Assembly (NCBI RefSeq): GCF_028882255.1
Contig: NZ_JARBUY010000002.1
Coordinates: 756,342-820,341, forward strand
DNA: 64,000 nucleotides
Source of the DNA: Maribacter polysaccharolyticus
Lineage (GTDB): Bacteria; Bacteroidota; Bacteroidia; Flavobacteriales; Flavobacteriaceae
Reading direction: 5' to 3'
The stretch's first letter is position 1, and each line of letters begins with the position of its first letter. The notes under the pieces were generated by a model that searched no databases, was not told where the DNA came from, and worked only from the letters and a program-made list of their open reading frames with translations. A program made the position numbers and the translations under genes. This document shows positions 1 to 64,000 of the stretch, one piece after another.

Positions 1-49
1 TTTAAAATCATTTTTAACGAAATAAACCAACTCAAAAAAAACAATATCC

Positions 50-883
50 ATGAAAATTAAACAGTTATCGTTGATCATCTTCGGATGCCTTTTGGTGTCT
101 TGCAATAATGGCAAAAAAACCAAGTCTGTCTCCCCCGAAAAAACAACAGAGGCCCTTACTTCACCTACATTCGAGAATCAAGGCCATCAGTTGGTATACG
201 ATATGGTACAGAAGGTCGGTGATTATAAAAGTTTACGCAAGTTAAAGGATGTGGTATATACCTATACCTACCAAACCCCGGATGGTAAGTCCGACGTTTC
301 CACCGAAAAATACCTTTTTAATGGCGAATTGTCCTATGGGGCGTATCACCGACACGAAAGGACGCTTCCCGATTTTGAAGGATTGATCGAGCAGGGATAT
401 GATGGTAGTACGTATTGGTTAAAACACAATGGGGTGGCTTTACAGGATGAAAAGCTCTTAAAAAGGGTAGCCTTTAATAGACCTACCAATTTTTATTGGT
501 TTACCATGATGCAAAAATTATTGGATCCAGGGGTCAACTATGAATACGTAAAGGAAGAAACCATTGATGGGACGGGCTATAATGTCGTAAAGATTTCCTT
601 TACCTCCGAAGGGGACAAACCCACCGACATTTATCAACTTTATATCAATGCAAAAACGGGGTTGGTTGACCAGTTCCTCTTCACGGTAGCTGATTTTGGG
701 GTTATGGAGACTCCCAATTTGATGAAGCTTCAATATGAGGAAGTGGATGGGTTGTTGTTGCCGACAAAACGCTTATACAAGAAATCGACTTGGAATGCCG
801 ATGTAAGCGATGCCCCATGGATAAAGGTTACTTGGTCGGATATTAAGTTCGATAATGGTTTGACAATAGAAGATTTCAAGTAA
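50..883 (+). CDS. DUF6503-like lipoprotein
   Basis: The 277-residue product begins with a lipoprotein signal peptide: a basic start, a hydrophobic stretch and the lipobox LLVSC with Cys18. The rest is soluble and rich in beta-strand-like, aromatic segments (for example YTYTYQTPDGK and LYINAKTGLVDQFLF). That pattern resembles the DUF6503 / LolA-like outer-membrane lipoprotein fold common in Flavobacteriia. It is probably anchored in the outer or inner membrane facing the periplasm, and no catalytic motif is visible. The stop is followed after one base by the peroxiredoxin-like gene, so the two are probably co-transcribed. The family assignment comes from sequence memory. The function is unknown. 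Confidence 0.8.
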   Translation: MKIKQLSLIIFGCLLVSCNNGKKTKSVSPEKTTEALTSPTFENQGHQLVYDMVQKVGDYKSLRKLKDVVYTYTYQTPDGKSDVSTEKYLFNGELSYGAYHRHERTLPDFEGLIEQGYDGSTYWLKHNGVALQDEKLLKRVAFNRPTNFYWFTMMQKLLDPGVNYEYVKEETIDGTGYNVVKISFTSEGDKPTDIYQLYINAKTGLVDQFLFTVADFGVMETPNLMKLQYEEVDGLLLPTKRLYKKSTWNADVSDAPWIKVTWSDIKFDNGLTIEDFK

Positions 884-884
884 T

Positions 885-1550
885 ATGTTGGAAAATAAGG
901 AAACAACAAGTCTCAAATCCCTTTTGGAAGCGAAAAAGGCAGATTTTGAACTGAATGCCGATGCGCATAAAAAAACGGTCTATAAAGAGGGTATTGATGC
1001 CGTACGTAAAAGTGGTGTCGTCGGGAAAGCAAAGCAAGTAGGGGAGGAGGCACCCGATTTTGTCCTGAAAAATGCCTTGGGCAATAATGTGGCATTAAAG
1101 GATTACCTGAAAAAGGGGAAAGTGGTTTTGACCTGGTATCGAGGAGGTTGGTGTCCGTATTGCAATATAACCTTACAGAAATTGCTGCAGGAAGTACCTA
1201 ATTTTAAAGCGAATGGGGCACATTTACTCGCCCTTACGCCAGAGTTGCCCGATCGATCGATGGATACGGCTGAAAAACATGGACTTCAATTCGAGGTGTT
1301 AAGTGATGTTGGGAATGAAGTTGCCAAATTATATGGCATCGTTTTTAAACTTACGGATGAGGTAGCGGATATTTATGATAAATCATTCGGAATGGGTAAC
1401 TACAATGGCGATAATTCCCAAGAACTGCCTTTGGCCGCTACCTACATCATAGATGGGGAAGGGAAGATTCAATATGCTTTTTTGGATGCTGATTATCGCA
1501 ATAGGGCAGAACCTGCGGAACTCGTCCGTTTTTTAAAGGACCTTAAATAA
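885..1550 (+). CDS. Peroxiredoxin-like (AhpC/TSA) protein
   Basis: This 221-residue protein has a thioredoxin fold of the AhpC/TSA type. The motif GGWCPYCNITLQKL around residues 88-101 gives a Cys90-x-x-Cys93 pair, as in the peroxiredoxin-like family that keeps a thioredoxin-style CxxC. About 50 residues of charged helix precede the domain, and the segment GEEAPDFVLKNALG (about 53-66) is the usual domain start. There is no signal peptide, so it should act in the cytoplasm as a thiol peroxidase or disulfide reductase. It starts one base after the upstream lipoprotein gene, which implies translational coupling. Confidence 0.88.
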   Translation: MLENKETTSLKSLLEAKKADFELNADAHKKTVYKEGIDAVRKSGVVGKAKQVGEEAPDFVLKNALGNNVALKDYLKKGKVVLTWYRGGWCPYCNITLQKLLQEVPNFKANGAHLLALTPELPDRSMDTAEKHGLQFEVLSDVGNEVAKLYGIVFKLTDEVADIYDKSFGMGNYNGDNSQELPLAATYIIDGEGKIQYAFLDADYRNRAEPAELVRFLKDLK

Positions 1551-1650
1551 GGGCTGGGACGGTCCGATGTGGTCTTCCCGTATTGTAAATTCCACTTCCG
1601 TTGGAATCTTTAAATGATTTAGTTCGTAACCTATTTTAAGATATAAATTC

Positions 1651-2070
1651 ATGAATTCTAAAACCGCTTATTTATTGGTCAGGGTAGCCGTAGGGGTGAG
1701 TATGTTCGGTCACGGATTGGTTCGTCTTCCGAAATTGGGCTTGTTCAGTGATTGGATGCTGAAATCGTTTGAAAAATCGATGCTTCCAGAGCTATTGGTG
1801 TTGCCATTTAGTTATTTTTTGCCAGTTGCTGAATTGATATTGGGGATATTCCTGGTATTGGGATTGTTTACCCGCTTAGCTTCGATAGGTTCCGCGATCC
1901 TGATGATCATGCTCATTTTCGGCTCTACGCTGATTGAAAATTGGGGAGCTTTGACACCCCAGTTCATTCATTTGGCATTTCTTGTTTATGTCCTTCAAGA
2001 AATAACCCATAACCGGTATTCCATCGATTATCGCTTGAAAAAGTATTGCTTTTACATGAATAACAAATAA
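1651..2070 (+). CDS. DoxX family membrane protein
   Basis: The 139-residue product is hydrophobic with about four membrane helices. The opening LLVRVAVGVSMFGHGLVRL carries the GHG/R pattern usual in DoxX proteins. Small DoxX proteins are linked to quinone or thiol redox chemistry in the inner membrane, but no precise role can be read from this sequence. It lies 100 bp downstream of the peroxiredoxin-like gene on the same strand, so a shared redox role is possible but unproven. Confidence 0.82.
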   Translation: MNSKTAYLLVRVAVGVSMFGHGLVRLPKLGLFSDWMLKSFEKSMLPELLVLPFSYFLPVAELILGIFLVLGLFTRLASIGSAILMIMLIFGSTLIENWGALTPQFIHLAFLVYVLQEITHNRYSIDYRLKKYCFYMNNK

Positions 2071-2206
2071 TACGGGTAGTTGGGGAGAGCGGATGTTCAA
2101 CGTATTCGGTCAAGACCATCCCTAAAAAGTCCAACTATGGTCGCCCCTTACCAAGAATCAACGGCAATGGTTCATACGGCCGGTACTTTTTTGGTGGGTT
2201 CCCCTT

Positions 2207-2260
2207 AGAAAAGAAAAGAAGCATGCCCAAGCCGTCCTTAGGGGTCGGTCCTGGGCATGT
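2207..2260 (-). terminator. Intrinsic terminator of the barrel-protein gene
   Basis: CATGCCCA (2222-2229) and TGGGCATG (2252-2259) form a perfect 8-bp stem, with a smaller CCG/CGG helix inside. Read on the minus strand the hairpin is followed by TTCTTTTCTTTTC, a pyrimidine-rich tail. It sits 40-90 bases past the stop of the minus-strand gene at 2298. The rest of the 2071-2297 gap shows no coding signal. Confidence 0.65.
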
Positions 2261-2297
2261 CTTGGGCTAAATGCCGAAAGTCTTATTTCGCATGGGA

Positions 2298-2900
2298 CTA
2301 AAATGAAAACCCGATCGAGAATTCCCCATAAAAAGGGTCGATGAAATCATAGGCGTCCCTATAATCCCTGATCGCCCCATTAATGGCCCCGGAACTGGGG
2401 GTTGTATCCCAATCTTCATGGGATATTCCGTATCCCAAGGCAAAGGTTAGGTTAAATCCACTTTTCCAAACCCACTTTTTACCTGCATTGAAGCCATAGC
2501 TTATGTCGGGCATGGTAAATTCAAAAGGGGTATCATCGATCATACCCTCACCTTCAAACTGTCTATATCGGGCATAGGCACCCACAAAAAATGAATTCAT
2601 ACGATTATTGAAGTGATAACGATAGTTCAATAAGAAAGAATACCCACTTGATTCGATATTGGCATTGGTATAGGTTTTGGGTATGGCCTCATAGTCAAAT
2701 CGGGCCACCATTCCGTGTTTTTGATTATGCAGATACTCATAGTTGATCGAGTAGATGCCAAACACCACGGCTACAGGGCAGGCACTTATCGAATGTTTAA
2801 AATCTTTTTGAAAGCCGAGCGGTTCATTCGGGGCTTCTTGGGCATGCATGGCAATACCGGCCATGACTAAAAAGAGAAAGGTTTTGATTGATTTTTTCAT
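2298..2900 (-). CDS. Small outer-membrane beta-barrel protein
   Basis: The 200-residue product has an N-terminal signal peptide (MKKSIKTFLFLVMAGIAMHA, cleaved before QEAP). It continues with alternating aromatic/hydrophobic strands such as SFLLNYRYHF, FVGAYARYR and NLTFALGYG. It ends with FYGEFSIGFSF, whose terminal Phe is the usual signal for outer-membrane barrel insertion. It looks like an 8-stranded barrel of the OmpW/OmpA-barrel type. No ligand or enzyme motif is visible. It is a single-gene unit with its own likely promoter and terminator, divergent from the amidohydrolase gene. Confidence 0.75.
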   Translation of the reverse strand: MKKSIKTFLFLVMAGIAMHAQEAPNEPLGFQKDFKHSISACPVAVVFGIYSINYEYLHNQKHGMVARFDYEAIPKTYTNANIESSGYSFLLNYRYHFNNRMNSFFVGAYARYRQFEGEGMIDDTPFEFTMPDISYGFNAGKKWVWKSGFNLTFALGYGISHEDWDTTPSSGAINGAIRDYRDAYDFIDPFYGEFSIGFSF

Positions 2901-2922
2901 GATTTTTCGATTTTTGATGAAA

Positions 2923-2930
2923 CAAAGGTG
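2923..2930 (-). promoter_or_regulatory. Possible -7 element for the barrel gene
   Basis: The minus strand reads CACCTTTG, one mismatch from the Bacteroidota -7 consensus TAnnTTTG. It lies 22 bases before the start codon, which would leave a short leader. No clear TTG element was found upstream at the usual spacing. Confidence 0.35.
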
Positions 2931-3227
2931 AATTTAAGTGCCTTATCAATCGTCCTGATTTATAATTTAGGACGAAGTTGAAATTGCACTGACCCATATG
3001 CTGTGGTGCCCGTTTATAATAAATGTGCCCACTGGGGAATGTCATAAGTAGGGCCGATCAAAAATGGAAAAGGATAAATACGAGATCAATTTCCCAAACA
3101 GGTATTATGGTTTATGGATGCTCGAATCTGGAAAAGTTTTTTAAAATCATGGAAATTAAAAGTACATTTAAAATCATATGATATGTTTCAAATTATAAAT
3201 TGGAACGACTGAACCACAGATTCATAA

Positions 3228-3235
3228 CATCTTTG
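3228..3235 (+). promoter_or_regulatory. Possible -7 element for the amidohydrolase gene
   Basis: CATCTTTG is one mismatch from TAnnTTTG and ends 19 bases before the ATG at 3255. The same C-for-T change occurs in the element facing the divergent gene. No TTG element lies at a good distance. Confidence 0.35.
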
Positions 3236-3254
3236 TAGCGATAAAATATGCATT

Positions 3255-4688
3255 ATGAAGAAAATCTTAAAAACCATCTTGAAACTCATAACAGGTTTAT
3301 TCTTGTTGATCATTGTTCTAGTCCTAAGCGTACTCTTGATCGACCTGGGAAATGTTGGCTATCTGAAAATAACGAACCATCCTGAAGCGGAAAACCGCAG
3401 TTATCTTATCCGCAACGTAAATATTTTGCCAATGACCATGGATACCGTTTTACGCAACAAATCCGTTTGGATAAAAAATGGGGTCATCAGTAAAATTGCC
3501 GAAGATATTGATGCGGGGGATATGGCCGTTGTCGACGGCAACAACAAATATTTACTGCCGGGTCTTACCGATATGCACGTACATGTATGGGATGATTACG
3601 AATTGGGACTCTATTTGTCCAATGGGGTTACGGCCGTACGGAATGTTTGGGGGCAACCCATGCATCTTCGAATGAAGGCGGCCATTACCCAAGATAAGAT
3701 TCTTGCTCCAATGTTTTTTACCAGTGGTCCCAAGTTGACGGGTCCGGAATTCCTAGGAGACGATAACCAACAACTTTTTAGTGTGGGGGAAGCAAAGGAT
3801 ATGGTGGTCAAAATAAAAAACAAGGGATACGATTTCATAAAAACATATTATGGTCTGCCCCAGGATTATTTTGATGCCATTCTGGAAGAGGCTAAAAAGA
3901 GCGATTTGGATATAGCGGCACATCCGTCCAATAAGGTGCCTTATGAATATCATTTTAGATCGGGGATCGCTACGGTTGAACATGCTGAGGACATCGTGCA
4001 ACAACCATTGGATTATAAGTTGGACACCTTAAAATTGAATGAAGTAGTGGCTGCATTCGGTAAAGCCCATGAAACTTCCTTCTGTCCGACTTTGACCGTA
4101 TTCCATAATATTTATAATATGTTGGAGGATGATGATATCCTTAATTCAAGCTCTTTGGGTCAAATGAACCCCATGATCCGGAAAATGGACAGCAAGGCTC
4201 AGTTTGACCGCTGGTACGGCACTAAAATGGAAGATCCCGGTGTGGTAGATCGGATCAAAAACCAACATATGTTTCATTTATTGGCCCTAAAAAAGCTACA
4301 CCGGGCAGGGGTCAATATCGTATGTGGAACCGATGCGGGTATCGGGGTTACGGTTCCGGGAGCTTCCATACATAGGGAATTGGAATTATATCGGGAGGCC
4401 GGACTGTCGAATTACGAAGTATTGAAAACGGCGACCGTCAACCCTTCAAAAGTACATGGGTTTATGAAAGATTTCGGAACCGTCGAAAATGGTAAGATGG
4501 CCAATTTGATTCTTGTTAACGGCAATCCGTTACAGGATTTAGCCGTATTGCAAAATCCCGAAATGGTATTCATCAAAGGGAGGAAACTGGACAGGAAAAC
4601 CTTGGATGAATTTAAGACGGCGGCAACTGACCGTAGCAACCTTTTGGCCTCTTTTTTACGATATGCGGAGTTTTTGGTTTCCAAATGA
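3255..4688 (+). CDS. Membrane-anchored amidohydrolase family protein
   Basis: The 477-residue protein has one N-terminal membrane helix (about residues 11-31) and then a metal-dependent amidohydrolase domain of the imidazolonepropionase/prolidase-like type. Metal-site motifs are visible in order: LPGLTDMHVH with His108 and His110, AAHPSNKVP, VEHAEDIV and CGTDAGIGV. The C-terminal GTVENGKMANLILVNGNPL is the usual beta-sandwich return of this superfamily. It probably hydrolyses a C-N or similar bond in a small periplasmic substrate such as a dipeptide or cyclic amide; the substrate cannot be read. It appears to be monocistronic. Confidence 0.85.
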   Translation: MKKILKTILKLITGLFLLIIVLVLSVLLIDLGNVGYLKITNHPEAENRSYLIRNVNILPMTMDTVLRNKSVWIKNGVISKIAEDIDAGDMAVVDGNNKYLLPGLTDMHVHVWDDYELGLYLSNGVTAVRNVWGQPMHLRMKAAITQDKILAPMFFTSGPKLTGPEFLGDDNQQLFSVGEAKDMVVKIKNKGYDFIKTYYGLPQDYFDAILEEAKKSDLDIAAHPSNKVPYEYHFRSGIATVEHAEDIVQQPLDYKLDTLKLNEVVAAFGKAHETSFCPTLTVFHNIYNMLEDDDILNSSSLGQMNPMIRKMDSKAQFDRWYGTKMEDPGVVDRIKNQHMFHLLALKKLHRAGVNIVCGTDAGIGVTVPGASIHRELELYREAGLSNYEVLKTATVNPSKVHGFMKDFGTVENGKMANLILVNGNPLQDLAVLQNPEMVFIKGRKLDRKTLDEFKTAATDRSNLLASFLRYAEFLVSK

Positions 4689-5262
4689 AATAATCGAGGC
4701 TTGATCTAACCGGGTCTGGGCCTGATTATAGTTGTCGGCCCTTTCCGTTTCCCCTTTACTATCGAAACTGTCTGTATAACTTATGAAAAAGGAAGAATAT
4801 AGAATCGGGCGCATTGTACCCTATCATTGCATGATTGGTTGTCGCTTTCCGGATATAAATGGACTCATGCCTCCTTTAAGGAAACGGGTTCGCCATTAGG
4901 GGTTTGGGTCATATCCCCACAATGAATATATGATATGGCCATACTTTAGGTGGCACCGAAATTCAATTCGGGTGCATAATTATTCCTATGGGGTATAAAT
5001 AATAAAAGGGGCAACCAGGGATTGGGATATATCTTTTAACCCATTTTTATACCCTAATTCCTTTGGTTGGGAGTAACCGTTTATCCCTGGAATTTACGTT
5101 TTATCCTAAGGCATTAATAGACTGGGACTGAAATTTATTCAAGATCTTATGGGGGCTTGTGGTTCAAATTCCAGTTGGCTCCATTTTGTTCACTTTTATC
5201 GAAAAATTATCCCTGTTTTTTTAAACCGAACAACCTTTGCAATAAATCAAAACCCCCATAAT
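4689..5262. other. Intergenic region with interleaved inverted repeats
   Basis: This 574-bp gap holds a weak terminator-like hairpin at its start and two interleaved inverted repeats: GGGTATAAA 4991-4999 with TTTATACCC 5046-5054, and CCAGGGAT 5015-5022 with ATCCCTGG 5083-5090. TTCCTTTG (5058-5065), one mismatch from the -7 consensus, may start transcription of the two micro-genes downstream. A 38-codon frame at 4783-4899 has no recognisable features and is not called. Confidence 0.45.
4718..4751 (+). terminator. Weak terminator-like hairpin after the amidohydrolase gene
   Basis: GGGCC (4718-4722) pairs with GGCCC (4737-4741) around a 14-base loop and is followed by CTTTCCGTTT. It lies 30 bases past the stop codon. 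The stem is short and the tail is interrupted, so the call is tentative. Confidence 0.35.
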
Positions 5263-5439
5263 ATGAAGACATTTGTACTTGTTAGAGAAATTTATCTGGA
5301 AAGATTCAGAAACATTCAAAACTACCTTTTGAAATATAGTTTTAAAGCTTTTACATGGTTCACTATCGCCATGTTCGCAGTGGTTTTATACGCATTTTTA
5401 TATAGGTTGTCCACAGACTTTCAATTTTCCAATTTATAA
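5263..5439 (+). CDS. Small single-pass membrane protein (DUF6747-like)
   Basis: The 58-residue product reads MKTFVLVREIYLERF then a basic stretch, with one membrane helix around residues 30-48 (TWFTIAMFAVVLYAFLYRL). It resembles a small Flavobacteriaceae family that I believe is DUF6747; that name is from memory. A longer frame opens at 5149, but the conserved-looking protein begins at the internal ATG at 5263, so that start is used. The function is unknown. It is followed two bases later by a second micro-membrane protein, so the pair is probably one transcript. Confidence 0.65.
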   Translation: MKTFVLVREIYLERFRNIQNYLLKYSFKAFTWFTIAMFAVVLYAFLYRLSTDFQFSNL

Positions 5440-5441
5440 TT

Positions 5442-5543
5442 ATGGGCGAACAAAGTAACGGAAAGAAAGTGTTTTTTATTTCCGGTCTTTTGTTTGTTCT
5501 TGCTTTACTGTTATTGGTTATGATTTTAACCTTTAGATTATAG
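5442..5543 (+). CDS. 33-residue single-helix membrane peptide
   Basis: ATG at 5442 opens a 33-codon frame: a short polar start (MGEQSNGKKV) followed by an almost uninterrupted hydrophobic helix (residues 10-31) ending in TFRL. It begins two bases after the stop of the preceding micro-gene, which is the main argument that it is real. I do not recognise it. It may be a small partner peptide of the 58-residue protein, or a chance frame. Confidence 0.45.
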   Translation: MGEQSNGKKVFFISGLLFVLALLLLVMILTFRL

Positions 5544-5770
5544 CGATTGTGTTGGGGTATTTCTAAAATAGCCCGGCAGGCGGGATTGCAATAAAAAGGT
5601 GATACGTACGGTTTTGCCCGGTAAGGGATAAGGAATGGCCCTTAGGGAAACAGCGAATTCCATTTTCCCTCCGCGCCATTTTCGGAAATCGGAAATGACA
5701 GATCATTCATTATTTTATTGGACAGTCAAATCAATTTATGGTAAGGCTATCGATTAATGAACTTTTTACA

Positions 5771-5778
5771 TACCTTTG
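5771..5778 (+). promoter_or_regulatory. -7 promoter element of the candidate small RNA
   Basis: TACCTTTG is an exact match to the Bacteroidota -7 consensus TAnnTTTG. Transcription would start near 5783-5785, at the first base of a strong hairpin and about 230 bases upstream of an intrinsic terminator. No clear TTG element is seen upstream. Confidence 0.5.
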
Positions 5779-5928
5779 GGCAAATCGGGTAATTGTTCGC
5801 AATTGCCGATTGACAGGGTCGTATTCTGTGTATTGAAGGCATTTTGTAAAAGTGGATTATTGAAGCACAATCCAAAAGGGGATGAAAACAAACGTCTTTG
5901 GGTACCCAATCCTTAGATGTAAAATGAA

Positions 5929-5981
5929 CTTATGGTAGCTGATTTTATAGTTAATGGTTAGTGTTTATAAAGCACCATAGG
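5929..5981 (+). promoter_or_regulatory. 53-nt structured RNA element, copy A
   Basis: CTTATGG (5929-5935) can pair with CCATAGG (5975-5981), using one G-T wobble, to close a loop holding AGCTGATTTTATAGTTAATG and GTTAGTGTTT. Copy B (8945-8997, minus strand) is identical at 45 of 53 positions. Both copies are followed by exactly five bases and then a 9-bp, 3-nt-loop terminator hairpin. Confidence 0.65.
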
Positions 5982-5986
5982 TCATA

Positions 5987-6016
5987 GGGCTCCACGCAGT
6001 GGAGCCCTTTTCTTTT
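5987..6016 (+). terminator. Intrinsic terminator, perfect 9-bp stem
   Basis: GGGCTCCAC (5987-5995), loop GCA, GTGGAGCCC (5999-6007), then TTTTCTTTT. All nine pairs are Watson-Crick. It terminates plus-strand transcription, most likely of the candidate small RNA. Confidence 0.85.
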
Positions 6017-6149
6017 GGGAAAAGGTTTGGACTCACAAACTGTATAAATGCACGGCAGTACGGCTTCTGTAGGAAGGGTACACTTAAAACGGTAAAGGCG
6101 GTAGATAAGAAAAAGGATACCTATGGCTATTGGGGCAGGGTAGTGTTGT

Positions 6150-7172
6150 TTATTTACGCTTTAATGCGGAATAATATAATTGATATAGTGCCAGATATTG
6201 TCGTACCAATGCCAATTCGTTTTGCCATTTGTCTTTGTCGGTATTTGTGGCCATGGCGTTGATCGCATGTATCTTCAACCTGACGTTGGCCCGGTATAAT
6301 TTGTAGAAAGCGAATAATCGTTCATCGGTTTTATTCGCAATGCAGTGTATTTTGGATAGATAGTGATCAAGGAACAGTTTGGATAAATCGAAACGATCGA
6401 ATCGTTCCAAGTCCATACACAAAAAAGCAATTTCATTCAGCAGATCCAATTTCCGGAAATCATCGTTAAACTCAATGCAATCAAAAATAACGGGATCTTC
6501 CAAAAGAAAGATGTTCCGGGTATGTAGGTCCCCATGGCCTTCAATGACGAAGCCCTGTTCGTTGCGCTCCTGGATCCGTTCTTTCGTTTGGTTTAAAAAT
6601 CGATAGGCCCATCGGTTCACTTCTTCCAGGAATTGTCCTGTTTCTTTTCCGAAATTCCGTTCCAAAAAATCCTTTATGCTCGATATATCCTCGAACTCCC
6701 CGTAAAGTTCCTTCCAGTCTTCCCCTTCGGGAACAATGGTCGCCTCTTGATGAAAACGGGCCAATACCTCTGCCAACTTTACGATCGATCCCGATTTGAC
6801 CGCGCCTTGTTCCAAAAGCATGTCCATTTGTTTTGTTTCATCCATCCGCTTCATTAAGACCGCATAGTCGATTATCGTGCCTTCGCTTCCAAGTATCCTG
6901 TAATTCCCGTTGTTTTCTGTTATGGGAATCACCTTAAGGTACATTTCAGGGGCCAGCCGCTTGTTCAGTTGTACCTCTTTTTCACAATAGACTTTGCGCT
7001 TTTCCAAGGTTGAAAAATCCAAAAAGCTGAACCTGATCGGTTTTTTTATTTTATAGACATATCGATCGGTAAGTATGACCCAAGAAATATGGGTCACGAT
7101 CAGTTTGATGCCATCCGTAGGATAAGGAAAAGCTTTGTTGTCGATAATATGGTTGACCTGATCATGAGTCAT
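6150..7172 (-). CDS. Aminoglycoside-phosphotransferase-like kinase (COG2187 type)
   Basis: The 340-residue protein has the APH/choline-kinase fold. Visible motifs are VYKIKKPIRF (about 39-48, nucleotide-binding lysine region), EGHGDLHTRNIF with the catalytic-loop Asp215, and IFDCIEFND with the metal-binding Asp231. This is the COG2187 pattern, a family usually linked to a P-loop kinase domain either in one chain or as a neighbour. The start ATG overlaps the stop of the upstream P-loop kinase gene by four bases (ATGA), so the two are translationally coupled. The substrate is unknown; a small alcohol or sugar is likely. It is cytoplasmic. Confidence 0.8.
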   Translation of the reverse strand: MTHDQVNHIIDNKAFPYPTDGIKLIVTHISWVILTDRYVYKIKKPIRFSFLDFSTLEKRKVYCEKEVQLNKRLAPEMYLKVIPITENNGNYRILGSEGTIIDYAVLMKRMDETKQMDMLLEQGAVKSGSIVKLAEVLARFHQEATIVPEGEDWKELYGEFEDISSIKDFLERNFGKETGQFLEEVNRWAYRFLNQTKERIQERNEQGFVIEGHGDLHTRNIFLLEDPVIFDCIEFNDDFRKLDLLNEIAFLCMDLERFDRFDLSKLFLDHYLSKIHCIANKTDERLFAFYKLYRANVRLKIHAINAMATNTDKDKWQNELALVRQYLALYQLYYSALKRK

Positions 7173-7678
7173 TGTTCCAGGAACTTGATGACTTTATCGA
7201 CCAAATCGGGGAATTCTTCCCGATCGGTAAATACTTGCAGGTATTCCTCTTCCATAGGGTCGAATTGTTCTTTTATCTTTTGATAAACAGGGTAATCGGC
7301 TTCACTGTACAGTCGCTTTTTCGATATGCGTTTTTTTACGCTCTCCGCTTCGGCGCAAACTTCGATCCATTTCACGATAAAGCCAAATTCCTTGGCCAGG
7401 TCTTTGAATTTTTCTCTCAGTTCCCGTTTATAAAACGTTGCATCCACAATTGTGCTTTTACCCCTATCAAGTTCCAACCTTGTCAGGCGTAGCATCTCAT
7501 TGTAAATCAATATTTTATTTTGGTCATCGTATTTATGGGACTTTCCCCTAAAACTTCTAATGATATCGGTATTGTAATGTTTGATCCCCAAATGGCTGGC
7601 CAAAAAAGAAGCAAAGGTGGTCTTCCCCGTACCGGGAAGTCCGAAAACGGCAATCAATATGGGGCGTTTTAAAACCAT
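7169..7678 (-). CDS. P-loop kinase (COG0645 type)
   Basis: The product of 169 residues from the ATG at 7678 opens with a Walker A motif, FGLPGTGKTT. A TTG codon two codons upstream could also serve, but the ATG is preferred. It continues with YNTDIIR and later IVDATFYKRELRE, typical of the predicted AAA/zeta-toxin-like small-molecule kinases of COG0645. It overlaps the COG2187-like kinase gene by four bases. In other bacteria these two domains occur fused, which argues that they act together as a two-part kinase. No partner pathway is visible nearby. Confidence 0.8.
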   Translation of the reverse strand: MVLKRPILIAVFGLPGTGKTTFASFLASHLGIKHYNTDIIRSFRGKSHKYDDQNKILIYNEMLRLTRLELDRGKSTIVDATFYKRELREKFKDLAKEFGFIVKWIEVCAEAESVKKRISKKRLYSEADYPVYQKIKEQFDPMEEEYLQVFTDREEFPDLVDKVIKFLEQ

Positions 7679-7806
7679 ATCCAAAATAAATTAATTTTGG
7701 GCATTGACGCACTGATCGATATCATGTCAGTTGCCCCATAGGGGCGCTATTTTTATTCCTGGCATTTGCCTAGGATTGCCGGTTACACTTATTGGGTTCG
7801 TTTTAA

Positions 7807-7816
7807 GGGGGGGGGG
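7807..7816 (+). repeat. Poly-G tract of ten bases
   Basis: A run of ten G residues lies 24 bases upstream of the TACGTTTG promoter element of cysQ, next to where a -33 element would sit. It is the longest homopolymer I noticed in the window. Such tracts can change length by slipped-strand mispairing, and they can also be a sequencing artefact. Confidence 0.9.
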
Positions 7817-7840
7817 ATAAATCGGTAGTTACTTAGGTAA

Positions 7841-7848
7841 TACGTTTG
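7841..7848 (+). promoter_or_regulatory. -7 promoter element for cysQ
   Basis: TACGTTTG matches TAnnTTTG exactly and lies 98 bases before the cysQ ATG. The leader that follows can fold AAAATC-AAAAA-GATTTT (about 7872-7888) into a small hairpin. Confidence 0.5.
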
Positions 7849-7946
7849 GGGTGTTGATGACCGTTGCCATAAAATCAAAAAGATTTTGGGTATGGTCAAT
7901 TTATGTTGACTGAAGACAGAAAATCACAAGCAAATACTTTTCGATC

Positions 7947-8750
7947 ATGATGAAGAACTACCTTGAACTATCCATAAAAGCCGCTATTGCGGCAGGAAAA
8001 TCCATTATGGAGGTATATAGGAATAGGGAGATTGAAGTGGAACTCAAAAAAGACCGATCCCCTTTGACAAAAGCCGACAAGCTTTCGAATTCCGTGATTC
8101 ATGAATTTTTGCAACTTACACACCTACCAATTATCAGTGAGGAAAATAAGGAAATTGATTATAGTGTCCGACAGCATTGGGAAAAATTATGGATTGTCGA
8201 TCCCTTGGATGGGACCAAGGAGTTTGTGGATAGGAACGGTGAGTTTACGGTGAATATAGCACTTATAGGGCAGGGGAAGCCGCTATTGGGCGTCATTTTC
8301 ATACCGGTCTCCCGAACACTTTACTATGCCGATGTTACACAAAAGAAAGCTTATAAAGTTGTGCTCGACGAAAATTTCACCCCTTTGGAAAATTGGTTTC
8401 TAAATGCACTGAGTTTAAAACCTGCAAAAAGGAAGACAAGGGAAACCATAATCGTCGGGAGTAGGTCCCACATGAATAAGGAAACCGAGGATTATATTGG
8501 ACAATTGCGGGAACGATATGGTCCCATCGAATTTGTTTCTAAAGGAAGCTCCCTTAAGTTTTGTATGGTGGCCGAGGGGGGAGCGGATTTTTATCCCCGG
8601 TTCGGTCCTACCATGGAATGGGATACCGCCGCTGGGCAAGCCATATGTGAAGCTGTTGGCCTTAGTGTCATTTCCCAGGAGACCTTACAAGGCCTTACCT
8701 ACAACAAACCCAATGTATTGAATGGCCCTTTTATCGTTCAAAGGCAGTGA
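7947..8750 (+). CDS. cysQ: 3'(2'),5'-bisphosphate nucleotidase CysQ
   Basis: The 267-residue protein belongs to the inositol-monophosphatase superfamily. The signatures are ISEENKEIDY (first metal ligand), WIVDPLDGTKEFVDRNGEFT (the DPLDGTKEF metal-binding motif) and MEWDTAAGQAICEAVG near the C-terminus. It should hydrolyse 3'-phosphoadenosine 5'-phosphate to AMP and phosphate, clearing a by-product of sulfate assimilation and sulfotransfer. No signal peptide is present. Its position beside a sulfatase-rich locus is suggestive but the gene has its own promoter and is separated by a terminator. Confidence 0.92.
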   Translation: MMKNYLELSIKAAIAAGKSIMEVYRNREIEVELKKDRSPLTKADKLSNSVIHEFLQLTHLPIISEENKEIDYSVRQHWEKLWIVDPLDGTKEFVDRNGEFTVNIALIGQGKPLLGVIFIPVSRTLYYADVTQKKAYKVVLDENFTPLENWFLNALSLKPAKRKTRETIIVGSRSHMNKETEDYIGQLRERYGPIEFVSKGSSLKFCMVAEGGADFYPRFGPTMEWDTAAGQAICEAVGLSVISQETLQGLTYNKPNVLNGPFIVQRQ

Positions 8751-8910
8751 TCGGTTACGGTACCACCGACCATTCCTTCAAATCGTGTTTTCTGTAGGAT
8801 ACAGGTGGTTTTGGTTCTTTCCCTAGGATGTTGGGAATAAACCGGCCCATACCCAGTAGGGCATGGCACTCCTTTAATCGGGACTGTTTTTGACTTTCTG
8901 CCCGTTACCA

Positions 8911-8940
8911 ATAAAAAAGGGCCCCATTAGATGGGACCCT
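8911..8940 (-). terminator. Intrinsic terminator of the susCD operon
   Basis: On the minus strand GGGTCCCAT (8939-8931), loop CTA and ATGGGGCCC (8927-8919) form a 9-bp stem with one wobble pair, followed by six T residues. It ends the susC-susD transcript and may also stop cysQ transcription on the plus strand. Confidence 0.85.
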
Positions 8941-8944
8941 TTAC

Positions 8945-8997
8945 CTTATGGAGGATTCAAAACACTAACCATTAACTAAAAAATCAGCTGCCATAAG
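8945..8997 (-). promoter_or_regulatory. 53-nt structured RNA element, copy B, in the susD 3' UTR
   Basis: On the minus strand CTTATGG (8997-8991) pairs perfectly with CCATAAG (8951-8945). The enclosed 39 bases are nearly the same as in copy A at 5929-5981. The element lies between the susD stop and its terminator, with the same five-base spacer to the terminator stem as copy A. Confidence 0.65.
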
Positions 8998-9004
8998 TAT
9001 GTTT

Positions 9005-9020
9005 TATGCCAATTGGCATA
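9005..9020 (-). repeat. 16-bp perfect palindrome behind susD
   Basis: TATGCCAATTGGCATA is a perfect palindrome starting 14 bases past the susD stop codon, directly upstream of RNA element copy B. It could be a protein-binding site or an extra hairpin in the 3' UTR. Copy A lacks it. Confidence 0.7.
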
Positions 9021-9033
9021 TAGGAACTATTCA

Positions 9034-10743
9034 CTACCACCCTGGGTTTTGGGTAAGGTTGGGGTTAAGTATCAGTTCATCCAACGGTATCGGTTGTAAA
9101 TAAGCTTTACTTTCGTCAAAATTGTAATTGCCCGTACTGGCAAATGGTAAAATAAATCCTTCAGAGTCCAAACTGGCATCCTCGGCACTCAATGTCTGGT
9201 TTACAATACCATCTTCCAAATAAGCACCTCTTGGCTGATCGCCATCAAACAGGCTGTGGGCCCTCCATCTATATAGGTCATCGGCCCTAAATCCTTCGGC
9301 CATCAACTCTACAGAACGTTCCCTACGTATTTCATACAAAACATCGGTCAACGTATAACCATAATTTGGCCAATCCTTATCAAAGGTAATGCTACCTAAA
9401 TTCATATGGGGCATGCCTACCCTGTCCCTTAATAAATTAATGGAAATGTCCAGATCTGATTGTGTTATTGTACCTAACTCTGCTTTAGCTTCGGCAAAGA
9501 TCAATAAGGCTTCGGCATATCTGAAGATGATCCTTGAAGTATCTTCGGTGAAATCACCATAATCCGAATCGTATTCCACATTCCTGTATTTTTCGGACTC
9601 ATAACCGGTTAAACTGGTATTCGTACCATTGAAATCGGGGTATTCCCAATAATCCTCATCCCCATTGGCATCAATTTCGATCAAATCACCGGGAACCATT
9701 AGGGTTGCTGCCAATCTCGGATCTCTATTCGTTTCTATTTTTGATAAGTCCGTGTTGCCTTGATATCTTGTACTTGCTGAAATCGGATCACCATCATCAC
9801 ATAAATAACTGTCTATGGCAAATTTGGTATACCCACAACGGTTAGGCCATTGTTGTTGTAAAACGTTGGCAATACTTAACGTGATCGAGTTGTAGTCCCT
9901 CCAAAGCATGACCTCACTATTTCCACTATAACCTACTTGGTTGAATAAAGTTTGGTAATCGCTGTATAAGGAGAATACACCACCGTTCATTACATCTTCG
10001 GCAGCATCGGCCGCTATTTGCAAGAATGAAGAACCATCTGAACCATCAACACCGAAATCGGTACCACTATGATATCTTTCCCATGTTCCTTCATAAAGGG
10101 CAACCCTAGCTTTGAACAGTTGGGCTACTTCTTTACTTATCCTAGGATGACCGGATATGTCCGGGAAGGATTGCAATAATGAAATCGCGGTGTCCAAATC
10201 GGAAATGATGAATTCGGCAACTTCATCCCTGGAATTCCTTGCAGCATAAATATATTCTTCATCGGTATTGTCAAAATACTCTGGGAAAATGGGGAGGTCC
10301 CCATAACTTTGCAATAAATTGAAATAATAATAGGATCTAAAAAAATAGGCTTCCCCGGTATATTGATCGATAAGGGTTTCATCCCCTTCAGCTTGATCGA
10401 CATGATCCAATAACCAGTTAGACTCCCTTACTTCATCCCAACTCCAAATGGAAGAGGTAGCCGAAGTGGGAACTTCATAGCTTAAGCCACTCAATCGATT
10501 ACTGGGTTCCTGTGCGGTTCCCATATCGGAATACATATCGGGTAAAATGTTAAATCCTATGGAAAGGGCTGACCAACCTGGCAAATCGTTGTAAAAGCCA
10601 TTTACTGCGGCCTGTAGATCTGAAGGCGTACTGTAGAAGGTAACTTCAGAAACTGAATCTAAGGGAGTTCTATCCAAGTAATCTTCACATGAAGTTGAAA
10701 ATAGAATCGTTCCTAGAATAAATATTTTAAATATATTTTTCAT
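9034..10743 (-). CDS. SusD/RagB family outer-membrane glycan-binding lipoprotein
   Basis: The 569-residue product begins with a lipoprotein signal peptide with lipobox LFSTSC (Cys19). It follows the SusD pattern: an N-terminal TPR-like region (YLDRTPLDSVSEVTFYSTP, then EAYFFRSYYYFNLLQSYGD) and the C-terminal RagB/SusD segment with IRRERSVELMAEGFRADDLY and FILPFASTG. It should sit on the cell surface as the lid of the SusC transporter and bind the glycan or glycopeptide. It is 18 bases downstream of susC in the same operon and is followed by a structured 3' UTR and a terminator. It is the only SusD in the window. Confidence 0.95.
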   Translation of the reverse strand: MKNIFKIFILGTILFSTSCEDYLDRTPLDSVSEVTFYSTPSDLQAAVNGFYNDLPGWSALSIGFNILPDMYSDMGTAQEPSNRLSGLSYEVPTSATSSIWSWDEVRESNWLLDHVDQAEGDETLIDQYTGEAYFFRSYYYFNLLQSYGDLPIFPEYFDNTDEEYIYAARNSRDEVAEFIISDLDTAISLLQSFPDISGHPRISKEVAQLFKARVALYEGTWERYHSGTDFGVDGSDGSSFLQIAADAAEDVMNGGVFSLYSDYQTLFNQVGYSGNSEVMLWRDYNSITLSIANVLQQQWPNRCGYTKFAIDSYLCDDGDPISASTRYQGNTDLSKIETNRDPRLAATLMVPGDLIEIDANGDEDYWEYPDFNGTNTSLTGYESEKYRNVEYDSDYGDFTEDTSRIIFRYAEALLIFAEAKAELGTITQSDLDISINLLRDRVGMPHMNLGSITFDKDWPNYGYTLTDVLYEIRRERSVELMAEGFRADDLYRWRAHSLFDGDQPRGAYLEDGIVNQTLSAEDASLDSEGFILPFASTGNYNFDESKAYLQPIPLDELILNPNLTQNPGW

Positions 10744-10761
10744 GATTATTTAATTTTTTAT

Positions 10762-13700
10762 TTAGAATGATAGATTTACACCCAAAGAAAGTATCCTTGA
10801 TAATGGGTAGGATTGTGCACTACCTGTCAATCCTGATGTATTCGTTTCAGGATCGAAGAACATCAAATCGGTAAAGGTGAATAGGTTTTCCCCTGTAGCA
10901 AAAATCCTTAGTTTATCTACACCGAACCTATTGGTAACATCATTCGGGATGGTAAAACCGACCTGTAGGCTTTTTAACCTTGTATAAGCGGCATTTTGCA
11001 TCAATCGATCCGTACTATAGCTATAGTTCTTGTTATTTCTACCTCCACCATTCAAATAAGGGGTAGGAAAATAACCATCGGTGTTTGCCCCTAAAGGACT
11101 GGTAGTATCTTCCGGTCTGAAATAATCCAAGTGACCTTCCCATACAAAGGCGTGGAACGGACCGTTGGCAGGACCTCTAAAACGTTGCTGGCTACCAAAA
11201 GACAAATCGCGTTTACCGACACCCTGTACCAAGGCATTGAAATCCCAGTTTTTGTAATTCATACCTAGGGTTACCGAATATTGGTAGCGTGGTGTTGAGT
11301 TACCGATCACGCCGTAATCCCCAGTATCACCGTACACATAATTACCTCGGTCTATGACATTGTCCCCGTTAAGGTCTTTGTACTGGATATCCCCTGCAAC
11401 ACGTGACCAGCCGGTTATGAACGAATAGTCGATATTTGAAGTGACTTCCGTAGCTGCTTCATCCGTTAAGAACAGACCTTCGGTCTGGAATCCCCAGATA
11501 TCTCCCAAGTCCTGACCTTCAAAATAGTTGGTCAAGGCTTTTGTGTCATTGGGGTATTCTACGATAGATCGTTTATAGTCACTTAAAACGGCTCTTATAC
11601 TATATCCGAAATCACCTAATTTTTGTCTCCAAGTAGTTTCTACTTCCCATCCTTGTACCCTTGATGTTCCAATATTCGTTAAAGGGGCTGAGGTACCTAA
11701 TTGAGCGGGTAAATCGGCTCCTTGGGCCGCCATACCTTCAATATCGGTACGGTACCAAGAGAAACCTAGATCAAGTTTACCGGTAAAAGCAGTTAGATCA
11801 AATCCAATATCGGTTGTTTTAACTTTTTCCCAAGTTAAATTCTCACTGGATATGTCCGGTGTTTGTGAAAAGGTCAAGCGTTCCCCATCAAATAGGTAAG
11901 AGGTTCCGGCCGTGTTCAACTCTATGGTCGAAAGGTATAGGTAATTATCAACATTTTGGTTACCCAGCGTACCATATGAACCTCTTAGTTTAAATGTACT
12001 GATGGCATCAATAGGCCAAAATTCCTCTTTGGCAACATTGTATCCTGCGGAGAAACTTGGGAATCCTGCCCATCGGTTATCCGGTTCAAATCTGGAAGAA
12101 CCATCCCTACGGTAACTGAATTCAAATAAATACTTCTCTTGATAGTTATATCTAAACCTACTGAATACACCTACGGTTGACCAATGGGATATAGCTTCAC
12201 TTACCGTTTGATCATCATCCAATGATGCGTTAAGTGAAATAATGTTATTACTGATCAAATAGTCCGATGAGGCGCCAAGGGCATAGTAATTGTTGACCTC
12301 ACTTTGAAAACCTACCGTAGCATGTAGATTATGGTCGTTAATCGATTTGTCATAGGTTGCGAAAATATTAGGGGAAAAGTATTCGTTGATCGCAACGGTC
12401 GGACTGTATGAAGTTGATGCTTGTGATACTTTGTCGACAAGGCCATTAGGGACGACGGTCTGACTGGCCAAGATATTTATCTCTTGGAAGTTGTTGTCCC
12501 TTTTGTAATTGAAATTGGCATTTATCCTAAGTCCGTCGAAAGGCTCGATAATGATCCTTGGTGAAAGAACGATTTGATCGTTTTCCGTTTTAACACGCTG
12601 ATAATCCCAAAATGGATAGTAGGTGTGTTGTAGTAATTCCAAACCATAAATGGGGTCGTACTGTGGTAAGGTGGGTTTGATTTTCGTAATCAGATCCAAT
12701 ACCCTTGATTTGTTCCAAAATGTAGTGTTACTGTTAGCTTCAGTTGGGAAATCGGTATAACTTTTCCTGTATTTACTCAATAATTCCAAGGTTAACCAAT
12801 CATTAACCTTACCGGATATCTTGGCATCTAAATTATACCTTTGATAAGATTCATCCCCAACCTTTAACAATCCGTCTTCATCATAAATACCGGCGGACAA
12901 ATAAAAATTCATTTTTTCAGTTCCTCCGGTTATATTTACGCTATGTTTTACTCTTTGCGCCCATTTTTTCATGATGATCTCATCCCAATCGGTCGCAGCA
13001 GTACCTTCAATACCGATGGTGCCATAATCCCAACCATTTCCTGAAGCGTTGGATACTATTGTCTGTGCACTGCCTGGACTTTCCATATTGGCCATGATGT
13101 TGGCTAAATCCGTTTCATCATAATAGGCCGATTGGTTGTTGTTCGTTCGGGCATCATTGATGGTATAGGCAAAATCTATGGGGCTGGCACTTTCTGGCCA
13201 TATCGATGGTTGGGTGATCGAATAGCTACTGTTGTAGTTCACTTTGATCTGCCCTTGTGAATTTTTACCACTTCGAGTGGTTACGATAATCGCACCAGCA
13301 GCGGCCTGGGAACCATAAATAGAGGCTGCGGCAGCATCTTTCAGAACGGAAACCGATTGAATATCCTCTGGGTCGATGTCATTTAAACTCATTTCAATTC
13401 CATCGATAAGTACCAATGGCTCGGCATCGCCGATACTCCCTGTACCACCACTTGTGACAAAACCACGAATATTGATATCCGAAGAAGCACCAGGCTCACC
13501 ACCAGAAGAAGAGTTGGATATTACAAGGCCGGGGGTTGTACCTTGTAACGATCTAAAAGCATTTGCAGTAGGTCTGTTTTCAAAAACCTCTGAACCTACT
13601 TGGGAAACCGCTGCTGTTAGGTTGATCTTCTTTTGAGTACCATAACCTACAACAACGACCTCATCCAACATGGCAACATCTTCTTCTAGTTGAACCTTAA

Positions 13701-14055
13701 TGGTAGACTGGCCTTTAACACTGACTTCTTTTGTGATAAAGCCGATGTAGGATACTACCAAAACTGCGTTGGGGGAACTTAATTGCATGGTGAAATTACC
13801 GTCAAAGTCAGTAGTAATACCATTGGTGGTTCCTTTTTCCACCACACTGGCGCCAGGTAAAGGCATACCATCCAAGGTGGTTACGGTACCACTGATCTGT
13901 TGTTGTTGAACAATGTCAACAGCGTTCTCAAATGCCAGTACGGGATTTGCGGTTAAACCAAATGTAACTGCACAGCAAAAATAAATAAGAGCTCGCACGG
14001 AGGGAATTTTAGTCCTTTTTTTTGTATGAAAAAGACTCGATAATTTGATTTTCAT
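10762..14055 (-). CDS. SusC/RagA TonB-dependent outer-membrane transporter
   Basis: The 1097-residue protein has a long signal sequence ending near residue 41 (ANPVLA). A carboxypeptidase-regulatory-like domain (about 53-126, with ISGTVTTLDGMPLPGASV) is followed by the DEVVVVGYGTQKK segment typical of SusC, a TonB plug and a large barrel that ends in SLGVNLSF. No STN domain precedes it, so direct sigma/anti-sigma signalling through this receptor is unlikely. It should carry oligosaccharides into the periplasm using TonB energy, paired with the SusD encoded just downstream. It is transcribed away from the nagB-fusion gene across a 466-bp region. Confidence 0.95.
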   Translation of the reverse strand: MKIKLSSLFHTKKRTKIPSVRALIYFCCAVTFGLTANPVLAFENAVDIVQQQQISGTVTTLDGMPLPGASVVEKGTTNGITTDFDGNFTMQLSSPNAVLVVSYIGFITKEVSVKGQSTIKVQLEEDVAMLDEVVVVGYGTQKKINLTAAVSQVGSEVFENRPTANAFRSLQGTTPGLVISNSSSGGEPGASSDINIRGFVTSGGTGSIGDAEPLVLIDGIEMSLNDIDPEDIQSVSVLKDAAAASIYGSQAAAGAIIVTTRSGKNSQGQIKVNYNSSYSITQPSIWPESASPIDFAYTINDARTNNNQSAYYDETDLANIMANMESPGSAQTIVSNASGNGWDYGTIGIEGTAATDWDEIIMKKWAQRVKHSVNITGGTEKMNFYLSAGIYDEDGLLKVGDESYQRYNLDAKISGKVNDWLTLELLSKYRKSYTDFPTEANSNTTFWNKSRVLDLITKIKPTLPQYDPIYGLELLQHTYYPFWDYQRVKTENDQIVLSPRIIIEPFDGLRINANFNYKRDNNFQEINILASQTVVPNGLVDKVSQASTSYSPTVAINEYFSPNIFATYDKSINDHNLHATVGFQSEVNNYYALGASSDYLISNNIISLNASLDDDQTVSEAISHWSTVGVFSRFRYNYQEKYLFEFSYRRDGSSRFEPDNRWAGFPSFSAGYNVAKEEFWPIDAISTFKLRGSYGTLGNQNVDNYLYLSTIELNTAGTSYLFDGERLTFSQTPDISSENLTWEKVKTTDIGFDLTAFTGKLDLGFSWYRTDIEGMAAQGADLPAQLGTSAPLTNIGTSRVQGWEVETTWRQKLGDFGYSIRAVLSDYKRSIVEYPNDTKALTNYFEGQDLGDIWGFQTEGLFLTDEAATEVTSNIDYSFITGWSRVAGDIQYKDLNGDNVIDRGNYVYGDTGDYGVIGNSTPRYQYSVTLGMNYKNWDFNALVQGVGKRDLSFGSQQRFRGPANGPFHAFVWEGHLDYFRPEDTTSPLGANTDGYFPTPYLNGGGRNNKNYSYSTDRLMQNAAYTRLKSLQVGFTIPNDVTNRFGVDKLRIFATGENLFTFTDLMFFDPETNTSGLTGSAQSYPLSRILSLGVNLSF

Positions 14056-14521
14056 AAGATTGTGAGTTTAGTATTTTACTTGAATAAAACGTTTGTAATT
14101 TCTTGTCATTAGTTGCATTTTCATTGACTCTCGTTGGTTTTAATTGGTTCCTAATTTGATGCTATTGTTATATGTTGCTAATTTTTAGTTAAAGAAATTG
14201 GGTTTGAGCCCGTTTTTTTAACAATTTTTTAAACTTATAAATTTCCTCTACTCGAAAAATTAAAATTTCGACCAATAGCACCTGCCCTTCGATAAATAAT
14301 GGATTTTGTCGTTTATCGCAATAATCGAATTTAAAGGGAATTGTTTCCTGATGCTCCGTGGTGTTCAATAAGTTGTTGTTTATGAGGTACTTTGGGGTTA
14401 ACTGGAAGTGTGTGGTGTTTAGGGATTTGTCTAAGGCCTATGGTTGTTGGTCGAAATTTTAGGTTTGGAAAGAAGTGTAAAAGATATTTTTAACTATCAA
14501 ATAAATCTAAAAGGAATCTTA
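14056..14521. other. Divergent regulatory region between susC and the nagB fusion
   Basis: This 466-bp AT-rich region should carry the promoters of the susCD operon (minus) and the nagB fusion (plus). A TAGGTTTG element is seen for the plus side; no clear TAnnTTTG element was found for susC. A plus-strand frame extends from 14444 into the nagB gene but lacks family similarity and is treated as leader. Confidence 0.5.
14460..14467 (+). promoter_or_regulatory. -7 promoter element for the nagB fusion
   Basis: TAGGTTTG matches TAnnTTTG exactly. Transcription from here would begin near 14474, after the upstream ATG at 14444, which supports the ATG at 14522 as the real start. No TTG element sits at ideal spacing. 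Confidence 0.4.
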
Positions 14522-16444
14522 ATGGGTGCAGAACTAATAAAATACACGGCAGCAGGTAAAATTGAAGAAACGCGTTTTGAGAAAATCCATAATGTTATTT
14601 TCGAATCATCGGATGAGGCTTCTTTGGTCGTGGCCCGGGAAATTGCCGATTTGATCAAGGAAAAGCAAGCTTTGGGCAAACCATGTGTTCTGGGTCTGGC
14701 AACAGGTTCTTCCCCGGTAAAGGTTTATGAGGAATTGGTAAGGATGCATAAGGAAGAAGGTTTGGGGTTTTCCAACGTGATCACTTTCAATCTTGATGAG
14801 TATTATCCAATGCAACGGGATAACATTCATAGTTATTACTATTTCATGCATGAGCACCTTTTCAACCATGTGGATATTTTACCCGAAAATATCAATATAC
14901 CCAGTGGTATAGTGAGCAGTGAGGATCTATATCAATATTGTATCAACTATGAAAATAAAATAAAATTACTCGGTGGATTCGATTTTCAGTTACTGGGGAT
15001 AGGGCGAACAGGTCATATAGGTTTTAATGAGCCCGGTTCCCATTTTAATTCAGGTACCAGAAGTATTACGCTTGACCATATGACCAGGGTCGATGCCGCC
15101 CCGGCTTTCTTGGGTATTGAAAATGTGCCTCGCAAAGCCATTACAATGGGCGTCGGAACGGTAAGAAGTGCCAAAAGGATCGTATTGCTCGCATGGGGGA
15201 TCAGCAAGGCCGATATTCTTAAAAAAACGATCGAAGGGGAAATTTCCTCCCATGTGCCCGCAACGTATTTGCAAGAACATGATAATACGACTTTTGTGTT
15301 GGATGAAGGGGCTTCATCGGAGCTTACAAGAATAAAGACCCCTTGGCTTGTAGGGTCTTGTAAATGGACGGAATCCTTAAAGTTAAAAGCCGTTGTTTGG
15401 TTAAGTGAAATGACGGGAAAACCATTTTTGAAGTTAACCGATAAGGATTACAATGATCACGGAATGTCCGATTTGTTGTCACTGGAAGGAACTGCTTATG
15501 ATTTGAACATAAAAATGTTCAATGAAATGCAGCACACCATTACGGGATGGCCCGGAGGGAAACCCAGGGCAGATGATACCTATCGTCCTGAAAGGGCAGA
15601 GCCCGAAAAGAAAAGGGTCATCATATTCAGTCCTCATCCCGATGATGATGTGATTTCCATGGGTGGTACTTTCGATAGATTGATCCAGCAAGGTCATGAA
15701 GTACACGTGGCCTACCAGACTTCCGGGAATATTGCCGTTTCCGATGTCGAAGCTTTAAAGTTTGCTGAAGTGGCCAATGTATTGGGTGCAAAACTCAAGG
15801 AGGCAAAAACCATTATCGATAAGCTCGCCGTGAAGACCGGGAATGAGATCGATTCCATTGAGGTACGCCAATTAAAAGGGTTGATCAGAAGGAGTGAGTC
15901 CTTGGCCGCAACACGTTATTTGGGTCTAAAGGATAAAAACGTACACTTTTTGGATTTGCCTTTTTATGAAACAGGGACTATAAAAAAGGGCAATCTCTCT
16001 GGCGCGGATATCGAAATTATGTGTAATATAATTGAAGAGATAAAACCACATCAAATCTACGCGGCGGGCGATTTGGCAGATCCACACGGGACCCATAAGG
16101 TGTGTTTGGATGCGTTATTCAAGGCTTTGGATGTCCTTAAATATGATGAGACGCATAAGTTTATGGAAGATTGTTGGGTCTGGTTGTACCGTGGGGCTTG
16201 GCACGAGTGGGAATCCTATGAAATTGATATGGCGGTTCCCATGAGTCCGGATCAAGTGCTTAAAAAACGACATGCCATATTCTGTCATCAGTCCCAAAAA
16301 GATGGTGTCATGTTCCAAGGGGATGACAGCAGGGAGTTTTGGGTAAGGGCCGAGGATAGGAATCGATTGACCGCTAAGAAATACAACGCCTTAGGCTTGG
16401 CAAATTATGAAGCCATTGAGGCTTTTAAACGATATCATTATTAA
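14522..16444 (+). CDS. nagB: Glucosamine-6-phosphate deaminase fused to a PIG-L/LmbE-type deacetylase domain
   Basis: The 640-residue chain has two domains. Residues 25-290 are NagB-like: VLGLATGSSPVKVYEEL, FNLDEYYP (Asp92, equivalent to the E. coli catalytic base) and GIGRTGHIGFNEPGS (His165, Glu170). Where E. coli NagB has the triad Asp141, this protein has Thr163. Residues 365-640 are a PIG-L/LmbE zinc deacetylase domain with FSPHPDDDVISMGGT (His372, Asp375) and DPHGTH (His525), so the zinc ligands are intact. The start at 14522 follows an AAAGGA sequence. The enzyme should turn glucosamine-6-phosphate into fructose-6-phosphate. The second domain may deacetylate an N-acetylglucosamine derivative, which is inference. 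It is cytoplasmic and fits GlcNAc from N-glycans. Confidence 0.85.
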   Translation: MGAELIKYTAAGKIEETRFEKIHNVIFESSDEASLVVAREIADLIKEKQALGKPCVLGLATGSSPVKVYEELVRMHKEEGLGFSNVITFNLDEYYPMQRDNIHSYYYFMHEHLFNHVDILPENINIPSGIVSSEDLYQYCINYENKIKLLGGFDFQLLGIGRTGHIGFNEPGSHFNSGTRSITLDHMTRVDAAPAFLGIENVPRKAITMGVGTVRSAKRIVLLAWGISKADILKKTIEGEISSHVPATYLQEHDNTTFVLDEGASSELTRIKTPWLVGSCKWTESLKLKAVVWLSEMTGKPFLKLTDKDYNDHGMSDLLSLEGTAYDLNIKMFNEMQHTITGWPGGKPRADDTYRPERAEPEKKRVIIFSPHPDDDVISMGGTFDRLIQQGHEVHVAYQTSGNIAVSDVEALKFAEVANVLGAKLKEAKTIIDKLAVKTGNEIDSIEVRQLKGLIRRSESLAATRYLGLKDKNVHFLDLPFYETGTIKKGNLSGADIEIMCNIIEEIKPHQIYAAGDLADPHGTHKVCLDALFKALDVLKYDETHKFMEDCWVWLYRGAWHEWESYEIDMAVPMSPDQVLKKRHAIFCHQSQKDGVMFQGDDSREFWVRAEDRNRLTAKKYNALGLANYEAIEAFKRYHY

Positions 16445-16487
16445 TAACCTACTATCTATATGGTCTACGGCACTATGATTTTTAATC

Positions 16488-17198
16488 TTATATTGATGAA
16501 TCGAGTATTTTTTGCTTTACTTCATCAATATAGGATTTGCCTATGACATATCTCAGACCTTCGATTTCCACGCTATTGCCTTCAACGGCATCTATTTTAT
16601 TGATAGCTACGGTATACGATCTATGTATGCGTATAAAATCTTCGCTGGGCAAAAGGTCCGTGAAATTTGTTAAAGTGCTATGGATGATATACCTGCCTGT
16701 GGTAGTGTTTATTTTTAAATAGTCTTTTAGCGATTCCACGGTCAATATTTCGTCCAAAAAAATCTTCTTCATTTTCTTTTTGTCTATTTTCACGAAAATG
16801 AACGGACGCTTTTCGGCCTTGCCCAAGGAGGTGTTCGTATTTTTGAGTCTTCTGTTGACTTTATTGAGGGCTTTCATGAACCTTGGGAACTCAAAAGGTT
16901 TCACCAAGTAATCGATTACGTCCAATTCGTAGGTTTCCAAGGCAAACTCGTCATAAGCGGTGGTAACGATCAAAAGTGGGGGGTCTTCCAAGCTCTTTAT
17001 AAAATTTATACCATCCAATACGGGCATGTTGATATCCAAAAAAATGACATCGACGGTGTTGCTTTTTAGAAAGTTCAGGGCATCTACCGCATTATTGAAC
17101 GTTTCCGATATTTCAAAATCGTCCAATTGATCCAAGTAGTTTTTTATAACGTTGATTGCAAGGGGCTCATCATCGACTATCAGACATTTTATCTTCAT
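16488..17198 (-). CDS. LytTR-family response regulator
   Basis: The 236-residue protein has an N-terminal receiver domain (CLIVDDEPLAINVI, phosphoacceptor Asp55 in VIFLDINMP, and PFEFPRF near residue 101). A C-terminal LytTR DNA-binding domain spans about 135-235 (EILTVESLKDYLKI, FIRIHRSYTVAINKID). LytTR proteins bind imperfect direct repeats near promoters. It overlaps the sensor-kinase gene by four bases. The pair is placed between the susCD/nagB part and the GH92-PNGase gene run, so it is the best candidate for the local regulator. Confidence 0.93.
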   Translation of the reverse strand: MKIKCLIVDDEPLAINVIKNYLDQLDDFEISETFNNAVDALNFLKSNTVDVIFLDINMPVLDGINFIKSLEDPPLLIVTTAYDEFALETYELDVIDYLVKPFEFPRFMKALNKVNRRLKNTNTSLGKAEKRPFIFVKIDKKKMKKIFLDEILTVESLKDYLKINTTTGRYIIHSTLTNFTDLLPSEDFIRIHRSYTVAINKIDAVEGNSVEIEGLRYVIGKSYIDEVKQKILDSSI

Positions 17199-18253
17199 GA
17201 CACCTTTATTTTAAGTTTTACGACAAACATGCCGTTTTTGTTTCTCATCATCAATTTATAATCACTGGGTTGGTATCCCAGTTCCAATCTTTTCTTTACA
17301 TTTTCCAAACCGATTCCACCGTATTGATCGGAAATGTTTTCTTTGTTCTCGGGTTGTTTTGGGAGTGGGTTGGTGATGGTAAAATATAGCCAATCTTTCT
17401 TGATTTCGAAATCAATGGTGATCTTTACTTCCCCGATGTTCTTGCGTACACCGTGTTTAAAGGCATTTTCCACAAATGATAACAGGAGAATGGGCGCTAT
17501 TTTCTTGCCTTGGATATCTCCGGAAATCGACATTTCAATCTCTAATTCATCGTTGTGGCGAACCCGCTCCAGATCCAAATAATTTTGGATGCAGAGGATT
17601 TCATTTTGCAAGGATTGCTTTTTGCCTTTTGTCTCGTAGAGCAGGTACCTCATCAATTCCGAAAGTTTTAAAATGATTTTCGGGGTCTTTTTGGATTGTA
17701 CTACGGCAAGGGAGTAAATGTTGTTAAGGGTATTGAAGAAAAAATGGGGGGAAATCTGGGTCTTTAAAAAAAGCAATTCGGTTTCCAGTTGGGCCTTTTC
17801 AAGATTGGCGACCCGTTGATTTTCCTGCAAAAAATCCATCGTTATTTTTATGGCGGTCACGAAGGTTATTACATAGATCTCGCCGATCATCATGTCAATG
17901 ATGTAATTAATGGTGATACGGTCTATTTCCCTTACTTCTGGCCAGACATTCGTGCTGATCAAATAGTAGGTCAGGTTGAATTTCACGACAACCATCAGAA
18001 AGATGGTCGATAGTGTTGCCACGATATAGGTGAAGTACTTTTTCTTAAAGGCCAATTTGGGCATTAATACATAAATGTTCAGATAAGCCAAGAACATATG
18101 GATGGGGAAACCCAATAAGGTGGTTTTCAGGGAGTATAAATAGTCTCCATGAATTCCTCCCCAACGTATTACCGTAATGACAAAGTAGACCAACCAGAAA
18201 ATGACATGGTGTCTGGGTAAAATGCGATATAGGCGATTGGATTCAAAATTCAT
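17195..18253 (-). CDS. LytS-type sensor histidine kinase
   Basis: The 352-residue protein has about four membrane helices in the first 145 residues, a short coiled linker (QENQRVANLEKAQLETEL) and a His_kinase domain of the LytS/YehU type. The motif QISPHFFFNTLNNIYSLA contains the phosphorylated His170. An ATPase domain follows (SFVENAFKHGV as N-box, GGIGLENVKKRLEL). No extracellular sensor domain is evident, so the signal may be sensed in the membrane. It is co-transcribed with the LytTR regulator and divergent from the GH92 gene. Confidence 0.92.
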   Translation of the reverse strand: MNFESNRLYRILPRHHVIFWLVYFVITVIRWGGIHGDYLYSLKTTLLGFPIHMFLAYLNIYVLMPKLAFKKKYFTYIVATLSTIFLMVVVKFNLTYYLISTNVWPEVREIDRITINYIIDMMIGEIYVITFVTAIKITMDFLQENQRVANLEKAQLETELLFLKTQISPHFFFNTLNNIYSLAVVQSKKTPKIILKLSELMRYLLYETKGKKQSLQNEILCIQNYLDLERVRHNDELEIEMSISGDIQGKKIAPILLLSFVENAFKHGVRKNIGEVKITIDFEIKKDWLYFTITNPLPKQPENKENISDQYGGIGLENVKKRLELGYQPSDYKLMMRNKNGMFVVKLKIKVS

Positions 18254-18266
18254 TTTCCGAATAAGG

Positions 18267-18294
18267 TTGTTTTTTTGGTGTTTAGCTATGTTTA
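18267..18294 (+). promoter_or_regulatory. Candidate promoter of the GH92-led operon
   Basis: TTG (18267-18269), a 17-base spacer and TATGTTTA (18287-18294) resemble the Bacteroidota promoter TTG-N(17-23)-TAnnTTTG with one mismatch in the last base. The -7 element overlaps the second of two direct GTTTAGC repeats, where a regulator could act. Confidence 0.4.
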
Positions 18295-18361
18295 GCCTAC
18301 GTCGGTCTAAATTACTTTCAATACTTATTTAATATATGAATTTTTAAGTTAGATAACTTAA
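18280..18361 (+). promoter_or_regulatory. Repeat cluster, possible LytTR operator
   Basis: GTTTAGC occurs at 18280-18286 and 18290-18296, exactly ten bases apart. Further on, TTAAGTTA (18344-18351) and TAACTTAA (18354-18361) form a perfect inverted repeat five bases before the GH92 start codon. Several of these match the general GTT-containing LytTR half-site in eight of nine positions (TATGTTTAG, TAAGTTAGA). The link to the adjacent regulator is inferred. Confidence 0.45.
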
Positions 18362-18366
18362 CTAAC

Positions 18367-20616
18367 ATGTATTTTATGAGATACTTTGCGCTATTTTTCT
18401 TTTTGGCGGTTTATATGGTTGGCTGTAAAGAAAGGGCTTTCGACAAAAGTACGGAACAGGAATTACTGACACAATATATTGACCCTTTTATCGGGACTGG
18501 AGGCCATGGGCATACTTATCCCGGGGCCACCGTTCCCTTTGGTATGCTGCAGGTCAGCCCGGTAAACGGAATAAGTGATTGGGATTGGTGTTCCGGGTAC
18601 CATTATTCGGATTCAGTAGCCGTGGGCTTTAGTCATTTGAGTTTGAGCGGAACGGGTATTGGGGATTTGGCGGATATCATCTTTATGCCGATAAACAGAA
18701 AGGTTGACTTATTGCCAATGCCGAAATCCCGGGATTCCTTATCGTATAGGTCTTCCTATTCCCATAAGAACGAAGAAGCGATTCCAGGGTACTATCAAGT
18801 TTATTTGGAAGACCACGATGTCAATGTCGAATTGACCACATCTTTACGTACGGCCTACCATAAATATACTTTTAAAGCGGATGATGAACAATCCGTTGTG
18901 GTCGATTTGGGTTTTGCGATCAATTGGGATAAGGCGGTGGGCGCTTCATTGCAAATAGAGGATCCATATACCATAAGTGGATACCGTTTTAGTACCGGTT
19001 GGGCAAAAAATCAAAAAGTGTTTTTTACGGCCAAATTTTCCAAACCGATCACTGAATATGATATCGTTTCGGATAAAAAATCGGTGGAAGGCGATCTTGG
19101 GCAAGGGGTAAGGACCGCAGCCCAATTGTTTTTTGAAGCGGGGGATGCCGATGAATTGTTGGTTAAGGTAGCGTTATCGTCTGTAAGTATCGCCAATGCC
19201 AAGGAGAACTTGGAAGAGGGGGCTTTTGATTTCGAAGGGACCAAAAAGAAGGCCAATGATTCTTGGGAAGACGCCTTGTCCAAAATTAAAGTCGAAACTA
19301 CTGCAGATTCGTTAAAGACCATATTTTATACCGCCATGTACCACACCCAAGTGGCCCCGGTTACCTACAGTGATAAAAACGGACAGTTTAGAAAAGAAAA
19401 TGACAGCATTGTAAGCGCAGAAAACTTTACGGCCTATTCCACGCTTTCGTTATGGGATACTTTTAGGGCAGAGCAACCATTACTCACTTTGATCGCTCCC
19501 GAGAAAGTTTCGGATATCATCAACAGTATGCTGGCGTATTATGAAACCAAGCATATTCTACCTGTTTGGACCCTTTATGCCAATGAAACCAATACGATGA
19601 CCGGGTACCATTCGATCCCTGTTATCGTCGAAGCTTATTTAAAGGGTATAACGGGATTTGATGCGGAAAAGGCATACGAGGCCATGAAGGTGACCATGAT
19701 GCAGGATGAACGCGGATTGGCCCCTTATAAAAAGTATGGTTACATCCCCTATGACGAATTGGATGAGTCGGTTACCATTACTTTGGAATTCGCCTATGAT
19801 GATTGGTGTGTCGCCCAAATGGCAAAGGCCTTGGGGCAGGAAGAGGATTACCGATTCTTTATGGATCGTTCTAAGGCCTATGAACATTTGTTTGATGGCG
19901 ATACGGGTTTTATGAGGGGGAAATCCAAAGATGGCAAGACTTGGAACGAACCTTTTGATCCCAAATATTCGAATCACAGGGAGCATACCGATTATACCGA
20001 AGGTAATGCATGGCAGCATAGCTGGTTCGTTCCCCACGCGGTTGAGGATTTGGCCCAACTGCACGGTGGGAATGATGTGTTTACCCAAAGATTGGAGCAA
20101 TTGTTTACCGAGAGTTCCGAGATTACAGGTAGTAATGTTTCGGCAGATATCTCGGGTTTGATCGGTCAGTACGCCCATGGAAACGAGCCTAGTCACCACA
20201 TAGCCTATATGTTCAACCATGCCGATAAGCCTTGGCGAACCCAATACTGGTCGAGATACATATTGGATACACAATACAACACAAGCCCGAATGGTTTGAG
20301 TGGAAATGAGGATTGTGGCCAAATGAGCGCTTGGTATGTTTTTAGTGCCATCGGTTTATATCCTATGAACCCGTCTTCTACCTACTACGAAATAGGGAGT
20401 CCGATCTTTGAAAGATCGACCATCGAAATTCCGGGCGGAAAAACTTTTACGGTGGAAGCCGAGAATGTTTCGGATACCAACATTTATATCCAATCGGCAG
20501 CATTGAACGGTGAACCCTTCAACACTACCTCAATTTCACACCAAACCCTATTGGACGGGGGCGTGCTTCATTTTGTTATGGGGGATACACCTAATAAGGA
20601 ATGGGGAACTGACTAA
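18367..20616 (+). CDS. GH92 alpha-mannosidase, lipoprotein
   Basis: The 749-residue product starts with a lipoprotein signal peptide (lipobox YMVGC, Cys20; a second ATG three codons in is an alternative start). Family GH92 hallmarks are IDPFIGTGGHGHTYPGATVP, VGFSHLSLSGTGIGDLADI, AYDDWCVAQMAKALG, YAHGNEPSHHIAYMFNHA and GNEDCGQMSAWYVFSAIGLY. GH92 enzymes are calcium-dependent inverting exo-alpha-mannosidases that trim N-glycan mannose. The linkage specificity cannot be fixed by eye. It heads a run of N-glycan genes and is 20 bases upstream of the symporter gene. Confidence 0.94.
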   Translation: MYFMRYFALFFFLAVYMVGCKERAFDKSTEQELLTQYIDPFIGTGGHGHTYPGATVPFGMLQVSPVNGISDWDWCSGYHYSDSVAVGFSHLSLSGTGIGDLADIIFMPINRKVDLLPMPKSRDSLSYRSSYSHKNEEAIPGYYQVYLEDHDVNVELTTSLRTAYHKYTFKADDEQSVVVDLGFAINWDKAVGASLQIEDPYTISGYRFSTGWAKNQKVFFTAKFSKPITEYDIVSDKKSVEGDLGQGVRTAAQLFFEAGDADELLVKVALSSVSIANAKENLEEGAFDFEGTKKKANDSWEDALSKIKVETTADSLKTIFYTAMYHTQVAPVTYSDKNGQFRKENDSIVSAENFTAYSTLSLWDTFRAEQPLLTLIAPEKVSDIINSMLAYYETKHILPVWTLYANETNTMTGYHSIPVIVEAYLKGITGFDAEKAYEAMKVTMMQDERGLAPYKKYGYIPYDELDESVTITLEFAYDDWCVAQMAKALGQEEDYRFFMDRSKAYEHLFDGDTGFMRGKSKDGKTWNEPFDPKYSNHREHTDYTEGNAWQHSWFVPHAVEDLAQLHGGNDVFTQRLEQLFTESSEITGSNVSADISGLIGQYAHGNEPSHHIAYMFNHADKPWRTQYWSRYILDTQYNTSPNGLSGNEDCGQMSAWYVFSAIGLYPMNPSSTYYEIGSPIFERSTIEIPGGKTFTVEAENVSDTNIYIQSAALNGEPFNTTSISHQTLLDGGVLHFVMGDTPNKEWGTD

Positions 20617-20636
20617 TACGGTTAAGGAGAGCATTA

Positions 20637-22514
20637 ATGGATAGCATAGACGTTTTAATCATAGTATTGTATATCGTATTGACCCTTGGGGTTGGTATCT
20701 GGGTATCTAAAAGGGCCTCCAAAGGGTTGGATTCTTATTTTTTGGGGGGTAAGAGTATTAAATGGTACTATTTAGGGTTAAGTAATGGATCGGGAATGTT
20801 CGATGTTTCCGGTACGGCCTGGATGGTCGGACTTTTGTTCCTCTATGGGGCGAAGAGCTTTATGTTCATGTGGATGTGGCCCATTTGGAACCAAGTGTTC
20901 ATTATGGTCTTTTTGGCGATTTGGATCAGGCGTTCCAATATTATGACCGGATCGGAATGGATATTGACACGATTTGGGGATGATAAAGCAGGAAGGGCAT
21001 CACATTTGATAGTCGCGATATTTGCCGTTATCGCTTCGATTGGTTTTATCGCGTATTTTTTTGAAGGCGTAGGGAAATTCATGACGGTAATTTTGCCGTG
21101 GGATGCCACCTTGACCATTAACGACTTTATGTTGTTGACTTCCAGTCAGTCGTATGCATTGTTGATCATCTTTTTGACGACTATTTATACTATAAAAGGC
21201 GGTATGTTCTCCGTGGTCGCCACTGAGGTTTTACAGTACCTGATCATGGTAATTGCCGGAATCCTGATTGCTATATATGCTTTTGTGACCGTAACCGATG
21301 TTGAAATACATTCCATTATTTCAACGGAATGGAGTACTATTTTCTTCGGAAATACCCTCGAAGGTTCTTGGCAAGGGAAATTCGAGGCTTTTAATGACCT
21401 TGTCGATACCCAAGGGTATAAAATGTTCGGTGCCTTTATAGGAATGTGTCTGTTTAAAGGATTTTTTGCGAGTGTGGCGGGACCCACGCCGAGTTATGAT
21501 ATGCAACGGATCCTATCCACTAGATCTGTAAAGGAAGCCGCTTATATGAGCGGCTTTACCAATCTTATATTATTCATTCCGAGGTATTTGTTGATTACCG
21601 GTATCGTAGTACTCGCTTTGGTGTATTTGGCTCCGGAAATGGCGGTTTCTTCGGATTTGGGCTTGGGGGATCTTGAAATTATTTTGCCCAATGTCATCAA
21701 TAACCATGTGCCGGTCGGTATTAAGGGACTTTTGTTGGCTGGATTGTTGGCTGCATTCATGTCTACTTTTTCCGCATTTGTGAATTCCGGGCCGGCTTAT
21801 ATCGTCAACGATATTTATAAAAAGTATTTTAAATCCGATGCCCAACCAAAACACTATATTCGGGCAAGCCATATCGCTTCTTTCGCCATCGTGATTTTGG
21901 GGGTTACCATGGGCTTTTTTGCCGATTCGATAAACTCCATTACCTTATGGATAACCAGTGCGCTTTACGGGGGGTACGTTGCGGCTAACTTTTTGAAGTG
22001 GATATGGTGGCGTTTTAATGGCTGGGGATATTTCTGGGGAATGACTTCCGGACTTATCATCGCCACGTTACAGTTCTTGTTGGATCAGAACAAAGGCAAT
22101 TTTGAAGTGGGGACCATGCTATATGATTTGGCTAAAATTCCGGCTATTTACATCTTCCCGATCATATTTTTTGTTTCCCTGGCAGGTTCCTTCTTGGGAA
22201 CGCTATTGACGCCGGCAACGAATATGAAAGTGTTGAAGGCGTTCTACCATAATGTTCGCCCATGGGGTTGGTGGGATCCCGTTTACAGAGAATTGAAAAC
22301 CGAAAATAATGCTACGGTCAAGAACACCGGTTTTTGGATGGATATGTTCAACTGTACCATAGGTATTATTTGGCAATCCAGTATGATATTGTTGCCCATA
22401 TACTTCATGATCAGGGACTATCCCAAAACATACGTCACCTTAGGGGTGTTTATGGCAACGACCCTTATATTGAAATACACGTGGCTCGATAAAGTAAAAA
22501 AGATTCAGGACTAA
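20637..22514 (+). CDS. Sodium:solute symporter (SSS family), first copy
   Basis: The 625-residue protein is an SSS-family (SGLT-type) inner-membrane transporter with about 13-14 helices. It starts DVLIIVLYIVLTLGVGIWVS, has GLDSYFLGGKSIKWYYLGLS, the GGMFSVVATEVLQYLIM core and GLLLAGLLAAFMSTFSAFVN. A clear AAGGAG ribosome-binding site precedes the ATG, which is uncommon among its neighbours. It lies between GH92 and GH130, so the likely cargo is a trimmed N-glycan core disaccharide or mannose taken up with sodium. The cargo is inferred from context. Confidence 0.92.
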   Translation: MDSIDVLIIVLYIVLTLGVGIWVSKRASKGLDSYFLGGKSIKWYYLGLSNGSGMFDVSGTAWMVGLLFLYGAKSFMFMWMWPIWNQVFIMVFLAIWIRRSNIMTGSEWILTRFGDDKAGRASHLIVAIFAVIASIGFIAYFFEGVGKFMTVILPWDATLTINDFMLLTSSQSYALLIIFLTTIYTIKGGMFSVVATEVLQYLIMVIAGILIAIYAFVTVTDVEIHSIISTEWSTIFFGNTLEGSWQGKFEAFNDLVDTQGYKMFGAFIGMCLFKGFFASVAGPTPSYDMQRILSTRSVKEAAYMSGFTNLILFIPRYLLITGIVVLALVYLAPEMAVSSDLGLGDLEIILPNVINNHVPVGIKGLLLAGLLAAFMSTFSAFVNSGPAYIVNDIYKKYFKSDAQPKHYIRASHIASFAIVILGVTMGFFADSINSITLWITSALYGGYVAANFLKWIWWRFNGWGYFWGMTSGLIIATLQFLLDQNKGNFEVGTMLYDLAKIPAIYIFPIIFFVSLAGSFLGTLLTPATNMKVLKAFYHNVRPWGWWDPVYRELKTENNATVKNTGFWMDMFNCTIGIIWQSSMILLPIYFMIRDYPKTYVTLGVFMATTLILKYTWLDKVKKIQD

Positions 22515-22521
22515 CAATTAA

Positions 22522-23496
22522 ATGATGATAATGAAAAACATACCTTGGCAAGATAAGCCGAACGATTGCACTGATGTAATGTGGAGATATAGCGAGAACC
22601 CCATAATCAATCGCTATGATATTCCTTCTTCAAATAGTATTTTCAATAGTGCGGTAGTACCCTATAAAGATGGTTTTGCAGGCGTATTCAGATGTGATAA
22701 TAAAGCGGTGCAGATGAATATTTTTGCGGGCTTCAGCAAAAATGGCATTGATTGGGACATTGATCATGAACCGATCAAAATGAAGGCCGGGAACACCCAA
22801 ATGATAGATTCCGATTACAAATATGACCCCAGGGTCGTTTTCATAGAGGATAGGTATTGGATTACTTGGTGTAATGGGTACCATGGCCCAACGATAGGGA
22901 TAGCTTATACGTTTGATTTTAAAGAATTTTTCCAATGTGAAAATGCTTTTTTACCTTTCAATAGGAATGGGGTGTTGTTTCCAAAGAAGATAAACGGAAA
23001 GTATGCCATGTTGAGTAGGCCTAGTGATAATGGGCATACGCCTTTTGGTGACATATATGTCAGTTATAGCCCGGATATGAAATATTGGGGAGAGCACAGA
23101 TGCGTGATGAAAGCGACCAATTTTGTGGATAGTGCTTGGCAGTGTACCAAGATCGGCGCCGGACCGATTCCTATTTTAACCAAAGAAGGTTGGTTGATGT
23201 TTTACCACGGGGTAATCAATACCTGTAATGGTTTTAGATATGCCATGGGTGCGGCAATCATGGAAGAGGATGCGCCCGATAAGGTAAAATACAGGACACA
23301 ACCCTATCTTTTGGGGCCGGCAGTATCCTATGAGCTGACCGGGGATGTGCCGAATGTGGTTTTCCCTTGTGCGGCCTTACATGATGAAGCCGAAGACAAG
23401 GTAGCCGTATATTATGGTGCCGCGGATACCGTAGTTGCCTTGGCTTTTGGAAAACTTAGCGAGATAGTGGAATTCACAAAGAACAATAGTTTATAA
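22522..23496 (+). CDS. GH130 beta-mannoside phosphorylase (probable Man-GlcNAc phosphorylase)
   Basis: The 324-residue protein has a five-bladed-propeller GH130 pattern and no signal peptide, so it is cytoplasmic. [10 protein letters not shown] (Asp102) carries the proposed proton donor, and [15 protein letters not shown] and [20 protein letters not shown] are typical of the family. GH130 members cleave beta-mannosides with phosphate to give mannose 1-phosphate. Members in N-glycan loci act on Man-beta-1,4-GlcNAc, the N-glycan core. Its place after GH92 and a symporter, with PNGase and GH20 downstream, supports that substrate. A later ATG (22531) is an equal start. Confidence 0.9.
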
Positions 23497-23501
23497 TATT
23501 C

Positions 23502-24572
23502 ATGGACTCGAAGGTTTTATGTTTGTTGGTTTTGATAGGCGTGTCCTTTTTGGGATGCGCACAGAACCGTGATGCTCCTATTGTTCCTGAATCTTACGTC
23601 GCCTATAAAACACCCGAACCCCTTATCATCGATGGAGAGGATGCTGATGAGGCATGGGGTCGGGTAGCATGGACGGAACCTTTTGTTGATATTGAGGGCA
23701 TAAAAAAGCCCAAGTACAAAACCCGGGTGAAAATGCTTTGGGATGATACGTATTTCTATATTTTGGCCCACCTCGAGGAGCCCCATGTGTGGGGCAATTT
23801 GGTGAAAAGGGATACCATTATCTTTCATAATAACGACTTTGAGGTTTTTATAGATCCCGATAGTGATACGTACAATTACTATGAATTGGAGGTCAATGCG
23901 TTGAATACCCCTTGGGATTTGTTCTTGAGTAAGCCATATCGGGATGGGAACGTGGTGTTGAATGATTGGAATATTACCGGCTTGAAATCGGCCGTTAAGG
24001 TAAACGGAACGATCAATGATCCCACTGATGTCGATAAAGGTTGGGTTTTGGAAATGGCCATTCCGTGGGAAGCGTATAAAAAGGGATACTATCACAATAA
24101 CGTGCCCAAGGATACATTCTGGAGGGTGAACTTCTCAAGGGTCAATTGGGATTTTGAGCTGGTTGATGGTGAATATCAAAGAAAGAAAAATGATCAAGGT
24201 AGACTTTTGCACGAATACAATTGGGTATGGTCTGCCATGGGGGTCATCAATATGCATGAACCCGAAAAATGGGGCTATGTGTATTTTTCTTCCAAGGAAC
24301 CTGGGGATAAGGAAGTTTTCGCTATTCCGAGCGATGAGAAAATAAAATGGAAATTATTCGAATTGTATCGTGCACAAAAGGCCTATTTCGAAACGAATGG
24401 GAAATGGGCCGATTCCTTGGATGACCTACAGATCGGAAATAGGGTAATTGAAGGTAAGGTTATTTCACCAACGCTTGAAAATCATAGCCAAGGTTGGAAC
24501 ATAATGGTTGATAGCCCTTTTTCGGGAAAGCGACTTATAGTGAAAGAAGATGGTGAATTCATTGAAAAATAA
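23502..24572 (+). CDS. CBM9-like carbohydrate-binding lipoprotein
   Basis: The 356-residue product has a lipoprotein signal peptide (SFLGC, Cys19) and a family-9 carbohydrate-binding-like domain. The signs are LIIDGEDADEAWGRVAWTEP, VKMLWDDTYFYILAHLEEP, FEVFIDPDSDTYNYYELEVN and WVLEMAIPWEAY. Such proteins are common in Bacteroidota glycan loci and probably sit on the cell surface, binding sugar ends. The last ~70 residues (LFELYRAQKAYFETNGKWA onward) form a separate, type-IV-pilin-like tail of unknown use. It starts six bases after the GH130 gene. Confidence 0.85.
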   Translation: MDSKVLCLLVLIGVSFLGCAQNRDAPIVPESYVAYKTPEPLIIDGEDADEAWGRVAWTEPFVDIEGIKKPKYKTRVKMLWDDTYFYILAHLEEPHVWGNLVKRDTIIFHNNDFEVFIDPDSDTYNYYELEVNALNTPWDLFLSKPYRDGNVVLNDWNITGLKSAVKVNGTINDPTDVDKGWVLEMAIPWEAYKKGYYHNNVPKDTFWRVNFSRVNWDFELVDGEYQRKKNDQGRLLHEYNWVWSAMGVINMHEPEKWGYVYFSSKEPGDKEVFAIPSDEKIKWKLFELYRAQKAYFETNGKWADSLDDLQIGNRVIEGKVISPTLENHSQGWNIMVDSPFSGKRLIVKEDGEFIEK

Positions 24573-24579
24573 GGAAATT

Positions 24580-25692
24580 ATGAGGTTTTTAAAGGTATTG
24601 TCCATTATGGTTTTTATGTGTTTAACGGCATGTAATGTTAAGGATAAAAAGGAGGGGAACGCCCAAGAAACCCCAAAAGAAAGTTCAAGCCCGAAATACA
24701 AATATTGGAGTTGGATGAGCGTAGGGCATAAAAAATCGGATTCGGCGTATACCGCACATTTCAATAAACTGAAAAATAATGGGTTTGATGCCGTGCTTTT
24801 GAACACAGGCGCGGATCCCAAGTTGTTGGAACGCCTGACCCCCATTGCATCAAAGGCCGGTTTGGAAGTCCATGCTTGGATGTTTACGACAAATAGGCCC
24901 GGGGACACCACAGCCTTAAAGCATCCTGAATGGTACATGGTCAGTAGAAGTGGTAAATCGTGCTTCAAGAAAGAGGAAAGGCCTTATGTGGGTTATTACC
25001 AATGGTTGTCGCCAAGTCATCCGGAAGCTAAAAAACACATCTTGAGTTTAGTCGAAGGTTTGGCAAAAGTAGAGGGAGTGGCCAGTGTGCATTTGGATTA
25101 TATACGCTATCCGGATGTGTATTTGCCAATCGGTCTACTACCAAAGTACGGTATAAAACAAGAGGAGGAACTACCGGATTACGATTTCGATTATTCCGAT
25201 GCCAGTGTAAACAAGTTTATTGCACTTCATCATAAAGATCCAAGGAAAATGGAAAATCCAGCCATTGATATCGAGTGGAAAAATTTCCGATTGAATGAGA
25301 TTAGGTCATTGGTCAATGATGCCTATGACATCGTACATAAGCATGATAAAAAACTGAGTGCAGCGGTTTTTCCATATCCCGAAATGGCCGACCATATGGT
25401 ACGCCAGCGTTGGGATAAATGGAAAATCGACATGGTGCTTCCCATGATTTATTATAATTTTTATAACGAAGAATTGGATTGGATCGGATACGCCACGGCA
25501 CAAGGTGTCCAAGATTTGGAGGATAAGCCGGTAGAATTACATACAGGTTTATTTACACCAAAATTAACCCCTGACGATCTAAAGGTGGCCATAAAGGAGG
25601 CCAAGGAAAATGGAGCAAAAGGGGTCGCCTTTTTCGATGATTACTCCATGACCGAGGCACAATTGGAAGTCATAAAAAACTCCAAGGAATAA
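24580..25692 (+). CDS. TIM-barrel lipoprotein, GHL10-like glycosidase
   Basis: The 370-residue product begins at the ATG at 24580, seven bases after the previous gene, giving a good lipoprotein signal peptide (LTACN, Cys19). A longer frame from 24550 would overlap the upstream gene and is less likely. The domain resembles the family-10-like glycosylhydrolases (GHL10 / DUF4015 type): NNGFDAVLLNTGA, LEVHAWMFTTNRPGD, VASVHLDYIRYPDV (Asp173), KLSAAVFPYPEM and IDMVLPMIYYNF. These proteins are predicted TIM-barrel hydrolases, few of which are characterised. In this locus it may be an endo- or exo-acting enzyme on N-glycans. The substrate is unknown. Confidence 0.75.
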   Translation: MRFLKVLSIMVFMCLTACNVKDKKEGNAQETPKESSSPKYKYWSWMSVGHKKSDSAYTAHFNKLKNNGFDAVLLNTGADPKLLERLTPIASKAGLEVHAWMFTTNRPGDTTALKHPEWYMVSRSGKSCFKKEERPYVGYYQWLSPSHPEAKKHILSLVEGLAKVEGVASVHLDYIRYPDVYLPIGLLPKYGIKQEEELPDYDFDYSDASVNKFIALHHKDPRKMENPAIDIEWKNFRLNEIRSLVNDAYDIVHKHDKKLSAAVFPYPEMADHMVRQRWDKWKIDMVLPMIYYNFYNEELDWIGYATAQGVQDLEDKPVELHTGLFTPKLTPDDLKVAIKEAKENGAKGVAFFDDYSMTEAQLEVIKNSKE

Positions 25693-25773
25693 GTAATATT
25701 CGGTTATATCGGGCTTATGGCCCTTGGAAGGTGAAAAGGGTTATGCGATATGGCTTAAGGTAAGGATTTAGGT

Positions 25774-25839
25774 ATGCCGCTTATGATGATGAAATGATAT
25801 ATGATGGTGAAAATGATGGTGGAATGGAAAAAGCGGCAT
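25774..25839 (+). repeat. 9-bp inverted repeat around an ATGATG-rich loop
   Basis: ATGCCGCTT (25774-25782) and AAGCGGCAT (25831-25839) are perfect inverted copies. The 48 bases between them are almost free of C and built of ATGATG/GGTG repeats. It lies 38 bases before the GH20 start codon, inside the 185-bp gap, the widest in this operon. It could be an mRNA processing stem or a translation control element. Confidence 0.55.
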
Positions 25840-25877
25840 TCTAAAAAAGTTAAAATGATAAATCAAAATACAGGACA

Positions 25878-28214
25878 ATGACTAGAGTGTTCCCCCGAAA
25901 CTTTATCGTAGTGTTACTTTTTTTAATTGTGTGTTCGGCTTGTAAGGACAAATCGAACAAGGTTTACCAAGAATCGGATATACAAATAATCCCAAAGGTA
26001 AACCAATTGGCCCTTACCTCCGGAACATTTCGATTTGATGAAAATACCAGCTTCGTGGTCTCGGAAAAGGGTCAAGAAATAGCTGCCCGGTTATTGAGGG
26101 ATAAATTTCAGGTGGCTTCCAACTGGGAGCTACAAATCGTAACGGAGGCACCACATTCAAATTATGTCCTTTTCCAAGTTGTCGATAGCTTGGAAAACGA
26201 AGCTTATAACTTAAACGTAAGTACAAGCCATATAACGATCGAAGCTTCCGACAACTCCGGGTTTTTGTACGGTATACAGAGTCTGAGGCAATTATTGCCC
26301 GTTGAGATCGAAAGCAAGACTCCTGTCGAAAACCTGAATTGGGAAATCCCTTGTTTGGAGATAATGGATGGCCCGCGATTCAAGTGGCGGGGACTGATGC
26401 TCGACTTATCGCGTCATTTCTTTGATAAGGAATATATCAAAGAAACCATAGATGCCCTGTCTTTACATAAAATGAACATATTACATCTGCATTTAGTAGA
26501 TGATCAGGGGTGGCGTATCGAGATAAAAAAGTACCCCAAATTAACCCAAATTGGGGCTTGGAGGGTAGATCAAGAACACCTTCCTTGGAATGACAGGACA
26601 ACCAACAGCCCTGAAGAAAAAGGGACTTATGGGGGATTTCTGACACAAGAAGATATAAAGGATATTGTAGCGTATGCCTCCCTAAAAGGCGTGGAAGTGG
26701 TTCCTGAAATAGAAATGCCCGCACACGTATCAAGTGCTATTGCGGCCTATCCCGGGTTGTCATGCCATGAACGGCCCATTGCCGTTCCTTCCGGGGCATT
26801 ATGGCCCATAACGGATATTTATTGTGCCGGTAAAGAAAGTACTTTTGAGTTTTTGGAAAACGTCCTTTTGGAGGTCATGGAATTGTTCCCTTCCAAGTAT
26901 ATACATATCGGGGGGGATGAGGCCACGAAAACGAACTGGGAAACATGTCCACATTGTAAAAAACGAATTGTAGCGGAAGGACTCGATAATGTGGAGGAGC
27001 TTCAAAGCTATTTCATTAAAAGGATGGAGCGGTTTATCAACTCAAAAGGAAAAAAACTCATAGGTTGGGATGAAATTCTGGAGGGGGGATTGGCCCCTGA
27101 GGCAACCGTAATGAGTTGGAGGGGTGTAAAAGGCGGTGTTGAGGCGGCAAAACACGGGAATGATGCTATAATGACTCCCGTGGGATATTGTTATTTTGAT
27201 TACTATCAAGGTCCGCCAGAGTATGAACCGGCCGCAGGGGGTTCGGTAACTACGGTGAGTAAAGTATATCAATTCGATCCCATTGTCGAAACGTTGACAG
27301 AAGAAGAAACAAAACGTGTTTTAGGGGGGCAGGCCAATGTTTGGGCAGAGCATATTCCTACGGAGGACCATTCCCAATACATGATTTTTCCGAGATTGAC
27401 GGCTTTGTCAGAAATCCTTTGGAGTCCTAAGGATTCCAGAAACTGGGAGGATTTTTCAGGGCGATTGAAACGAATGTTTGAACGCTATCGGCTTTTGGAT
27501 ATCAACTATGCCAAAAGTGCATATCTGATTACATCGGATGTAAAGACAGCCATTGAAAGCAAATCAATTTCCTTGTCGTTACATAATGAATTCCCCGATT
27601 CGGATATCAGGTTCGCTTTGGATAATGAGGTGTTGGATTCAGGTTCGACAAAGTTTACAGAACCGATAACCATTACGAAAACGACTGCTGTAAAAGCCGC
27701 TCTTTTTGAAGGTGATGATCCCGTGGGTAGGGTTTTTGAAGACACCATCAAGTTTCATAAAGGAGTGGCGGGCAAAGTTACTTACCTGACCGATTATGAT
27801 AAGAGGTATCAAGGTTCCGGTGCGTTCAATTCGGTTAATACCTTAAGGGGTACCAAGAACTTTCGCGATGGCAGATGGCAGGCGTGGTTGAATGAAAATG
27901 CCGAAATGACCATAGCTTTGGGTAATGGGGAAAACATAGGTCAGGTTGTTGTAGGAAGTATGGTAAACCAAAAAAACGGCATTTATTACCCTACTGAAAT
28001 CGAGGTGTCCGTTTCTGTTGATGGAAAAGTATTTACCCAAGTGGGCAAAGTCGAAAATCCTTATGAGGTCGATAACCGGGCTGCTTTAAAAGATTTTGTG
28101 GTCAACTTTGAAGAACAGGAAGTCAACTATGTTAAGGTGAAAGCCTCGTTTGCTGAAAAGGATAGTGATCTTGACGAGGTTTGGCTTTTTATAGATGAAG
28201 TATTGGTTAACTGA
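25878..28214 (+). CDS. GH20 beta-N-acetylhexosaminidase with CBM32-like tail, lipoprotein
   Basis: The 778-residue product has a lipobox (VCSAC, Cys22), a GH20b domain (about 35-160) and the GH20 catalytic barrel (165-520). The active site shows in LHLVDDQGWRIEIKKYPKL and IHIGGDEATKTNW with the Asp347-Glu348 pair used in substrate-assisted catalysis. The C-terminal 190 residues look like a chitobiase-C segment plus an F5/8-type (CBM32-like) domain. It should release terminal beta-GlcNAc or GalNAc from N-glycan antennae or cleave chitobiose. It differs from the shorter GH20 at 57962 by this tail. Confidence 0.94.
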   Translation: MTRVFPRNFIVVLLFLIVCSACKDKSNKVYQESDIQIIPKVNQLALTSGTFRFDENTSFVVSEKGQEIAARLLRDKFQVASNWELQIVTEAPHSNYVLFQVVDSLENEAYNLNVSTSHITIEASDNSGFLYGIQSLRQLLPVEIESKTPVENLNWEIPCLEIMDGPRFKWRGLMLDLSRHFFDKEYIKETIDALSLHKMNILHLHLVDDQGWRIEIKKYPKLTQIGAWRVDQEHLPWNDRTTNSPEEKGTYGGFLTQEDIKDIVAYASLKGVEVVPEIEMPAHVSSAIAAYPGLSCHERPIAVPSGALWPITDIYCAGKESTFEFLENVLLEVMELFPSKYIHIGGDEATKTNWETCPHCKKRIVAEGLDNVEELQSYFIKRMERFINSKGKKLIGWDEILEGGLAPEATVMSWRGVKGGVEAAKHGNDAIMTPVGYCYFDYYQGPPEYEPAAGGSVTTVSKVYQFDPIVETLTEEETKRVLGGQANVWAEHIPTEDHSQYMIFPRLTALSEILWSPKDSRNWEDFSGRLKRMFERYRLLDINYAKSAYLITSDVKTAIESKSISLSLHNEFPDSDIRFALDNEVLDSGSTKFTEPITITKTTAVKAALFEGDDPVGRVFEDTIKFHKGVAGKVTYLTDYDKRYQGSGAFNSVNTLRGTKNFRDGRWQAWLNENAEMTIALGNGENIGQVVVGSMVNQKNGIYYPTEIEVSVSVDGKVFTQVGKVENPYEVDNRAALKDFVVNFEEQEVNYVKVKASFAEKDSDLDEVWLFIDEVLVN

Positions 28215-28258
28215 TTAAAGGGGCGATAGGGATCGTGCTACACTGAAAATAGTTTAAA

Positions 28259-29440
28259 ATGAAAAAGAACTTACTGGCTTTATTTCTGATTTCATGTTCT
28301 TTGGTCACGGCACAATCGGCTTTTGAGAAGACCGTATTCAGGGATCAAAAAATAAATTATGGGAAACCTGACAGCACCAATGTAGATCCCGATGTCATCA
28401 GGTTGTTGGGGGGCAGGTTGGTCTTGAAAAAGGTGACCGTTCTAAAATTCAAAAAGGGAACCGATGTTCATTTGGAATTGAAGTTAAGGTCCAATGGGGA
28501 TAAATGGGATAAGTCCGGCTCTTGTTTCGTGATTACCGATCCGGAACAAATATCCATTCTTGATGTCGCCAAGGGGGAAGCCGAATTTCCAAGTGCTTCC
28601 TATGTAGGCACCAAGCACGGAGGGGTGCTTCCTGCTGAAAATTACCAACCGGTAGTTGAATTGTTGCGTTTTATGACCCCTTTCGGTGTTGGGCATTACA
28701 GCAATGATGAGCGTAAATATTCAAAGCCTGTTTATGTGCCCAAATGGGAAAAAGAAGTCGTATGGAACCAAGATATTTCTGAACTTGAGGATATTACTAC
28801 GGGCACTTTTTATATTGGGGTCTGGATCGATTCTTGGACGAAAACAGGATATCGGATAGATTTAAGTTTATCCTATTCGGGTCGACCTAAAAAGGGTAGG
28901 AAGGTGATGCCGTTGTTCAATGCCGTAAAATATGTAAAAGGGCAAGCTTTACCGGATTTCTTCGCCGAGGGTCCACTTGAATATGGATTGAAAGTGGGTG
29001 CTGACCTAAAAAACGTACGGCTGCATTATATTACAACGGGGCATGGCGGTCATAGCGGAGGGGATGAATTTATCAAAATAAGGAATAGCGTTTATTTTGA
29101 TAATGAATTGGTGCTTGATACCATCCCATGGCGTGATGATTGTGCTTCTTTTAGAAGGTTTAACCCAACTTCCGGTGTTTGGTTAAGGAAAGATTCCGCC
29201 TATTACAGAAATCCTGCCACTCGGGAACGTGCCATAAAGCAAATAGAAGAGCGCTTGGCTTCATCGGATTTATCCCGATCCAATTGGTGTCCCGGTTCAA
29301 AAGTGGTCCCCATTCAGGTATCTTTAGGGGATTTGAAAAAAGGGGAGCACAGGCTTAAAGTGCTTATTCCGGCCACTAAAGCGGAAAAAGGAAAGGCCAA
29401 TCACTGGCTGGTTTCCGCCTACCTCACTTATGACGACTAA
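28259..29440 (+). CDS. PNGase F-type peptide-N-glycosidase
   Basis: The 393-residue product has a signal peptide (MKKNLLALFLISCSLVTA) and the two jelly-roll halves of peptide-N4-(N-acetyl-beta-glucosaminyl)asparagine amidase F. By hand alignment to the Elizabethkingia enzyme, GDKWDKSG gives Asp84 for catalytic Asp60. GHGGHSGGDEF gives Glu270 for Glu206. VWIDSW gives Asp191 where PNGase F has Glu118, a conservative change. DLSRSNWCPG matches its DRAGWCPG. It should cut the amide bond between Asn and the first GlcNAc, freeing whole N-glycans in the periplasm or outside. It is 44 bases after GH20 and precedes a terminator. Confidence 0.88.
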   Translation: MKKNLLALFLISCSLVTAQSAFEKTVFRDQKINYGKPDSTNVDPDVIRLLGGRLVLKKVTVLKFKKGTDVHLELKLRSNGDKWDKSGSCFVITDPEQISILDVAKGEAEFPSASYVGTKHGGVLPAENYQPVVELLRFMTPFGVGHYSNDERKYSKPVYVPKWEKEVVWNQDISELEDITTGTFYIGVWIDSWTKTGYRIDLSLSYSGRPKKGRKVMPLFNAVKYVKGQALPDFFAEGPLEYGLKVGADLKNVRLHYITTGHGGHSGGDEFIKIRNSVYFDNELVLDTIPWRDDCASFRRFNPTSGVWLRKDSAYYRNPATRERAIKQIEERLASSDLSRSNWCPGSKVVPIQVSLGDLKKGEHRLKVLIPATKAEKGKANHWLVSAYLTYDD

Positions 29441-29544
29441 ATTTTTACCTCTATCTGTCCAGATTTGGTGTTGGTCGAAGTAATTACCATCCATATCTTT
29501 TTTATTATTTATTTGTTAATAGTAGATCAAGTTTGAGTTAGTTT

Positions 29545-29552
29545 TAGTTTTG
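29545..29552 (+). promoter_or_regulatory. -7 promoter element at the head of the sulfatase operon
   Basis: TAGTTTTG matches TAnnTTTG exactly and directly abuts the terminator stem beginning at 29553. Transcription from it would begin inside the first arm of the hairpin, so new transcripts would escape termination. No TTG lies at ideal spacing. Confidence 0.4.
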
Positions 29553-29586
29553 TGGGAGGGGATTATTCAATTCTCCTCCCATTTTT
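29553..29586 (+). terminator. Intrinsic terminator after the PNGase gene
   Basis: GGGAGGGGA (29554-29562) pairs with TCTCCTCCC (29572-29580) with one wobble, flanked by a T-A pair and followed by ATTTTT. It separates the N-glycan core operon from the sulfatase/fucosidase run, only 30 bases before the next ATG. Confidence 0.8.
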
Positions 29587-29615
29587 AGCGAAATAATTTA
29601 TTTAAATACGGCTTT

Positions 29616-31430
29616 ATGGTGTCTTTAAGCACGGTGGATTATATTTTAATTGCCCTTTTTTTCTCAATCACTTTATCAATAGGGATAATTCTTTCCAAAA
29701 AATCCGGGAAAAGTTCCTCTGAGTTCTTCCTTTCGGGAAGAACAATGCCTTGGTGGCTTTTGGGGGTTTCCATGGTGGCTACGACATTTTCCACGGATAC
29801 GCCCAATTTAGTGACGGATATCGTCAGGACCAATGGGGTTTCAGGGAATTGGGTCTGGTGGGCTTTTTTGATTACGGGCTTATTGACGGTGTTTGTATAC
29901 GCCAAATTGTGGCGAAAATCGAATGTGAACACCGATATCGAGTTTTATGAATTTAGATATGGGGGTAAACCCGCTACGTTTTTAAGAAAATTCAGGGCCA
30001 TATACTTGGGGGTTGTTTTCAATATCATAACCATGTCCGCCGTAACCTTGGCCGCCATTAAAATCGGCGGTATCATGCTTGGTTTGGAACCCTGGCAAAC
30101 GGTCGTCAGCGCGGGATTGATTACTGTGGTCTTTAGTGCTTTAGGAGGATTTAAAGGAGTGGTATATACCGATTTCATACTCTTTTTTGTTGCTATGGGG
30201 GGAGCCATTGGCGCTGCCTATTATTTGGTGAATTTGCCCGAAGTAGGGGGTATGGCATCACTGATGGCCAATGAAAATGTTGCGGATAAATTGACCATAT
30301 TACCCGATTTCAGCGATGCGAATGCTTTGATCACGCTTCTTGTCATTCCCTTGGCCGTACAATGGTGGAGTTCTTGGTATCCGGGAGCGGAGCCTGGTGG
30401 CGGGGGGTATATTGCACAACGTATGTTGGCGGCTAAAGATGAGAACCATGCCATAGGAGCTACATTTTTCTTTAATATAATGCACTATGCCTTGCGTCCT
30501 TGGCCATGGATCTTGGTGGCTTTGGCCTCATTGGTGGTATTTCCCGATTTAGCCAGTATAAAAGAAGCTTTTCCCAATATCGCGGATGATAAACTGGGTC
30601 ATGATTTAGCGTATTCCGCCATGCTTACTAAATTGCCGAGTGGGTTGTTGGGGTTGGTTCTGGCCTCTTTGATAGCAGCCTATATGAGTACGATTTCCAC
30701 ACAATTGAATTGGGGGTCCTCCTATATCGTTTATGATTTTTACAAGCAACAGATAAATCCAAAGGCCTCGGAAAAAAGATTGGTCGCCGTCGGTAGGTTG
30801 TCCACGGTAACCTTGATGGTATGTAGTGCACTGTTGGCATTATTGTTGCAAAATGCACTGCAGTTGTTTGAGTTGTTGTTGGTTTTTGGAGCAGGGACCG
30901 GATTGATATTCATCTTGAGGTGGTTTTGGTGGCGTATCAATGCTTGGAGTGAAATCACGGCCATGTTCGCCTCCGGTATTATATCGATCTTATTGAAATT
31001 GACCCCGCTTGGGGATTACCTGTTCAGGTCGCAAAACAGTGTTTTTGAAAGCTATTGGGAATATCCTTTCGTGGTGTTGGTAACTACGGCCATATGGCTT
31101 ACCGCAACTTTTATCGCCAAGCCCGAGAGTAAAGAGGTGTTACAAGGCTTTTACAAAAAAATACAGCCAGGGGGTCCTGGTTGGGCAAAAGTCATAGCGG
31201 AAGCCGATGCCGAAGGTGTGGTCTTGAAAGATTCGGAGGAAGCTTGGAGCGTACCGGCGGGTATTTTGGCCATGCTTTTGGGGTGTGTATTGATCTATAG
31301 CTCCATGTTCGCTACGGGATATTGGATCTATGGGGATTACAACTATGCGGTTCCGATCACCATCCTTGCCATTGTCGCGGCTTTCCTTCTAAAAAGGACT
31401 TGGAAAAAAATCAAATCAAATATTCTATAG
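29616..31430 (+). CDS. Sodium:solute symporter (SSS family), second copy
   Basis: The 604-residue inner-membrane protein is an SSS-family transporter: ILIALFFSITLSIGIILSKK, SEFFLSGRTMPWWLLGVSMV, GGFKGVVYTDFILFFVAMGG and LASLIAAYMSTISTQLNWGS. It differs clearly from the symporter at 20637 (shorter loops, distinct substrate-site helices), so a different cargo is likely. It leads the run of sulfatases and fucosidases, which makes a released monosaccharide such as fucose or xylose a reasonable guess. The ATG is 30 bases past a terminator. Confidence 0.92.
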   Translation: MVSLSTVDYILIALFFSITLSIGIILSKKSGKSSSEFFLSGRTMPWWLLGVSMVATTFSTDTPNLVTDIVRTNGVSGNWVWWAFLITGLLTVFVYAKLWRKSNVNTDIEFYEFRYGGKPATFLRKFRAIYLGVVFNIITMSAVTLAAIKIGGIMLGLEPWQTVVSAGLITVVFSALGGFKGVVYTDFILFFVAMGGAIGAAYYLVNLPEVGGMASLMANENVADKLTILPDFSDANALITLLVIPLAVQWWSSWYPGAEPGGGGYIAQRMLAAKDENHAIGATFFFNIMHYALRPWPWILVALASLVVFPDLASIKEAFPNIADDKLGHDLAYSAMLTKLPSGLLGLVLASLIAAYMSTISTQLNWGSSYIVYDFYKQQINPKASEKRLVAVGRLSTVTLMVCSALLALLLQNALQLFELLLVFGAGTGLIFILRWFWWRINAWSEITAMFASGIISILLKLTPLGDYLFRSQNSVFESYWEYPFVVLVTTAIWLTATFIAKPESKEVLQGFYKKIQPGGPGWAKVIAEADAEGVVLKDSEEAWSVPAGILAMLLGCVLIYSSMFATGYWIYGDYNYAVPITILAIVAAFLLKRTWKKIKSNIL

Positions 31431-31431
31431 C

Positions 31432-33066
31432 ATGAGAGGGTATTCCACTAAAGTTCATAATAATATGTATTCAAGAGTTGTAAGCGGTTGTTTGCTTGTA
31501 TTGTTTTTGTTGGGTTGTAAAAATGAAAAGAATGACAAAGTTGCTGAAGAGGGAATAAAGCAACCCAACATTATTTTTATCATGAGTGATGATCACGCGT
31601 ATCAAGCCATAAGTGCTTATGGGCACGGGTTGAACAATACCCCTAATATCGATAGGATAGCCAACGAGGGGGCGATTTTCAATAGCGGATTCGTAAACAA
31701 CTCCATTTGTGCCCCAAGCCGGGCGGCCATGCTCACCGGTAAACATAGTTTTGTCAATGGTAAGGTCGATAATATCCGTGCCTATGATTGGGATCAGGAG
31801 AACTTTGCCAAGACTTTGCAAAGAAACGGTTACCAAACGGCTTTGGTAGGTAAAATACATTTGGACGGTTTGCCCCAAGGCTTTGATTACTCGAACGTAC
31901 TACCGGGTCAAGGGCATTATTATGCCCCGGATTTTATAGAAAATGGGGTAAAAAAAACGTATCCGGGATATGTGACCCACGTAACCACGGATATCGCTTT
32001 GGATTGGTTGGACAATAAAAGGGAAAAGGATAGGCCTTTCCTATTGCTCTATCATCAAAAAGCACCTCATAGAACATGGATGCCGGAAGAGAAATATTTC
32101 ACCCTGTTTGATGATGAAACCTTTACACCCCCATCGAATTTCTTTGATGAATACGAAGGTAGACCGGCTGCTGCAAAACATGAGATGGGCATTTATAAGG
32201 ATATGGATGTGGTGTACGATCTGAAAATGCTCGATAAGGAAAAGGAAATCAAGACGAAGTACAGGGGCATGTTCCAAAGACAGTACAATCGGATGACCGA
32301 GGAGCAAAAAGCAGCTTGGGATGCTTATTACGACCCTATCATAAAAGAATTCAAAGCCAAAAAACCCCAAGGGAAAGACTTGGCACTTTGGAAGTATAAT
32401 AGATATATGAAAGATTACTTACGCACCATACAATCAGTGGATGACGGCGTTGGGCAAGTACTGGATTATTTAAAGGAAAATGGTTTGGAGGAGAATACGA
32501 TCGTAGTGTATACCTCAGACCAAGGGTTTTACTTAGGGGAACATGGTTGGTTCGACAAGCGCTTTATGTACGAAGAGTCTTTTAGAACGCCTATCCTGAT
32601 GAAGTACCCTAAAGAGATCAAGCCAGGTACGGTTGTTGATGGTTTGGTCCAGAATATTGACTTTGCGCCAACATTCCTGGATTATGCAGGGGTCGATATC
32701 GATGAAAGCATACAAGGGGAGTCCTTAAGGAAATTGGTAAAAGGCGAAGCCAGTGAATGGAGGGATGCCCTTTACTACACGTATTATGAATTTCCGGGAG
32801 AGCATCATGTAAAACGTCATTACGGGGTTAGAACGGATAGGTATAAGCTCATACATTTTTATTACGATTTGGATGAATGGGAACTCTATGATTTGGAAAA
32901 GGATCCTTCCGAGATGCATAATGTTTACAACGATCCGGCATATGCCGAGGTACGGGAAGAAATGCATGTGCAATTGGAAGCCATGCGGACAAAATATGGG
33001 GATAGTGATGTATTGAACCAAGAACACCTAGATCGTTTTTTAAAAGCCAAAGGCTTAAGTAAATAA
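31432..33066 (+). CDS. S1 family sulfatase, lipoprotein (1)
   Basis: The 544-residue protein has a lipoprotein signal (LFLLGC, Cys29; an ATG at 31465 is an alternative start). The S1 signature NNSICAPSRAAMLTGKHS contains Cys93 to be converted to formylglycine. PNIIFIMSDDHAYQ supplies calcium ligands, and YTSDQGFYLGEHGWFDKRFM is the usual C-side metal region. The overall pattern is closest, from memory, to sulfatases acting on 6-O-sulfated GlcNAc and related sugars; this is tentative. It starts one base after the symporter gene. It most resembles the sulfatase at 41412. Confidence 0.92.
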   Translation: MRGYSTKVHNNMYSRVVSGCLLVLFLLGCKNEKNDKVAEEGIKQPNIIFIMSDDHAYQAISAYGHGLNNTPNIDRIANEGAIFNSGFVNNSICAPSRAAMLTGKHSFVNGKVDNIRAYDWDQENFAKTLQRNGYQTALVGKIHLDGLPQGFDYSNVLPGQGHYYAPDFIENGVKKTYPGYVTHVTTDIALDWLDNKREKDRPFLLLYHQKAPHRTWMPEEKYFTLFDDETFTPPSNFFDEYEGRPAAAKHEMGIYKDMDVVYDLKMLDKEKEIKTKYRGMFQRQYNRMTEEQKAAWDAYYDPIIKEFKAKKPQGKDLALWKYNRYMKDYLRTIQSVDDGVGQVLDYLKENGLEENTIVVYTSDQGFYLGEHGWFDKRFMYEESFRTPILMKYPKEIKPGTVVDGLVQNIDFAPTFLDYAGVDIDESIQGESLRKLVKGEASEWRDALYYTYYEFPGEHHVKRHYGVRTDRYKLIHFYYDLDEWELYDLEKDPSEMHNVYNDPAYAEVREEMHVQLEAMRTKYGDSDVLNQEHLDRFLKAKGLSK

Positions 33067-33095
33067 CCAAATCACAATAGAAAATTCGCAGAAGA

Positions 33096-34175
33096 ATGAG
33101 GGCAATAAAAGAAATAATAGGAGTATTGGTGGTGTTGTTGATGGTAGCGACACTGGGTAGCTGTAAGCAAAAAGCACCGGAACAAAAGGAGTTGGTGAAC
33201 TATTTGGAAGAATCGGAAGAAGATTTTGATGAACGGATGAAATGGTTTACCGATGCCAAATACGGTATGTTCATCCATTTTGGACTTTACAGTCAGTTGG
33301 GCGGAATTTACAAGGGGAATGAGGAAGGTCGCTATGCCGAATGGATCCAAGGGAACCAGAACATTCCGTCAGAGGAATACGTAAAACTGTTGGACACCTG
33401 GAACCCTGTGGATTTTGATGCCGATAAAATCGTAAAGTTGGCCAAGGATGCCGAAATGAAGTATTTGGTGATCACTACCAAACACCATGAGGGCTTTTGT
33501 CTGTACGATTCCAAATACACCGATTTCGATATTGCGAATACGCCAATGAAAGGCAGGGATTTCGTTCAGGAATTGGCCGATGCCTGTAAAAGGGAAGGCA
33601 TCGTTTTTGGAACCTATTATAGTATTACCGATTGGCACCAAGGTTCACAATACGTGGAAGAAGGAAAAGGTTGGGGCATGATGAAAATGCATGAAGGCCA
33701 AAAAGAGAAATACGTAACCTATATGAAAAATCAAATCAAGGAATTGATCGAGAATTACGATTCCAATATCATTTGGTTTGATGGGGATTGGGTCGATTGG
33801 TGGACCGTTGAGGACGGAAATGACCTGTACCAATATATCAGGGAGTTAAAACCCAGTATCATTATCAATAACCGTGTTTCAAAACGAAAACTGTTCAAAA
33901 AGGATTTTGGGACACCGGAGCAATTCCATTTGGATTCCATTGTAAAGTATTACTGGGAGGCATGTTATACCATGAACGATTCCTGGGGGTACAAAAAGAA
34001 GGATACCTTATGGAAATCCCCTGTGGAAGTCTATGAAAAATTAAAGGACATCAATGGAAAAGGAGGGAATTTCCTGCTTAACGTAGGGCCCGATGGCAAT
34101 GGGGTCGTACCCGAGGAATCGGCAAAGATTTTGTTGGAAGTAGGGAAGATGATCAGAGAGGAAAATTCTAAATAA
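33096..34175 (+). CDS. GH29 alpha-L-fucosidase, short form, lipoprotein
   Basis: The 359-residue product has a lipobox (TLGSC, Cys23) and only the GH29 catalytic barrel, lacking the usual C-terminal beta-domain. Signatures are YGMFIHFGLYSQLGG, YLVITTKHHEGFCLYDSKYT, and IIWFDGDWVDWW with the likely nucleophile Asp229. GH29 enzymes are retaining alpha-fucosidases. It should remove fucose from the N-glycan core or antennae. The linkage cannot be assigned. The sequence is well separated from the second GH29 at 35758, so the two probably cut different linkages. Confidence 0.93.
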   Translation: MRAIKEIIGVLVVLLMVATLGSCKQKAPEQKELVNYLEESEEDFDERMKWFTDAKYGMFIHFGLYSQLGGIYKGNEEGRYAEWIQGNQNIPSEEYVKLLDTWNPVDFDADKIVKLAKDAEMKYLVITTKHHEGFCLYDSKYTDFDIANTPMKGRDFVQELADACKREGIVFGTYYSITDWHQGSQYVEEGKGWGMMKMHEGQKEKYVTYMKNQIKELIENYDSNIIWFDGDWVDWWTVEDGNDLYQYIRELKPSIIINNRVSKRKLFKKDFGTPEQFHLDSIVKYYWEACYTMNDSWGYKKKDTLWKSPVEVYEKLKDINGKGGNFLLNVGPDGNGVVPEESAKILLEVGKMIREENSK

Positions 34176-34205
34176 GATTAGCAATCAATAAACCGGGAAA
34201 TAAAA

Positions 34206-35747
34206 ATGGGGAATTTGCATAAGTATTCAATCAAGATCGTAGCTGCATTGGTAGTGGTATTGTCTTTTGGATGTAAAGAAAAGACAGTGGTGGAAAAGGA
34301 GGCGGAAAAGCCGAACATCCTCTTCCTGTTTACCGATGACCAACGTGGTGGGACCATTGGGGCCTTGGATAAATATGATGTCGAAACGCCAAATATGGAT
34401 GCCTTGGTCCAAAGGGGTACGTCTTTTACCAACTCATACATTTTAGGGGCCACAACCGCTGCCGTATGTTCCCCAAGTAGGGCCATGTTAATGACCGGAC
34501 GGCACTATTTCAATATAGAACCTAACGTATATGCTCAATTTGCTTTTAACCAGGAAGATAAAGGTAAGAGCGATAAATTAACCTTTCCGGAGTATTTTAA
34601 AGCGAATGGGTATACCACGTTCGCAACAGGAAAGCAACATAACGGTGAACCTTGGGTAGAACGTGGATTTACCAAGGTGAAATCCGCATTCTTAGGCGGA
34701 ATGACAACACATTTCGGTACTAAAGTAAAGGACTATAGCCCGGAAACAGGATGGTCCGAACCGTATAAAAATGAAGAAAAATTCAGTAGCGAGGTCTTTG
34801 CCGATGCCGCTGTGGGTTTCTTGGATACTTACGAAAACAAAGATCCCTTCTTGATGTATGTGGCCTTTACCGCACCCCACGATCCACGTACGGCCCCCAA
34901 AGAGTTTGAAGATAAGTATGCGGCAAGCGATATTGCGTTGCCCGAAAACTTTATGCCCGAACACCCTTTTGAAATTGCCGATGATAGGATAAGGGACGAA
35001 GTATTGGCCCCGTTCCCAAGAACGGAGGAAATTATCCAAAAAGAAATTTCGGACTATTATGCCATGATATCCGCTACTGATGCCCAAATCGGCAGGATCT
35101 TAAAAGCATTGGAAGCTTCTGGCAAAGCGGACAATACCATTATTGTTTTGGCAGGTGATAACGGTTTGGCATTGGGTCAACACGGTTTATTGGGTAAACA
35201 GAACGTGTACGAGCATAGTATTAGTGTCCCAATGGTTTTTTGCGGACCGAATATCCCTGAAAACCGGAAAAATGATGCTATGGTATATTTACACGATATC
35301 TTCCCGACCCTTTGTGGTTTGACCGGTCTGGAAATCCCTGAATCGGTCCAAACCGAAAATTTGGCACCTGTCTTAAAAGGTGAGTCCAATGCAGTAAGGA
35401 ACAGTATGCTTTATGCTTATAACTCTTGGCCGGGTGATTTGTTGGGCAAGAACAGAAACCACAATCCCGGAGGTGGACATAGGGCGGTTAGAAAAGGGGA
35501 TTATAAATTGATAGTAAGTGCAAAGCATGAAGTGTTCACCTATCAATTGTTCGATTTGAAAAATGACCCATGGGAGCTGGTCAATTTAAGTGAGAATGAA
35601 AATTATGCATCGGTCAAGGAGGACTTGATGAACGAATTGGAAATCCTTATCAAGGAAACCGGGGATCCGGCTAAATTGGACAAAAACGAATTCGGTTTGT
35701 TCGATAACCCGGAAGATTACAATTTCAAGAAAAATTCAAAAAAGTAA
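34206..35747 (+). CDS. S1 family sulfatase, lipoprotein (2)
   Basis: The 513-residue protein has a lipobox (LSFGC, Cys23). The signature AAVCSPSRAMLMTGRHYF places the formylglycine Cys at 88. PNILFLFTDDQRGGTIGAL and VLAGDNGLALGQHGLLGKQN are the other S1 metal-binding segments. Unlike its neighbours it has GDNG in place of SDNG/SDQG. The C-terminal HNPGGGHRAVRKGDYKLIV is typical of exo-acting sulfatases. It lies between the two GH29 genes, so it may remove sulfate that blocks a fucose; that is inference. Confidence 0.92.
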   Translation: MGNLHKYSIKIVAALVVVLSFGCKEKTVVEKEAEKPNILFLFTDDQRGGTIGALDKYDVETPNMDALVQRGTSFTNSYILGATTAAVCSPSRAMLMTGRHYFNIEPNVYAQFAFNQEDKGKSDKLTFPEYFKANGYTTFATGKQHNGEPWVERGFTKVKSAFLGGMTTHFGTKVKDYSPETGWSEPYKNEEKFSSEVFADAAVGFLDTYENKDPFLMYVAFTAPHDPRTAPKEFEDKYAASDIALPENFMPEHPFEIADDRIRDEVLAPFPRTEEIIQKEISDYYAMISATDAQIGRILKALEASGKADNTIIVLAGDNGLALGQHGLLGKQNVYEHSISVPMVFCGPNIPENRKNDAMVYLHDIFPTLCGLTGLEIPESVQTENLAPVLKGESNAVRNSMLYAYNSWPGDLLGKNRNHNPGGGHRAVRKGDYKLIVSAKHEVFTYQLFDLKNDPWELVNLSENENYASVKEDLMNELEILIKETGDPAKLDKNEFGLFDNPEDYNFKKNSKK

Positions 35748-35757
35748 AATAAAACCG

Positions 35758-37350
35758 ATGAAACGTTTTAAAGTATTTAGTTTCCTTCTTTTTATAACCG
35801 TTTCAAGTATGGTCATGGCCCAGGATACGGAATTGTCTTGGGATGAATTGGCAAATCAATACGAATGCCCGGAATGGTTCAGGGATGCCAAATTCGGTAT
35901 TTGGTTCCATTGGGGACCACAAGCCGTTCCAGAGCAAGGGGGCGGTTGGTACGCCCGCCATATGTATATGCAGGATGTAGGCCGCCAAAAGTTCGGTAAA
36001 ATGGCTTATCCTTATCACTTACAAACCTACGGCCATCCTTCCGAATTTGGCTTTAAGGATGTAATCAACGAATGGAAAGCCGAAAATTTCGATGCGCAAG
36101 CCTTAATCGATTTTTCAAAAGAAAACGGAGCTAAATATATTGTGGCTTTGGCGAACCACCATGATCATTTCGATTTGTTCGATTCTTCGCACCACCCATG
36201 GAACTCCGTGGATGTGGGTCCTAAAAAAGACATTATCGGGGAGTTTGAGGCGGCAACCCGAAAAGCCGGTTTGAAATTCGGGGTTACCAGTCACGATGAT
36301 CGTTTTCTGAATTGGTGGAAACCGGCATTCGGTTCGGATAAGGATGGGGACAAAGCAGGCGTGCCATACGACGGGCGTTTGACCAAGGAAGACGGTAAAG
36401 GCAAATGGTGGGAAGGCTTGGACCCGAAAGATTTATATGGTCCGGCACCGGAAGACCGCACTCCCGAAATTATTGAGGACATCAAGAAAAACTGGTTGGA
36501 ACGCCATATTGAATTGGTTACGAATTACAAACCCGATTTGCTGTATAACGATGGATTTAACTTCACCTATGGGGAATATGGGCAAGAAGTAGCACGGGAA
36601 TTATATAGTAACAGTCTGGAGGAAAACGGAACCATAGATGCCGTAATGCTTTTAAAGCGAAAAGAAAAAGGTACGGTCAATGAGGTGGAATCGGGAGGTA
36701 GTAATACCTTGAGGGAAGACCCATGGCAATCTGAAATTACGTTTACCGATTGGTTTTATAAAAAAGACCGCCATTTAACACACAATGCACGCACCATTTT
36801 GGAAATGCTCATTGAAGCCGTAAGTAAAAATGGTAACTTGCTTTTAAGTATGGAATTAAAGCCTGATGGAACCATTCCCCACGAAATTAAAAAGAGCGTT
36901 AAAATTGTTGGCGATTGGTTGAAAATCAATGGGGAAGCCATTTATGGCACACGCCCATGGAAGGTTTTCGGTGACGGGAAAAGTGTTAGGGGAGAGGAAG
37001 TGGAAACCGTTGAAGGGGAACTTAGGAATGCGACAGCTAACCAGAAACACGGCGAGCATTTTAACCAACGAACAACGGCCACACCGGCTTTTGCCCATGA
37101 TGAAGTTCGCTACACCACTAAAGGAGACGATTTTTACATTATCGTAATGAACCCTAAAGGAGGGAAATTCGTTATTCCATCATTCGGAAAATCCAGCGAA
37201 GTCAATCCAGGAACTTTAAAAGGTTTAACCCAATTATACGATGGCAGGAAAATAGACTTTAAGCAAACCAATGAAGGTTTGACCATTGCCATGCCGGCCG
37301 TAAATGGTGACAGTTATCCAGTGGTATTAAAGGCGAAATTCAAAAATTAA
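35758..37350 (+). CDS. GH29 alpha-L-fucosidase, secreted
   Basis: The 530-residue protein has a cleavable signal peptide (ending VMAQD) and a GH29 barrel followed by a C-terminal beta-domain (about 430-530). Signatures: PEWFRDAKFGIWFHWGPQAV, YIVALANHHDHFDLFDSSHH, and LLYNDGFNFTYG with likely nucleophile Asp265. It has a longer middle segment (FGSDKDGDKAGVPYDGR) than the short GH29. It starts ten bases after the sulfatase gene. A periplasmic fucosidase with a linkage preference different from the short form is likely. Confidence 0.93.
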   Translation: MKRFKVFSFLLFITVSSMVMAQDTELSWDELANQYECPEWFRDAKFGIWFHWGPQAVPEQGGGWYARHMYMQDVGRQKFGKMAYPYHLQTYGHPSEFGFKDVINEWKAENFDAQALIDFSKENGAKYIVALANHHDHFDLFDSSHHPWNSVDVGPKKDIIGEFEAATRKAGLKFGVTSHDDRFLNWWKPAFGSDKDGDKAGVPYDGRLTKEDGKGKWWEGLDPKDLYGPAPEDRTPEIIEDIKKNWLERHIELVTNYKPDLLYNDGFNFTYGEYGQEVARELYSNSLEENGTIDAVMLLKRKEKGTVNEVESGGSNTLREDPWQSEITFTDWFYKKDRHLTHNARTILEMLIEAVSKNGNLLLSMELKPDGTIPHEIKKSVKIVGDWLKINGEAIYGTRPWKVFGDGKSVRGEEVETVEGELRNATANQKHGEHFNQRTTATPAFAHDEVRYTTKGDDFYIIVMNPKGGKFVIPSFGKSSEVNPGTLKGLTQLYDGRKIDFKQTNEGLTIAMPAVNGDSYPVVLKAKFKN

Positions 37351-37360
37351 ATACGGGGAT

Positions 37361-38755
37361 ATGGGAAAATTTGTTTTTACGGTAATAACGGTTTTTATAA
37401 TATCACTTTCAATCAACGCCCAAAACAAGGCTAAGGTTTATTATGTTGAGCTTGTTGAAGGTCAGGACATAGCTGCCAATCCCATAAAGGAAATGGAGGC
37501 CAGGTCTGAAGGAAAAGGTATTTCGGTTCGTATTTATCCTGATATTTCGTTTCAAACCATTGAAGGTATCGGTGGGGCGTTCAATGAAATCGGAGGGGAA
37601 GCATTGATGTCGTTAAGTGAAGATCAACAAAACGACATCATGAAAAACCTGTTCGATAAAAATGGTGCCAATTTCACGGTTTGTAGAACGGCCATCGGAG
37701 CCAGCGACTTTGGAATTAACGCCTATAGCTACAGCGAAGTGCCGAATGACTTTGAAATGAAGGGGTTTTCCATTGAGCGGGAAAGGACAAGCGTGATCCC
37801 TTACCTTAAGATGGCTTACAAGTATAACCCTGATATGGTATTGTTCGCTTCCCCTTGGAGCCCTCCGGGTTGGATGAAGGAATCCGGTTTAATGGATAGG
37901 GGGGAAGAATTCCCGGAGAAGAATGTCTTGAAAGACGACTCCAAGATCTATAAGGCCTATGCACAATATTTTTCAAAATATGTTGAGGCTTATGCTAAAG
38001 AAGGTATATCGGTCAATAGAATCGTCATTCAAAACGAGCAGGACATATCCACTAAATACCCTTCTTGTAACATGCCCCCAAAACAAATGGGCGAATTCGT
38101 AATCGATTATTTGCGTCCCCAATTTGAAAAGGACAATACACCGGCCGAAATCTGGGCAGGTTCTTTCCGTACCGCCAAGCGATTGGATGGATTGGAGTAT
38201 GTGGCCAACAAAAGTTGGAGGGAAGCCGTTGATGGTATCGGGGTGCAGTATATGAACTCAAGGCAGATTGAAAACATGCAGGCAATTTATCCGGAAATCA
38301 AATTCTTGCATACCGAGGGCAATTGCTATGGTGGAAAAAACAGTATCGACCAGGCATTTTCCCGATTTAATGAAGTTGCGGCATATATTAACCATGGTGT
38401 ACCCAACTTCTGTTATTGGAACATGATCTTAAATGAAGATTCCTCTAGCGGTTGGGGTTGGAAGCAGAACAGCCTAATTAAAATAAACCGACAAGAAAAA
38501 ACGGTAACATACAATCCAGATTACGCCGCAATGGCGCTTTTTGGTAGGTTTATGAAACCAGGAATGAAACGTGTAGCTTCAGCTTCTTGGTATGGGGATA
38601 CCATTACCCTTGCCGATGATAAAAACGTGTACCTGTTCATTAAAAACGATTCGGATGACGTAAAGACCTTCGACCTTTGGTTAAAAGATGACCACGCACA
38701 AGTTGTGGATATTCCTGCAAATACCATTTCGGTAGTGGCAGTGAATTATGAATAG
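37361..38755 (+). CDS. GH30 glycosidase (1), secreted
   Basis: The 464-residue protein has a signal peptide (SLSINAQ) and a GH30 (beta/alpha)8 barrel with C-terminal beta-structure. The acid/base lies in IVIQNEQD (Glu226) and the nucleophile in FLHTEGNCYGG (Glu319). The sequence FQTIEGIGGAFNEIGGEALM is the usual opening. GH30 contains beta-glucosidases, beta-xylosidases, beta-fucosidases and beta-1,6-glucanases. In this locus a role on a beta-linked xylose or other decoration is plausible but unproven. It is followed by a GH3, and a GH3-GH30 pair recurs in the opposite order at 51427-55566. Confidence 0.93.
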   Translation: MGKFVFTVITVFIISLSINAQNKAKVYYVELVEGQDIAANPIKEMEARSEGKGISVRIYPDISFQTIEGIGGAFNEIGGEALMSLSEDQQNDIMKNLFDKNGANFTVCRTAIGASDFGINAYSYSEVPNDFEMKGFSIERERTSVIPYLKMAYKYNPDMVLFASPWSPPGWMKESGLMDRGEEFPEKNVLKDDSKIYKAYAQYFSKYVEAYAKEGISVNRIVIQNEQDISTKYPSCNMPPKQMGEFVIDYLRPQFEKDNTPAEIWAGSFRTAKRLDGLEYVANKSWREAVDGIGVQYMNSRQIENMQAIYPEIKFLHTEGNCYGGKNSIDQAFSRFNEVAAYINHGVPNFCYWNMILNEDSSSGWGWKQNSLIKINRQEKTVTYNPDYAAMALFGRFMKPGMKRVASASWYGDTITLADDKNVYLFIKNDSDDVKTFDLWLKDDHAQVVDIPANTISVVAVNYE

Positions 38756-38790
38756 TACGGACAAACGCAAAAAGATTCAATTCGAGTAAA

Positions 38791-41397
38791 ATGATAGCCT
38801 TAAAAATGAAAACTTCAACAGTAGTTAGTTTTGTGGTAATGACGGTATGGTCATTAGGTCTCAATGCCCAACAGACGCAGTACCCTTTTTTGGATGAGAG
38901 CCTCGATATCGGGGAACGGGTCGATGATCTGGTATCCAGGATGTCTTTGGAGGAAAAAGTAGGACAGATGATGAACGATGCCCCTGCCATTCCCCGTTTG
39001 AATGTTCCTGCACACGAATATTGGAATGAGTGTTTGCATGGGGTGGCCCGTGCCGGCAAAGCAACCGTTTTTCCCCAAGCTATTGGTTTGGCCGCTACCT
39101 TCGATACCGACCTAATTTACAATTCGGCCGTAGTGATATCCGATGAAGCAAGGGCAAAGCACCATGAAGCGTTACGAAACAATTCCTTTGAACGCTATGA
39201 GGGATTGACCTACTGGACCCCAAACGTTAATATTTTTCGGGACCCTCGTTGGGGTCGTGGACAGGAAACCTATGGTGAAGATCCATATTTAACCGCTCGT
39301 ATGGGGGTCAATTTTGTGAAAGGGTTACAAGGGGACGACCCAAAATATTTGAAATTGGTCGCTACACCCAAACATTTTGCCGTACACAGCGGTCCCGAAC
39401 CTGAGCGGCATTTTTTTGATGCCACGACTACGGAACGTGATTTGTACGATACCTATCTACCGGCTTTTGAAGCTACTGTGGTTGAAGGAAAAGCGTATTC
39501 GATAATGGCGGCCTATAATAGGTATATGGGTAAGCCTTGTTGTGCAAGCCATCAATTACTTGATGAGATCCTAAGGAAAGATTGGGGTTTTGAAGGATTT
39601 GTTGTTTCGGATTGTAATGCGATAAGGGATATTCATGATTACCACAATTATGTGGACTCCAAAGAAGAAGCAGCTGCAGTTGCTGTTAAGGCGGGCTGTG
39701 ATTTAAATTGTGGTTCACGTTATTCTTATTTAATTAGCGCCGTTGAAAGGGGTGATATTACTGAGGATGAGATCGATGTGTCTTTAAAAAGGATATTCAA
39801 GGCACGATTTAAATTGGGAATGTTCGATGCTCCGGAGTCCGTGCCCTATGCAAGTATTCCCATGAGCGTGGTAAGTTCGGAAAAACACAGGGCATTAGCC
39901 TTGGAAACCGCCCGAAAATCCATGGTACTTTTAAAGAACGACAATAATACCCTACCCCTTAAGAAAGATTTGAAATCCATTGCGGTCATAGGTCCCAATG
40001 CCAATGATCTGGAAGTGCTATTAGGAAACTACAACGGCTTCCCGTCACAATATTTTACCCCCTTGGTAGGGATTCAAAATAAGGTTTCCAAAAACACACA
40101 AGTGTATTACGAAGCGGGTACGGAATTGATTTCCAAAGCGCCGGCCATGTCATTGATCCCTGCCGCATACCTAAGCTTTGAAAGTAAAAAAGGATTACAA
40201 GCCAAGTATTTTAACAATCACGATTTTTCAGGGACTCCAGTTGTCACCAGAGTGGAGGAAGGTATCAATTCAAATTGGAACCTTTACCCCATTGAAGGAT
40301 TGAACGAAGCTAAATTTGCCGTCGAATATACAGGCACCCTTCAAGTGGATGTCTCCGGGGAATACGACCTAGGGCTACAAAGCAGTAGGGGATATACTTT
40401 GGCCATTGATGGTAAGGTGCTAGTGGATAATACCGAGGATTTAAAAAGAAGGGTCGTAAAAGAAACCGTTCAATTGGAAAAAGGGAAACCGTATCAAGTT
40501 AAAATTCAGTATTTCCATGAAGGGTATCCTGTTAAATTGAAGTTCTTATGGGCTTCACCCGATAAAACTTCCTTTGAAAAAGCAATTGCATTGGCTGAAA
40601 AATCCGAAGTGGTAGTATTTGTTGGGGGGATATCGCCAGGTGTGGAAGGTGAGCAAATGCCGGTCAACTCCAAAGGGTTTGATGGAGGGGACAAAACCGA
40701 TATAGAATTGCCAGAGGTTCAAAAAGAACTTTTAAAGGCACTACATGCAACAGGCAAACCCGTTGTTTTGGTATTATTGAACGGTAGTGCGTTGGCGGTT
40801 AACTGGGAGAATGAAAACCTACCTGCCATTGTAGAGGCTTGGTATCCTGGGGAACTTGGAGGTACCGCAATAGCGGATGTGCTTTTTGGGGATTACAACC
40901 CGTCCGGTAGGTTGCCGGTTACTTTTTATAAAACGGTCAAAGAATTGTCACCGTTTGTCAATTATAGCATGAAAGGAAGGACATACAGGTATTTTGAAGG
41001 GGAGGCTCTTTATCCTTTTGGGTACGGATTGAGCTACACCGATTTCAGTTATGGCACATTAAAATTGGCAAAGGATAAAATCAATGCAACGGGTACGACC
41101 ACAGTATCGGTTAAAGTAACCAATGTAGGCAAATACAAGGGGGATGAAGTAGTTCAGCTTTATATCAAGGATGTTGAAAGTTCGGTGAAGAGACCCTTGA
41201 AAAGTTTAAGGGGAATCAAAAGAATCTCCTTAAAGCCCAAAAAGTCAACTACGGTAAGTTTTGAGATCACCCCAGAGGATTTATCCTTTTTTGATACGGT
41301 AAAACATGAAAAAGTTGTTGAACCTGGAATATTTGAAATCGGTATCGGTGCCGCATCGGACAACTTTGAGACAGTTAAATTGGAAGTAACGGAATAA
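38791..41397 (+). CDS. GH3 glycosidase with PA14 domain, beta-xylosidase-like
   Basis: The 868-residue protein has a signal peptide (ending LGLNAQQ; the ATG at 38806 is an alternative start). The GH3 N-domain shows EYWNECLHGVARAGKATVF and PNVNIFRDPRWGRGQETYGE, a pattern typical of the beta-xylosidase/arabinofuranosidase branch. The nucleophile is Asp274 in GFVVSDCNAIRD. A PA14 domain (about 470-595) is inserted in the C-domain, and a fibronectin-III-like domain closes the chain. Removal of beta-xylose is the best guess. This would fit beta-1,2-xylose on plant-, algal- or mollusc-type N-glycans. Confidence 0.92.
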   Translation: MIALKMKTSTVVSFVVMTVWSLGLNAQQTQYPFLDESLDIGERVDDLVSRMSLEEKVGQMMNDAPAIPRLNVPAHEYWNECLHGVARAGKATVFPQAIGLAATFDTDLIYNSAVVISDEARAKHHEALRNNSFERYEGLTYWTPNVNIFRDPRWGRGQETYGEDPYLTARMGVNFVKGLQGDDPKYLKLVATPKHFAVHSGPEPERHFFDATTTERDLYDTYLPAFEATVVEGKAYSIMAAYNRYMGKPCCASHQLLDEILRKDWGFEGFVVSDCNAIRDIHDYHNYVDSKEEAAAVAVKAGCDLNCGSRYSYLISAVERGDITEDEIDVSLKRIFKARFKLGMFDAPESVPYASIPMSVVSSEKHRALALETARKSMVLLKNDNNTLPLKKDLKSIAVIGPNANDLEVLLGNYNGFPSQYFTPLVGIQNKVSKNTQVYYEAGTELISKAPAMSLIPAAYLSFESKKGLQAKYFNNHDFSGTPVVTRVEEGINSNWNLYPIEGLNEAKFAVEYTGTLQVDVSGEYDLGLQSSRGYTLAIDGKVLVDNTEDLKRRVVKETVQLEKGKPYQVKIQYFHEGYPVKLKFLWASPDKTSFEKAIALAEKSEVVVFVGGISPGVEGEQMPVNSKGFDGGDKTDIELPEVQKELLKALHATGKPVVLVLLNGSALAVNWENENLPAIVEAWYPGELGGTAIADVLFGDYNPSGRLPVTFYKTVKELSPFVNYSMKGRTYRYFEGEALYPFGYGLSYTDFSYGTLKLAKDKINATGTTTVSVKVTNVGKYKGDEVVQLYIKDVESSVKRPLKSLRGIKRISLKPKKSTTVSFEITPEDLSFFDTVKHEKVVEPGIFEIGIGAASDNFETVKLEVTE

Positions 41398-41411
41398 ATT
41401 TATAATAAATA

Positions 41412-42986
41412 ATGAAAACATTGGTAAGGCTTTATACTTTAGTGCTTTTGGTTTCTTTTACGGCAACAAGTTGTAAAAGTAAAACAGAAGCGAAATCGGA
41501 AGCAAAAGAACAAGAAAGACCTAATATCCTATTCATCATGGCCGATGACCATACCTCACAGGCATGGGGGATATATGGGGGTATTTTGGAGGATTATGTA
41601 CATACGCCGAACCTTCATCGTCTCGCCGACGAAGGCACCGTTTTGAATAATTGCTTGGTTTCAAATTCAATCTGTACCCCTAGTCGGGCCACCATACTTA
41701 CCGGCCAATACAGCCATGTAAATGGGGTCAGGATATTGGATGCGGGCTTGTCCCCACAGTATAACAATATTGCCAAGGAAATGCAAAAAGGGGGGTATCA
41801 AACCTCTATCATCGGCAAGTGGCACTTAAAGCAAGAGCCGGCCGGTTTCGATTACTATTGTGTGCTTCCGGGTCAAGGGGAGTACCACGACCCTATAATG
41901 AAAACCAAGGAGAATTGGGAAGATTATTACGGCGGTGGTAAACAATACAAAGGCTATAGTACCGATATCATTGCGGATATGACCATTGATTGGATTGAAA
42001 ACCGGGATAAGGAAAAACCTTTTATGGCCATGTGCCATTTTAAGGCCACACACGAACCCTACGATTATCCGGAACGTTTTGCGCATTTATACAAAGATGA
42101 GGAAATTCCTGTTCCCGAATCTTTCTATGACAATAGCGCTGCCACAACGGGACGTTCGTTTTTGGGTCAGTCTATGGATAACCTTAAAAAACGTTATTTG
42201 GATGCTACTGCAAACCCTGAGTTGAGAAAGGATTTCATGAATTATCCGGGGTTGCCTTTTTCCGTGGAAGGATTGACCCAAGAAGAAGCAAGGTATAAGA
42301 CGTATCAAAAAATGGTGAAGGACTTTATGCGTTCGGGTGCGGCCGTGGATGATAATATCGGTAAGCTTTTGGATTATTTGGAAGCATCCGGACTGGCAGA
42401 AAATACCGTGGTCATCTACACCGCGGACCAAGGCTATTTCTTGGGGGAACATGGCTGGTTTGATAAACGCCTGATTTTTGAAGAATCCATTCATATGCCA
42501 TTTGTGATCCGATACCCAAAAGAAGTTAGGGCCGGTGCCAGAAATAAGGACCTTATTGAAAATGTCGATTTTTCGGCCCTGTTTGCCGATTATGCGCAGA
42601 TTGATTATCCAAAGACCATGCAAGGACGCAGTTTCCGTGAGAATTTAAAAGGAAATACTCCAGACGATTGGAGGGATTATGGTTATTACCGGTACTGGGA
42701 CCATTCGAAAGACAGACCGGGGCATTTCGGTATCCGTGGCCAGCGTTACAAATTGGCATTCTTCTATGGCAACGGATTTAAAGGGGCCGCACAAGATCAA
42801 TTCTGGGATTTCTATGATTTACAAGAAGATCCCCATGAGTTGCATAACGCCTATAACGACCCAAAATACAAAGACATCATTGCCGAAATGAAATCCGAGA
42901 TTTTAAAACAACGTGAAACCTTGGGCGATACGGATCTTGATAATCCGGAAATATTGGCGATTGTTGAAAAACATTGGAACGATTGA
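41412..42986 (+). CDS. S1 family sulfatase, lipoprotein (3)
   Basis: The 524-residue protein has a lipobox (TATSC, Cys21), PNILFIMADDHTSQAWGIYG and the signature VSNSICTPSRATILTGQYSH with Cys88. The later segment IYTADQGYFLGEHGWFDKRL matches the sulfatase at 31432 closely, and both share long inserts and the FYDLQEDPHELHNAYNDPKY tail. The two are probably paralogues with related specificity. It begins 14 bases after the GH3 gene and is the first of three consecutive sulfatase genes. Confidence 0.92.
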   Translation: MKTLVRLYTLVLLVSFTATSCKSKTEAKSEAKEQERPNILFIMADDHTSQAWGIYGGILEDYVHTPNLHRLADEGTVLNNCLVSNSICTPSRATILTGQYSHVNGVRILDAGLSPQYNNIAKEMQKGGYQTSIIGKWHLKQEPAGFDYYCVLPGQGEYHDPIMKTKENWEDYYGGGKQYKGYSTDIIADMTIDWIENRDKEKPFMAMCHFKATHEPYDYPERFAHLYKDEEIPVPESFYDNSAATTGRSFLGQSMDNLKKRYLDATANPELRKDFMNYPGLPFSVEGLTQEEARYKTYQKMVKDFMRSGAAVDDNIGKLLDYLEASGLAENTVVIYTADQGYFLGEHGWFDKRLIFEESIHMPFVIRYPKEVRAGARNKDLIENVDFSALFADYAQIDYPKTMQGRSFRENLKGNTPDDWRDYGYYRYWDHSKDRPGHFGIRGQRYKLAFFYGNGFKGAAQDQFWDFYDLQEDPHELHNAYNDPKYKDIIAEMKSEILKQRETLGDTDLDNPEILAIVEKHWND

Positions 42987-43015
42987 TTTAAGCTGAACTA
43001 TTTTCTAAAACCGTT

Positions 43016-44344
43016 ATGATCGATAAACTTATCAAACTTCCCATCCTTTTCCTTTTTGCATTGGCAATGACCCATTGTACGGCTCAAAAACAGGAAAAAC
43101 CGAATATCATCATTATTATGGCCGATGATATGGGGTATGGCGATTTATCATGTTACGGGAGTACATTGATCAATACGCCCAACTTGGATAATATGGCGGC
43201 CGAAGGGGTCAGGTTTACCGACTTTCATGCCAACGGATCCGTTTGTAGTCCTACACGGGCAGCCCTATTGACAGGGAAATATCAACAACGCGTTGGTATA
43301 GATGGAGTCGTGACGGCCAAACATCATCGTGACAAAGGTTTGGATCCCAGTGAAAAAACGTTTGCTGAAGCGATAAAAGAAGCGGGGTATGTTACCGGCA
43401 TGTTCGGGAAATGGCATGTTGGGTATCAAACCAAATTCAACCCCATACAGCAAGGCTTCGATGAGTATATCGGTTATGTTTCGGGTAATGTGGATTATCA
43501 TTCCCATATCGATCAGGAAGGATACGAAGATTGGTGGGTAGGGGATACCATAAAAAATGAAAAAGGGTATTCAACAGATTTGATCACGAAACATTCCGTG
43601 GATTTTATTGAACGCCATAAAGACGAACCTTTTTTACTTTACATTCCCCATGAAGCACCTCACGGTCCGTTTCAAGGGCGTAAATCGGAAGCAGAACGCT
43701 ATGTGGGATGGAAAGACGGAGCCAAACAGAAAAAGAAAGTATCCGAAGAAGAACTTAACGCCATTTATAAAGAAATGGTCGAAGTTATGGATGAAGGCAT
43801 TGGTGAGGTTATGGAAACCTTAAAAAAACTGAAGCTTGATAAAAACACTTTGGTGTTCTTTTGTTCGGATAACGGTGCTTCAAGAAAAGTCGGTAGCAAT
43901 GGCGGTTTAAGAGGCTACAAATCCACCTTATGGGAAGGCGGACATCGGGTATCCGCCATGGCATGGTATCCGGGTAGAATCGCCCCAAATCAGGTTAATG
44001 ATGAGACCATTTTAACCATGGATCTTTTCCCCACCATTATGGATTTGGTCGGAGCTGAAATCCCAAAAGGATTGGATGGTATTAGTGTCAAGAATAACCT
44101 CCTTGTAGGGGAAGCCTTGCCACAACGGGATTTATTTTGGGGATATGCCGGTAGAAAAGCCATACGACAAGGCGACTGGAAACTCATTTTACAAAAAAAG
44201 GATGCAGAGCCTTTATTGTACAACCTAAAGGAAGATATCGGGGAGAACGATAATGTAGCGGGACAACATCCTGAAAGGGTTGGAACAATGCTCGGAAAAT
44301 TAAACGACTGGAGTGAAGATGTTTATGCAACCAAAACAAAATAA
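43016..44344 (+). CDS. S1 family sulfatase, lipoprotein (4)
   Basis: The 442-residue product is the shortest full sulfatase here. It has a lipobox-like MTHC (Cys21), PNIIIIMADDMGYGDLSCYG, and the signature NGSVCSPTRAALLTGKYQQR with Cys77. FFCSDNGASRKVGSNGGLRG and STLWEGGHRVSAMAWYPG follow in the expected order. The pattern is of the aryl/galactose sulfatase-like branch, with CSPTR rather than CxPSR. The substrate is unknown. Confidence 0.92.
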   Translation: MIDKLIKLPILFLFALAMTHCTAQKQEKPNIIIIMADDMGYGDLSCYGSTLINTPNLDNMAAEGVRFTDFHANGSVCSPTRAALLTGKYQQRVGIDGVVTAKHHRDKGLDPSEKTFAEAIKEAGYVTGMFGKWHVGYQTKFNPIQQGFDEYIGYVSGNVDYHSHIDQEGYEDWWVGDTIKNEKGYSTDLITKHSVDFIERHKDEPFLLYIPHEAPHGPFQGRKSEAERYVGWKDGAKQKKKVSEEELNAIYKEMVEVMDEGIGEVMETLKKLKLDKNTLVFFCSDNGASRKVGSNGGLRGYKSTLWEGGHRVSAMAWYPGRIAPNQVNDETILTMDLFPTIMDLVGAEIPKGLDGISVKNNLLVGEALPQRDLFWGYAGRKAIRQGDWKLILQKKDAEPLLYNLKEDIGENDNVAGQHPERVGTMLGKLNDWSEDVYATKTK

Positions 44345-44350
44345 GTAATC

Positions 44351-46123
44351 ATGAAACGATTCATTTACACAAACCTATTGGTTTTACTATTGGTTCTGGC
44401 CAGTTGTTCACAACCCAAAAAAGCTGACGAAACGACTAAGCCCAATGTTATTTTGATCATTACCGATGATCAAGGTTTTGGCGATTTGGGCTATTATGGG
44501 AACCCCAATATCAAAACCCCTGTTTTGGATAGTTTGGCAGCGCGTAGTGTACGTTTTGATGAGTTTTTGGTAAATCCGGTTTGTGCCCCTACCCGCTCTG
44601 CGATTATGACCGGTAAATACTGTATGAGTACAGGGGTCCATGATACCTATATGGGTGGGGCCATGATGGCACCTTCAGAAGTTACGATAGCAGAGCTTTT
44701 AAAAGAAGCTGACTATAAAACGGGTATGATCGGCAAATGGCATTTAGGGGACAATTATCCCATGCGTCCCCAGGATCAAGGTTTCGATTATACGTTTAAT
44801 CATCTCTCTGGTGGAATAGGTCAATACGGGGATTGGCCCAATACCTTAAAAAGGGATAGCAGTTATTTTGATCCCATCCTTTGGGAAAACGGGAAGCAGG
44901 TACAGACGAAGGGGTATTGTACCGATGTGTTGACAGAAGCTGCACTGGATTATGTCGAAGAAAATAAAAGTAATCCGTTCTTCCTGTATTTATCATACAA
45001 CGCTCCTCACGGGCCGTTACAATTACCGCAAGAATACTATGACATGTATAAGGATACGGATCCCGATGCGGGGCTGATAGACCAAGGCATGCCATATCCG
45101 GAAGTAACGGAACACAGTCGTGAAAATGCTAGGAAGGTTTACGGTATGGTTACCAATATCGATGACAACCTACGTTTGCTCTTCAATAAATTGGAAACCC
45201 TGGGGCTAGAGGAGAATACGCTGGTCATTTTTATGACCGACAATGGTCCACAGCACCCAAGATATGTAGCCGGTATGCGTGGTAGAAAAGGTTCTGTGTT
45301 CCAAGGTGGGGTACGGGTACCGAGTTTTTGGTACTATCCAAAAGCATTTAAAGAAGCCAGGGACATAAAGACCCCTGCCGCCCATTACGATATTTTGCCA
45401 ACCATAGCAGAATTGACCGGCGCCAAGATACCGACCGATTTGGATATAGAAGGAAGGAGTCTAATGCCTTTATTGACCAAGTCTACAGAAGATCTATCAG
45501 AACGGTACATCAGTAGGTATTGGGCGAGGGCAGCTCCGGTAAGGTACCGAAACGTATCCACCAGAAAAGGAGATCTAAAACTTGTAGGTGTAGGTAAGGA
45601 CGATGAGGGTAATGATAAGTTCGAATTGTTCGATTTGAGTAAAGATCCCTTTGAAAGAAATGATATTTCTGAAAACAACCGTGGGATGGTGACCGAACTA
45701 AAATCGGAAATGGACAAATGGCTCGATTCCATGGAGTCTTCCGAGCATATACTAAATTCCCCTAAGCCTATCATAGGTACGGAGTACGAGAATCCCGTGA
45801 TGTTAAATCAAAACGATGCACACTTTATAAAACAAGAAGGTAAAAAAGAACAATTGATGTATTGGGATGTCGAAGTCGATGCCTCCAAATCTTTTGATAT
45901 TACGGTTCATTTAGATCGTGGATTGGATACCAATGGCACATTGGAATTGATCATAGGGGACGAGACCAAAACCATCGATTTTGAGGGTGAAGGCCAGACC
46001 AGCCTGCAATTTCCCAATGTAAAATTGAACAAAGGCACATTGACCATCATGCCGAAATTGTATCTAGCACAAAAAGGGGAATTAAAATTCACATATCCAT
46101 TCTATATGGAGATAAAAGGATAA
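44351..46123 (+). CDS. S1 family sulfatase with extra C-terminal beta domain (5)
   Basis: The 590-residue protein has a lipobox (VLASC, Cys19), the signature VNPVCAPTRSAIMTGKYC with Cys78, LSYNAPHGPLQLPQEYYDMY and FMTDNGPQHPRYVAG. The sulfatase domain ends near residue 465. About 120 more residues (from EYENPVMLNQNDAHF to the end) alternate strands and charged turns and look like a separate beta-sandwich, perhaps carbohydrate-binding. None of the other sulfatases here has it. It begins six bases after the preceding sulfatase gene. Confidence 0.92.
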   Translation: MKRFIYTNLLVLLLVLASCSQPKKADETTKPNVILIITDDQGFGDLGYYGNPNIKTPVLDSLAARSVRFDEFLVNPVCAPTRSAIMTGKYCMSTGVHDTYMGGAMMAPSEVTIAELLKEADYKTGMIGKWHLGDNYPMRPQDQGFDYTFNHLSGGIGQYGDWPNTLKRDSSYFDPILWENGKQVQTKGYCTDVLTEAALDYVEENKSNPFFLYLSYNAPHGPLQLPQEYYDMYKDTDPDAGLIDQGMPYPEVTEHSRENARKVYGMVTNIDDNLRLLFNKLETLGLEENTLVIFMTDNGPQHPRYVAGMRGRKGSVFQGGVRVPSFWYYPKAFKEARDIKTPAAHYDILPTIAELTGAKIPTDLDIEGRSLMPLLTKSTEDLSERYISRYWARAAPVRYRNVSTRKGDLKLVGVGKDDEGNDKFELFDLSKDPFERNDISENNRGMVTELKSEMDKWLDSMESSEHILNSPKPIIGTEYENPVMLNQNDAHFIKQEGKKEQLMYWDVEVDASKSFDITVHLDRGLDTNGTLELIIGDETKTIDFEGEGQTSLQFPNVKLNKGTLTIMPKLYLAQKGELKFTYPFYMEIKG

Positions 46124-46142
46124 TAACCAAGGGGTCGACACA

Positions 46143-48476
46143 ATGAAAACAGAAATGAACAACATGATTAATAAGTTATGGGTACTGCTTTTAGGTGTAA
46201 CCTTGACTTTTTGTGCAAACCCCAAGGATGGGGGGCAACAAAAAGAAGGCTTTGGTCTTCAATACACTCAAGCAGCTGAAAAATGGACGGAAGCCCTACC
46301 AATTGGAAATGGTAGTTTGGGCGCAATGATCTACGGTGGTGTGGCCCAGGAACATATCCAGTTTAATGAAGAAACCCTTTGGCGTGGACAGCCCCATGAT
46401 TATGCCCACGAAGGTGCAGGCGAATATCTCGGGGAAATCAGGGAATTATTAACTGAGGGTAAACAGCTTGAAGCTCAAAAATTGGCTCAGGACCATTTTA
46501 TGAGTGATCCCATAAAACAAATTCATTATCAGCCGTTTGGTGATATTTATATCGATTTTAAAGATCATGACAACTTCAAAAACTATAAACGCGAACTAAA
46601 TTTAAATAATGCCGTTGGTTCGGTATCATATACGGTTAACGATGTGGATTATAAGCGGGAGGTATTCTCCAGTTTTCCTGATCAAGTTATTGCCATACAC
46701 TTAACGGCGAGTAAAGCCAAAGCCCTTAATTTCGACTTGTGGTTGGATGCCATCCATGAAGACAAATCCGTAGTGACATCAAACGATTCGCAAACCTTGG
46801 TGGTAAAGGTGAAGGATGGTGTTTTAAGAGGTGTTTCAACCTTGAAGATAGTAACCGACGGGAATATTGAAAACACCGAAGGGAAACTTCAAATAACCAA
46901 AGCTTCAAAAGCGACGGTCTATTTGACCGCTGCAACGAATTATATCGATTTTGAAGATGTGTCGGGCAACCCTGAAAAAATAGTTCCGGAAACCTTGGCC
47001 AAGGTTTCGAATACCGATTACGAAGCCGTTAAGTCGAAACACATTGCGGATTATCAATCGTTATTCAACCGTTTTGAGATCAGTTTTGGGGATAACGGTA
47101 AATCGGCAAATCCGACCAATCAAAGGATTTACGATTTCTGGAAAGATCCCAATGATCCGCAATTGGTGGCCTTGTATGTGGAGTACGCACGCTATTTGAC
47201 CATTGCCAGTAGTCGTCCGGGAACAAAACCGGCTACACTTCAGGGTATTTGGAATGATCAATTAACCCCCCCATGGTTTAGTAGTTACACCACGAATATT
47301 AATTTGGAAATGAACTACTGGCCGGTAGAAATGTATAACTTAAGTGAATGCCACGAACCCTTGTTCGATTTAATTGAAGACCTATCGATTACGGGGGCAA
47401 AGGTTGCTAAGGCGCATTACAATGCCGACGGTTGGATCGCACACCATAATGTGGATATCTGGCGTGGTGCGGCCCCGGTCAATGCTTCACACCATGGTAT
47501 TTGGTTGGGAGGGGCAGGTTGGCTGAGCACCCATATTTGGGAGCACTATCTGTTTACACAGGACAAAGGGTTTCTAAAAGAAAGATATCCGCTTATTCGG
47601 GAGGCGGCCTTGTTCTATTCCCAATATTTATACAAAGACCCACAAACAGGATATTTAATAAGTTCCCCATCCAATTCCCCGGAAATAGGAGGTTTGGTAG
47701 CCGGGCCGACCATGGACCATCAGATTATAAGGGCCTTGTTCGATATCACTATTGAGGCAGCTGCTATTTTAGGCGAGGACGCCGATTTTACAGCCGAATT
47801 GAAAACCCTTATTCCACAAATAGCGCCAAACCAAATTGGTAAACATGGGCAGTTACAAGAGTGGTTGGAAGATAAGGACGATCCCGAGGTACATCATAGG
47901 CATGTATCCCATTTATGGGGGGTTCACCCTTGGAATGAAATCAACTATGAGGATACTCCCGAATTCATGGAGGCCGCAAAACAATCCTTAAGATTCAGAG
48001 GGGATAATGGCACCGGATGGAGTTTGGCTTGGAAAATCAATTTCTGGTCGAGGTTTAAAGATGGGGATCATGCTTATGAACTATTGCATAAACTACTGAG
48101 TCCTGCCGAAAAACCGGATGGTAAAGTCGGGGGTGGCTCGTATTCCAATTTGTTCGATGCACATCCACCGTTTCAAATCGACGGGAATTTCGGAGGGGCT
48201 TCGGGTATCTTGGAAATGCTTATTCAAAGTCAATTGGGGAAGATAGAACTACTACCGGCTTTACCGCAGGCACTACCACAGGGAAGTATTTCCGGCGTTT
48301 GCGCCCGAGGTGGTTTTGAGTTGGATTTCACTTGGGAAGATTCGCGGCTGACCGGCGTCAAGGTATTATCGAAAGCTGGTGGCAAGTGTATTTTGGTATA
48401 TGAGGATAAGCAAATGGAATTTGAAACTGAAAAGGGCGGAACATATTCTTTTGATGGCACATTACAATCATTATAA
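46143..48476 (+). CDS. GH95 alpha-L-fucosidase / alpha-L-galactosidase family protein
   Basis: The 777-residue protein has a lipoprotein signal (LTFC, Cys24). The N-terminal beta-domain opens with QYTQAAEKWTEALPIGNGSL and EETLWRGQPHDY. The (alpha/alpha)6 barrel carries QGIWNDQLTPPWFSSYTTNI, HHNVDIWRGAAPVN, ISSPSNSPEIGGLVAGPTMD and FQIDGNFGGASGILEML. These are GH95 hallmarks. GH95 enzymes invert and remove alpha-1,2-linked fucose or L-galactose. It is the third fucosidase-type enzyme in the run, which points to a substrate with several fucose linkages. Confidence 0.93.
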   Translation: MKTEMNNMINKLWVLLLGVTLTFCANPKDGGQQKEGFGLQYTQAAEKWTEALPIGNGSLGAMIYGGVAQEHIQFNEETLWRGQPHDYAHEGAGEYLGEIRELLTEGKQLEAQKLAQDHFMSDPIKQIHYQPFGDIYIDFKDHDNFKNYKRELNLNNAVGSVSYTVNDVDYKREVFSSFPDQVIAIHLTASKAKALNFDLWLDAIHEDKSVVTSNDSQTLVVKVKDGVLRGVSTLKIVTDGNIENTEGKLQITKASKATVYLTAATNYIDFEDVSGNPEKIVPETLAKVSNTDYEAVKSKHIADYQSLFNRFEISFGDNGKSANPTNQRIYDFWKDPNDPQLVALYVEYARYLTIASSRPGTKPATLQGIWNDQLTPPWFSSYTTNINLEMNYWPVEMYNLSECHEPLFDLIEDLSITGAKVAKAHYNADGWIAHHNVDIWRGAAPVNASHHGIWLGGAGWLSTHIWEHYLFTQDKGFLKERYPLIREAALFYSQYLYKDPQTGYLISSPSNSPEIGGLVAGPTMDHQIIRALFDITIEAAAILGEDADFTAELKTLIPQIAPNQIGKHGQLQEWLEDKDDPEVHHRHVSHLWGVHPWNEINYEDTPEFMEAAKQSLRFRGDNGTGWSLAWKINFWSRFKDGDHAYELLHKLLSPAEKPDGKVGGGSYSNLFDAHPPFQIDGNFGGASGILEMLIQSQLGKIELLPALPQALPQGSISGVCARGGFELDFTWEDSRLTGVKVLSKAGGKCILVYEDKQMEFETEKGGTYSFDGTLQSL

Positions 48477-48486
48477 AATAGCAGAC

Positions 48487-49869
48487 ATGAAAAAATTAGC
48501 AATCCTTTTGACCCTTGTTTTTGGTTGGAGCCATTTGGTCTTGGCCCAAAAGAAAACAGAAAAACCCAACGTGATACTGATCTTCACCGACGATCAAGGC
48601 TATCAGGATGTCGGGGTTTTTGGGTCCCCTTTGATCAGTACGCCAAACTTGGATACGATGGCATCAAACGGGATGAAGTTTACCGATTTTTATTCGGCAT
48701 CCTCAGTATGTTCACCCTCGAGGGCGGCGTTGTTAACAGGGGCATACCCTCCCCGTATCGGAGTGCCCGAAGTGCTATGGCCCAACAAACCCGGGGGATT
48801 GTCGAATGAGGAGTATACGATAGCCGATATGCTGAAAACCCAAGAGTATGCCACGGCTTGTATCGGGAAATGGCATTTAGGGGATAAGGATCAATATATG
48901 CCGACCGCCCAAGGATTCGATATGTATTATGGTATTCCATATAGCAACGATATGTCGGTTTATCCAGAAGCAAAGGTCTCAAAACACATTTTATTCAGGG
49001 AAGGGATGACCATGGATAGCCTTAGGCAAAAGAAATGGAGGAAAGGTAAAGTTCCGTTAACCGAGCAAAACGAAATCATCGAATATCCCGTAGATCAAAA
49101 CACATTGACCCAGCGCTATACCAAAAAGGCATTGGAGTTTATTGAAGAGCATAAAGAAGGCCCTTTCTTTTTATACCTGGCACACTCAATGCCCCATATT
49201 CCATTACATGCCTCAGAAGCATTTAAAGGAAAGAGTAAACGAGGTCTGTATGGGGACGTGATCGAGGAAATTGATTGGAGTGTAGGTGAAATTTTAAAAA
49301 CCTTGGACACTTTAGGCTTGGACGACAATACTTTGGTGATCTTTACTTCGGATAACGGACCGTGGAATTTAAAGAACGGACATGGCGGTAGCGCCTATCC
49401 ATTGCGGGGTTATAAGTTCGACACCTATGAAGGCGGCATGCGTGAGCCCATGATCGCACAATGGAAGGGGAAAATACCGGCGAATACCGTTTGCAACGAG
49501 CTTGCTTCAACGATTGATATCTTACCCACATTAGCCTATTTGACCCATAGTGCATTACCCGAAAAACCTATCGATGGCAAGAATATCTGGAAATTGTTGT
49601 CCGGTAAGAAAAGTAAATCACCCCATTACAAGGAAGGGTTTTATTACTATAAGGAATCAACCTTGGAAGCCGTGCGAAAAGGCGATTGGAAATTAAGGGT
49701 TACCACAGACGGGGTCGCTTTATATAACCTGAAGGAAGACATTTCAGAAAGTAGGAATATAGCCTCCGAACACCCTAAAATCGTTGAAAAATTGCAAAAA
49801 ATGATGGAAGGGTTTGATAAGGAGCTACAAGGGAACAAAAGGAATAAGGAACATTTATTAAAGAAATAA
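48487..49869 (+). CDS. S1 family sulfatase, secreted (6)
   Basis: The 460-residue product starts at the ATG at 48487, ten bases after GH95, giving a standard signal peptide (MKKLAILLTLVFGWSHLVLA). A longer frame from 48379 lies inside GH95 and is rejected. The signature ASSVCSPSRAALLTGAYPPR has Cys75; IFTSDNGPWNLKNGHGGSAY and KFDTYEGGMREPMIAQWKG complete the S1 pattern, like arylsulfatase A/GalNAc-sulfatase types. Its stop overlaps the next start by one base (TAATG), so the two are coupled. Confidence 0.92.
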   Translation: MKKLAILLTLVFGWSHLVLAQKKTEKPNVILIFTDDQGYQDVGVFGSPLISTPNLDTMASNGMKFTDFYSASSVCSPSRAALLTGAYPPRIGVPEVLWPNKPGGLSNEEYTIADMLKTQEYATACIGKWHLGDKDQYMPTAQGFDMYYGIPYSNDMSVYPEAKVSKHILFREGMTMDSLRQKKWRKGKVPLTEQNEIIEYPVDQNTLTQRYTKKALEFIEEHKEGPFFLYLAHSMPHIPLHASEAFKGKSKRGLYGDVIEEIDWSVGEILKTLDTLGLDDNTLVIFTSDNGPWNLKNGHGGSAYPLRGYKFDTYEGGMREPMIAQWKGKIPANTVCNELASTIDILPTLAYLTHSALPEKPIDGKNIWKLLSGKKSKSPHYKEGFYYYKESTLEAVRKGDWKLRVTTDGVALYNLKEDISESRNIASEHPKIVEKLQKMMEGFDKELQGNKRNKEHLLKK

Positions 49870-51419
49870 TGTCAATACAATCGATTCTGAAAATAGCAGT
49901 ACTCAGTGTTGTACTATGCTCGTGCAAGTCAAAAAAGGAGCCAGTACAACCCAACATCATTTATATATTGGCTGATGATTTGGGGTATGGCGATGTTTCA
50001 TCGTATAATGAGAATTCCAAGATAAAGACACAGTACATCGATAACCTGGCTTCAGAAGGCGTCATGTTCACCGATGCGCATACCAGTTCTTCGGTTTGTA
50101 CGCCCACCCGTTATGGTGTTTTGACAGGACGTTATAATTGGCGTACCACCCTTAAAAAAGGGGTGTTAAGCGGGTATTCCAAATCACTCATACAACAAGA
50201 GGAAACGACGGTTGCCGATTTTTTGAATGAAAATGGGTACGCTACGGCATATATCGGAAAATGGCACTTAGGGTGGGATTGGGCCTTGGAAAATACCGAT
50301 TCATTGGATATTGACCATCTAAAGGCCCGTCCCGCGGTAGATTATACCATACCGGTTAAAAACGGACCGAATACCCACGGATTCGATTATAGTTATGGCT
50401 TTTGTGGTTCTTTGGATATGCCCCCTTATGTATGGGTTGAAAATGGCATGCCAACTAGGGTGCCGACAGATACCACCAAGGGCAAAAAAGGTCAGGCAAC
50501 CTGGAGAAAAGGACCGACATCCAAAGATTTTTCCCATGAAGAGGCCCTGCCGGAGATTACGGAACGCACGGTGAATTTTATTGCTGAAAATGCCAATAAG
50601 GATAAACCGTTTTTCATTTATATGCCATTACCTGCACCGCATACCCCTATTCTTCCCACCAAGGAGTTTCAAGGGAAAAGTGGCTTGGATAACCCATATG
50701 GGGATTTTGTTTTAATGGTTGATTGGGTGGTTGGTGAAGTCACAAAGGCATTGGAACAAAATGGGATTTCCGAAAACACATTGATCGTTTTTACCAGTGA
50801 TAACGGTTGTTCCCCCGCTGCCAATTATAAACAACTAAAGGCCAAAGGGCATAATCCAAGTTATGTCTTTAGGGGTTTTAAATCCGATATTTATGAAGGA
50901 GGCCATCGCGTACCGTATATCATGAGTTGGAAAGGAACCATTGAACCCACCAAATCGGATCAGTTGGTTTGTACTACGGATTTGTTTGCGACCGTAGCCG
51001 ATTTAATAGGGGTCGATTATGCCGATGATGTAGCTGTTGATAGCTATAGTCACCTTGCGGCAACGAACATAAAATCGCAAAAACCTTTAAGGAAAAGTAT
51101 TGTACACCATTCCGTTGATGGGGAGTTCGCCTATAGAAAAGGAGACTATAAAGTCAATTTTTGTTTCGGTTCCGGTGGTTGGAGCTACCCAAGTAAGAAT
51201 GTAAAGAAAGCGATTTTGGACACTTTACCCAAAGTGCAGCTCTATAATGTAAAAGTGGATATGGCAGAACAAAACAACCTCCAAGCCGAATTTCCGGAAG
51301 TAATCGCCGAATATAGGACCGATTTACTGCAAATCATCAATAACGGTAGAAGTACCGAGGGGGAAAAGCAAAAGAATGACGCCGTTGAGGATTGGCCACA
51401 ATTGGAGCACATAAAATAA
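49869..51419 (+). CDS. S1 family sulfatase, lipoprotein (7)
   Basis: The 516-residue protein has a lipobox (VVLCSC, Cys19), PNIIYILADDLGYGDVSSYN, and the signature HTSSSVCTPTRYGVLTGRYN with Cys77. VFTSDNGCSPAANYKQLKAK and the C-terminal IINNGRSTEGEKQKNDAVED match the sulfatase at 59826 segment by segment, so the two are paralogues. It overlaps the previous sulfatase stop by one base. Confidence 0.93.
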   Translation: MSIQSILKIAVLSVVLCSCKSKKEPVQPNIIYILADDLGYGDVSSYNENSKIKTQYIDNLASEGVMFTDAHTSSSVCTPTRYGVLTGRYNWRTTLKKGVLSGYSKSLIQQEETTVADFLNENGYATAYIGKWHLGWDWALENTDSLDIDHLKARPAVDYTIPVKNGPNTHGFDYSYGFCGSLDMPPYVWVENGMPTRVPTDTTKGKKGQATWRKGPTSKDFSHEEALPEITERTVNFIAENANKDKPFFIYMPLPAPHTPILPTKEFQGKSGLDNPYGDFVLMVDWVVGEVTKALEQNGISENTLIVFTSDNGCSPAANYKQLKAKGHNPSYVFRGFKSDIYEGGHRVPYIMSWKGTIEPTKSDQLVCTTDLFATVADLIGVDYADDVAVDSYSHLAATNIKSQKPLRKSIVHHSVDGEFAYRKGDYKVNFCFGSGGWSYPSKNVKKAILDTLPKVQLYNVKVDMAEQNNLQAEFPEVIAEYRTDLLQIINNGRSTEGEKQKNDAVEDWPQLEHIK

Positions 51420-51426
51420 AGTCAAC

Positions 51427-54126
51427 ATGAATTTAAAAGTATACAAGTTGAAATACTTACGAAGAATAACACTGATTGCCCTTACTGGAATATGTATTTG
51501 GTCATGTTCCCAAAATCGGGACGATGAAAATCCGGCTTATAAGGATCCCAACCTTTCTGTCGATGAACGTGTTGAAGATTTATTGGGTCGAATGACATTG
51601 GAAGAAAAGTTCTGGCAAATGTTCATGATTCCCGGGGATTTAAGCATTGGAAAAGATAAGTTGAAGCATGGTATTTTCGGTTTCCAGATTTCATCCAAAG
51701 GAAAGAATGACAATGCCGCTGAACAAATTATGGACTACGGTTCAACGGGAAGTGCCAAACAAATGGCAGAGGAAATTAATGAAATACAACGTTACTTTAT
51801 AGAGGAGTCGCGTTTGGGCATTCCTATCATCCCGTTTAATGAAGCCTTGCATGGTTTGGCCCGTGATGGAGCCACGGCTTATCCACAGGCTATCGCTTTG
51901 GCCGCGACCTGGGATACCACTTTAGTGGGGAATGTGGCCAAAGCGATTACAAAAGAAACCAAAACCAGGGGTATTAGACAAATACTTTCACCTGTTCTGA
52001 ATATCGCCAGGGATGTACGTTGGGGGCGTGTTGAGGAGACCTATGGGGAGGATCCCTATTTGACCACACAAATGGCATCTGCTTTTATAGGGGCCTTTGA
52101 ACGTGAGGATGTCATTACCACGCCAAAACATTTTGTGGCCAATGTGGGCGCAGGAGGCAGGGACAGTTACCCTATTAGTTTTAACGAACGCCTGTTGGAG
52201 GAAATCTATTTTCCGGCATTTAAAACCGTATTTCAAAAAACCGGGGCAAGGTCTGTAATGACGGCCTATAATTCTGTTGATGGTAGTCCGTCTACCTCAA
52301 ACGAATGGTTGCTTCGAAAAAAGTTGAAAGAAGAATGGGGCTTTGACGGGTTTGTGATTTCTGATGCGGGAGCAACGGGAGGGGCCAATGTGTTGCATTT
52401 TACTGCGGCAAACTACGCAGAATCCACCGAAGACGCCGTTGAAGCGGGATTGGATGTCATGTTTCAAACCAATTACAATCACTATCCACTTTTCTGGGAA
52501 GCCTATGAAAAAGGGATGGTTGACTTAGCCGCCATAGACGAAGCGGTAAGTCGTATCCTAAAGGCAAAATTCGAATTGGGATTGTTCGAGGATCCATATG
52601 TCGATGCAAAGGAAGCTGCACTTTGGAACGGTCACAAAGACCATAGGGAGTTGGCCCGGACAGCAGCGGCCAAATCCATGGTATTGTTAAAGAATCAAGA
52701 TCAAGTGTTGCCGTTGAAAAAGGCGGCCAAAGTGGCCCTTATCGGGTATGATGCCAAGGCTGCCCGTTTAGGGGGGTATAGCGGTCCCGGTAACGACAAA
52801 GTCTCCATATATGATGGGGTCGTCAATAAAATTGGGGAGGCCAATGTTTCCTATGCAGAAGGAGTTACCTTTAAAGAAGAATCCTATAAAGTGGTTGCCC
52901 CAGAATTCCTTTCTACCGTTGAAGATGGAGAAAAAAAGGCCGGCCTAAGTGCATCGTATTTTGATAATATCAAACTTAGCGGTACGCCAAAAGTGGAGCG
53001 AATCGATAAAAAGATCCAATTTGGATGGACCCTCTTTTCCCCGCATGAGGATTTACCCTACGATTGGTTTTCTGCACGATGGACAGGGAAATTAAAGGCG
53101 CCCAAATCAGGTTTGGTCCATATCGGTATTGAAGGAAATGACGGGTATCGATTTTACTTGGACGGGGAATTGATTATCGACAATTGGCAGAAACAATCCT
53201 ATAACACCGTAGTAAAACCGTTCAGGTTCCAAGCAGGTAGGGAATATGATATAAAATTGGAGTATTTTGAATCCGCAGGGAATGCCAAGTTCAAGATGAT
53301 ATGGGATCATGGTGTAGTGGACAATTTGGACAAACAAATTTCAGATGCAGTTTCAGCAGCTAAAAAAAGCGATGTGGCTGTAGTGGTTGCCGGTATACAT
53401 GAGGGCGAATTCAGGGACAGGGCCCTATTGGATTTACCGGAAAATCAAGAAAGATTAATTAACGCCGTTGCTAAAACAGGTAAACCCACGGTAGTTATAC
53501 TCGTTGGGGGTAGTGCCATTACCATGGCCGATTGGAAACCAAATGTCGATGGAATATTGATGGCTTGGTATCCGGGCGAAAACGGTGGTAATGGCTTGGC
53601 CGATGTGTTGTTCGGGGATGTGAGTCCGGCAGGGCGTTTACCCATTACCTTCCCTGTTGATGCGGCCCAATGTCCGTTGTATTATAACAATAAACCCACG
53701 GGAAGGGGCGATAATTACCATAACCTTACCGGGCAACCTTTGTTTCCTTTCGGTTACGGGTTGAGCTATTCGTCTTTCGAATATACCGACCTTGAGTTCA
53801 GTAAAAACAATATCGCCAAGAATGATACCGTCCAAGTTTCCTGTACAGTGGAGAATACCGGTCAATTTGACGGGGATGAAGTGGTTCAACTGTATATCAG
53901 GGATGAATTGGCTTCAGTGTCAAGACCTATAAAGGAATTGAAAGGGTTTCAACGTATTTCATTGAAAGCGGGGGAGAAAAAGCAAGTCACATTTGAGCTG
54001 GATCCGGAAAAATTATCCATGCTGGATAAAGATTTGAACCGGGTAGTGGAATCCGGGGATTTTAGGGTCATGATCGGAGCGTCATCAAAGGATATTCGTC
54101 TAAGAGGTATATTAAACGTAAAATAG
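51427..54126 (+). CDS. GH3 glycosidase with PA14 domain, lipoprotein
   Basis: The 899-residue product has a basic N-terminus and lipobox (ICIWSC, Cys27). The GH3 domain shows IIPFNEALHGLARDGATAYP, NIARDVRWGRVEETYGEDPY and GFVISDAGATGG with nucleophile Asp313. A PA14 domain lies around 520-650, and a fibronectin-III-like domain ends the protein. Unlike the GH3 at 38791 it follows the broader beta-glucosidase/xylosidase branch. The substrate is unknown. It is followed six bases later by a GH30. Confidence 0.92.
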   Translation: MNLKVYKLKYLRRITLIALTGICIWSCSQNRDDENPAYKDPNLSVDERVEDLLGRMTLEEKFWQMFMIPGDLSIGKDKLKHGIFGFQISSKGKNDNAAEQIMDYGSTGSAKQMAEEINEIQRYFIEESRLGIPIIPFNEALHGLARDGATAYPQAIALAATWDTTLVGNVAKAITKETKTRGIRQILSPVLNIARDVRWGRVEETYGEDPYLTTQMASAFIGAFEREDVITTPKHFVANVGAGGRDSYPISFNERLLEEIYFPAFKTVFQKTGARSVMTAYNSVDGSPSTSNEWLLRKKLKEEWGFDGFVISDAGATGGANVLHFTAANYAESTEDAVEAGLDVMFQTNYNHYPLFWEAYEKGMVDLAAIDEAVSRILKAKFELGLFEDPYVDAKEAALWNGHKDHRELARTAAAKSMVLLKNQDQVLPLKKAAKVALIGYDAKAARLGGYSGPGNDKVSIYDGVVNKIGEANVSYAEGVTFKEESYKVVAPEFLSTVEDGEKKAGLSASYFDNIKLSGTPKVERIDKKIQFGWTLFSPHEDLPYDWFSARWTGKLKAPKSGLVHIGIEGNDGYRFYLDGELIIDNWQKQSYNTVVKPFRFQAGREYDIKLEYFESAGNAKFKMIWDHGVVDNLDKQISDAVSAAKKSDVAVVVAGIHEGEFRDRALLDLPENQERLINAVAKTGKPTVVILVGGSAITMADWKPNVDGILMAWYPGENGGNGLADVLFGDVSPAGRLPITFPVDAAQCPLYYNNKPTGRGDNYHNLTGQPLFPFGYGLSYSSFEYTDLEFSKNNIAKNDTVQVSCTVENTGQFDGDEVVQLYIRDELASVSRPIKELKGFQRISLKAGEKKQVTFELDPEKLSMLDKDLNRVVESGDFRVMIGASSKDIRLRGILNVK

Positions 54127-54132
54127 TAAGTA

Positions 54133-55566
54133 ATGAAAGTATTAAAAGGAATAGCAGTTATAGCTTTGGCATTGTTTTCTTCCTGTACGCAGGAGCCTGA
54201 TGTACAGGTGAATTGGATAAGTTCTACCAACGATAAGCCTTGGGAGACCAAAGTCTATACCGGAAACACCGAGGGGGCGGTGGCCAAAATTTCCATCGAT
54301 TTGGATCTAAGCAAAAAGCAACAGACCATTGATGGATTCGGAGGTTGTTTCAATGAATTGGGTTGGGAAGCCTTAGGTATGGTCACTGCCGAAGAAAAGC
54401 AAGATATCCTAAACGACTTGTTCAACACTGATTCGGGCTGCAAATTCAATCTTTGTAGAATGCCGATAGGGGCCAATGACTATGCGGTTAACTGGTATAG
54501 CCATAACGAAACCGAGGGGGATTTCGCTATGGAAAACTTCAGTATCGATAGGGATAAGGAACGGTTGATCCCATACATCAAGGAAGCACAAAAGTTAAAT
54601 CCGAACGTACAGGTTTGGGCCTCTCCATGGTGTCCACCTTCTTGGATGAAGCACAGTAAGCATTATGCCTGCAAGTCGAACCCCGAGTTTAACGATCTAC
54701 CGGAAGAATGGAGCTCAACCGAAGAGTTGGTATCCCGTTTTATTACAGAACCGGAATATTTTGAAGCGTATGCATTGTACTTTGCGAAGTTTGTAAAAGC
54801 TTACGAAGAAGCAGGTATCGATATTAGTGCGGTACATGTTCAAAACGAATACAATTCTGCACAAAACTTTCCATCCTGTGTTTGGAACCCTCAAGATTTA
54901 GGGATTTTCATTGCAGATTATTTAGGGCCCAAATTCGAATCGGAGAACTTGGATACGGAGATTTGGTTGGGTACCGTAGAGCGTCCACAATTGGAAAGGG
55001 TAACCGATGTTATTGAGTATAAGAATGCAAAAGAGTATGTAGATGGAATCGGTTTTCAGTGGGCCGGTAAAGGGGCGATAGAAGCGGTTCATGCCACTTA
55101 TCCCGAAATGCGATTGATGCAGACCGAAACCGAATGCGGAGATGGGTCCAACGATTGGAAAGCGGCTGAACATACCTTCGGCTTAATGAAGCATTATTTT
55201 GAAAACGGCGCGAATTCGTACATGTATTGGAATATGGTATTGGATGAAACGGGCAAAAGCCAATGGGGTTGGAAACAAAATTCAATGATCTCTATCGACA
55301 GTAAGACCAAGGCCATCGTGTACAATCCTGAATTCTACTTAATGAAACATTTGAGCGCTTATGTGGCACCAGGCTCTGTAAAGTTATTGGCTGCCGGGGA
55401 TGTCGACAATACCATTGCTTTTTACAATGAAGCCGATAAAACCGTAGTCCTTTTGACGTATAACGATACGGATGAAAAGCAAGAACTCAATGTTACCATA
55501 GGGGAGGAAGTCGTAAAGGCAGCCATTGAGGGTAAATCGTTCAACACCTTGGTGGTTTCGATTTAA
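54133..55566 (+). CDS. GH30 glycosidase (2), lipoprotein
   Basis: The 477-residue protein has a lipobox (LFSSC, Cys18) and the GH30 fold: KKQQTIDGFGGCFNELGWEA, HVQNEYNSAQNF (acid/base Glu239) and LMQTETECGDGSNDWKAAEH (nucleophile Glu332). It is a diverged paralogue of the GH30 at 37361, with extra cysteines. GH30 of this type hydrolyses beta-linked glucose, xylose or fucose; which one cannot be told. It is the last gene before the only gap over 100 bp in the long run. Confidence 0.93.
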   Translation: MKVLKGIAVIALALFSSCTQEPDVQVNWISSTNDKPWETKVYTGNTEGAVAKISIDLDLSKKQQTIDGFGGCFNELGWEALGMVTAEEKQDILNDLFNTDSGCKFNLCRMPIGANDYAVNWYSHNETEGDFAMENFSIDRDKERLIPYIKEAQKLNPNVQVWASPWCPPSWMKHSKHYACKSNPEFNDLPEEWSSTEELVSRFITEPEYFEAYALYFAKFVKAYEEAGIDISAVHVQNEYNSAQNFPSCVWNPQDLGIFIADYLGPKFESENLDTEIWLGTVERPQLERVTDVIEYKNAKEYVDGIGFQWAGKGAIEAVHATYPEMRLMQTETECGDGSNDWKAAEHTFGLMKHYFENGANSYMYWNMVLDETGKSQWGWKQNSMISIDSKTKAIVYNPEFYLMKHLSAYVAPGSVKLLAAGDVDNTIAFYNEADKTVVLLTYNDTDEKQELNVTIGEEVVKAAIEGKSFNTLVVSI

Positions 55567-55667
55567 TATGCTTAAGCCTTAAATGGAAATTAAAGGGTTA
55601 TGAATGTATTTGGGGTGCACTCATTTTATGGGGTGTAAATCAAAAGGGTAAAGATTATAGTTCGATC

Positions 55668-57152
55668 ATGAATAAGATATATAAGTTGTTGGTGGTAATG
55701 CTCCTTCCCCTAATGATAGGGTGTAAGCAGATGGAGGTACCTCAAAGACCCAACTTTGTATTTATCATGGTCGATGATCTGGGGAAAGAATGGATAGAAT
55801 CGTATGGGGCAACGGAAATCGAAACCCCTAACATCAATAAGTTGGCAGAAACGGGAATTACATTCGACAATGCCTACTCCATGCCACAGTGTACACCCAG
55901 TCGGGTGGCCTTGATTACAGGACAATATCCGTTTGCCAATGGGTGGATAAACCATTATGATGTACCCCGTTGGGGGCATGGGGTGAATTTTGATGCCGAT
56001 AAAAATCCAAGTTTTGCCAAAGCCTTGCAAAATGACGGATATGCCACCTGTATAGCGGGAAAGTGGCAGATCAATGATTTTAGGATCGAACCCAAAGCCA
56101 TGGAAAATGCGGGTTTTCAGGAATATTGTATGTGGACGGGGTACGAGTCGGGTAATAAACCCAGTGAAAATCGGTATTGGGACCCTTATATCTTCACGAA
56201 AAATGGCAGCAAGACCTATGAAGGTGAATTTGGACCCGATATTTTTTCGGATTTTATCATCGACTTTATGTCAAAGAACAAGGATAAGCCCCTTTGTGTT
56301 TATTATCCAATGGTTTTAACACATGCCCCTTTTGTGCATACACCCCACGAACCTGAGGCAAAAACCAAATACCAAAAGCATCAGGCGATGGTACGTTATA
56401 CCGATTTCATTATCGGGAAAATAGTGAAGTCATTGGAAGATAATGGTTTGCTGGATAATACATACCTCCTATTCACCACCGATAATGGCACCTCCAATGG
56501 CATCATAGGAAAAAGGGATGAGGTTTATGTTCGGGGAGGGAAATCGTTTTTAACCGAAAACGGGATCAATGCGCCCTTTTTGGTCTTGACCCCCGATAAG
56601 ATGCATTTTACGACCGATGCCCTTATCGACTTTACCGACATATACCCGACATTACTTGATTTGGCGAATGTCGGGAATAAGGCCGAAACGAACGGCTACT
56701 CATTTGCGGATGTATTGAAAGGGGAGCGTGTAATCGGCAAGCGGGATTGGATATTGGCTATGGGAGGACTATCGGCAAAAATAGGTGAGGACGATCGAAT
56801 GGAAAATTGGTTCCAATTTAGGGACCGTGTGCTTCGCGATAGGCGATATAAGGTGTATACCGATACTTTAAAACGCATTGTAAGGGTGTTCGATTTACAG
56901 TCAGACCCTTATGAAACCCATAATCTGATTGGAGAAGGGGCATCGGCCCAGGTACTTGAAAAATTCGAAGGTATATTGAATGGTCTTCCTGATCGGGATG
57001 CACAGCCTGTTTATACCAAAACAGTGGATAGCCTATACAATGTGCCTATTGAAAAATTGAATTGTTGCGGTGGGCCGAAAGGAGCTAGAAAAACGAATAT
57101 GTTGCCTCTGGCGACCGAAGAGGCATTTTTAAAATTAAGTAGTAAGGAATAA
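55668..57152 (+). CDS. S1 family sulfatase, lipoprotein (8)
   Basis: The 494-residue protein has a lipobox (LMIGC, Cys19), PNFVFIMVDDLGKEWIESYG and the signature SMPQCTPSRVALITGQYPFA with Cys75. LFTTDNGTSNGIIGKRDEVY and GINAPFLVLTPDKMHFT follow. The C-terminal stretch LPDRDAQPVYTKTVDSLYNV with a CC pair (LNCCGGPKG) is distinct from the other sulfatases. A 101-bp gap precedes it; TGTATTTG at 55605-55612, one mismatch from the -7 consensus, could be an internal promoter. Confidence 0.9.
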   Translation: MNKIYKLLVVMLLPLMIGCKQMEVPQRPNFVFIMVDDLGKEWIESYGATEIETPNINKLAETGITFDNAYSMPQCTPSRVALITGQYPFANGWINHYDVPRWGHGVNFDADKNPSFAKALQNDGYATCIAGKWQINDFRIEPKAMENAGFQEYCMWTGYESGNKPSENRYWDPYIFTKNGSKTYEGEFGPDIFSDFIIDFMSKNKDKPLCVYYPMVLTHAPFVHTPHEPEAKTKYQKHQAMVRYTDFIIGKIVKSLEDNGLLDNTYLLFTTDNGTSNGIIGKRDEVYVRGGKSFLTENGINAPFLVLTPDKMHFTTDALIDFTDIYPTLLDLANVGNKAETNGYSFADVLKGERVIGKRDWILAMGGLSAKIGEDDRMENWFQFRDRVLRDRRYKVYTDTLKRIVRVFDLQSDPYETHNLIGEGASAQVLEKFEGILNGLPDRDAQPVYTKTVDSLYNVPIEKLNCCGGPKGARKTNMLPLATEEAFLKLSSKE

Positions 57153-57170
57153 ACACATAACGGAATTAAA

Positions 57171-57959
57171 TTGGAAAGAAGGAAATTTTTAAAGTATGTA
57201 GGGGCCACCTCCATTTATATTGGGGTTTCTTCCTGCGCATCGACAGGTTTTTTTAGAAGGAAGTACGATGAAGGGGTATGTAGGGAAGCATGGGGCAAGC
57301 TTGCGAACAAGGGTGAAGCCTTTGCATATGTAAATCCGGATAAGAAACTTCCCAATGTGTTTATTTATGGCGATTCCATTTCAATAGGCTATACCCCAAC
57401 CGTAAGAACCGAATTGGAAGGAAAAGCCAATGTGTTTAGGTTTCATAAAAACGGACAATCAAGTAATAAGTTCATCCCTTTTATGGAAAAAATGAAAACG
57501 ACCATGTTTCAGCCTTACTTGAAAGGTGGTTGGGATTTCGATTGGGATGTTATTCATTTTAATGTCGGGTTGCACGATTTAAAATATGTAAAAAACGGTA
57601 AGCTCGATTTAGAGAACGGAAAGCAGGTAAACACCATTGAAAAGTATAAGGAAAACCTACATGGGATTTGTGAATATCTGATGAAGGAATATCCAAAAGC
57701 AAAATTGATTTTTGCTACGACCACCGCAGTTCCTGATGAAGGTGCCGATGGCAGGGTTGCAGGCGATAGTGTAAAGTACAACAAAGCGGCTTTGGAGGTT
57801 TTGGCCGGTTATCCATCAATTGCCATTAACGATTTATACAGCTTTACCAAACCCAATGCCAAGGACTGGTACATAAAACCCCATAACGTACATTATAACG
57901 ATTTAGGTAAAAAAGAACAGGGGAAAGAAGTTGCGAAAATTATTGCTGAAAACTTGTAA
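57171..57959 (+). CDS. SGNH/GDSL hydrolase with Tat-like lipoprotein signal
   Basis: The 262-residue product appears to start at TTG 57171, since no in-frame ATG lies at the signal peptide. The N-terminus MERRKFLKYVG has a twin-arginine-like motif and a lipobox (GVSSC, Cys22). The SGNH signature is VFIYGDSISIGYTP with Ser69, then NVGLHDLKY (block III) and PHNVHYNDLG near the end with the likely catalytic His241. The usual Asp two residues before that His is Asn239. It is probably a carbohydrate esterase that removes acetyl or similar groups; this is inferred from position among glycosidases. Confidence 0.8.
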   Translation: MERRKFLKYVGATSIYIGVSSCASTGFFRRKYDEGVCREAWGKLANKGEAFAYVNPDKKLPNVFIYGDSISIGYTPTVRTELEGKANVFRFHKNGQSSNKFIPFMEKMKTTMFQPYLKGGWDFDWDVIHFNVGLHDLKYVKNGKLDLENGKQVNTIEKYKENLHGICEYLMKEYPKAKLIFATTTAVPDEGADGRVAGDSVKYNKAALEVLAGYPSIAINDLYSFTKPNAKDWYIKPHNVHYNDLGKKEQGKEVAKIIAENL

Positions 57960-57961
57960 TC

Positions 57962-59815
57962 ATGAACAGAATAGTACTCATTATATCATTATTTCTTATT
58001 TCCATAACCGGGGAGGCACAAAAGAATTCCCCGAATTTCATTCCACAGCCCGAATCCGTTCAGTTTTCCGATGGCGTGTTTGTTCTCGACCAGATCACTA
58101 AGGTAATCGTTCCCAAAAAATTCAGGGAACAACTCATACCTTATGTCGCTGAAAAGATACAATCCGATTTAGGTCTCAACCTCGTGTATTCCTATAACGG
58201 GCCCGATAAAGGGGAAAAACACATTCTATTTAAATTGGAAAAAAAGGCTTCGTTAAAAGAAGAAGGCTATCACCTTATTATTGGCCCCGAATCGATTGTG
58301 GTCATGGCAAAAGACTATGCCGGACTATTCAATGGCTTTCAGACCTTACGGCAAACATTCCCATTGGAAAGTACCGGGGAAGTCCGTATACCCGCTATGG
58401 AGGTTAAGGACAATCCCAGGTTTCAATGGCGTGGAATCATGTTGGATGTTTCCAGACATTTTCAACCCAAGGAATTTATCCTAAAACAAATAGACGTACT
58501 TTCTTCCTACAAGGTGAACAAATTCCACTGGCATTTAACAGATGACCAAGGGTGGCGTATCGAAATCAAAAAGTATCCCAAGCTAACGGAAAAAGGAGCT
58601 TGGAGAGCGGATAGAAGTGGCATTGCATGGTGGGAAAGGGAAAAAGCCACAGCGGAAGAGCCCAAAACCGTTGGAGGGTTTTATACCCAAGAGGAAATCA
58701 AGGAAGTTATCGCCTATGCCAAGGTAAGGAATGTCGAGATCATTCCTGAAATAGATGTGCCCGGCCATAGTAAAGCACTTGTGGCATCCTATCCTGAACT
58801 GTTTTGCTATGATGATCCAGAAGCCGATTTTGAAGTGGCCGTTGGCGGTAAAGCCCCTGACAATACGGTTTGTCCAGGTAAGGAATATTCCTATGGATTC
58901 CTGAACGACGTCATTAAGGAAGTCGCTGCATTGTTCCCTTCCCAATATTTGCATATCGGCGGTGATGAGTGCAATAAAAAGAACTGGAAAAAGTGTCCGT
59001 ATTGCCAAAAGGCAAAATTGGATAACGGATTGGAGGATGAGGAAGAATTACAAAGTTATTTTATCCAGCGTATTCACGAATTGGTTAAAAAACAAAAGAA
59101 GACCATGATCGGTTGGGATGAGATTTTGAGTGGAAATGGAGCCCCGGGAGCTACGATCATGGCTTGGAGAAGAGGAAAATACACACCACAGATCACGGCC
59201 CCCCAAGAAGGTTACCCTACGATTATGACATCCTATAAATATTCTTATATTAGTCAGGTACAGGGACCTACCATTACAGAACCGGAAGGACCAAAGGTCG
59301 TTTTACCGCTTTCAAAGGTTTATGGCCATGAGCCGGTCGCAGCCGAACTTACTGAAGCCCAAAAAGAATTGGTACTGGGTAACCAAGCAAGTTTATGGGG
59401 GGAGTTTACACCTACCCAAGAACATTGCGAGTATATGCTATACCCTAGGGCAATAGCCAGTGCTGAGGTTTCATGGAGTTTGCCCGAAACCAAGAATTGG
59501 GAACGTTTTCAAACCGCTTTGGAAGATTACCATTTTGACAAATTGGAGCGTAAAGGTATTAACGTCTCTAAAAGTTTGTACAGTGTATACCCGTCCTACA
59601 CGATTGACGAATTGCATGGTGAAGCCATCGTCTACTTACAGACCGAGAGTGTAGGGTATGAGATCAGGTACACCTTGGATGGCTCGGAACCTGATATTGA
59701 TAGTGCGGTATATACCAAGGCGTTTAGGGCAGAACCCAAAAGCCTACTTAAAGCCGCCTTGTTCAATGACAAAGGGGAACAAAAAGGAAAAACCTTGGAA
59801 TTAAGATTGAAATAA
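57962..59815 (+). CDS. GH20 beta-N-acetylhexosaminidase, secreted
   Basis: The 617-residue protein has a signal peptide (ending ITGEAQ), a GH20b domain (28-145) and the GH20 barrel: WHLTDDQGWRIEIKKYPKL and LHIGGDECNKKNWKKCPYCQ with catalytic Asp335-Glu336. The end is a short chitobiase-C-like beta domain (YEIRYTLDGSEPDIDSAVYT). It lacks the CBM32-like tail of the GH20 at 25878. It starts two bases after the SGNH gene. It should remove terminal beta-GlcNAc or GalNAc, perhaps once sulfate has been cleared by the adjacent sulfatase. Confidence 0.94.
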   Translation: MNRIVLIISLFLISITGEAQKNSPNFIPQPESVQFSDGVFVLDQITKVIVPKKFREQLIPYVAEKIQSDLGLNLVYSYNGPDKGEKHILFKLEKKASLKEEGYHLIIGPESIVVMAKDYAGLFNGFQTLRQTFPLESTGEVRIPAMEVKDNPRFQWRGIMLDVSRHFQPKEFILKQIDVLSSYKVNKFHWHLTDDQGWRIEIKKYPKLTEKGAWRADRSGIAWWEREKATAEEPKTVGGFYTQEEIKEVIAYAKVRNVEIIPEIDVPGHSKALVASYPELFCYDDPEADFEVAVGGKAPDNTVCPGKEYSYGFLNDVIKEVAALFPSQYLHIGGDECNKKNWKKCPYCQKAKLDNGLEDEEELQSYFIQRIHELVKKQKKTMIGWDEILSGNGAPGATIMAWRRGKYTPQITAPQEGYPTIMTSYKYSYISQVQGPTITEPEGPKVVLPLSKVYGHEPVAAELTEAQKELVLGNQASLWGEFTPTQEHCEYMLYPRAIASAEVSWSLPETKNWERFQTALEDYHFDKLERKGINVSKSLYSVYPSYTIDELHGEAIVYLQTESVGYEIRYTLDGSEPDIDSAVYTKAFRAEPKSLLKAALFNDKGEQKGKTLELRLK

Positions 59816-59825
59816 AAAAGGGATT

Positions 59826-61313
59826 ATGAAAAAATATGGAATCTTACCGATACTGTTCTTTTGTCTTCAGTTACTTACGGCCCAAGAAAGACCCAATATC
59901 GTTTACATCATCTGTGATGATTTAGGGTATGGGGATGTACAGGCCTTAAACCCTGAAAAAGGAAAAATCCTAACCCCGAAAATAGATGCGTTCGCTAAAG
60001 AAGCGATGACATTTACCGATGCACACTCGGCCTCTGCCGTATGTACACCATCCCGATATGCCATTTTAACCGGGCGATATTCATGGCGTTCAAGATTACA
60101 AAAAGGTGTTTTGGCAAGTGGAGATGAATTGGAACCTTTAATTGATGCCGATAGGATGACGGTGCCAAAAATGCTCAAGGAAGTGGGCTATAAAACAACC
60201 GCCATTGGCAAATGGCACCTTGGGTTTAAGTTTGTTGACGATGAAGGTAATCCAGTTCAGGTTTATGATGGTAAAAAAGTTGTTGGACCGGCAATCGGAT
60301 CAACGGTTCCAAACGGACCTATTACACGTGGTTTTGATTCCTATGTAGGATTTCACCATTCAAGGGTTATGAAAACAGTTATAAAGGATGATAAAGTGGT
60401 CGATATGATGCCTCCCATTGAAATGTTACAATTTTTAGCCGAAAATGCTGAAAATTATATCGCAGAGGAGGCTAAGGACGATACGCCGTTTTTTATGTAT
60501 TTGGCTTTGAATTCACCCCATAGCCCTGTAGTGCCATCAGAGGCCTGGCAAGGTAAAAGTGGTATGGGCGCTTATGCCGATTTCGTGATGGAAACCGATG
60601 ATGTGGTGGGTCGTGTACTTGAAGCCTTGGAGAAAAACGGTATTGCGGATAATACGTTGGTTTTCTTTACCAGCGACAATGGTTGTTCGGCCCCGGTTGC
60701 CAAAGCAGGGAAATTGGAAAAAGAATTCGGTCATTACCCCAGTGCGGATTTTAGGGGATACAAATCAGATATTTGGGAAGGTGGCCATCGGATCCCGTTT
60801 ATCGTCAAATGGCCCGGGAAGATCAAACCCAATACAACCAATAGCCAGCTTATCTGCCAGACGAGTTTAATGGCAACCTGTGCAGCGATCACCGGTGCGG
60901 ATTTGGATGCCGATGATGGTGTGGATTCGTACAGTATTCTTCCGTTATTGAAAGACAATAAGGCCAAAACGGATTATGAATTGGTGGTGCACCATTCCAT
61001 TAATGGGAAATTCTCCATTAGAAATAAAAAATGGAAATTGGAATTGACTCCAGGTTCCGGAGGATGGAGTGCCCCAACAGATAAAAAAGCCATAATGGAG
61101 GGTTTGCCCCAGATACAGCTGTATAACATGAAAAAGGATTGGAGGGAAACCACGAATGTGTATAAAAAGCATCCAAGAATTGTAAATCGATTGACGGCGG
61201 AATTAATTCGGATTGTTGATAACGGGAGAACAACGGTAGGTACGTCACAGAAAAATGATGTGCCGATAGATATCTATAAAACCGGGAATAGCGAAGCAGG
61301 AACAACACATTGA
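59826..61313 (+). CDS. S1 family sulfatase, secreted (9)
   Basis: The 495-residue protein has a signal peptide (LQLLTAQ) rather than a lipobox, PNIVYIICDDLGYGDVQALN and the signature SASAVCTPSRYAILTGRYSW with Cys73. FFTSDNGCSAPVAKAGKLEK and SDIWEGGHRIPFIVKWPGK complete the S1 pattern. It is a paralogue of the sulfatase at 49869, sharing the Asp-Asp-Leu-Gly-Tyr-Gly-Asp-Val start, the LQKGVL loop and the RIVDNGRTTVGTSQKNDVP tail. It begins ten bases after GH20. Confidence 0.93.
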   Translation: MKKYGILPILFFCLQLLTAQERPNIVYIICDDLGYGDVQALNPEKGKILTPKIDAFAKEAMTFTDAHSASAVCTPSRYAILTGRYSWRSRLQKGVLASGDELEPLIDADRMTVPKMLKEVGYKTTAIGKWHLGFKFVDDEGNPVQVYDGKKVVGPAIGSTVPNGPITRGFDSYVGFHHSRVMKTVIKDDKVVDMMPPIEMLQFLAENAENYIAEEAKDDTPFFMYLALNSPHSPVVPSEAWQGKSGMGAYADFVMETDDVVGRVLEALEKNGIADNTLVFFTSDNGCSAPVAKAGKLEKEFGHYPSADFRGYKSDIWEGGHRIPFIVKWPGKIKPNTTNSQLICQTSLMATCAAITGADLDADDGVDSYSILPLLKDNKAKTDYELVVHHSINGKFSIRNKKWKLELTPGSGGWSAPTDKKAIMEGLPQIQLYNMKKDWRETTNVYKKHPRIVNRLTAELIRIVDNGRTTVGTSQKNDVPIDIYKTGNSEAGTTH

Positions 61314-61338
61314 TACCACTTTAAAGAACAAGGATTTT

Positions 61339-63669
61339 ATGTTAATAGGAAAAAGAAAAATAGCGGTTACGATTTGTTTTGTACTAGGCGTTCTAGTCAT
61401 GGTTTCTTGTTCCACGGCAAAACCGACAAACGAAAAAGTACAACAGGAAAAGCAACCGGTAGATTATATAGACCCTATTATTGGAGCCATTACCTATGGG
61501 AAAAAATCCAAAGATGCCCATGGTTTTGGAAAAACATTTCCGGGTGCCGCAACCCCTTTTGGCTTGGTACAATTAAGTCCGGATACTTTTACGGGTGGTG
61601 ATAATGGTTCGGGCTATTCGTACGAGCATCCAACACTCGAAGGTTTCAGTTTTACACATATGAGCGGTGTAGGTTGGTTTGGCGATTTGGGCAACTTTTT
61701 AGTGACGCCCACAACCGGTAAATTACATACGAATAGAGGTGTTCCTGAAAACCCGGAAGATGGTTACCGATCTCGGTTTTCACATGATACCGAGGTAACC
61801 AAAGCAGGCTATTACGCAGTGACTTTAGCCGATTATAAAGTAAAGGCGGAATTGACGGCGGCACCAAGGGCAGGAATAATCAGATTCACTTATCCGGAAA
61901 ATGACAGTTCACGAATTCAAATCGATTTATCACGTCGCGTTGGTGGTACATCAACGGAACAATACATCAGGGTAGTTGACGAAAACACGATTGAAGGCTG
62001 GATGAAATGTCCCCCGGAAGGTGGTGGCTGGGGCGCTGGGGCCGGTAACGCCGATTACGTGGTGTATTTCCATTGCCAATTTAGCAAGCCGTTAAAAGAC
62101 TACGGAATATGGAGTGCCGATATTCCTGACGTGCCTAGAAAGATGCGTTTTATCAGAAGGGATAATTATCAGGATGCAGTTAAAAATGCCGAAATTTTTA
62201 AAGGTAGAAATGAAATGCAAGGCAAGCATTTAGGGTTTTATACCGATTTCAGCACAAAAGAAGGTGAACAGGTGTTGGTGAAAAGCGGCATTTCATTCGT
62301 GAGTATCGCAGGTGCCAAGGAAAATCTCGAGCACGATATCGATCATTGGGATTTCGACAAAACCAGGCAAGAAGCACGTGACTTATGGAGTACGGCCATT
62401 TCAAACATAGCGGTATCCGGTGCAACCGATAGGGAAAAAACCATTTTTTACACCGCACTTTATCATACCTTAATCGATCCTCGGGCTTTTTCAGACGTAA
62501 ACGGAAACTATATAGGGGCCGATAAACAAGTGCACCAAACCGATAATTTTACTTACCGTACTATTTTTAGTGGTTGGGATGTGTTTCGTTCACAATTTCC
62601 GTTGCAAACCATTATCAATCCTGCATTGGTCGATGATGAAATCAATTCCCTATTACAAATGGCAGCGTTAAGTGGTCGCGAATATTTACCACGCTGGGAA
62701 ATGCTGAATTCCTATTCGGGCGTAATGTTGGGGAATCCGGCAGTTTCGGTAATTAACGATGCTTACCAAAAAGGAATTCGTAACTACGATGTGGAAAAAG
62801 CCTTTGAGTATTCATTGAACACGGTGAACAACACAGGAAATGGTGAGTTAGGGTATTCACACAAGCACATTTCCAAAACCTTGGAGTATGCCTATTCCGA
62901 TTGGGCGTTGGCAACCTTTGCACAAGCGTTGGGCAAAAATGGGATTGCCGAAACCTATTTCGAAAAAAGTAAAAATTATAAGAATATCTGGAACGATGAA
63001 GTCAACTGGTTTAGGGCTAAGGACAGTACCGGAACTTGGTTGGAATGGAAAGGGAAAACCGTTCATGGCCAAGGGTGTATTGAAAGTAATCCGTTTCAAC
63101 AAGGTTGGTTTGTGCCCCACGATATCGATGGGTTAAAGACTTTGATGGGTGGTGAAGAAGCTTTTAAAAATGAATTGATCACTTTTTTTGAAAACACGCC
63201 CGAAGACTTTCTTTGGAATAACTATTACAACCATGCCAATGAACCTGTGCATCATGTACCGTTTATGTTCAATGAAGCCGGTGTACCGCACTTGACCCAA
63301 AAATATACCCGTAAAATTTGTGATAAGGCTTACGGTATCGATGCTTACGGATTATGCGGTAATGAGGATGTAGGTCAAATGTCTGCGTGGTATGTGTTGG
63401 CTTCCATTGGTATTCATCCCATAAATCCGGGGGATAATAAATACCAAATCACGAGTCCGGTTTTCAATGATGTCGAAATTAAATTGGACAGCAACTATTA
63501 TTCAGGAAAAACATTCAGGATTATCGCCCATAACAATTCAAAAGAAAATATTTATATACAAACAATCAAATTGAATGGAAAACCATTGGATCGCTTTTGG
63601 ATTTCTCACGAAGAAATCACCAAAGGTGGTGTTTTGGAATTTGAAATGGGTCCAGAACCAAAGATATAA
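61339..63669 (+). CDS. GH92 alpha-mannosidase, second copy, lipoprotein
   Basis: The 776-residue product has a lipobox (MVSCS, Cys24). GH92 hallmarks are FGKTFPGAATPFGLVQLSPD, EGFSFTHMSGVGWFGDLGNF, EYAYSDWALATFAQALG, YNHANEPVHHVPFMFNEAG and GNEDVGQMSAWYVLASIGIH. It differs from the GH92 at 18367 in the substrate-binding loops (ANEPVHHV versus GNEPSHHI, and a KCPPEGGGWGAGAGNADYVV insert). A different linkage preference is therefore likely. It is separated by 25 bases from the preceding sulfatase. Confidence 0.94.
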   Translation: MLIGKRKIAVTICFVLGVLVMVSCSTAKPTNEKVQQEKQPVDYIDPIIGAITYGKKSKDAHGFGKTFPGAATPFGLVQLSPDTFTGGDNGSGYSYEHPTLEGFSFTHMSGVGWFGDLGNFLVTPTTGKLHTNRGVPENPEDGYRSRFSHDTEVTKAGYYAVTLADYKVKAELTAAPRAGIIRFTYPENDSSRIQIDLSRRVGGTSTEQYIRVVDENTIEGWMKCPPEGGGWGAGAGNADYVVYFHCQFSKPLKDYGIWSADIPDVPRKMRFIRRDNYQDAVKNAEIFKGRNEMQGKHLGFYTDFSTKEGEQVLVKSGISFVSIAGAKENLEHDIDHWDFDKTRQEARDLWSTAISNIAVSGATDREKTIFYTALYHTLIDPRAFSDVNGNYIGADKQVHQTDNFTYRTIFSGWDVFRSQFPLQTIINPALVDDEINSLLQMAALSGREYLPRWEMLNSYSGVMLGNPAVSVINDAYQKGIRNYDVEKAFEYSLNTVNNTGNGELGYSHKHISKTLEYAYSDWALATFAQALGKNGIAETYFEKSKNYKNIWNDEVNWFRAKDSTGTWLEWKGKTVHGQGCIESNPFQQGWFVPHDIDGLKTLMGGEEAFKNELITFFENTPEDFLWNNYYNHANEPVHHVPFMFNEAGVPHLTQKYTRKICDKAYGIDAYGLCGNEDVGQMSAWYVLASIGIHPINPGDNKYQITSPVFNDVEIKLDSNYYSGKTFRIIAHNNSKENIYIQTIKLNGKPLDRFWISHEEITKGGVLEFEMGPEPKI

Positions 63670-63677
63670 AAGGGATA

Positions 63678-63840
63678 ATGATGACACCAATCCCATTGAA
63701 GTCCATAAAACAAATGAAGAGTAAAATAGTGTGCTCATCGCTGGTTTTGTTATGTATGGCTTGTGAACAACCGAAAAGCAAACGCTTTTTATAAAGATCT
63801 AGAAAACAATAAAAGACCCGTAGGGGAAATTAAGGCATAA
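63678..63840 (+). pseudogene. Remnant of a lipoprotein gene with internal deletion
   Basis: A 38-codon frame (63678-63794) holds a complete lipoprotein signal peptide (VCSSLVLLCMACEQPKSK) and then stops. Shifting frame, the bases just before 63840 read YKDLENNKRPVGEIKA and stop, which looks like the C-terminus of a secreted enzyme. The simplest reading is a gene that lost its middle. It sits between GH92 and the next sulfatase with the usual short spacing. Confidence 0.5.
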
Positions 63841-63844
63841 AAGA

Positions 63845-64000
63845 ATGAATGAATTGATGCTGAATAACAATAAATTACTATCAATCAGTTCGGTAGTATT
63901 CATATTGCTGATATTGGTCGGTGGTGTTTCAGCCCAAAGTCAGCAACCTCCTAACATCATACTTATAAATGCAGACGATTTAGGTTATGGAGACCTCAGT
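63845..64000 (+). CDS. S1 family sulfatase, N-terminal part, cut by window end (10)
   Basis: The frame from ATG 63845 runs 52 codons to the window edge. It encodes a signal peptide (VVFILLILVGGVSAQS) followed by PPNIILINADDLGYGDLS, the N-terminal metal-binding segment of S1 sulfatases. The formylglycine site lies beyond the window. A second ATG at 63857 is an alternative start. It shows that the sulfatase-rich run continues past 64000. Confidence 0.88.
   Translation, partial: MNELMLNNNKLLSISSVVFILLILVGGVSAQSQQPPNIILINADDLGYGDLS

Follow-up and report, generated by a model that had tools for sequence, protein, structure and literature searches.

The window, a 64,000-nucleotide stretch of the Maribacter polysaccharolyticus genome, carries a gene cluster that we interpret, with a probability of about 0.6, as a polysaccharide-utilisation locus (PUL) targeting the sulfated and fucosylated N-linked glycans of marine eukaryotes, either free or in the form of glycopeptides, and composed of two modules that are also found apart. 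Comparison with relatives resolves the locus into an N-glycan cassette of the ordinary kind and, joined to it, a sulfatase/fucosidase cassette that is able to stand alone. The target glycan is probably xylosylated as well, and it would be taken up and broken down stepwise.

Pfam scans of the window recovered, in its place, every gene that an earlier note on this DNA had named: one PNGase F-type amidase, two GH92, two GH20, a GH130 and a NagB/PIG-L fusion, together with nine full sulfatases of family S1, two GH29, a GH95, two GH30 and two GH3. The partial tenth sulfatase, starting at 63845 and interrupted by the window end, is full-length in the genome (L001:2187-3734). The features are as follows.

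9034..10743, -, SusD-like outer-membrane glycan-binding protein (PF07980 + PF14322)
10762..14055, -, SusC-like TonB-dependent transporter (Pfam)
14444..16444, +, NagB/PIG-L fusion, glucosamine-6-phosphate deaminase-like (Pfam; NCBIfam NF002557, 1043 bits)
16488..17198, -, LytTR response regulator (Pfam)
17195..18253, -, sensor histidine kinase (PF06580)
18367..20616, +, GH92 alpha-mannosidase a, core module (Pfam)
20637..22514, +, SSF sodium:solute symporter a, core module (Pfam)
22522..23496, +, GH130, core module (Pfam; 495 bits to UhgbMP, 4udg)
23502..24572, +, CBM9-domain protein, core module (Pfam)
24550..25692 (start perhaps 24580), +, GHL10 predicted TIM-barrel glycosidase, core module (Pfam; model and fold search)
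25878..28214, +, GH20 beta-hexosaminidase a (Pfam)
28259..29440, +, PNGase F-type amidase, group 1, Asp191 (PF09112 + PF09113; 370 bits to 3ks7; alignment column)
29616..31430, +, SSF symporter b (Pfam)
31432..33066, +, sulfatase S1, nearest 6S-GlcNAc sulfatases of S1_11 (614 bits to 7p24, 542 bits to 5g2v)
33096..34175, +, GH29 alpha-L-fucosidase a (Pfam)
34206..35747, +, sulfatase S2 (Pfam; 15/15 loci)
35758..37350, +, GH29 alpha-L-fucosidase b (Pfam; 15/15 loci)
37361..38755, +, GH30 a (Pfam; nearest PDB relatives 110-115 bits)
38791..41397, +, GH3 a, beta-xylosidase-like (NCBIfam Xyl3A, 1035 bits; cut-off of 1250 not reached)
41412..42986, +, sulfatase S3 (Pfam; 15/15 loci; 38% identity to S1)
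43016..44344, +, sulfatase S4 (Pfam)
44351..46123, +, sulfatase S5 (Pfam)
46143..48476, +, GH95 (Pfam; 15/15 loci)
48379..49869 (true start probably ~48487), +, sulfatase S6 (Pfam; 15/15 loci)
49869..51419, +, sulfatase S7 (Pfam)
51427..54126, +, GH3 b (Pfam; NCBIfam)
54133..55566, +, GH30 b (Pfam; NCBIfam endo-1,6-beta-glucanase model, 182 bits; cut-off 700)
55668..57152, +, sulfatase S8 (Pfam)
57171..57959, +, GDSL lipase/esterase-like protein (Pfam)
57962..59815, +, GH20 beta-hexosaminidase b (Pfam; 14/15 loci)
59826..61313, +, sulfatase S9 (Pfam; 15/15 loci; ~232 bits to S1_15 enzyme)
61339..63669, +, GH92 alpha-mannosidase b (Pfam; 15/15 loci)
63845..64000, +, sulfatase S10, first 52 residues (full-length in genome)

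The cluster is about 68 kb long and reaches 13 kb beyond the window end, to C14:833256 in the genome. Pfam scans of this continuation place after S10, in order, DUF2961, GH29, a beta-helix protein, GH20, a 555-aa protein and GH92, the third GH29, GH20 and GH92 of the locus all lying downstream of the window. From the GH92 at 18367 to the last GH92 the genes occupy a single strand, separated mostly by a few to tens of bases and at most by 185. The beta-helix protein has GH141 and pectate-lyase-like matches, both sub-threshold, and the 555-aa protein a weak GH67-like match. Among the scanned genes of window and continuation, Pfam found no beta-galactosidase, sialidase or GH18/GH85 domain, and its scans of the locus returned no GH99-type, GH76, GH88, GH43, GH117 or uronidase domain. 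No endo-fucanase domain was found in the locus by Pfam, which may lack some such families; GH29, GH95 and sulfatases are present.

The N-glycan set of the locus comprises, by predicted activity, GH92, GH20 and a GH130 whose nearest relative is the N-glycan phosphorylase UhgbMP. We classify this GH130 by similarity as a UhgbMP-type enzyme, and inspection of its N-terminus by eye revealed no signal peptide. GHL10 had no PDB sequence match, and it is called a predicted TIM-barrel glycosidase following a structure model and fold search; the nearest PDB relatives of GH30 a include glucosylceramidases. The PNGase contains both the N and C N-glycanase domains and no N-terminal bowl domain. In an alignment of 18 of 24 requested sequences, with long homologues assigned to group 2 by length, Asp191 marks the only column with Asp in the 14 short and Gly in the 4 long homologues. 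Under the group-defining position rule given in PMC9522356, this places the enzyme in group 1, predicted to be unable to accept core alpha1,3-fucose.

All ten sulfatases of the locus retain the formylglycine motif C-x-P-[ST]-R. The genome encodes 52 sulfatases, and ten of them sit in 1.5% of its length (naive binomial p 4e-9), although sulfatase genes cluster elsewhere too; that 14 other loci conserve the cluster speaks more strongly against chance. The alignments of S1 to 7p24 and 5g2v, which we take to be BT3177 and BT4656, cover nearly its whole length, and this sequence group of 6S-GlcNAc sulfatases is the closest to it. As S1_11 also includes L-Gal-6- and Man-6-sulfatases (PMC10154612, PMC13063451), Man-6-sulfate or L-Gal-6-sulfate may be its substrate instead. 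In the PDB comparison S2 had only distant solved relatives, and S6 was nearest to arylsulfatase A (263 bits). The S6 orthologues are 454-489 aa long, which is why we place its start near 48487 rather than at 48379.

The joined arrangement of N-glycan core and sulfatase/fucosidase module occurs in 11 loci, the window and ten others from Flavobacteriaceae, which we compared with four stand-alone modules that have their own SusC/SusD (M. luteus and genomes G316, G292 and G022). S2, S3, S6, S9, GH29 b, GH95 and GH92 b are present in all 15 loci and GH20 b in 14; a GH92 in this invariant set and the near-constant GH20 b support the N-glycan reading. The core follows the order GH92a-SSFa-GH130-CBM9-GHL10, often with glycosylasparaginase and/or PNGase; G309 is an exception, with CBM9 and GHL10 placed at the opposite end of the locus. 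PNGase and glycosylasparaginase, both of which act on the GlcNAc-Asn bond, are positioned between core and sulfatase module. One or both are found within 10 of the 11 joined loci, G309 having neither inside; PNGase is missing from 4 of the 11 and is therefore dispensable. With the E. meningoseptica enzyme the glycosylasparaginase of Jejuia aligns at 404 bits, compared with 115 bits for isoaspartyl peptidases, and it carries the NHDT motif. Since all 15 genomes encode a glycosylasparaginase (outside the locus in 7), only its location inside the locus is informative, not its presence.

Among 397 family genomes, the eight with a close S2 marker (76% or more) all have the joined arrangement. GH130 is present in 8/8 of them versus 57/389 others (Fisher p 3.5e-7) and PNGase in 4/8 versus 31/389 (p 0.003), both values ignoring shared ancestry. 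In M. luteus (S2 83%), which lies outside this sample, the modules are not joined: the PNGase core is on a separate contig with its own SusC. Cores without sulfatases in their flanks were found in Maribacter, Aquimarina and Flavivirga, and searches of G316 and G022 found neither PNGase (E 1e-50) nor such a GH130 (E 1e-100). The earlier note had proposed one dedicated system for sulfated N-glycans, which these results support in part. In its favour are the recurrence of the joined locus (n = 11), the amide-cleaving enzymes in 10/11 of these loci, the UhgbMP-type GH130 and the kinship of S1. The parts have nevertheless proved separable: 4 of 15 modules are stand-alone, two of them in the genomes (G316 and G022) where PNGase and this GH130 were not found, PNGase is missing from 4 of the 11 joined loci, and sulfatase-free cores occur. 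Algae and invertebrates, the sources named in the note, are both candidates.

The single SusC/SusD pair of the window is of the stand-alone-module type: its SusD is 88-89% identical to the one adjoining the M. luteus stand-alone module, and its SusC is 88% identical to that of M. luteus over 1097 aligned residues and lacks the N-terminal extension of this relative. ECF sigma/FecR genes lie beside both stand-alone modules tested (M. luteus and G316).

Going by gene families, the glycan would be imported by SusC/SusD, with expression under the histidine kinase/LytTR pair. The GlcNAc-Asn bond would be cut by the group 1 PNGase and, in relatives, by a glycosylasparaginase beside or replacing it. 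The ten sulfatases would remove sulfate, the 6-O-sulfate of GlcNAc being the most likely S1 target given its subfamily. On family-level knowledge, fucose would be released by GH29 and GH95, terminal HexNAc by GH20 and alpha-mannose by GH92; GH3 and perhaps GH30 would take off xylose or glucose. The UhgbMP relationship and gene order suggest that Man-beta1,4-GlcNAc may enter the cytosol via an SSF symporter, where GH130 would yield Man-1-phosphate and GlcNAc, and NagB may help to route the GlcNAc to glycolysis.

The sulfatase-free cores, the modules with their own SusC/SusD, the ECF sigma/FecR genes at both tested loci and the separate M. luteus core would all suit two parallel pathways, the core serving oligomannose N-glycans and the module another sulfated fucose/mannose glycan, linked since they are useful on the same particles. 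We consider this unlikely, as the join is repeated in 11 loci, including all eight close-S2 genomes of the sample (though not M. luteus), the window has only one transporter pair, of module type, and glycosylasparaginase and PNGase sit between the two parts. A PUL directed at an algal polysaccharide, either sulfated alpha-mannan or the fucose-containing sulfated type (FCSP), in which the N-glycan genes would only play a side part, appears improbable. Sulfated-mannan PULs do combine GH92 with sulfatases, predicted FCSP PULs bring GH29/GH95 together with GH30 and GH3 among others (PMC6298971, PMC13063451), and Maribacter is described as a common genus on macroalgae (PMC10233909). Such a substrate would, however, leave GH20, the UhgbMP-type GH130 and the GlcNAc-Asn-cutting enzymes unexplained. 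Pfam returned no GH99-type, GH76, GH88, GH43 or GH117 domain in the scanned genes, GH195, the GH99-related endo-mannanase family of diatom sulfated alpha-mannan PULs, being covered through GH99-type models only, and the matches of the beta-helix protein are sub-threshold.

Mucin-like sulfated O-glycans or glycosaminoglycans of marine animals are a very improbable target. GH20, GH29 and GH95 are compatible with mucin too. S1_11- and S1_15-type sulfatases are used in mucin breakdown by gut Bacteroides (PMC10154612); against this, beta-galactosidase, sialidase and uronidase domains are lacking in the scanned genes, apart from the GH67-like match of the 555-aa protein, and GH92, GH130 and PNGase are unsuited to O-glycans. 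Returning to sulfated N-glycans, a more specific proposal can be made only tentatively: the locus, which we encountered in Flavobacteriaceae only, might encode a pathway dedicated to a not-yet-described marine N-glycan that bears sulfate on several of its sugars, more than one fucose and probably xylose, but no galactose. The pathway could have arisen by joining a free-standing, ECF-sigma-controlled sulfatase/fucosidase module to a kinase-controlled N-glycan core, with loss of the signalling extension from the transporter when control switched (a putative direction). If so, the enzyme set would describe the glycan before the glycan itself has been seen.

A 2023 review counted among the enzymes still to be found CAZymes with specificity for the N-glycans of organisms such as algae, protists and molluscs (PMC10154615), and enzymes for sulfated N-glycans have been said to be lacking (PMC8379841). 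The locus is a concrete candidate for the former and offers sulfatases, fucosidases and hexosaminidases as candidates for the latter. GH92 and sulfatase PULs have already been discussed as possible glycoprotein degraders (PMC6298971). The joined locus is present in cultured strains, e.g. Jejuia pallidilutea DSM 21165 and Algibacter lectus DSM 15365, and with the modules existing both joined and apart, a role of the sulfatase module in N-glycan use can be tested directly. Marine invertebrate N-glycans carry sulfate on Gal, GlcNAc, Man and core Fuc (PMC7616688). Since neither a beta-galactosidase nor a sialidase domain was found in the scanned genes, the structures published for oyster and sea cucumber, like brittle star antennae, fit the locus only in part. 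The N-glycan reading leaves galactose-bearing antennae unexplained and assigns no definite role to GH30, GH3 b, GHL10, DUF2961 or the 555-aa protein.

The plant N-glycan pathway of Bacteroides massiliensis, as outlined in PMC9522356, shares PNGase, GH92, GH3 beta-xylosidase, GH29 and GH20 with the Maribacter locus, and its exo-acting, stepwise breakdown resembles the one proposed here. Its locus tags are scattered rather than in one locus, its PNGase is a group 2 (Gly) enzyme active on core alpha1,3-fucosylated glycans, and the enzymes discussed there include no sulfatase, whereas the Maribacter locus has ten along with GH130. Polaribacter sulfated alpha-mannan PULs (PMC6298971, PMC13063451) likewise have GH92 and several S1-family sulfatases with an S1_11 member, but possess a GH195/GH99-type endo-mannanase and GH88, and the descriptions available in these sources mention no PNGase, glycosylasparaginase or GH20. 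Gut 6S-GlcNAc sulfatases acting on N- or O-glycans include F1-ORF13 (PMC8379841), likened here by description only, and BT3177 (PMC10154612), to whose sequence group S1 belongs; as reported, these are single gut-bacterial enzymes and not a marine N-glycan locus. The sulfatase-free PNGase loci of Maribacter polysiphoniae, M. luteus, Aquimarina and Flavivirga have the same core, GH92-SSF-GH130-CBM9-(GHL10)-GH92-PNGase, three of them with a glycosylasparaginase, and differ in having no sulfatase in their 10 kb flanks, in carrying additional GH92 genes and in their SusC, which is a different one.

Pfam scans of the window genes recovered every member of the enzyme list on which the earlier note had based its proposal of a locus for sulfated, fucosylated N-glycans. 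In the window genome (Maribacter polysaccharolyticus, 4.76 Mb; window at C14:756342-820341) the locus extends a further 13 kb past the window, to position 833256 of contig C14, and the genes encoded there (fetched stretch L001) are, in order:

the tenth sulfatase (S10; sulfatases are numbered in gene order)
a DUF2961 protein
a third GH29
a beta-helix protein
a third GH20
a 555-aa protein, L001:11317-12984
a third GH92

The cysteine motif is retained in all ten sulfatases, and most enzymes have signal-peptide or lipoprotein-like N-termini, as judged by eye, while GH130 has none. The 555-aa protein, present in seven of the 15 loci compared below (window genome counted), has no Pfam domain above cut-off and a weak match to GH67 (alpha-glucuronidase; E 0.0024). 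Directly after the locus, on the minus strand (L001:15408-17958), lie a second LytTR regulator and a TPR histidine kinase, for which no match of at least 50% was found in the fetched stretches of the 14 other loci, some of which end earlier. Just outside the locus, at 6150-7684 of the window, two small kinase-like genes (an APH-type phosphotransferase and an AAA_33 gene) adjoin an inositol-monophosphatase gene. Further dense sulfatase clusters are found at C15:698500-738156 and C11:808730-1001239 of the same genome, which encodes 52 sulfatases in all, as a general feeder on sulfated glycans.

A PNGase query against named genomes returned 14 loci. The window's sulfatase and fucosidase genes adjoin the PNGase in four of these (Jejuia pallidilutea, an uncultured Maribacter, Algibacter miyuki and A. 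lectus), and in the remaining ten loci, eight with full 10 kb flanks and two with truncated ones, no match to any of the window's sulfatases was obtained at E 1e-4. When 11 of the 14 PNGase genomes were queried with S2, five matches were obtained, namely the four sulfatase-bearing genomes and M. luteus. Since the PNGase-based scan is biased towards PNGase, frequencies were taken from a sample of 397 genomes of the family, in which S2 has 13 matches: eight close ones (at least 76% identity, window genome included), three at 64-65% and two at 46-50%. Among 295 genomes of the class (window genome included), a close S2 was found only in the window genome itself, and three others encode relatives of 43-45%.

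We compared 15 loci including the window, counting the Jejuia genome (G149, identical to G400) once and leaving out distant S2 relatives in genomes G318 (50%) and G421 (46%) and a second copy in G309 (48%). In G318, genes resembling GH3a, GH30a and GH29b (50-55%; letters follow gene order) are found near S2, and the PNGase is on another contig; the S2 surroundings in G421 and of the second G309 copy are unlike the module. In 11 of the 15 loci an N-glycan-type core (GH92a, the symporter SSFa, GH130, CBM9 and GHL10) adjoins the sulfatase/fucosidase module. These joined loci include that of G309, with CBM9 and GHL10 at the far end, and that of G427, where GH130 lies just beyond the fetched edge and was placed by a separate GH130 search, and where GH92a and SSFa were not observed. 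In the other four (M. luteus, G316, G292 and G022) the module stands alone behind its own SusC and SusD; in M. luteus (S2 83% identical, outside the 397-genome sample) the PNGase core was found on a different contig. The module contains S2, S3, S6, S9, GH29b, GH95 and GH92b in all 15 loci, and less constantly GH20b (14), S1 and GH3b (13 each), and GH29c and GH20c (12 each, window counted); presence was called at 50% identity, and counts are minimum values for genes that may lie past the end of a fetched stretch. We rejected a chance neighbourhood because seven module genes are shared by every locus compared and 11 of the loci show the join.

Several local differences were observed among these loci. 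In G427 a 766-aa DUF5703/GH95-like protein (L071:4643-6943) is encoded between S1 and S2, where GH29a is found elsewhere, and G253 has a 766-aa gene at the same position. In A. lectus an MFS transporter (L036:11528-12832) lies between PNGase and S1, the place of the second SSF symporter in the window. A single TAA was flagged inside each S2 match from G149, G150, G201, G316 and G414, with open frames of 497-509 aa; it is probably the natural stop near the match end.

Co-occurrence across the 397 family genomes was assessed at E 1e-100 for GH130 (65 genomes) and E 1e-50 for PNGase (35 genomes). All eight genomes with a close S2 encode GH130 (Fisher p 3.5e-7) and four encode PNGase (p 0.003), with genomes treated as independent, though related. 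When the three genomes at 64-65% are added, the counts are 9/11 for GH130 (p 2e-6) and 4/11 for PNGase (p 0.01), kinship again being ignored. Neither protein was matched at these thresholds in G316 and G022.

The SusC proteins of the window and of M. luteus are 88% identical over 1097 residues, but the window protein lacks an N-terminal extension. In M. luteus this extension contains an STN domain, and ECF sigma and FecR genes precede the locus; G316 has the same neighbours and the extension, in which Pfam found no STN. A short SusC with a histidine kinase/LytTR pair is present in the window, Jejuia, the uncultured Maribacter and G309. It seems that one mode of control replaced the other as the modules came together or parted, M. 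luteus and G316 being the two of the four split loci examined for these features.

PNGase is encoded in seven of the 11 joined loci (window counted) and in 4/8 of those within the 397-genome sample. Its absence from four joined loci rules it out as the defining key of the system; those four gave no whole-genome match at E 1e-50, a search limited to nearer homologues than remote PNGase-like proteins such as an 835-aa one in Jejuia. The latter (L050:5820-8327), encoded between SusC and the LytTR/kinase pair, combines a type IX sorting domain with a 42-bit match to the PNGase F C-terminal domain, and may be a second, secreted PNGase-like protein. A glycosylasparaginase-type gene adjoins GHL10 in eight joined loci. 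In Jejuia its product is a PF01112 member that matches the E. meningoseptica glycosylasparaginase at 404 bits and isoaspartyl peptidases at about 115, and it carries the motif NHDT, which we take to be the self-cleavage site; the seven other in-locus copies are 73-79% identical to it. Glycosylasparaginase cleaves the GlcNAc-Asn bond of small glycopeptides. Together, one or both enzymes are encoded in 10/11 joined loci, the exception being G309, with neither inside. Every one of the 15 genomes has a single glycosylasparaginase gene (at least 50% identity), which lies inside the locus in eight genomes and outside it in the other seven, the window genome among them, so the evidence lies in the place of the gene and not in its presence. 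Copies also occur within three sulfatase-free core loci (L039, L040 and L043).

The nearest solved relatives of the window PNGase are 3ks7 and 4qhb. In an alignment of 18 of 24 requested sequences (at six loci the chosen point yielded no forward reading frame), with long homologues taken as group 2 by length, a single column is Asp in 14 short and Gly in four long homologues, and the window PNGase has Asp191. Under the rule for acceptance of core alpha1,3-fucose by PNGase groups given in section 5 of PMC9522356, this residue predicts that the enzyme would not tolerate such fucose, which is therefore an unlikely target.

GH130 matches UhgbMP best (495 bits), followed by a beta-1,4-mannooligosaccharide phosphorylase (453) and TM1225 (409), with scores to beta-1,2-mannoside and mannosylglucose enzymes far below these. 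GH3a is xylosidase-like, with a score under the curated cut-off. GHL10 (window 24550-25692) is conserved throughout the 11 joined loci and also occurs in three PNGase loci that are free of sulfatases. It has no PDB match by sequence; its predicted model (mean pLDDT 73, eight sequences in the alignment) is a TIM barrel resembling many glycosidase folds, with TM to query of 0.40-0.63 among the 50 matches listed. Such broad resemblance does not identify GHL10 as the missing endo-glycosidase, a role for which it was considered. NCBIfam gave only sub-threshold matches for the sulfatases, mostly to arylsulfatase and choline-sulfatase models. In PDB searches, which covered S1, S2, S6 and S9, S1 aligns over nearly its whole length with 7p24 (614 bits), a mucin-desulfating sulfatase, and with 5g2v (542 bits), a GlcNAc-6-sulfatase; its subfamily S1_11, as described in PMC10154612 and PMC13063451, includes L-Gal-6- and Man-6-sulfatases too. 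S6 is nearest to arylsulfatase A and S9 to an S1_15 enzyme, both remotely, and S2 has only remote solved relatives.

From the observed gene content, conservation, linkage and enzyme families we infer the substrate, order of steps and localisation. Our preferred reading is that the joined locus serves N-glycans and has been extended to those that carry sulfate, fucose and probably xylose. Against this reading stand the independence of the module from the core in four genomes, the several locus genes that fit no role, and the scanned locus genes, in which no beta-galactosidase or sialidase domains were found. PMC7616688 reports sulfate on Gal, GlcNAc, Man and core fucose in the N-glycans of four marine invertebrates (oyster, brittle star, sea cucumber and a gastropod), and PMC6994554 and PMC8699351 also describe such sulfation. 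The antennae of these glycans often bear galactose, for which the locus has no obvious enzyme.

Titles and opening lines of abstracts in the open-access literature, a scope outside which most subscription journals fall, yielded no published description of such a locus, and the review PMC10154615 mentions CAZymes for such N-glycans as still to be discovered. The closest descriptions are those of host-glycan genes (GH92/GH20) in blooms (PMC10877868) and of sulfatase- and GH92-rich PULs possibly directed at glycoprotein (PMC6298971).
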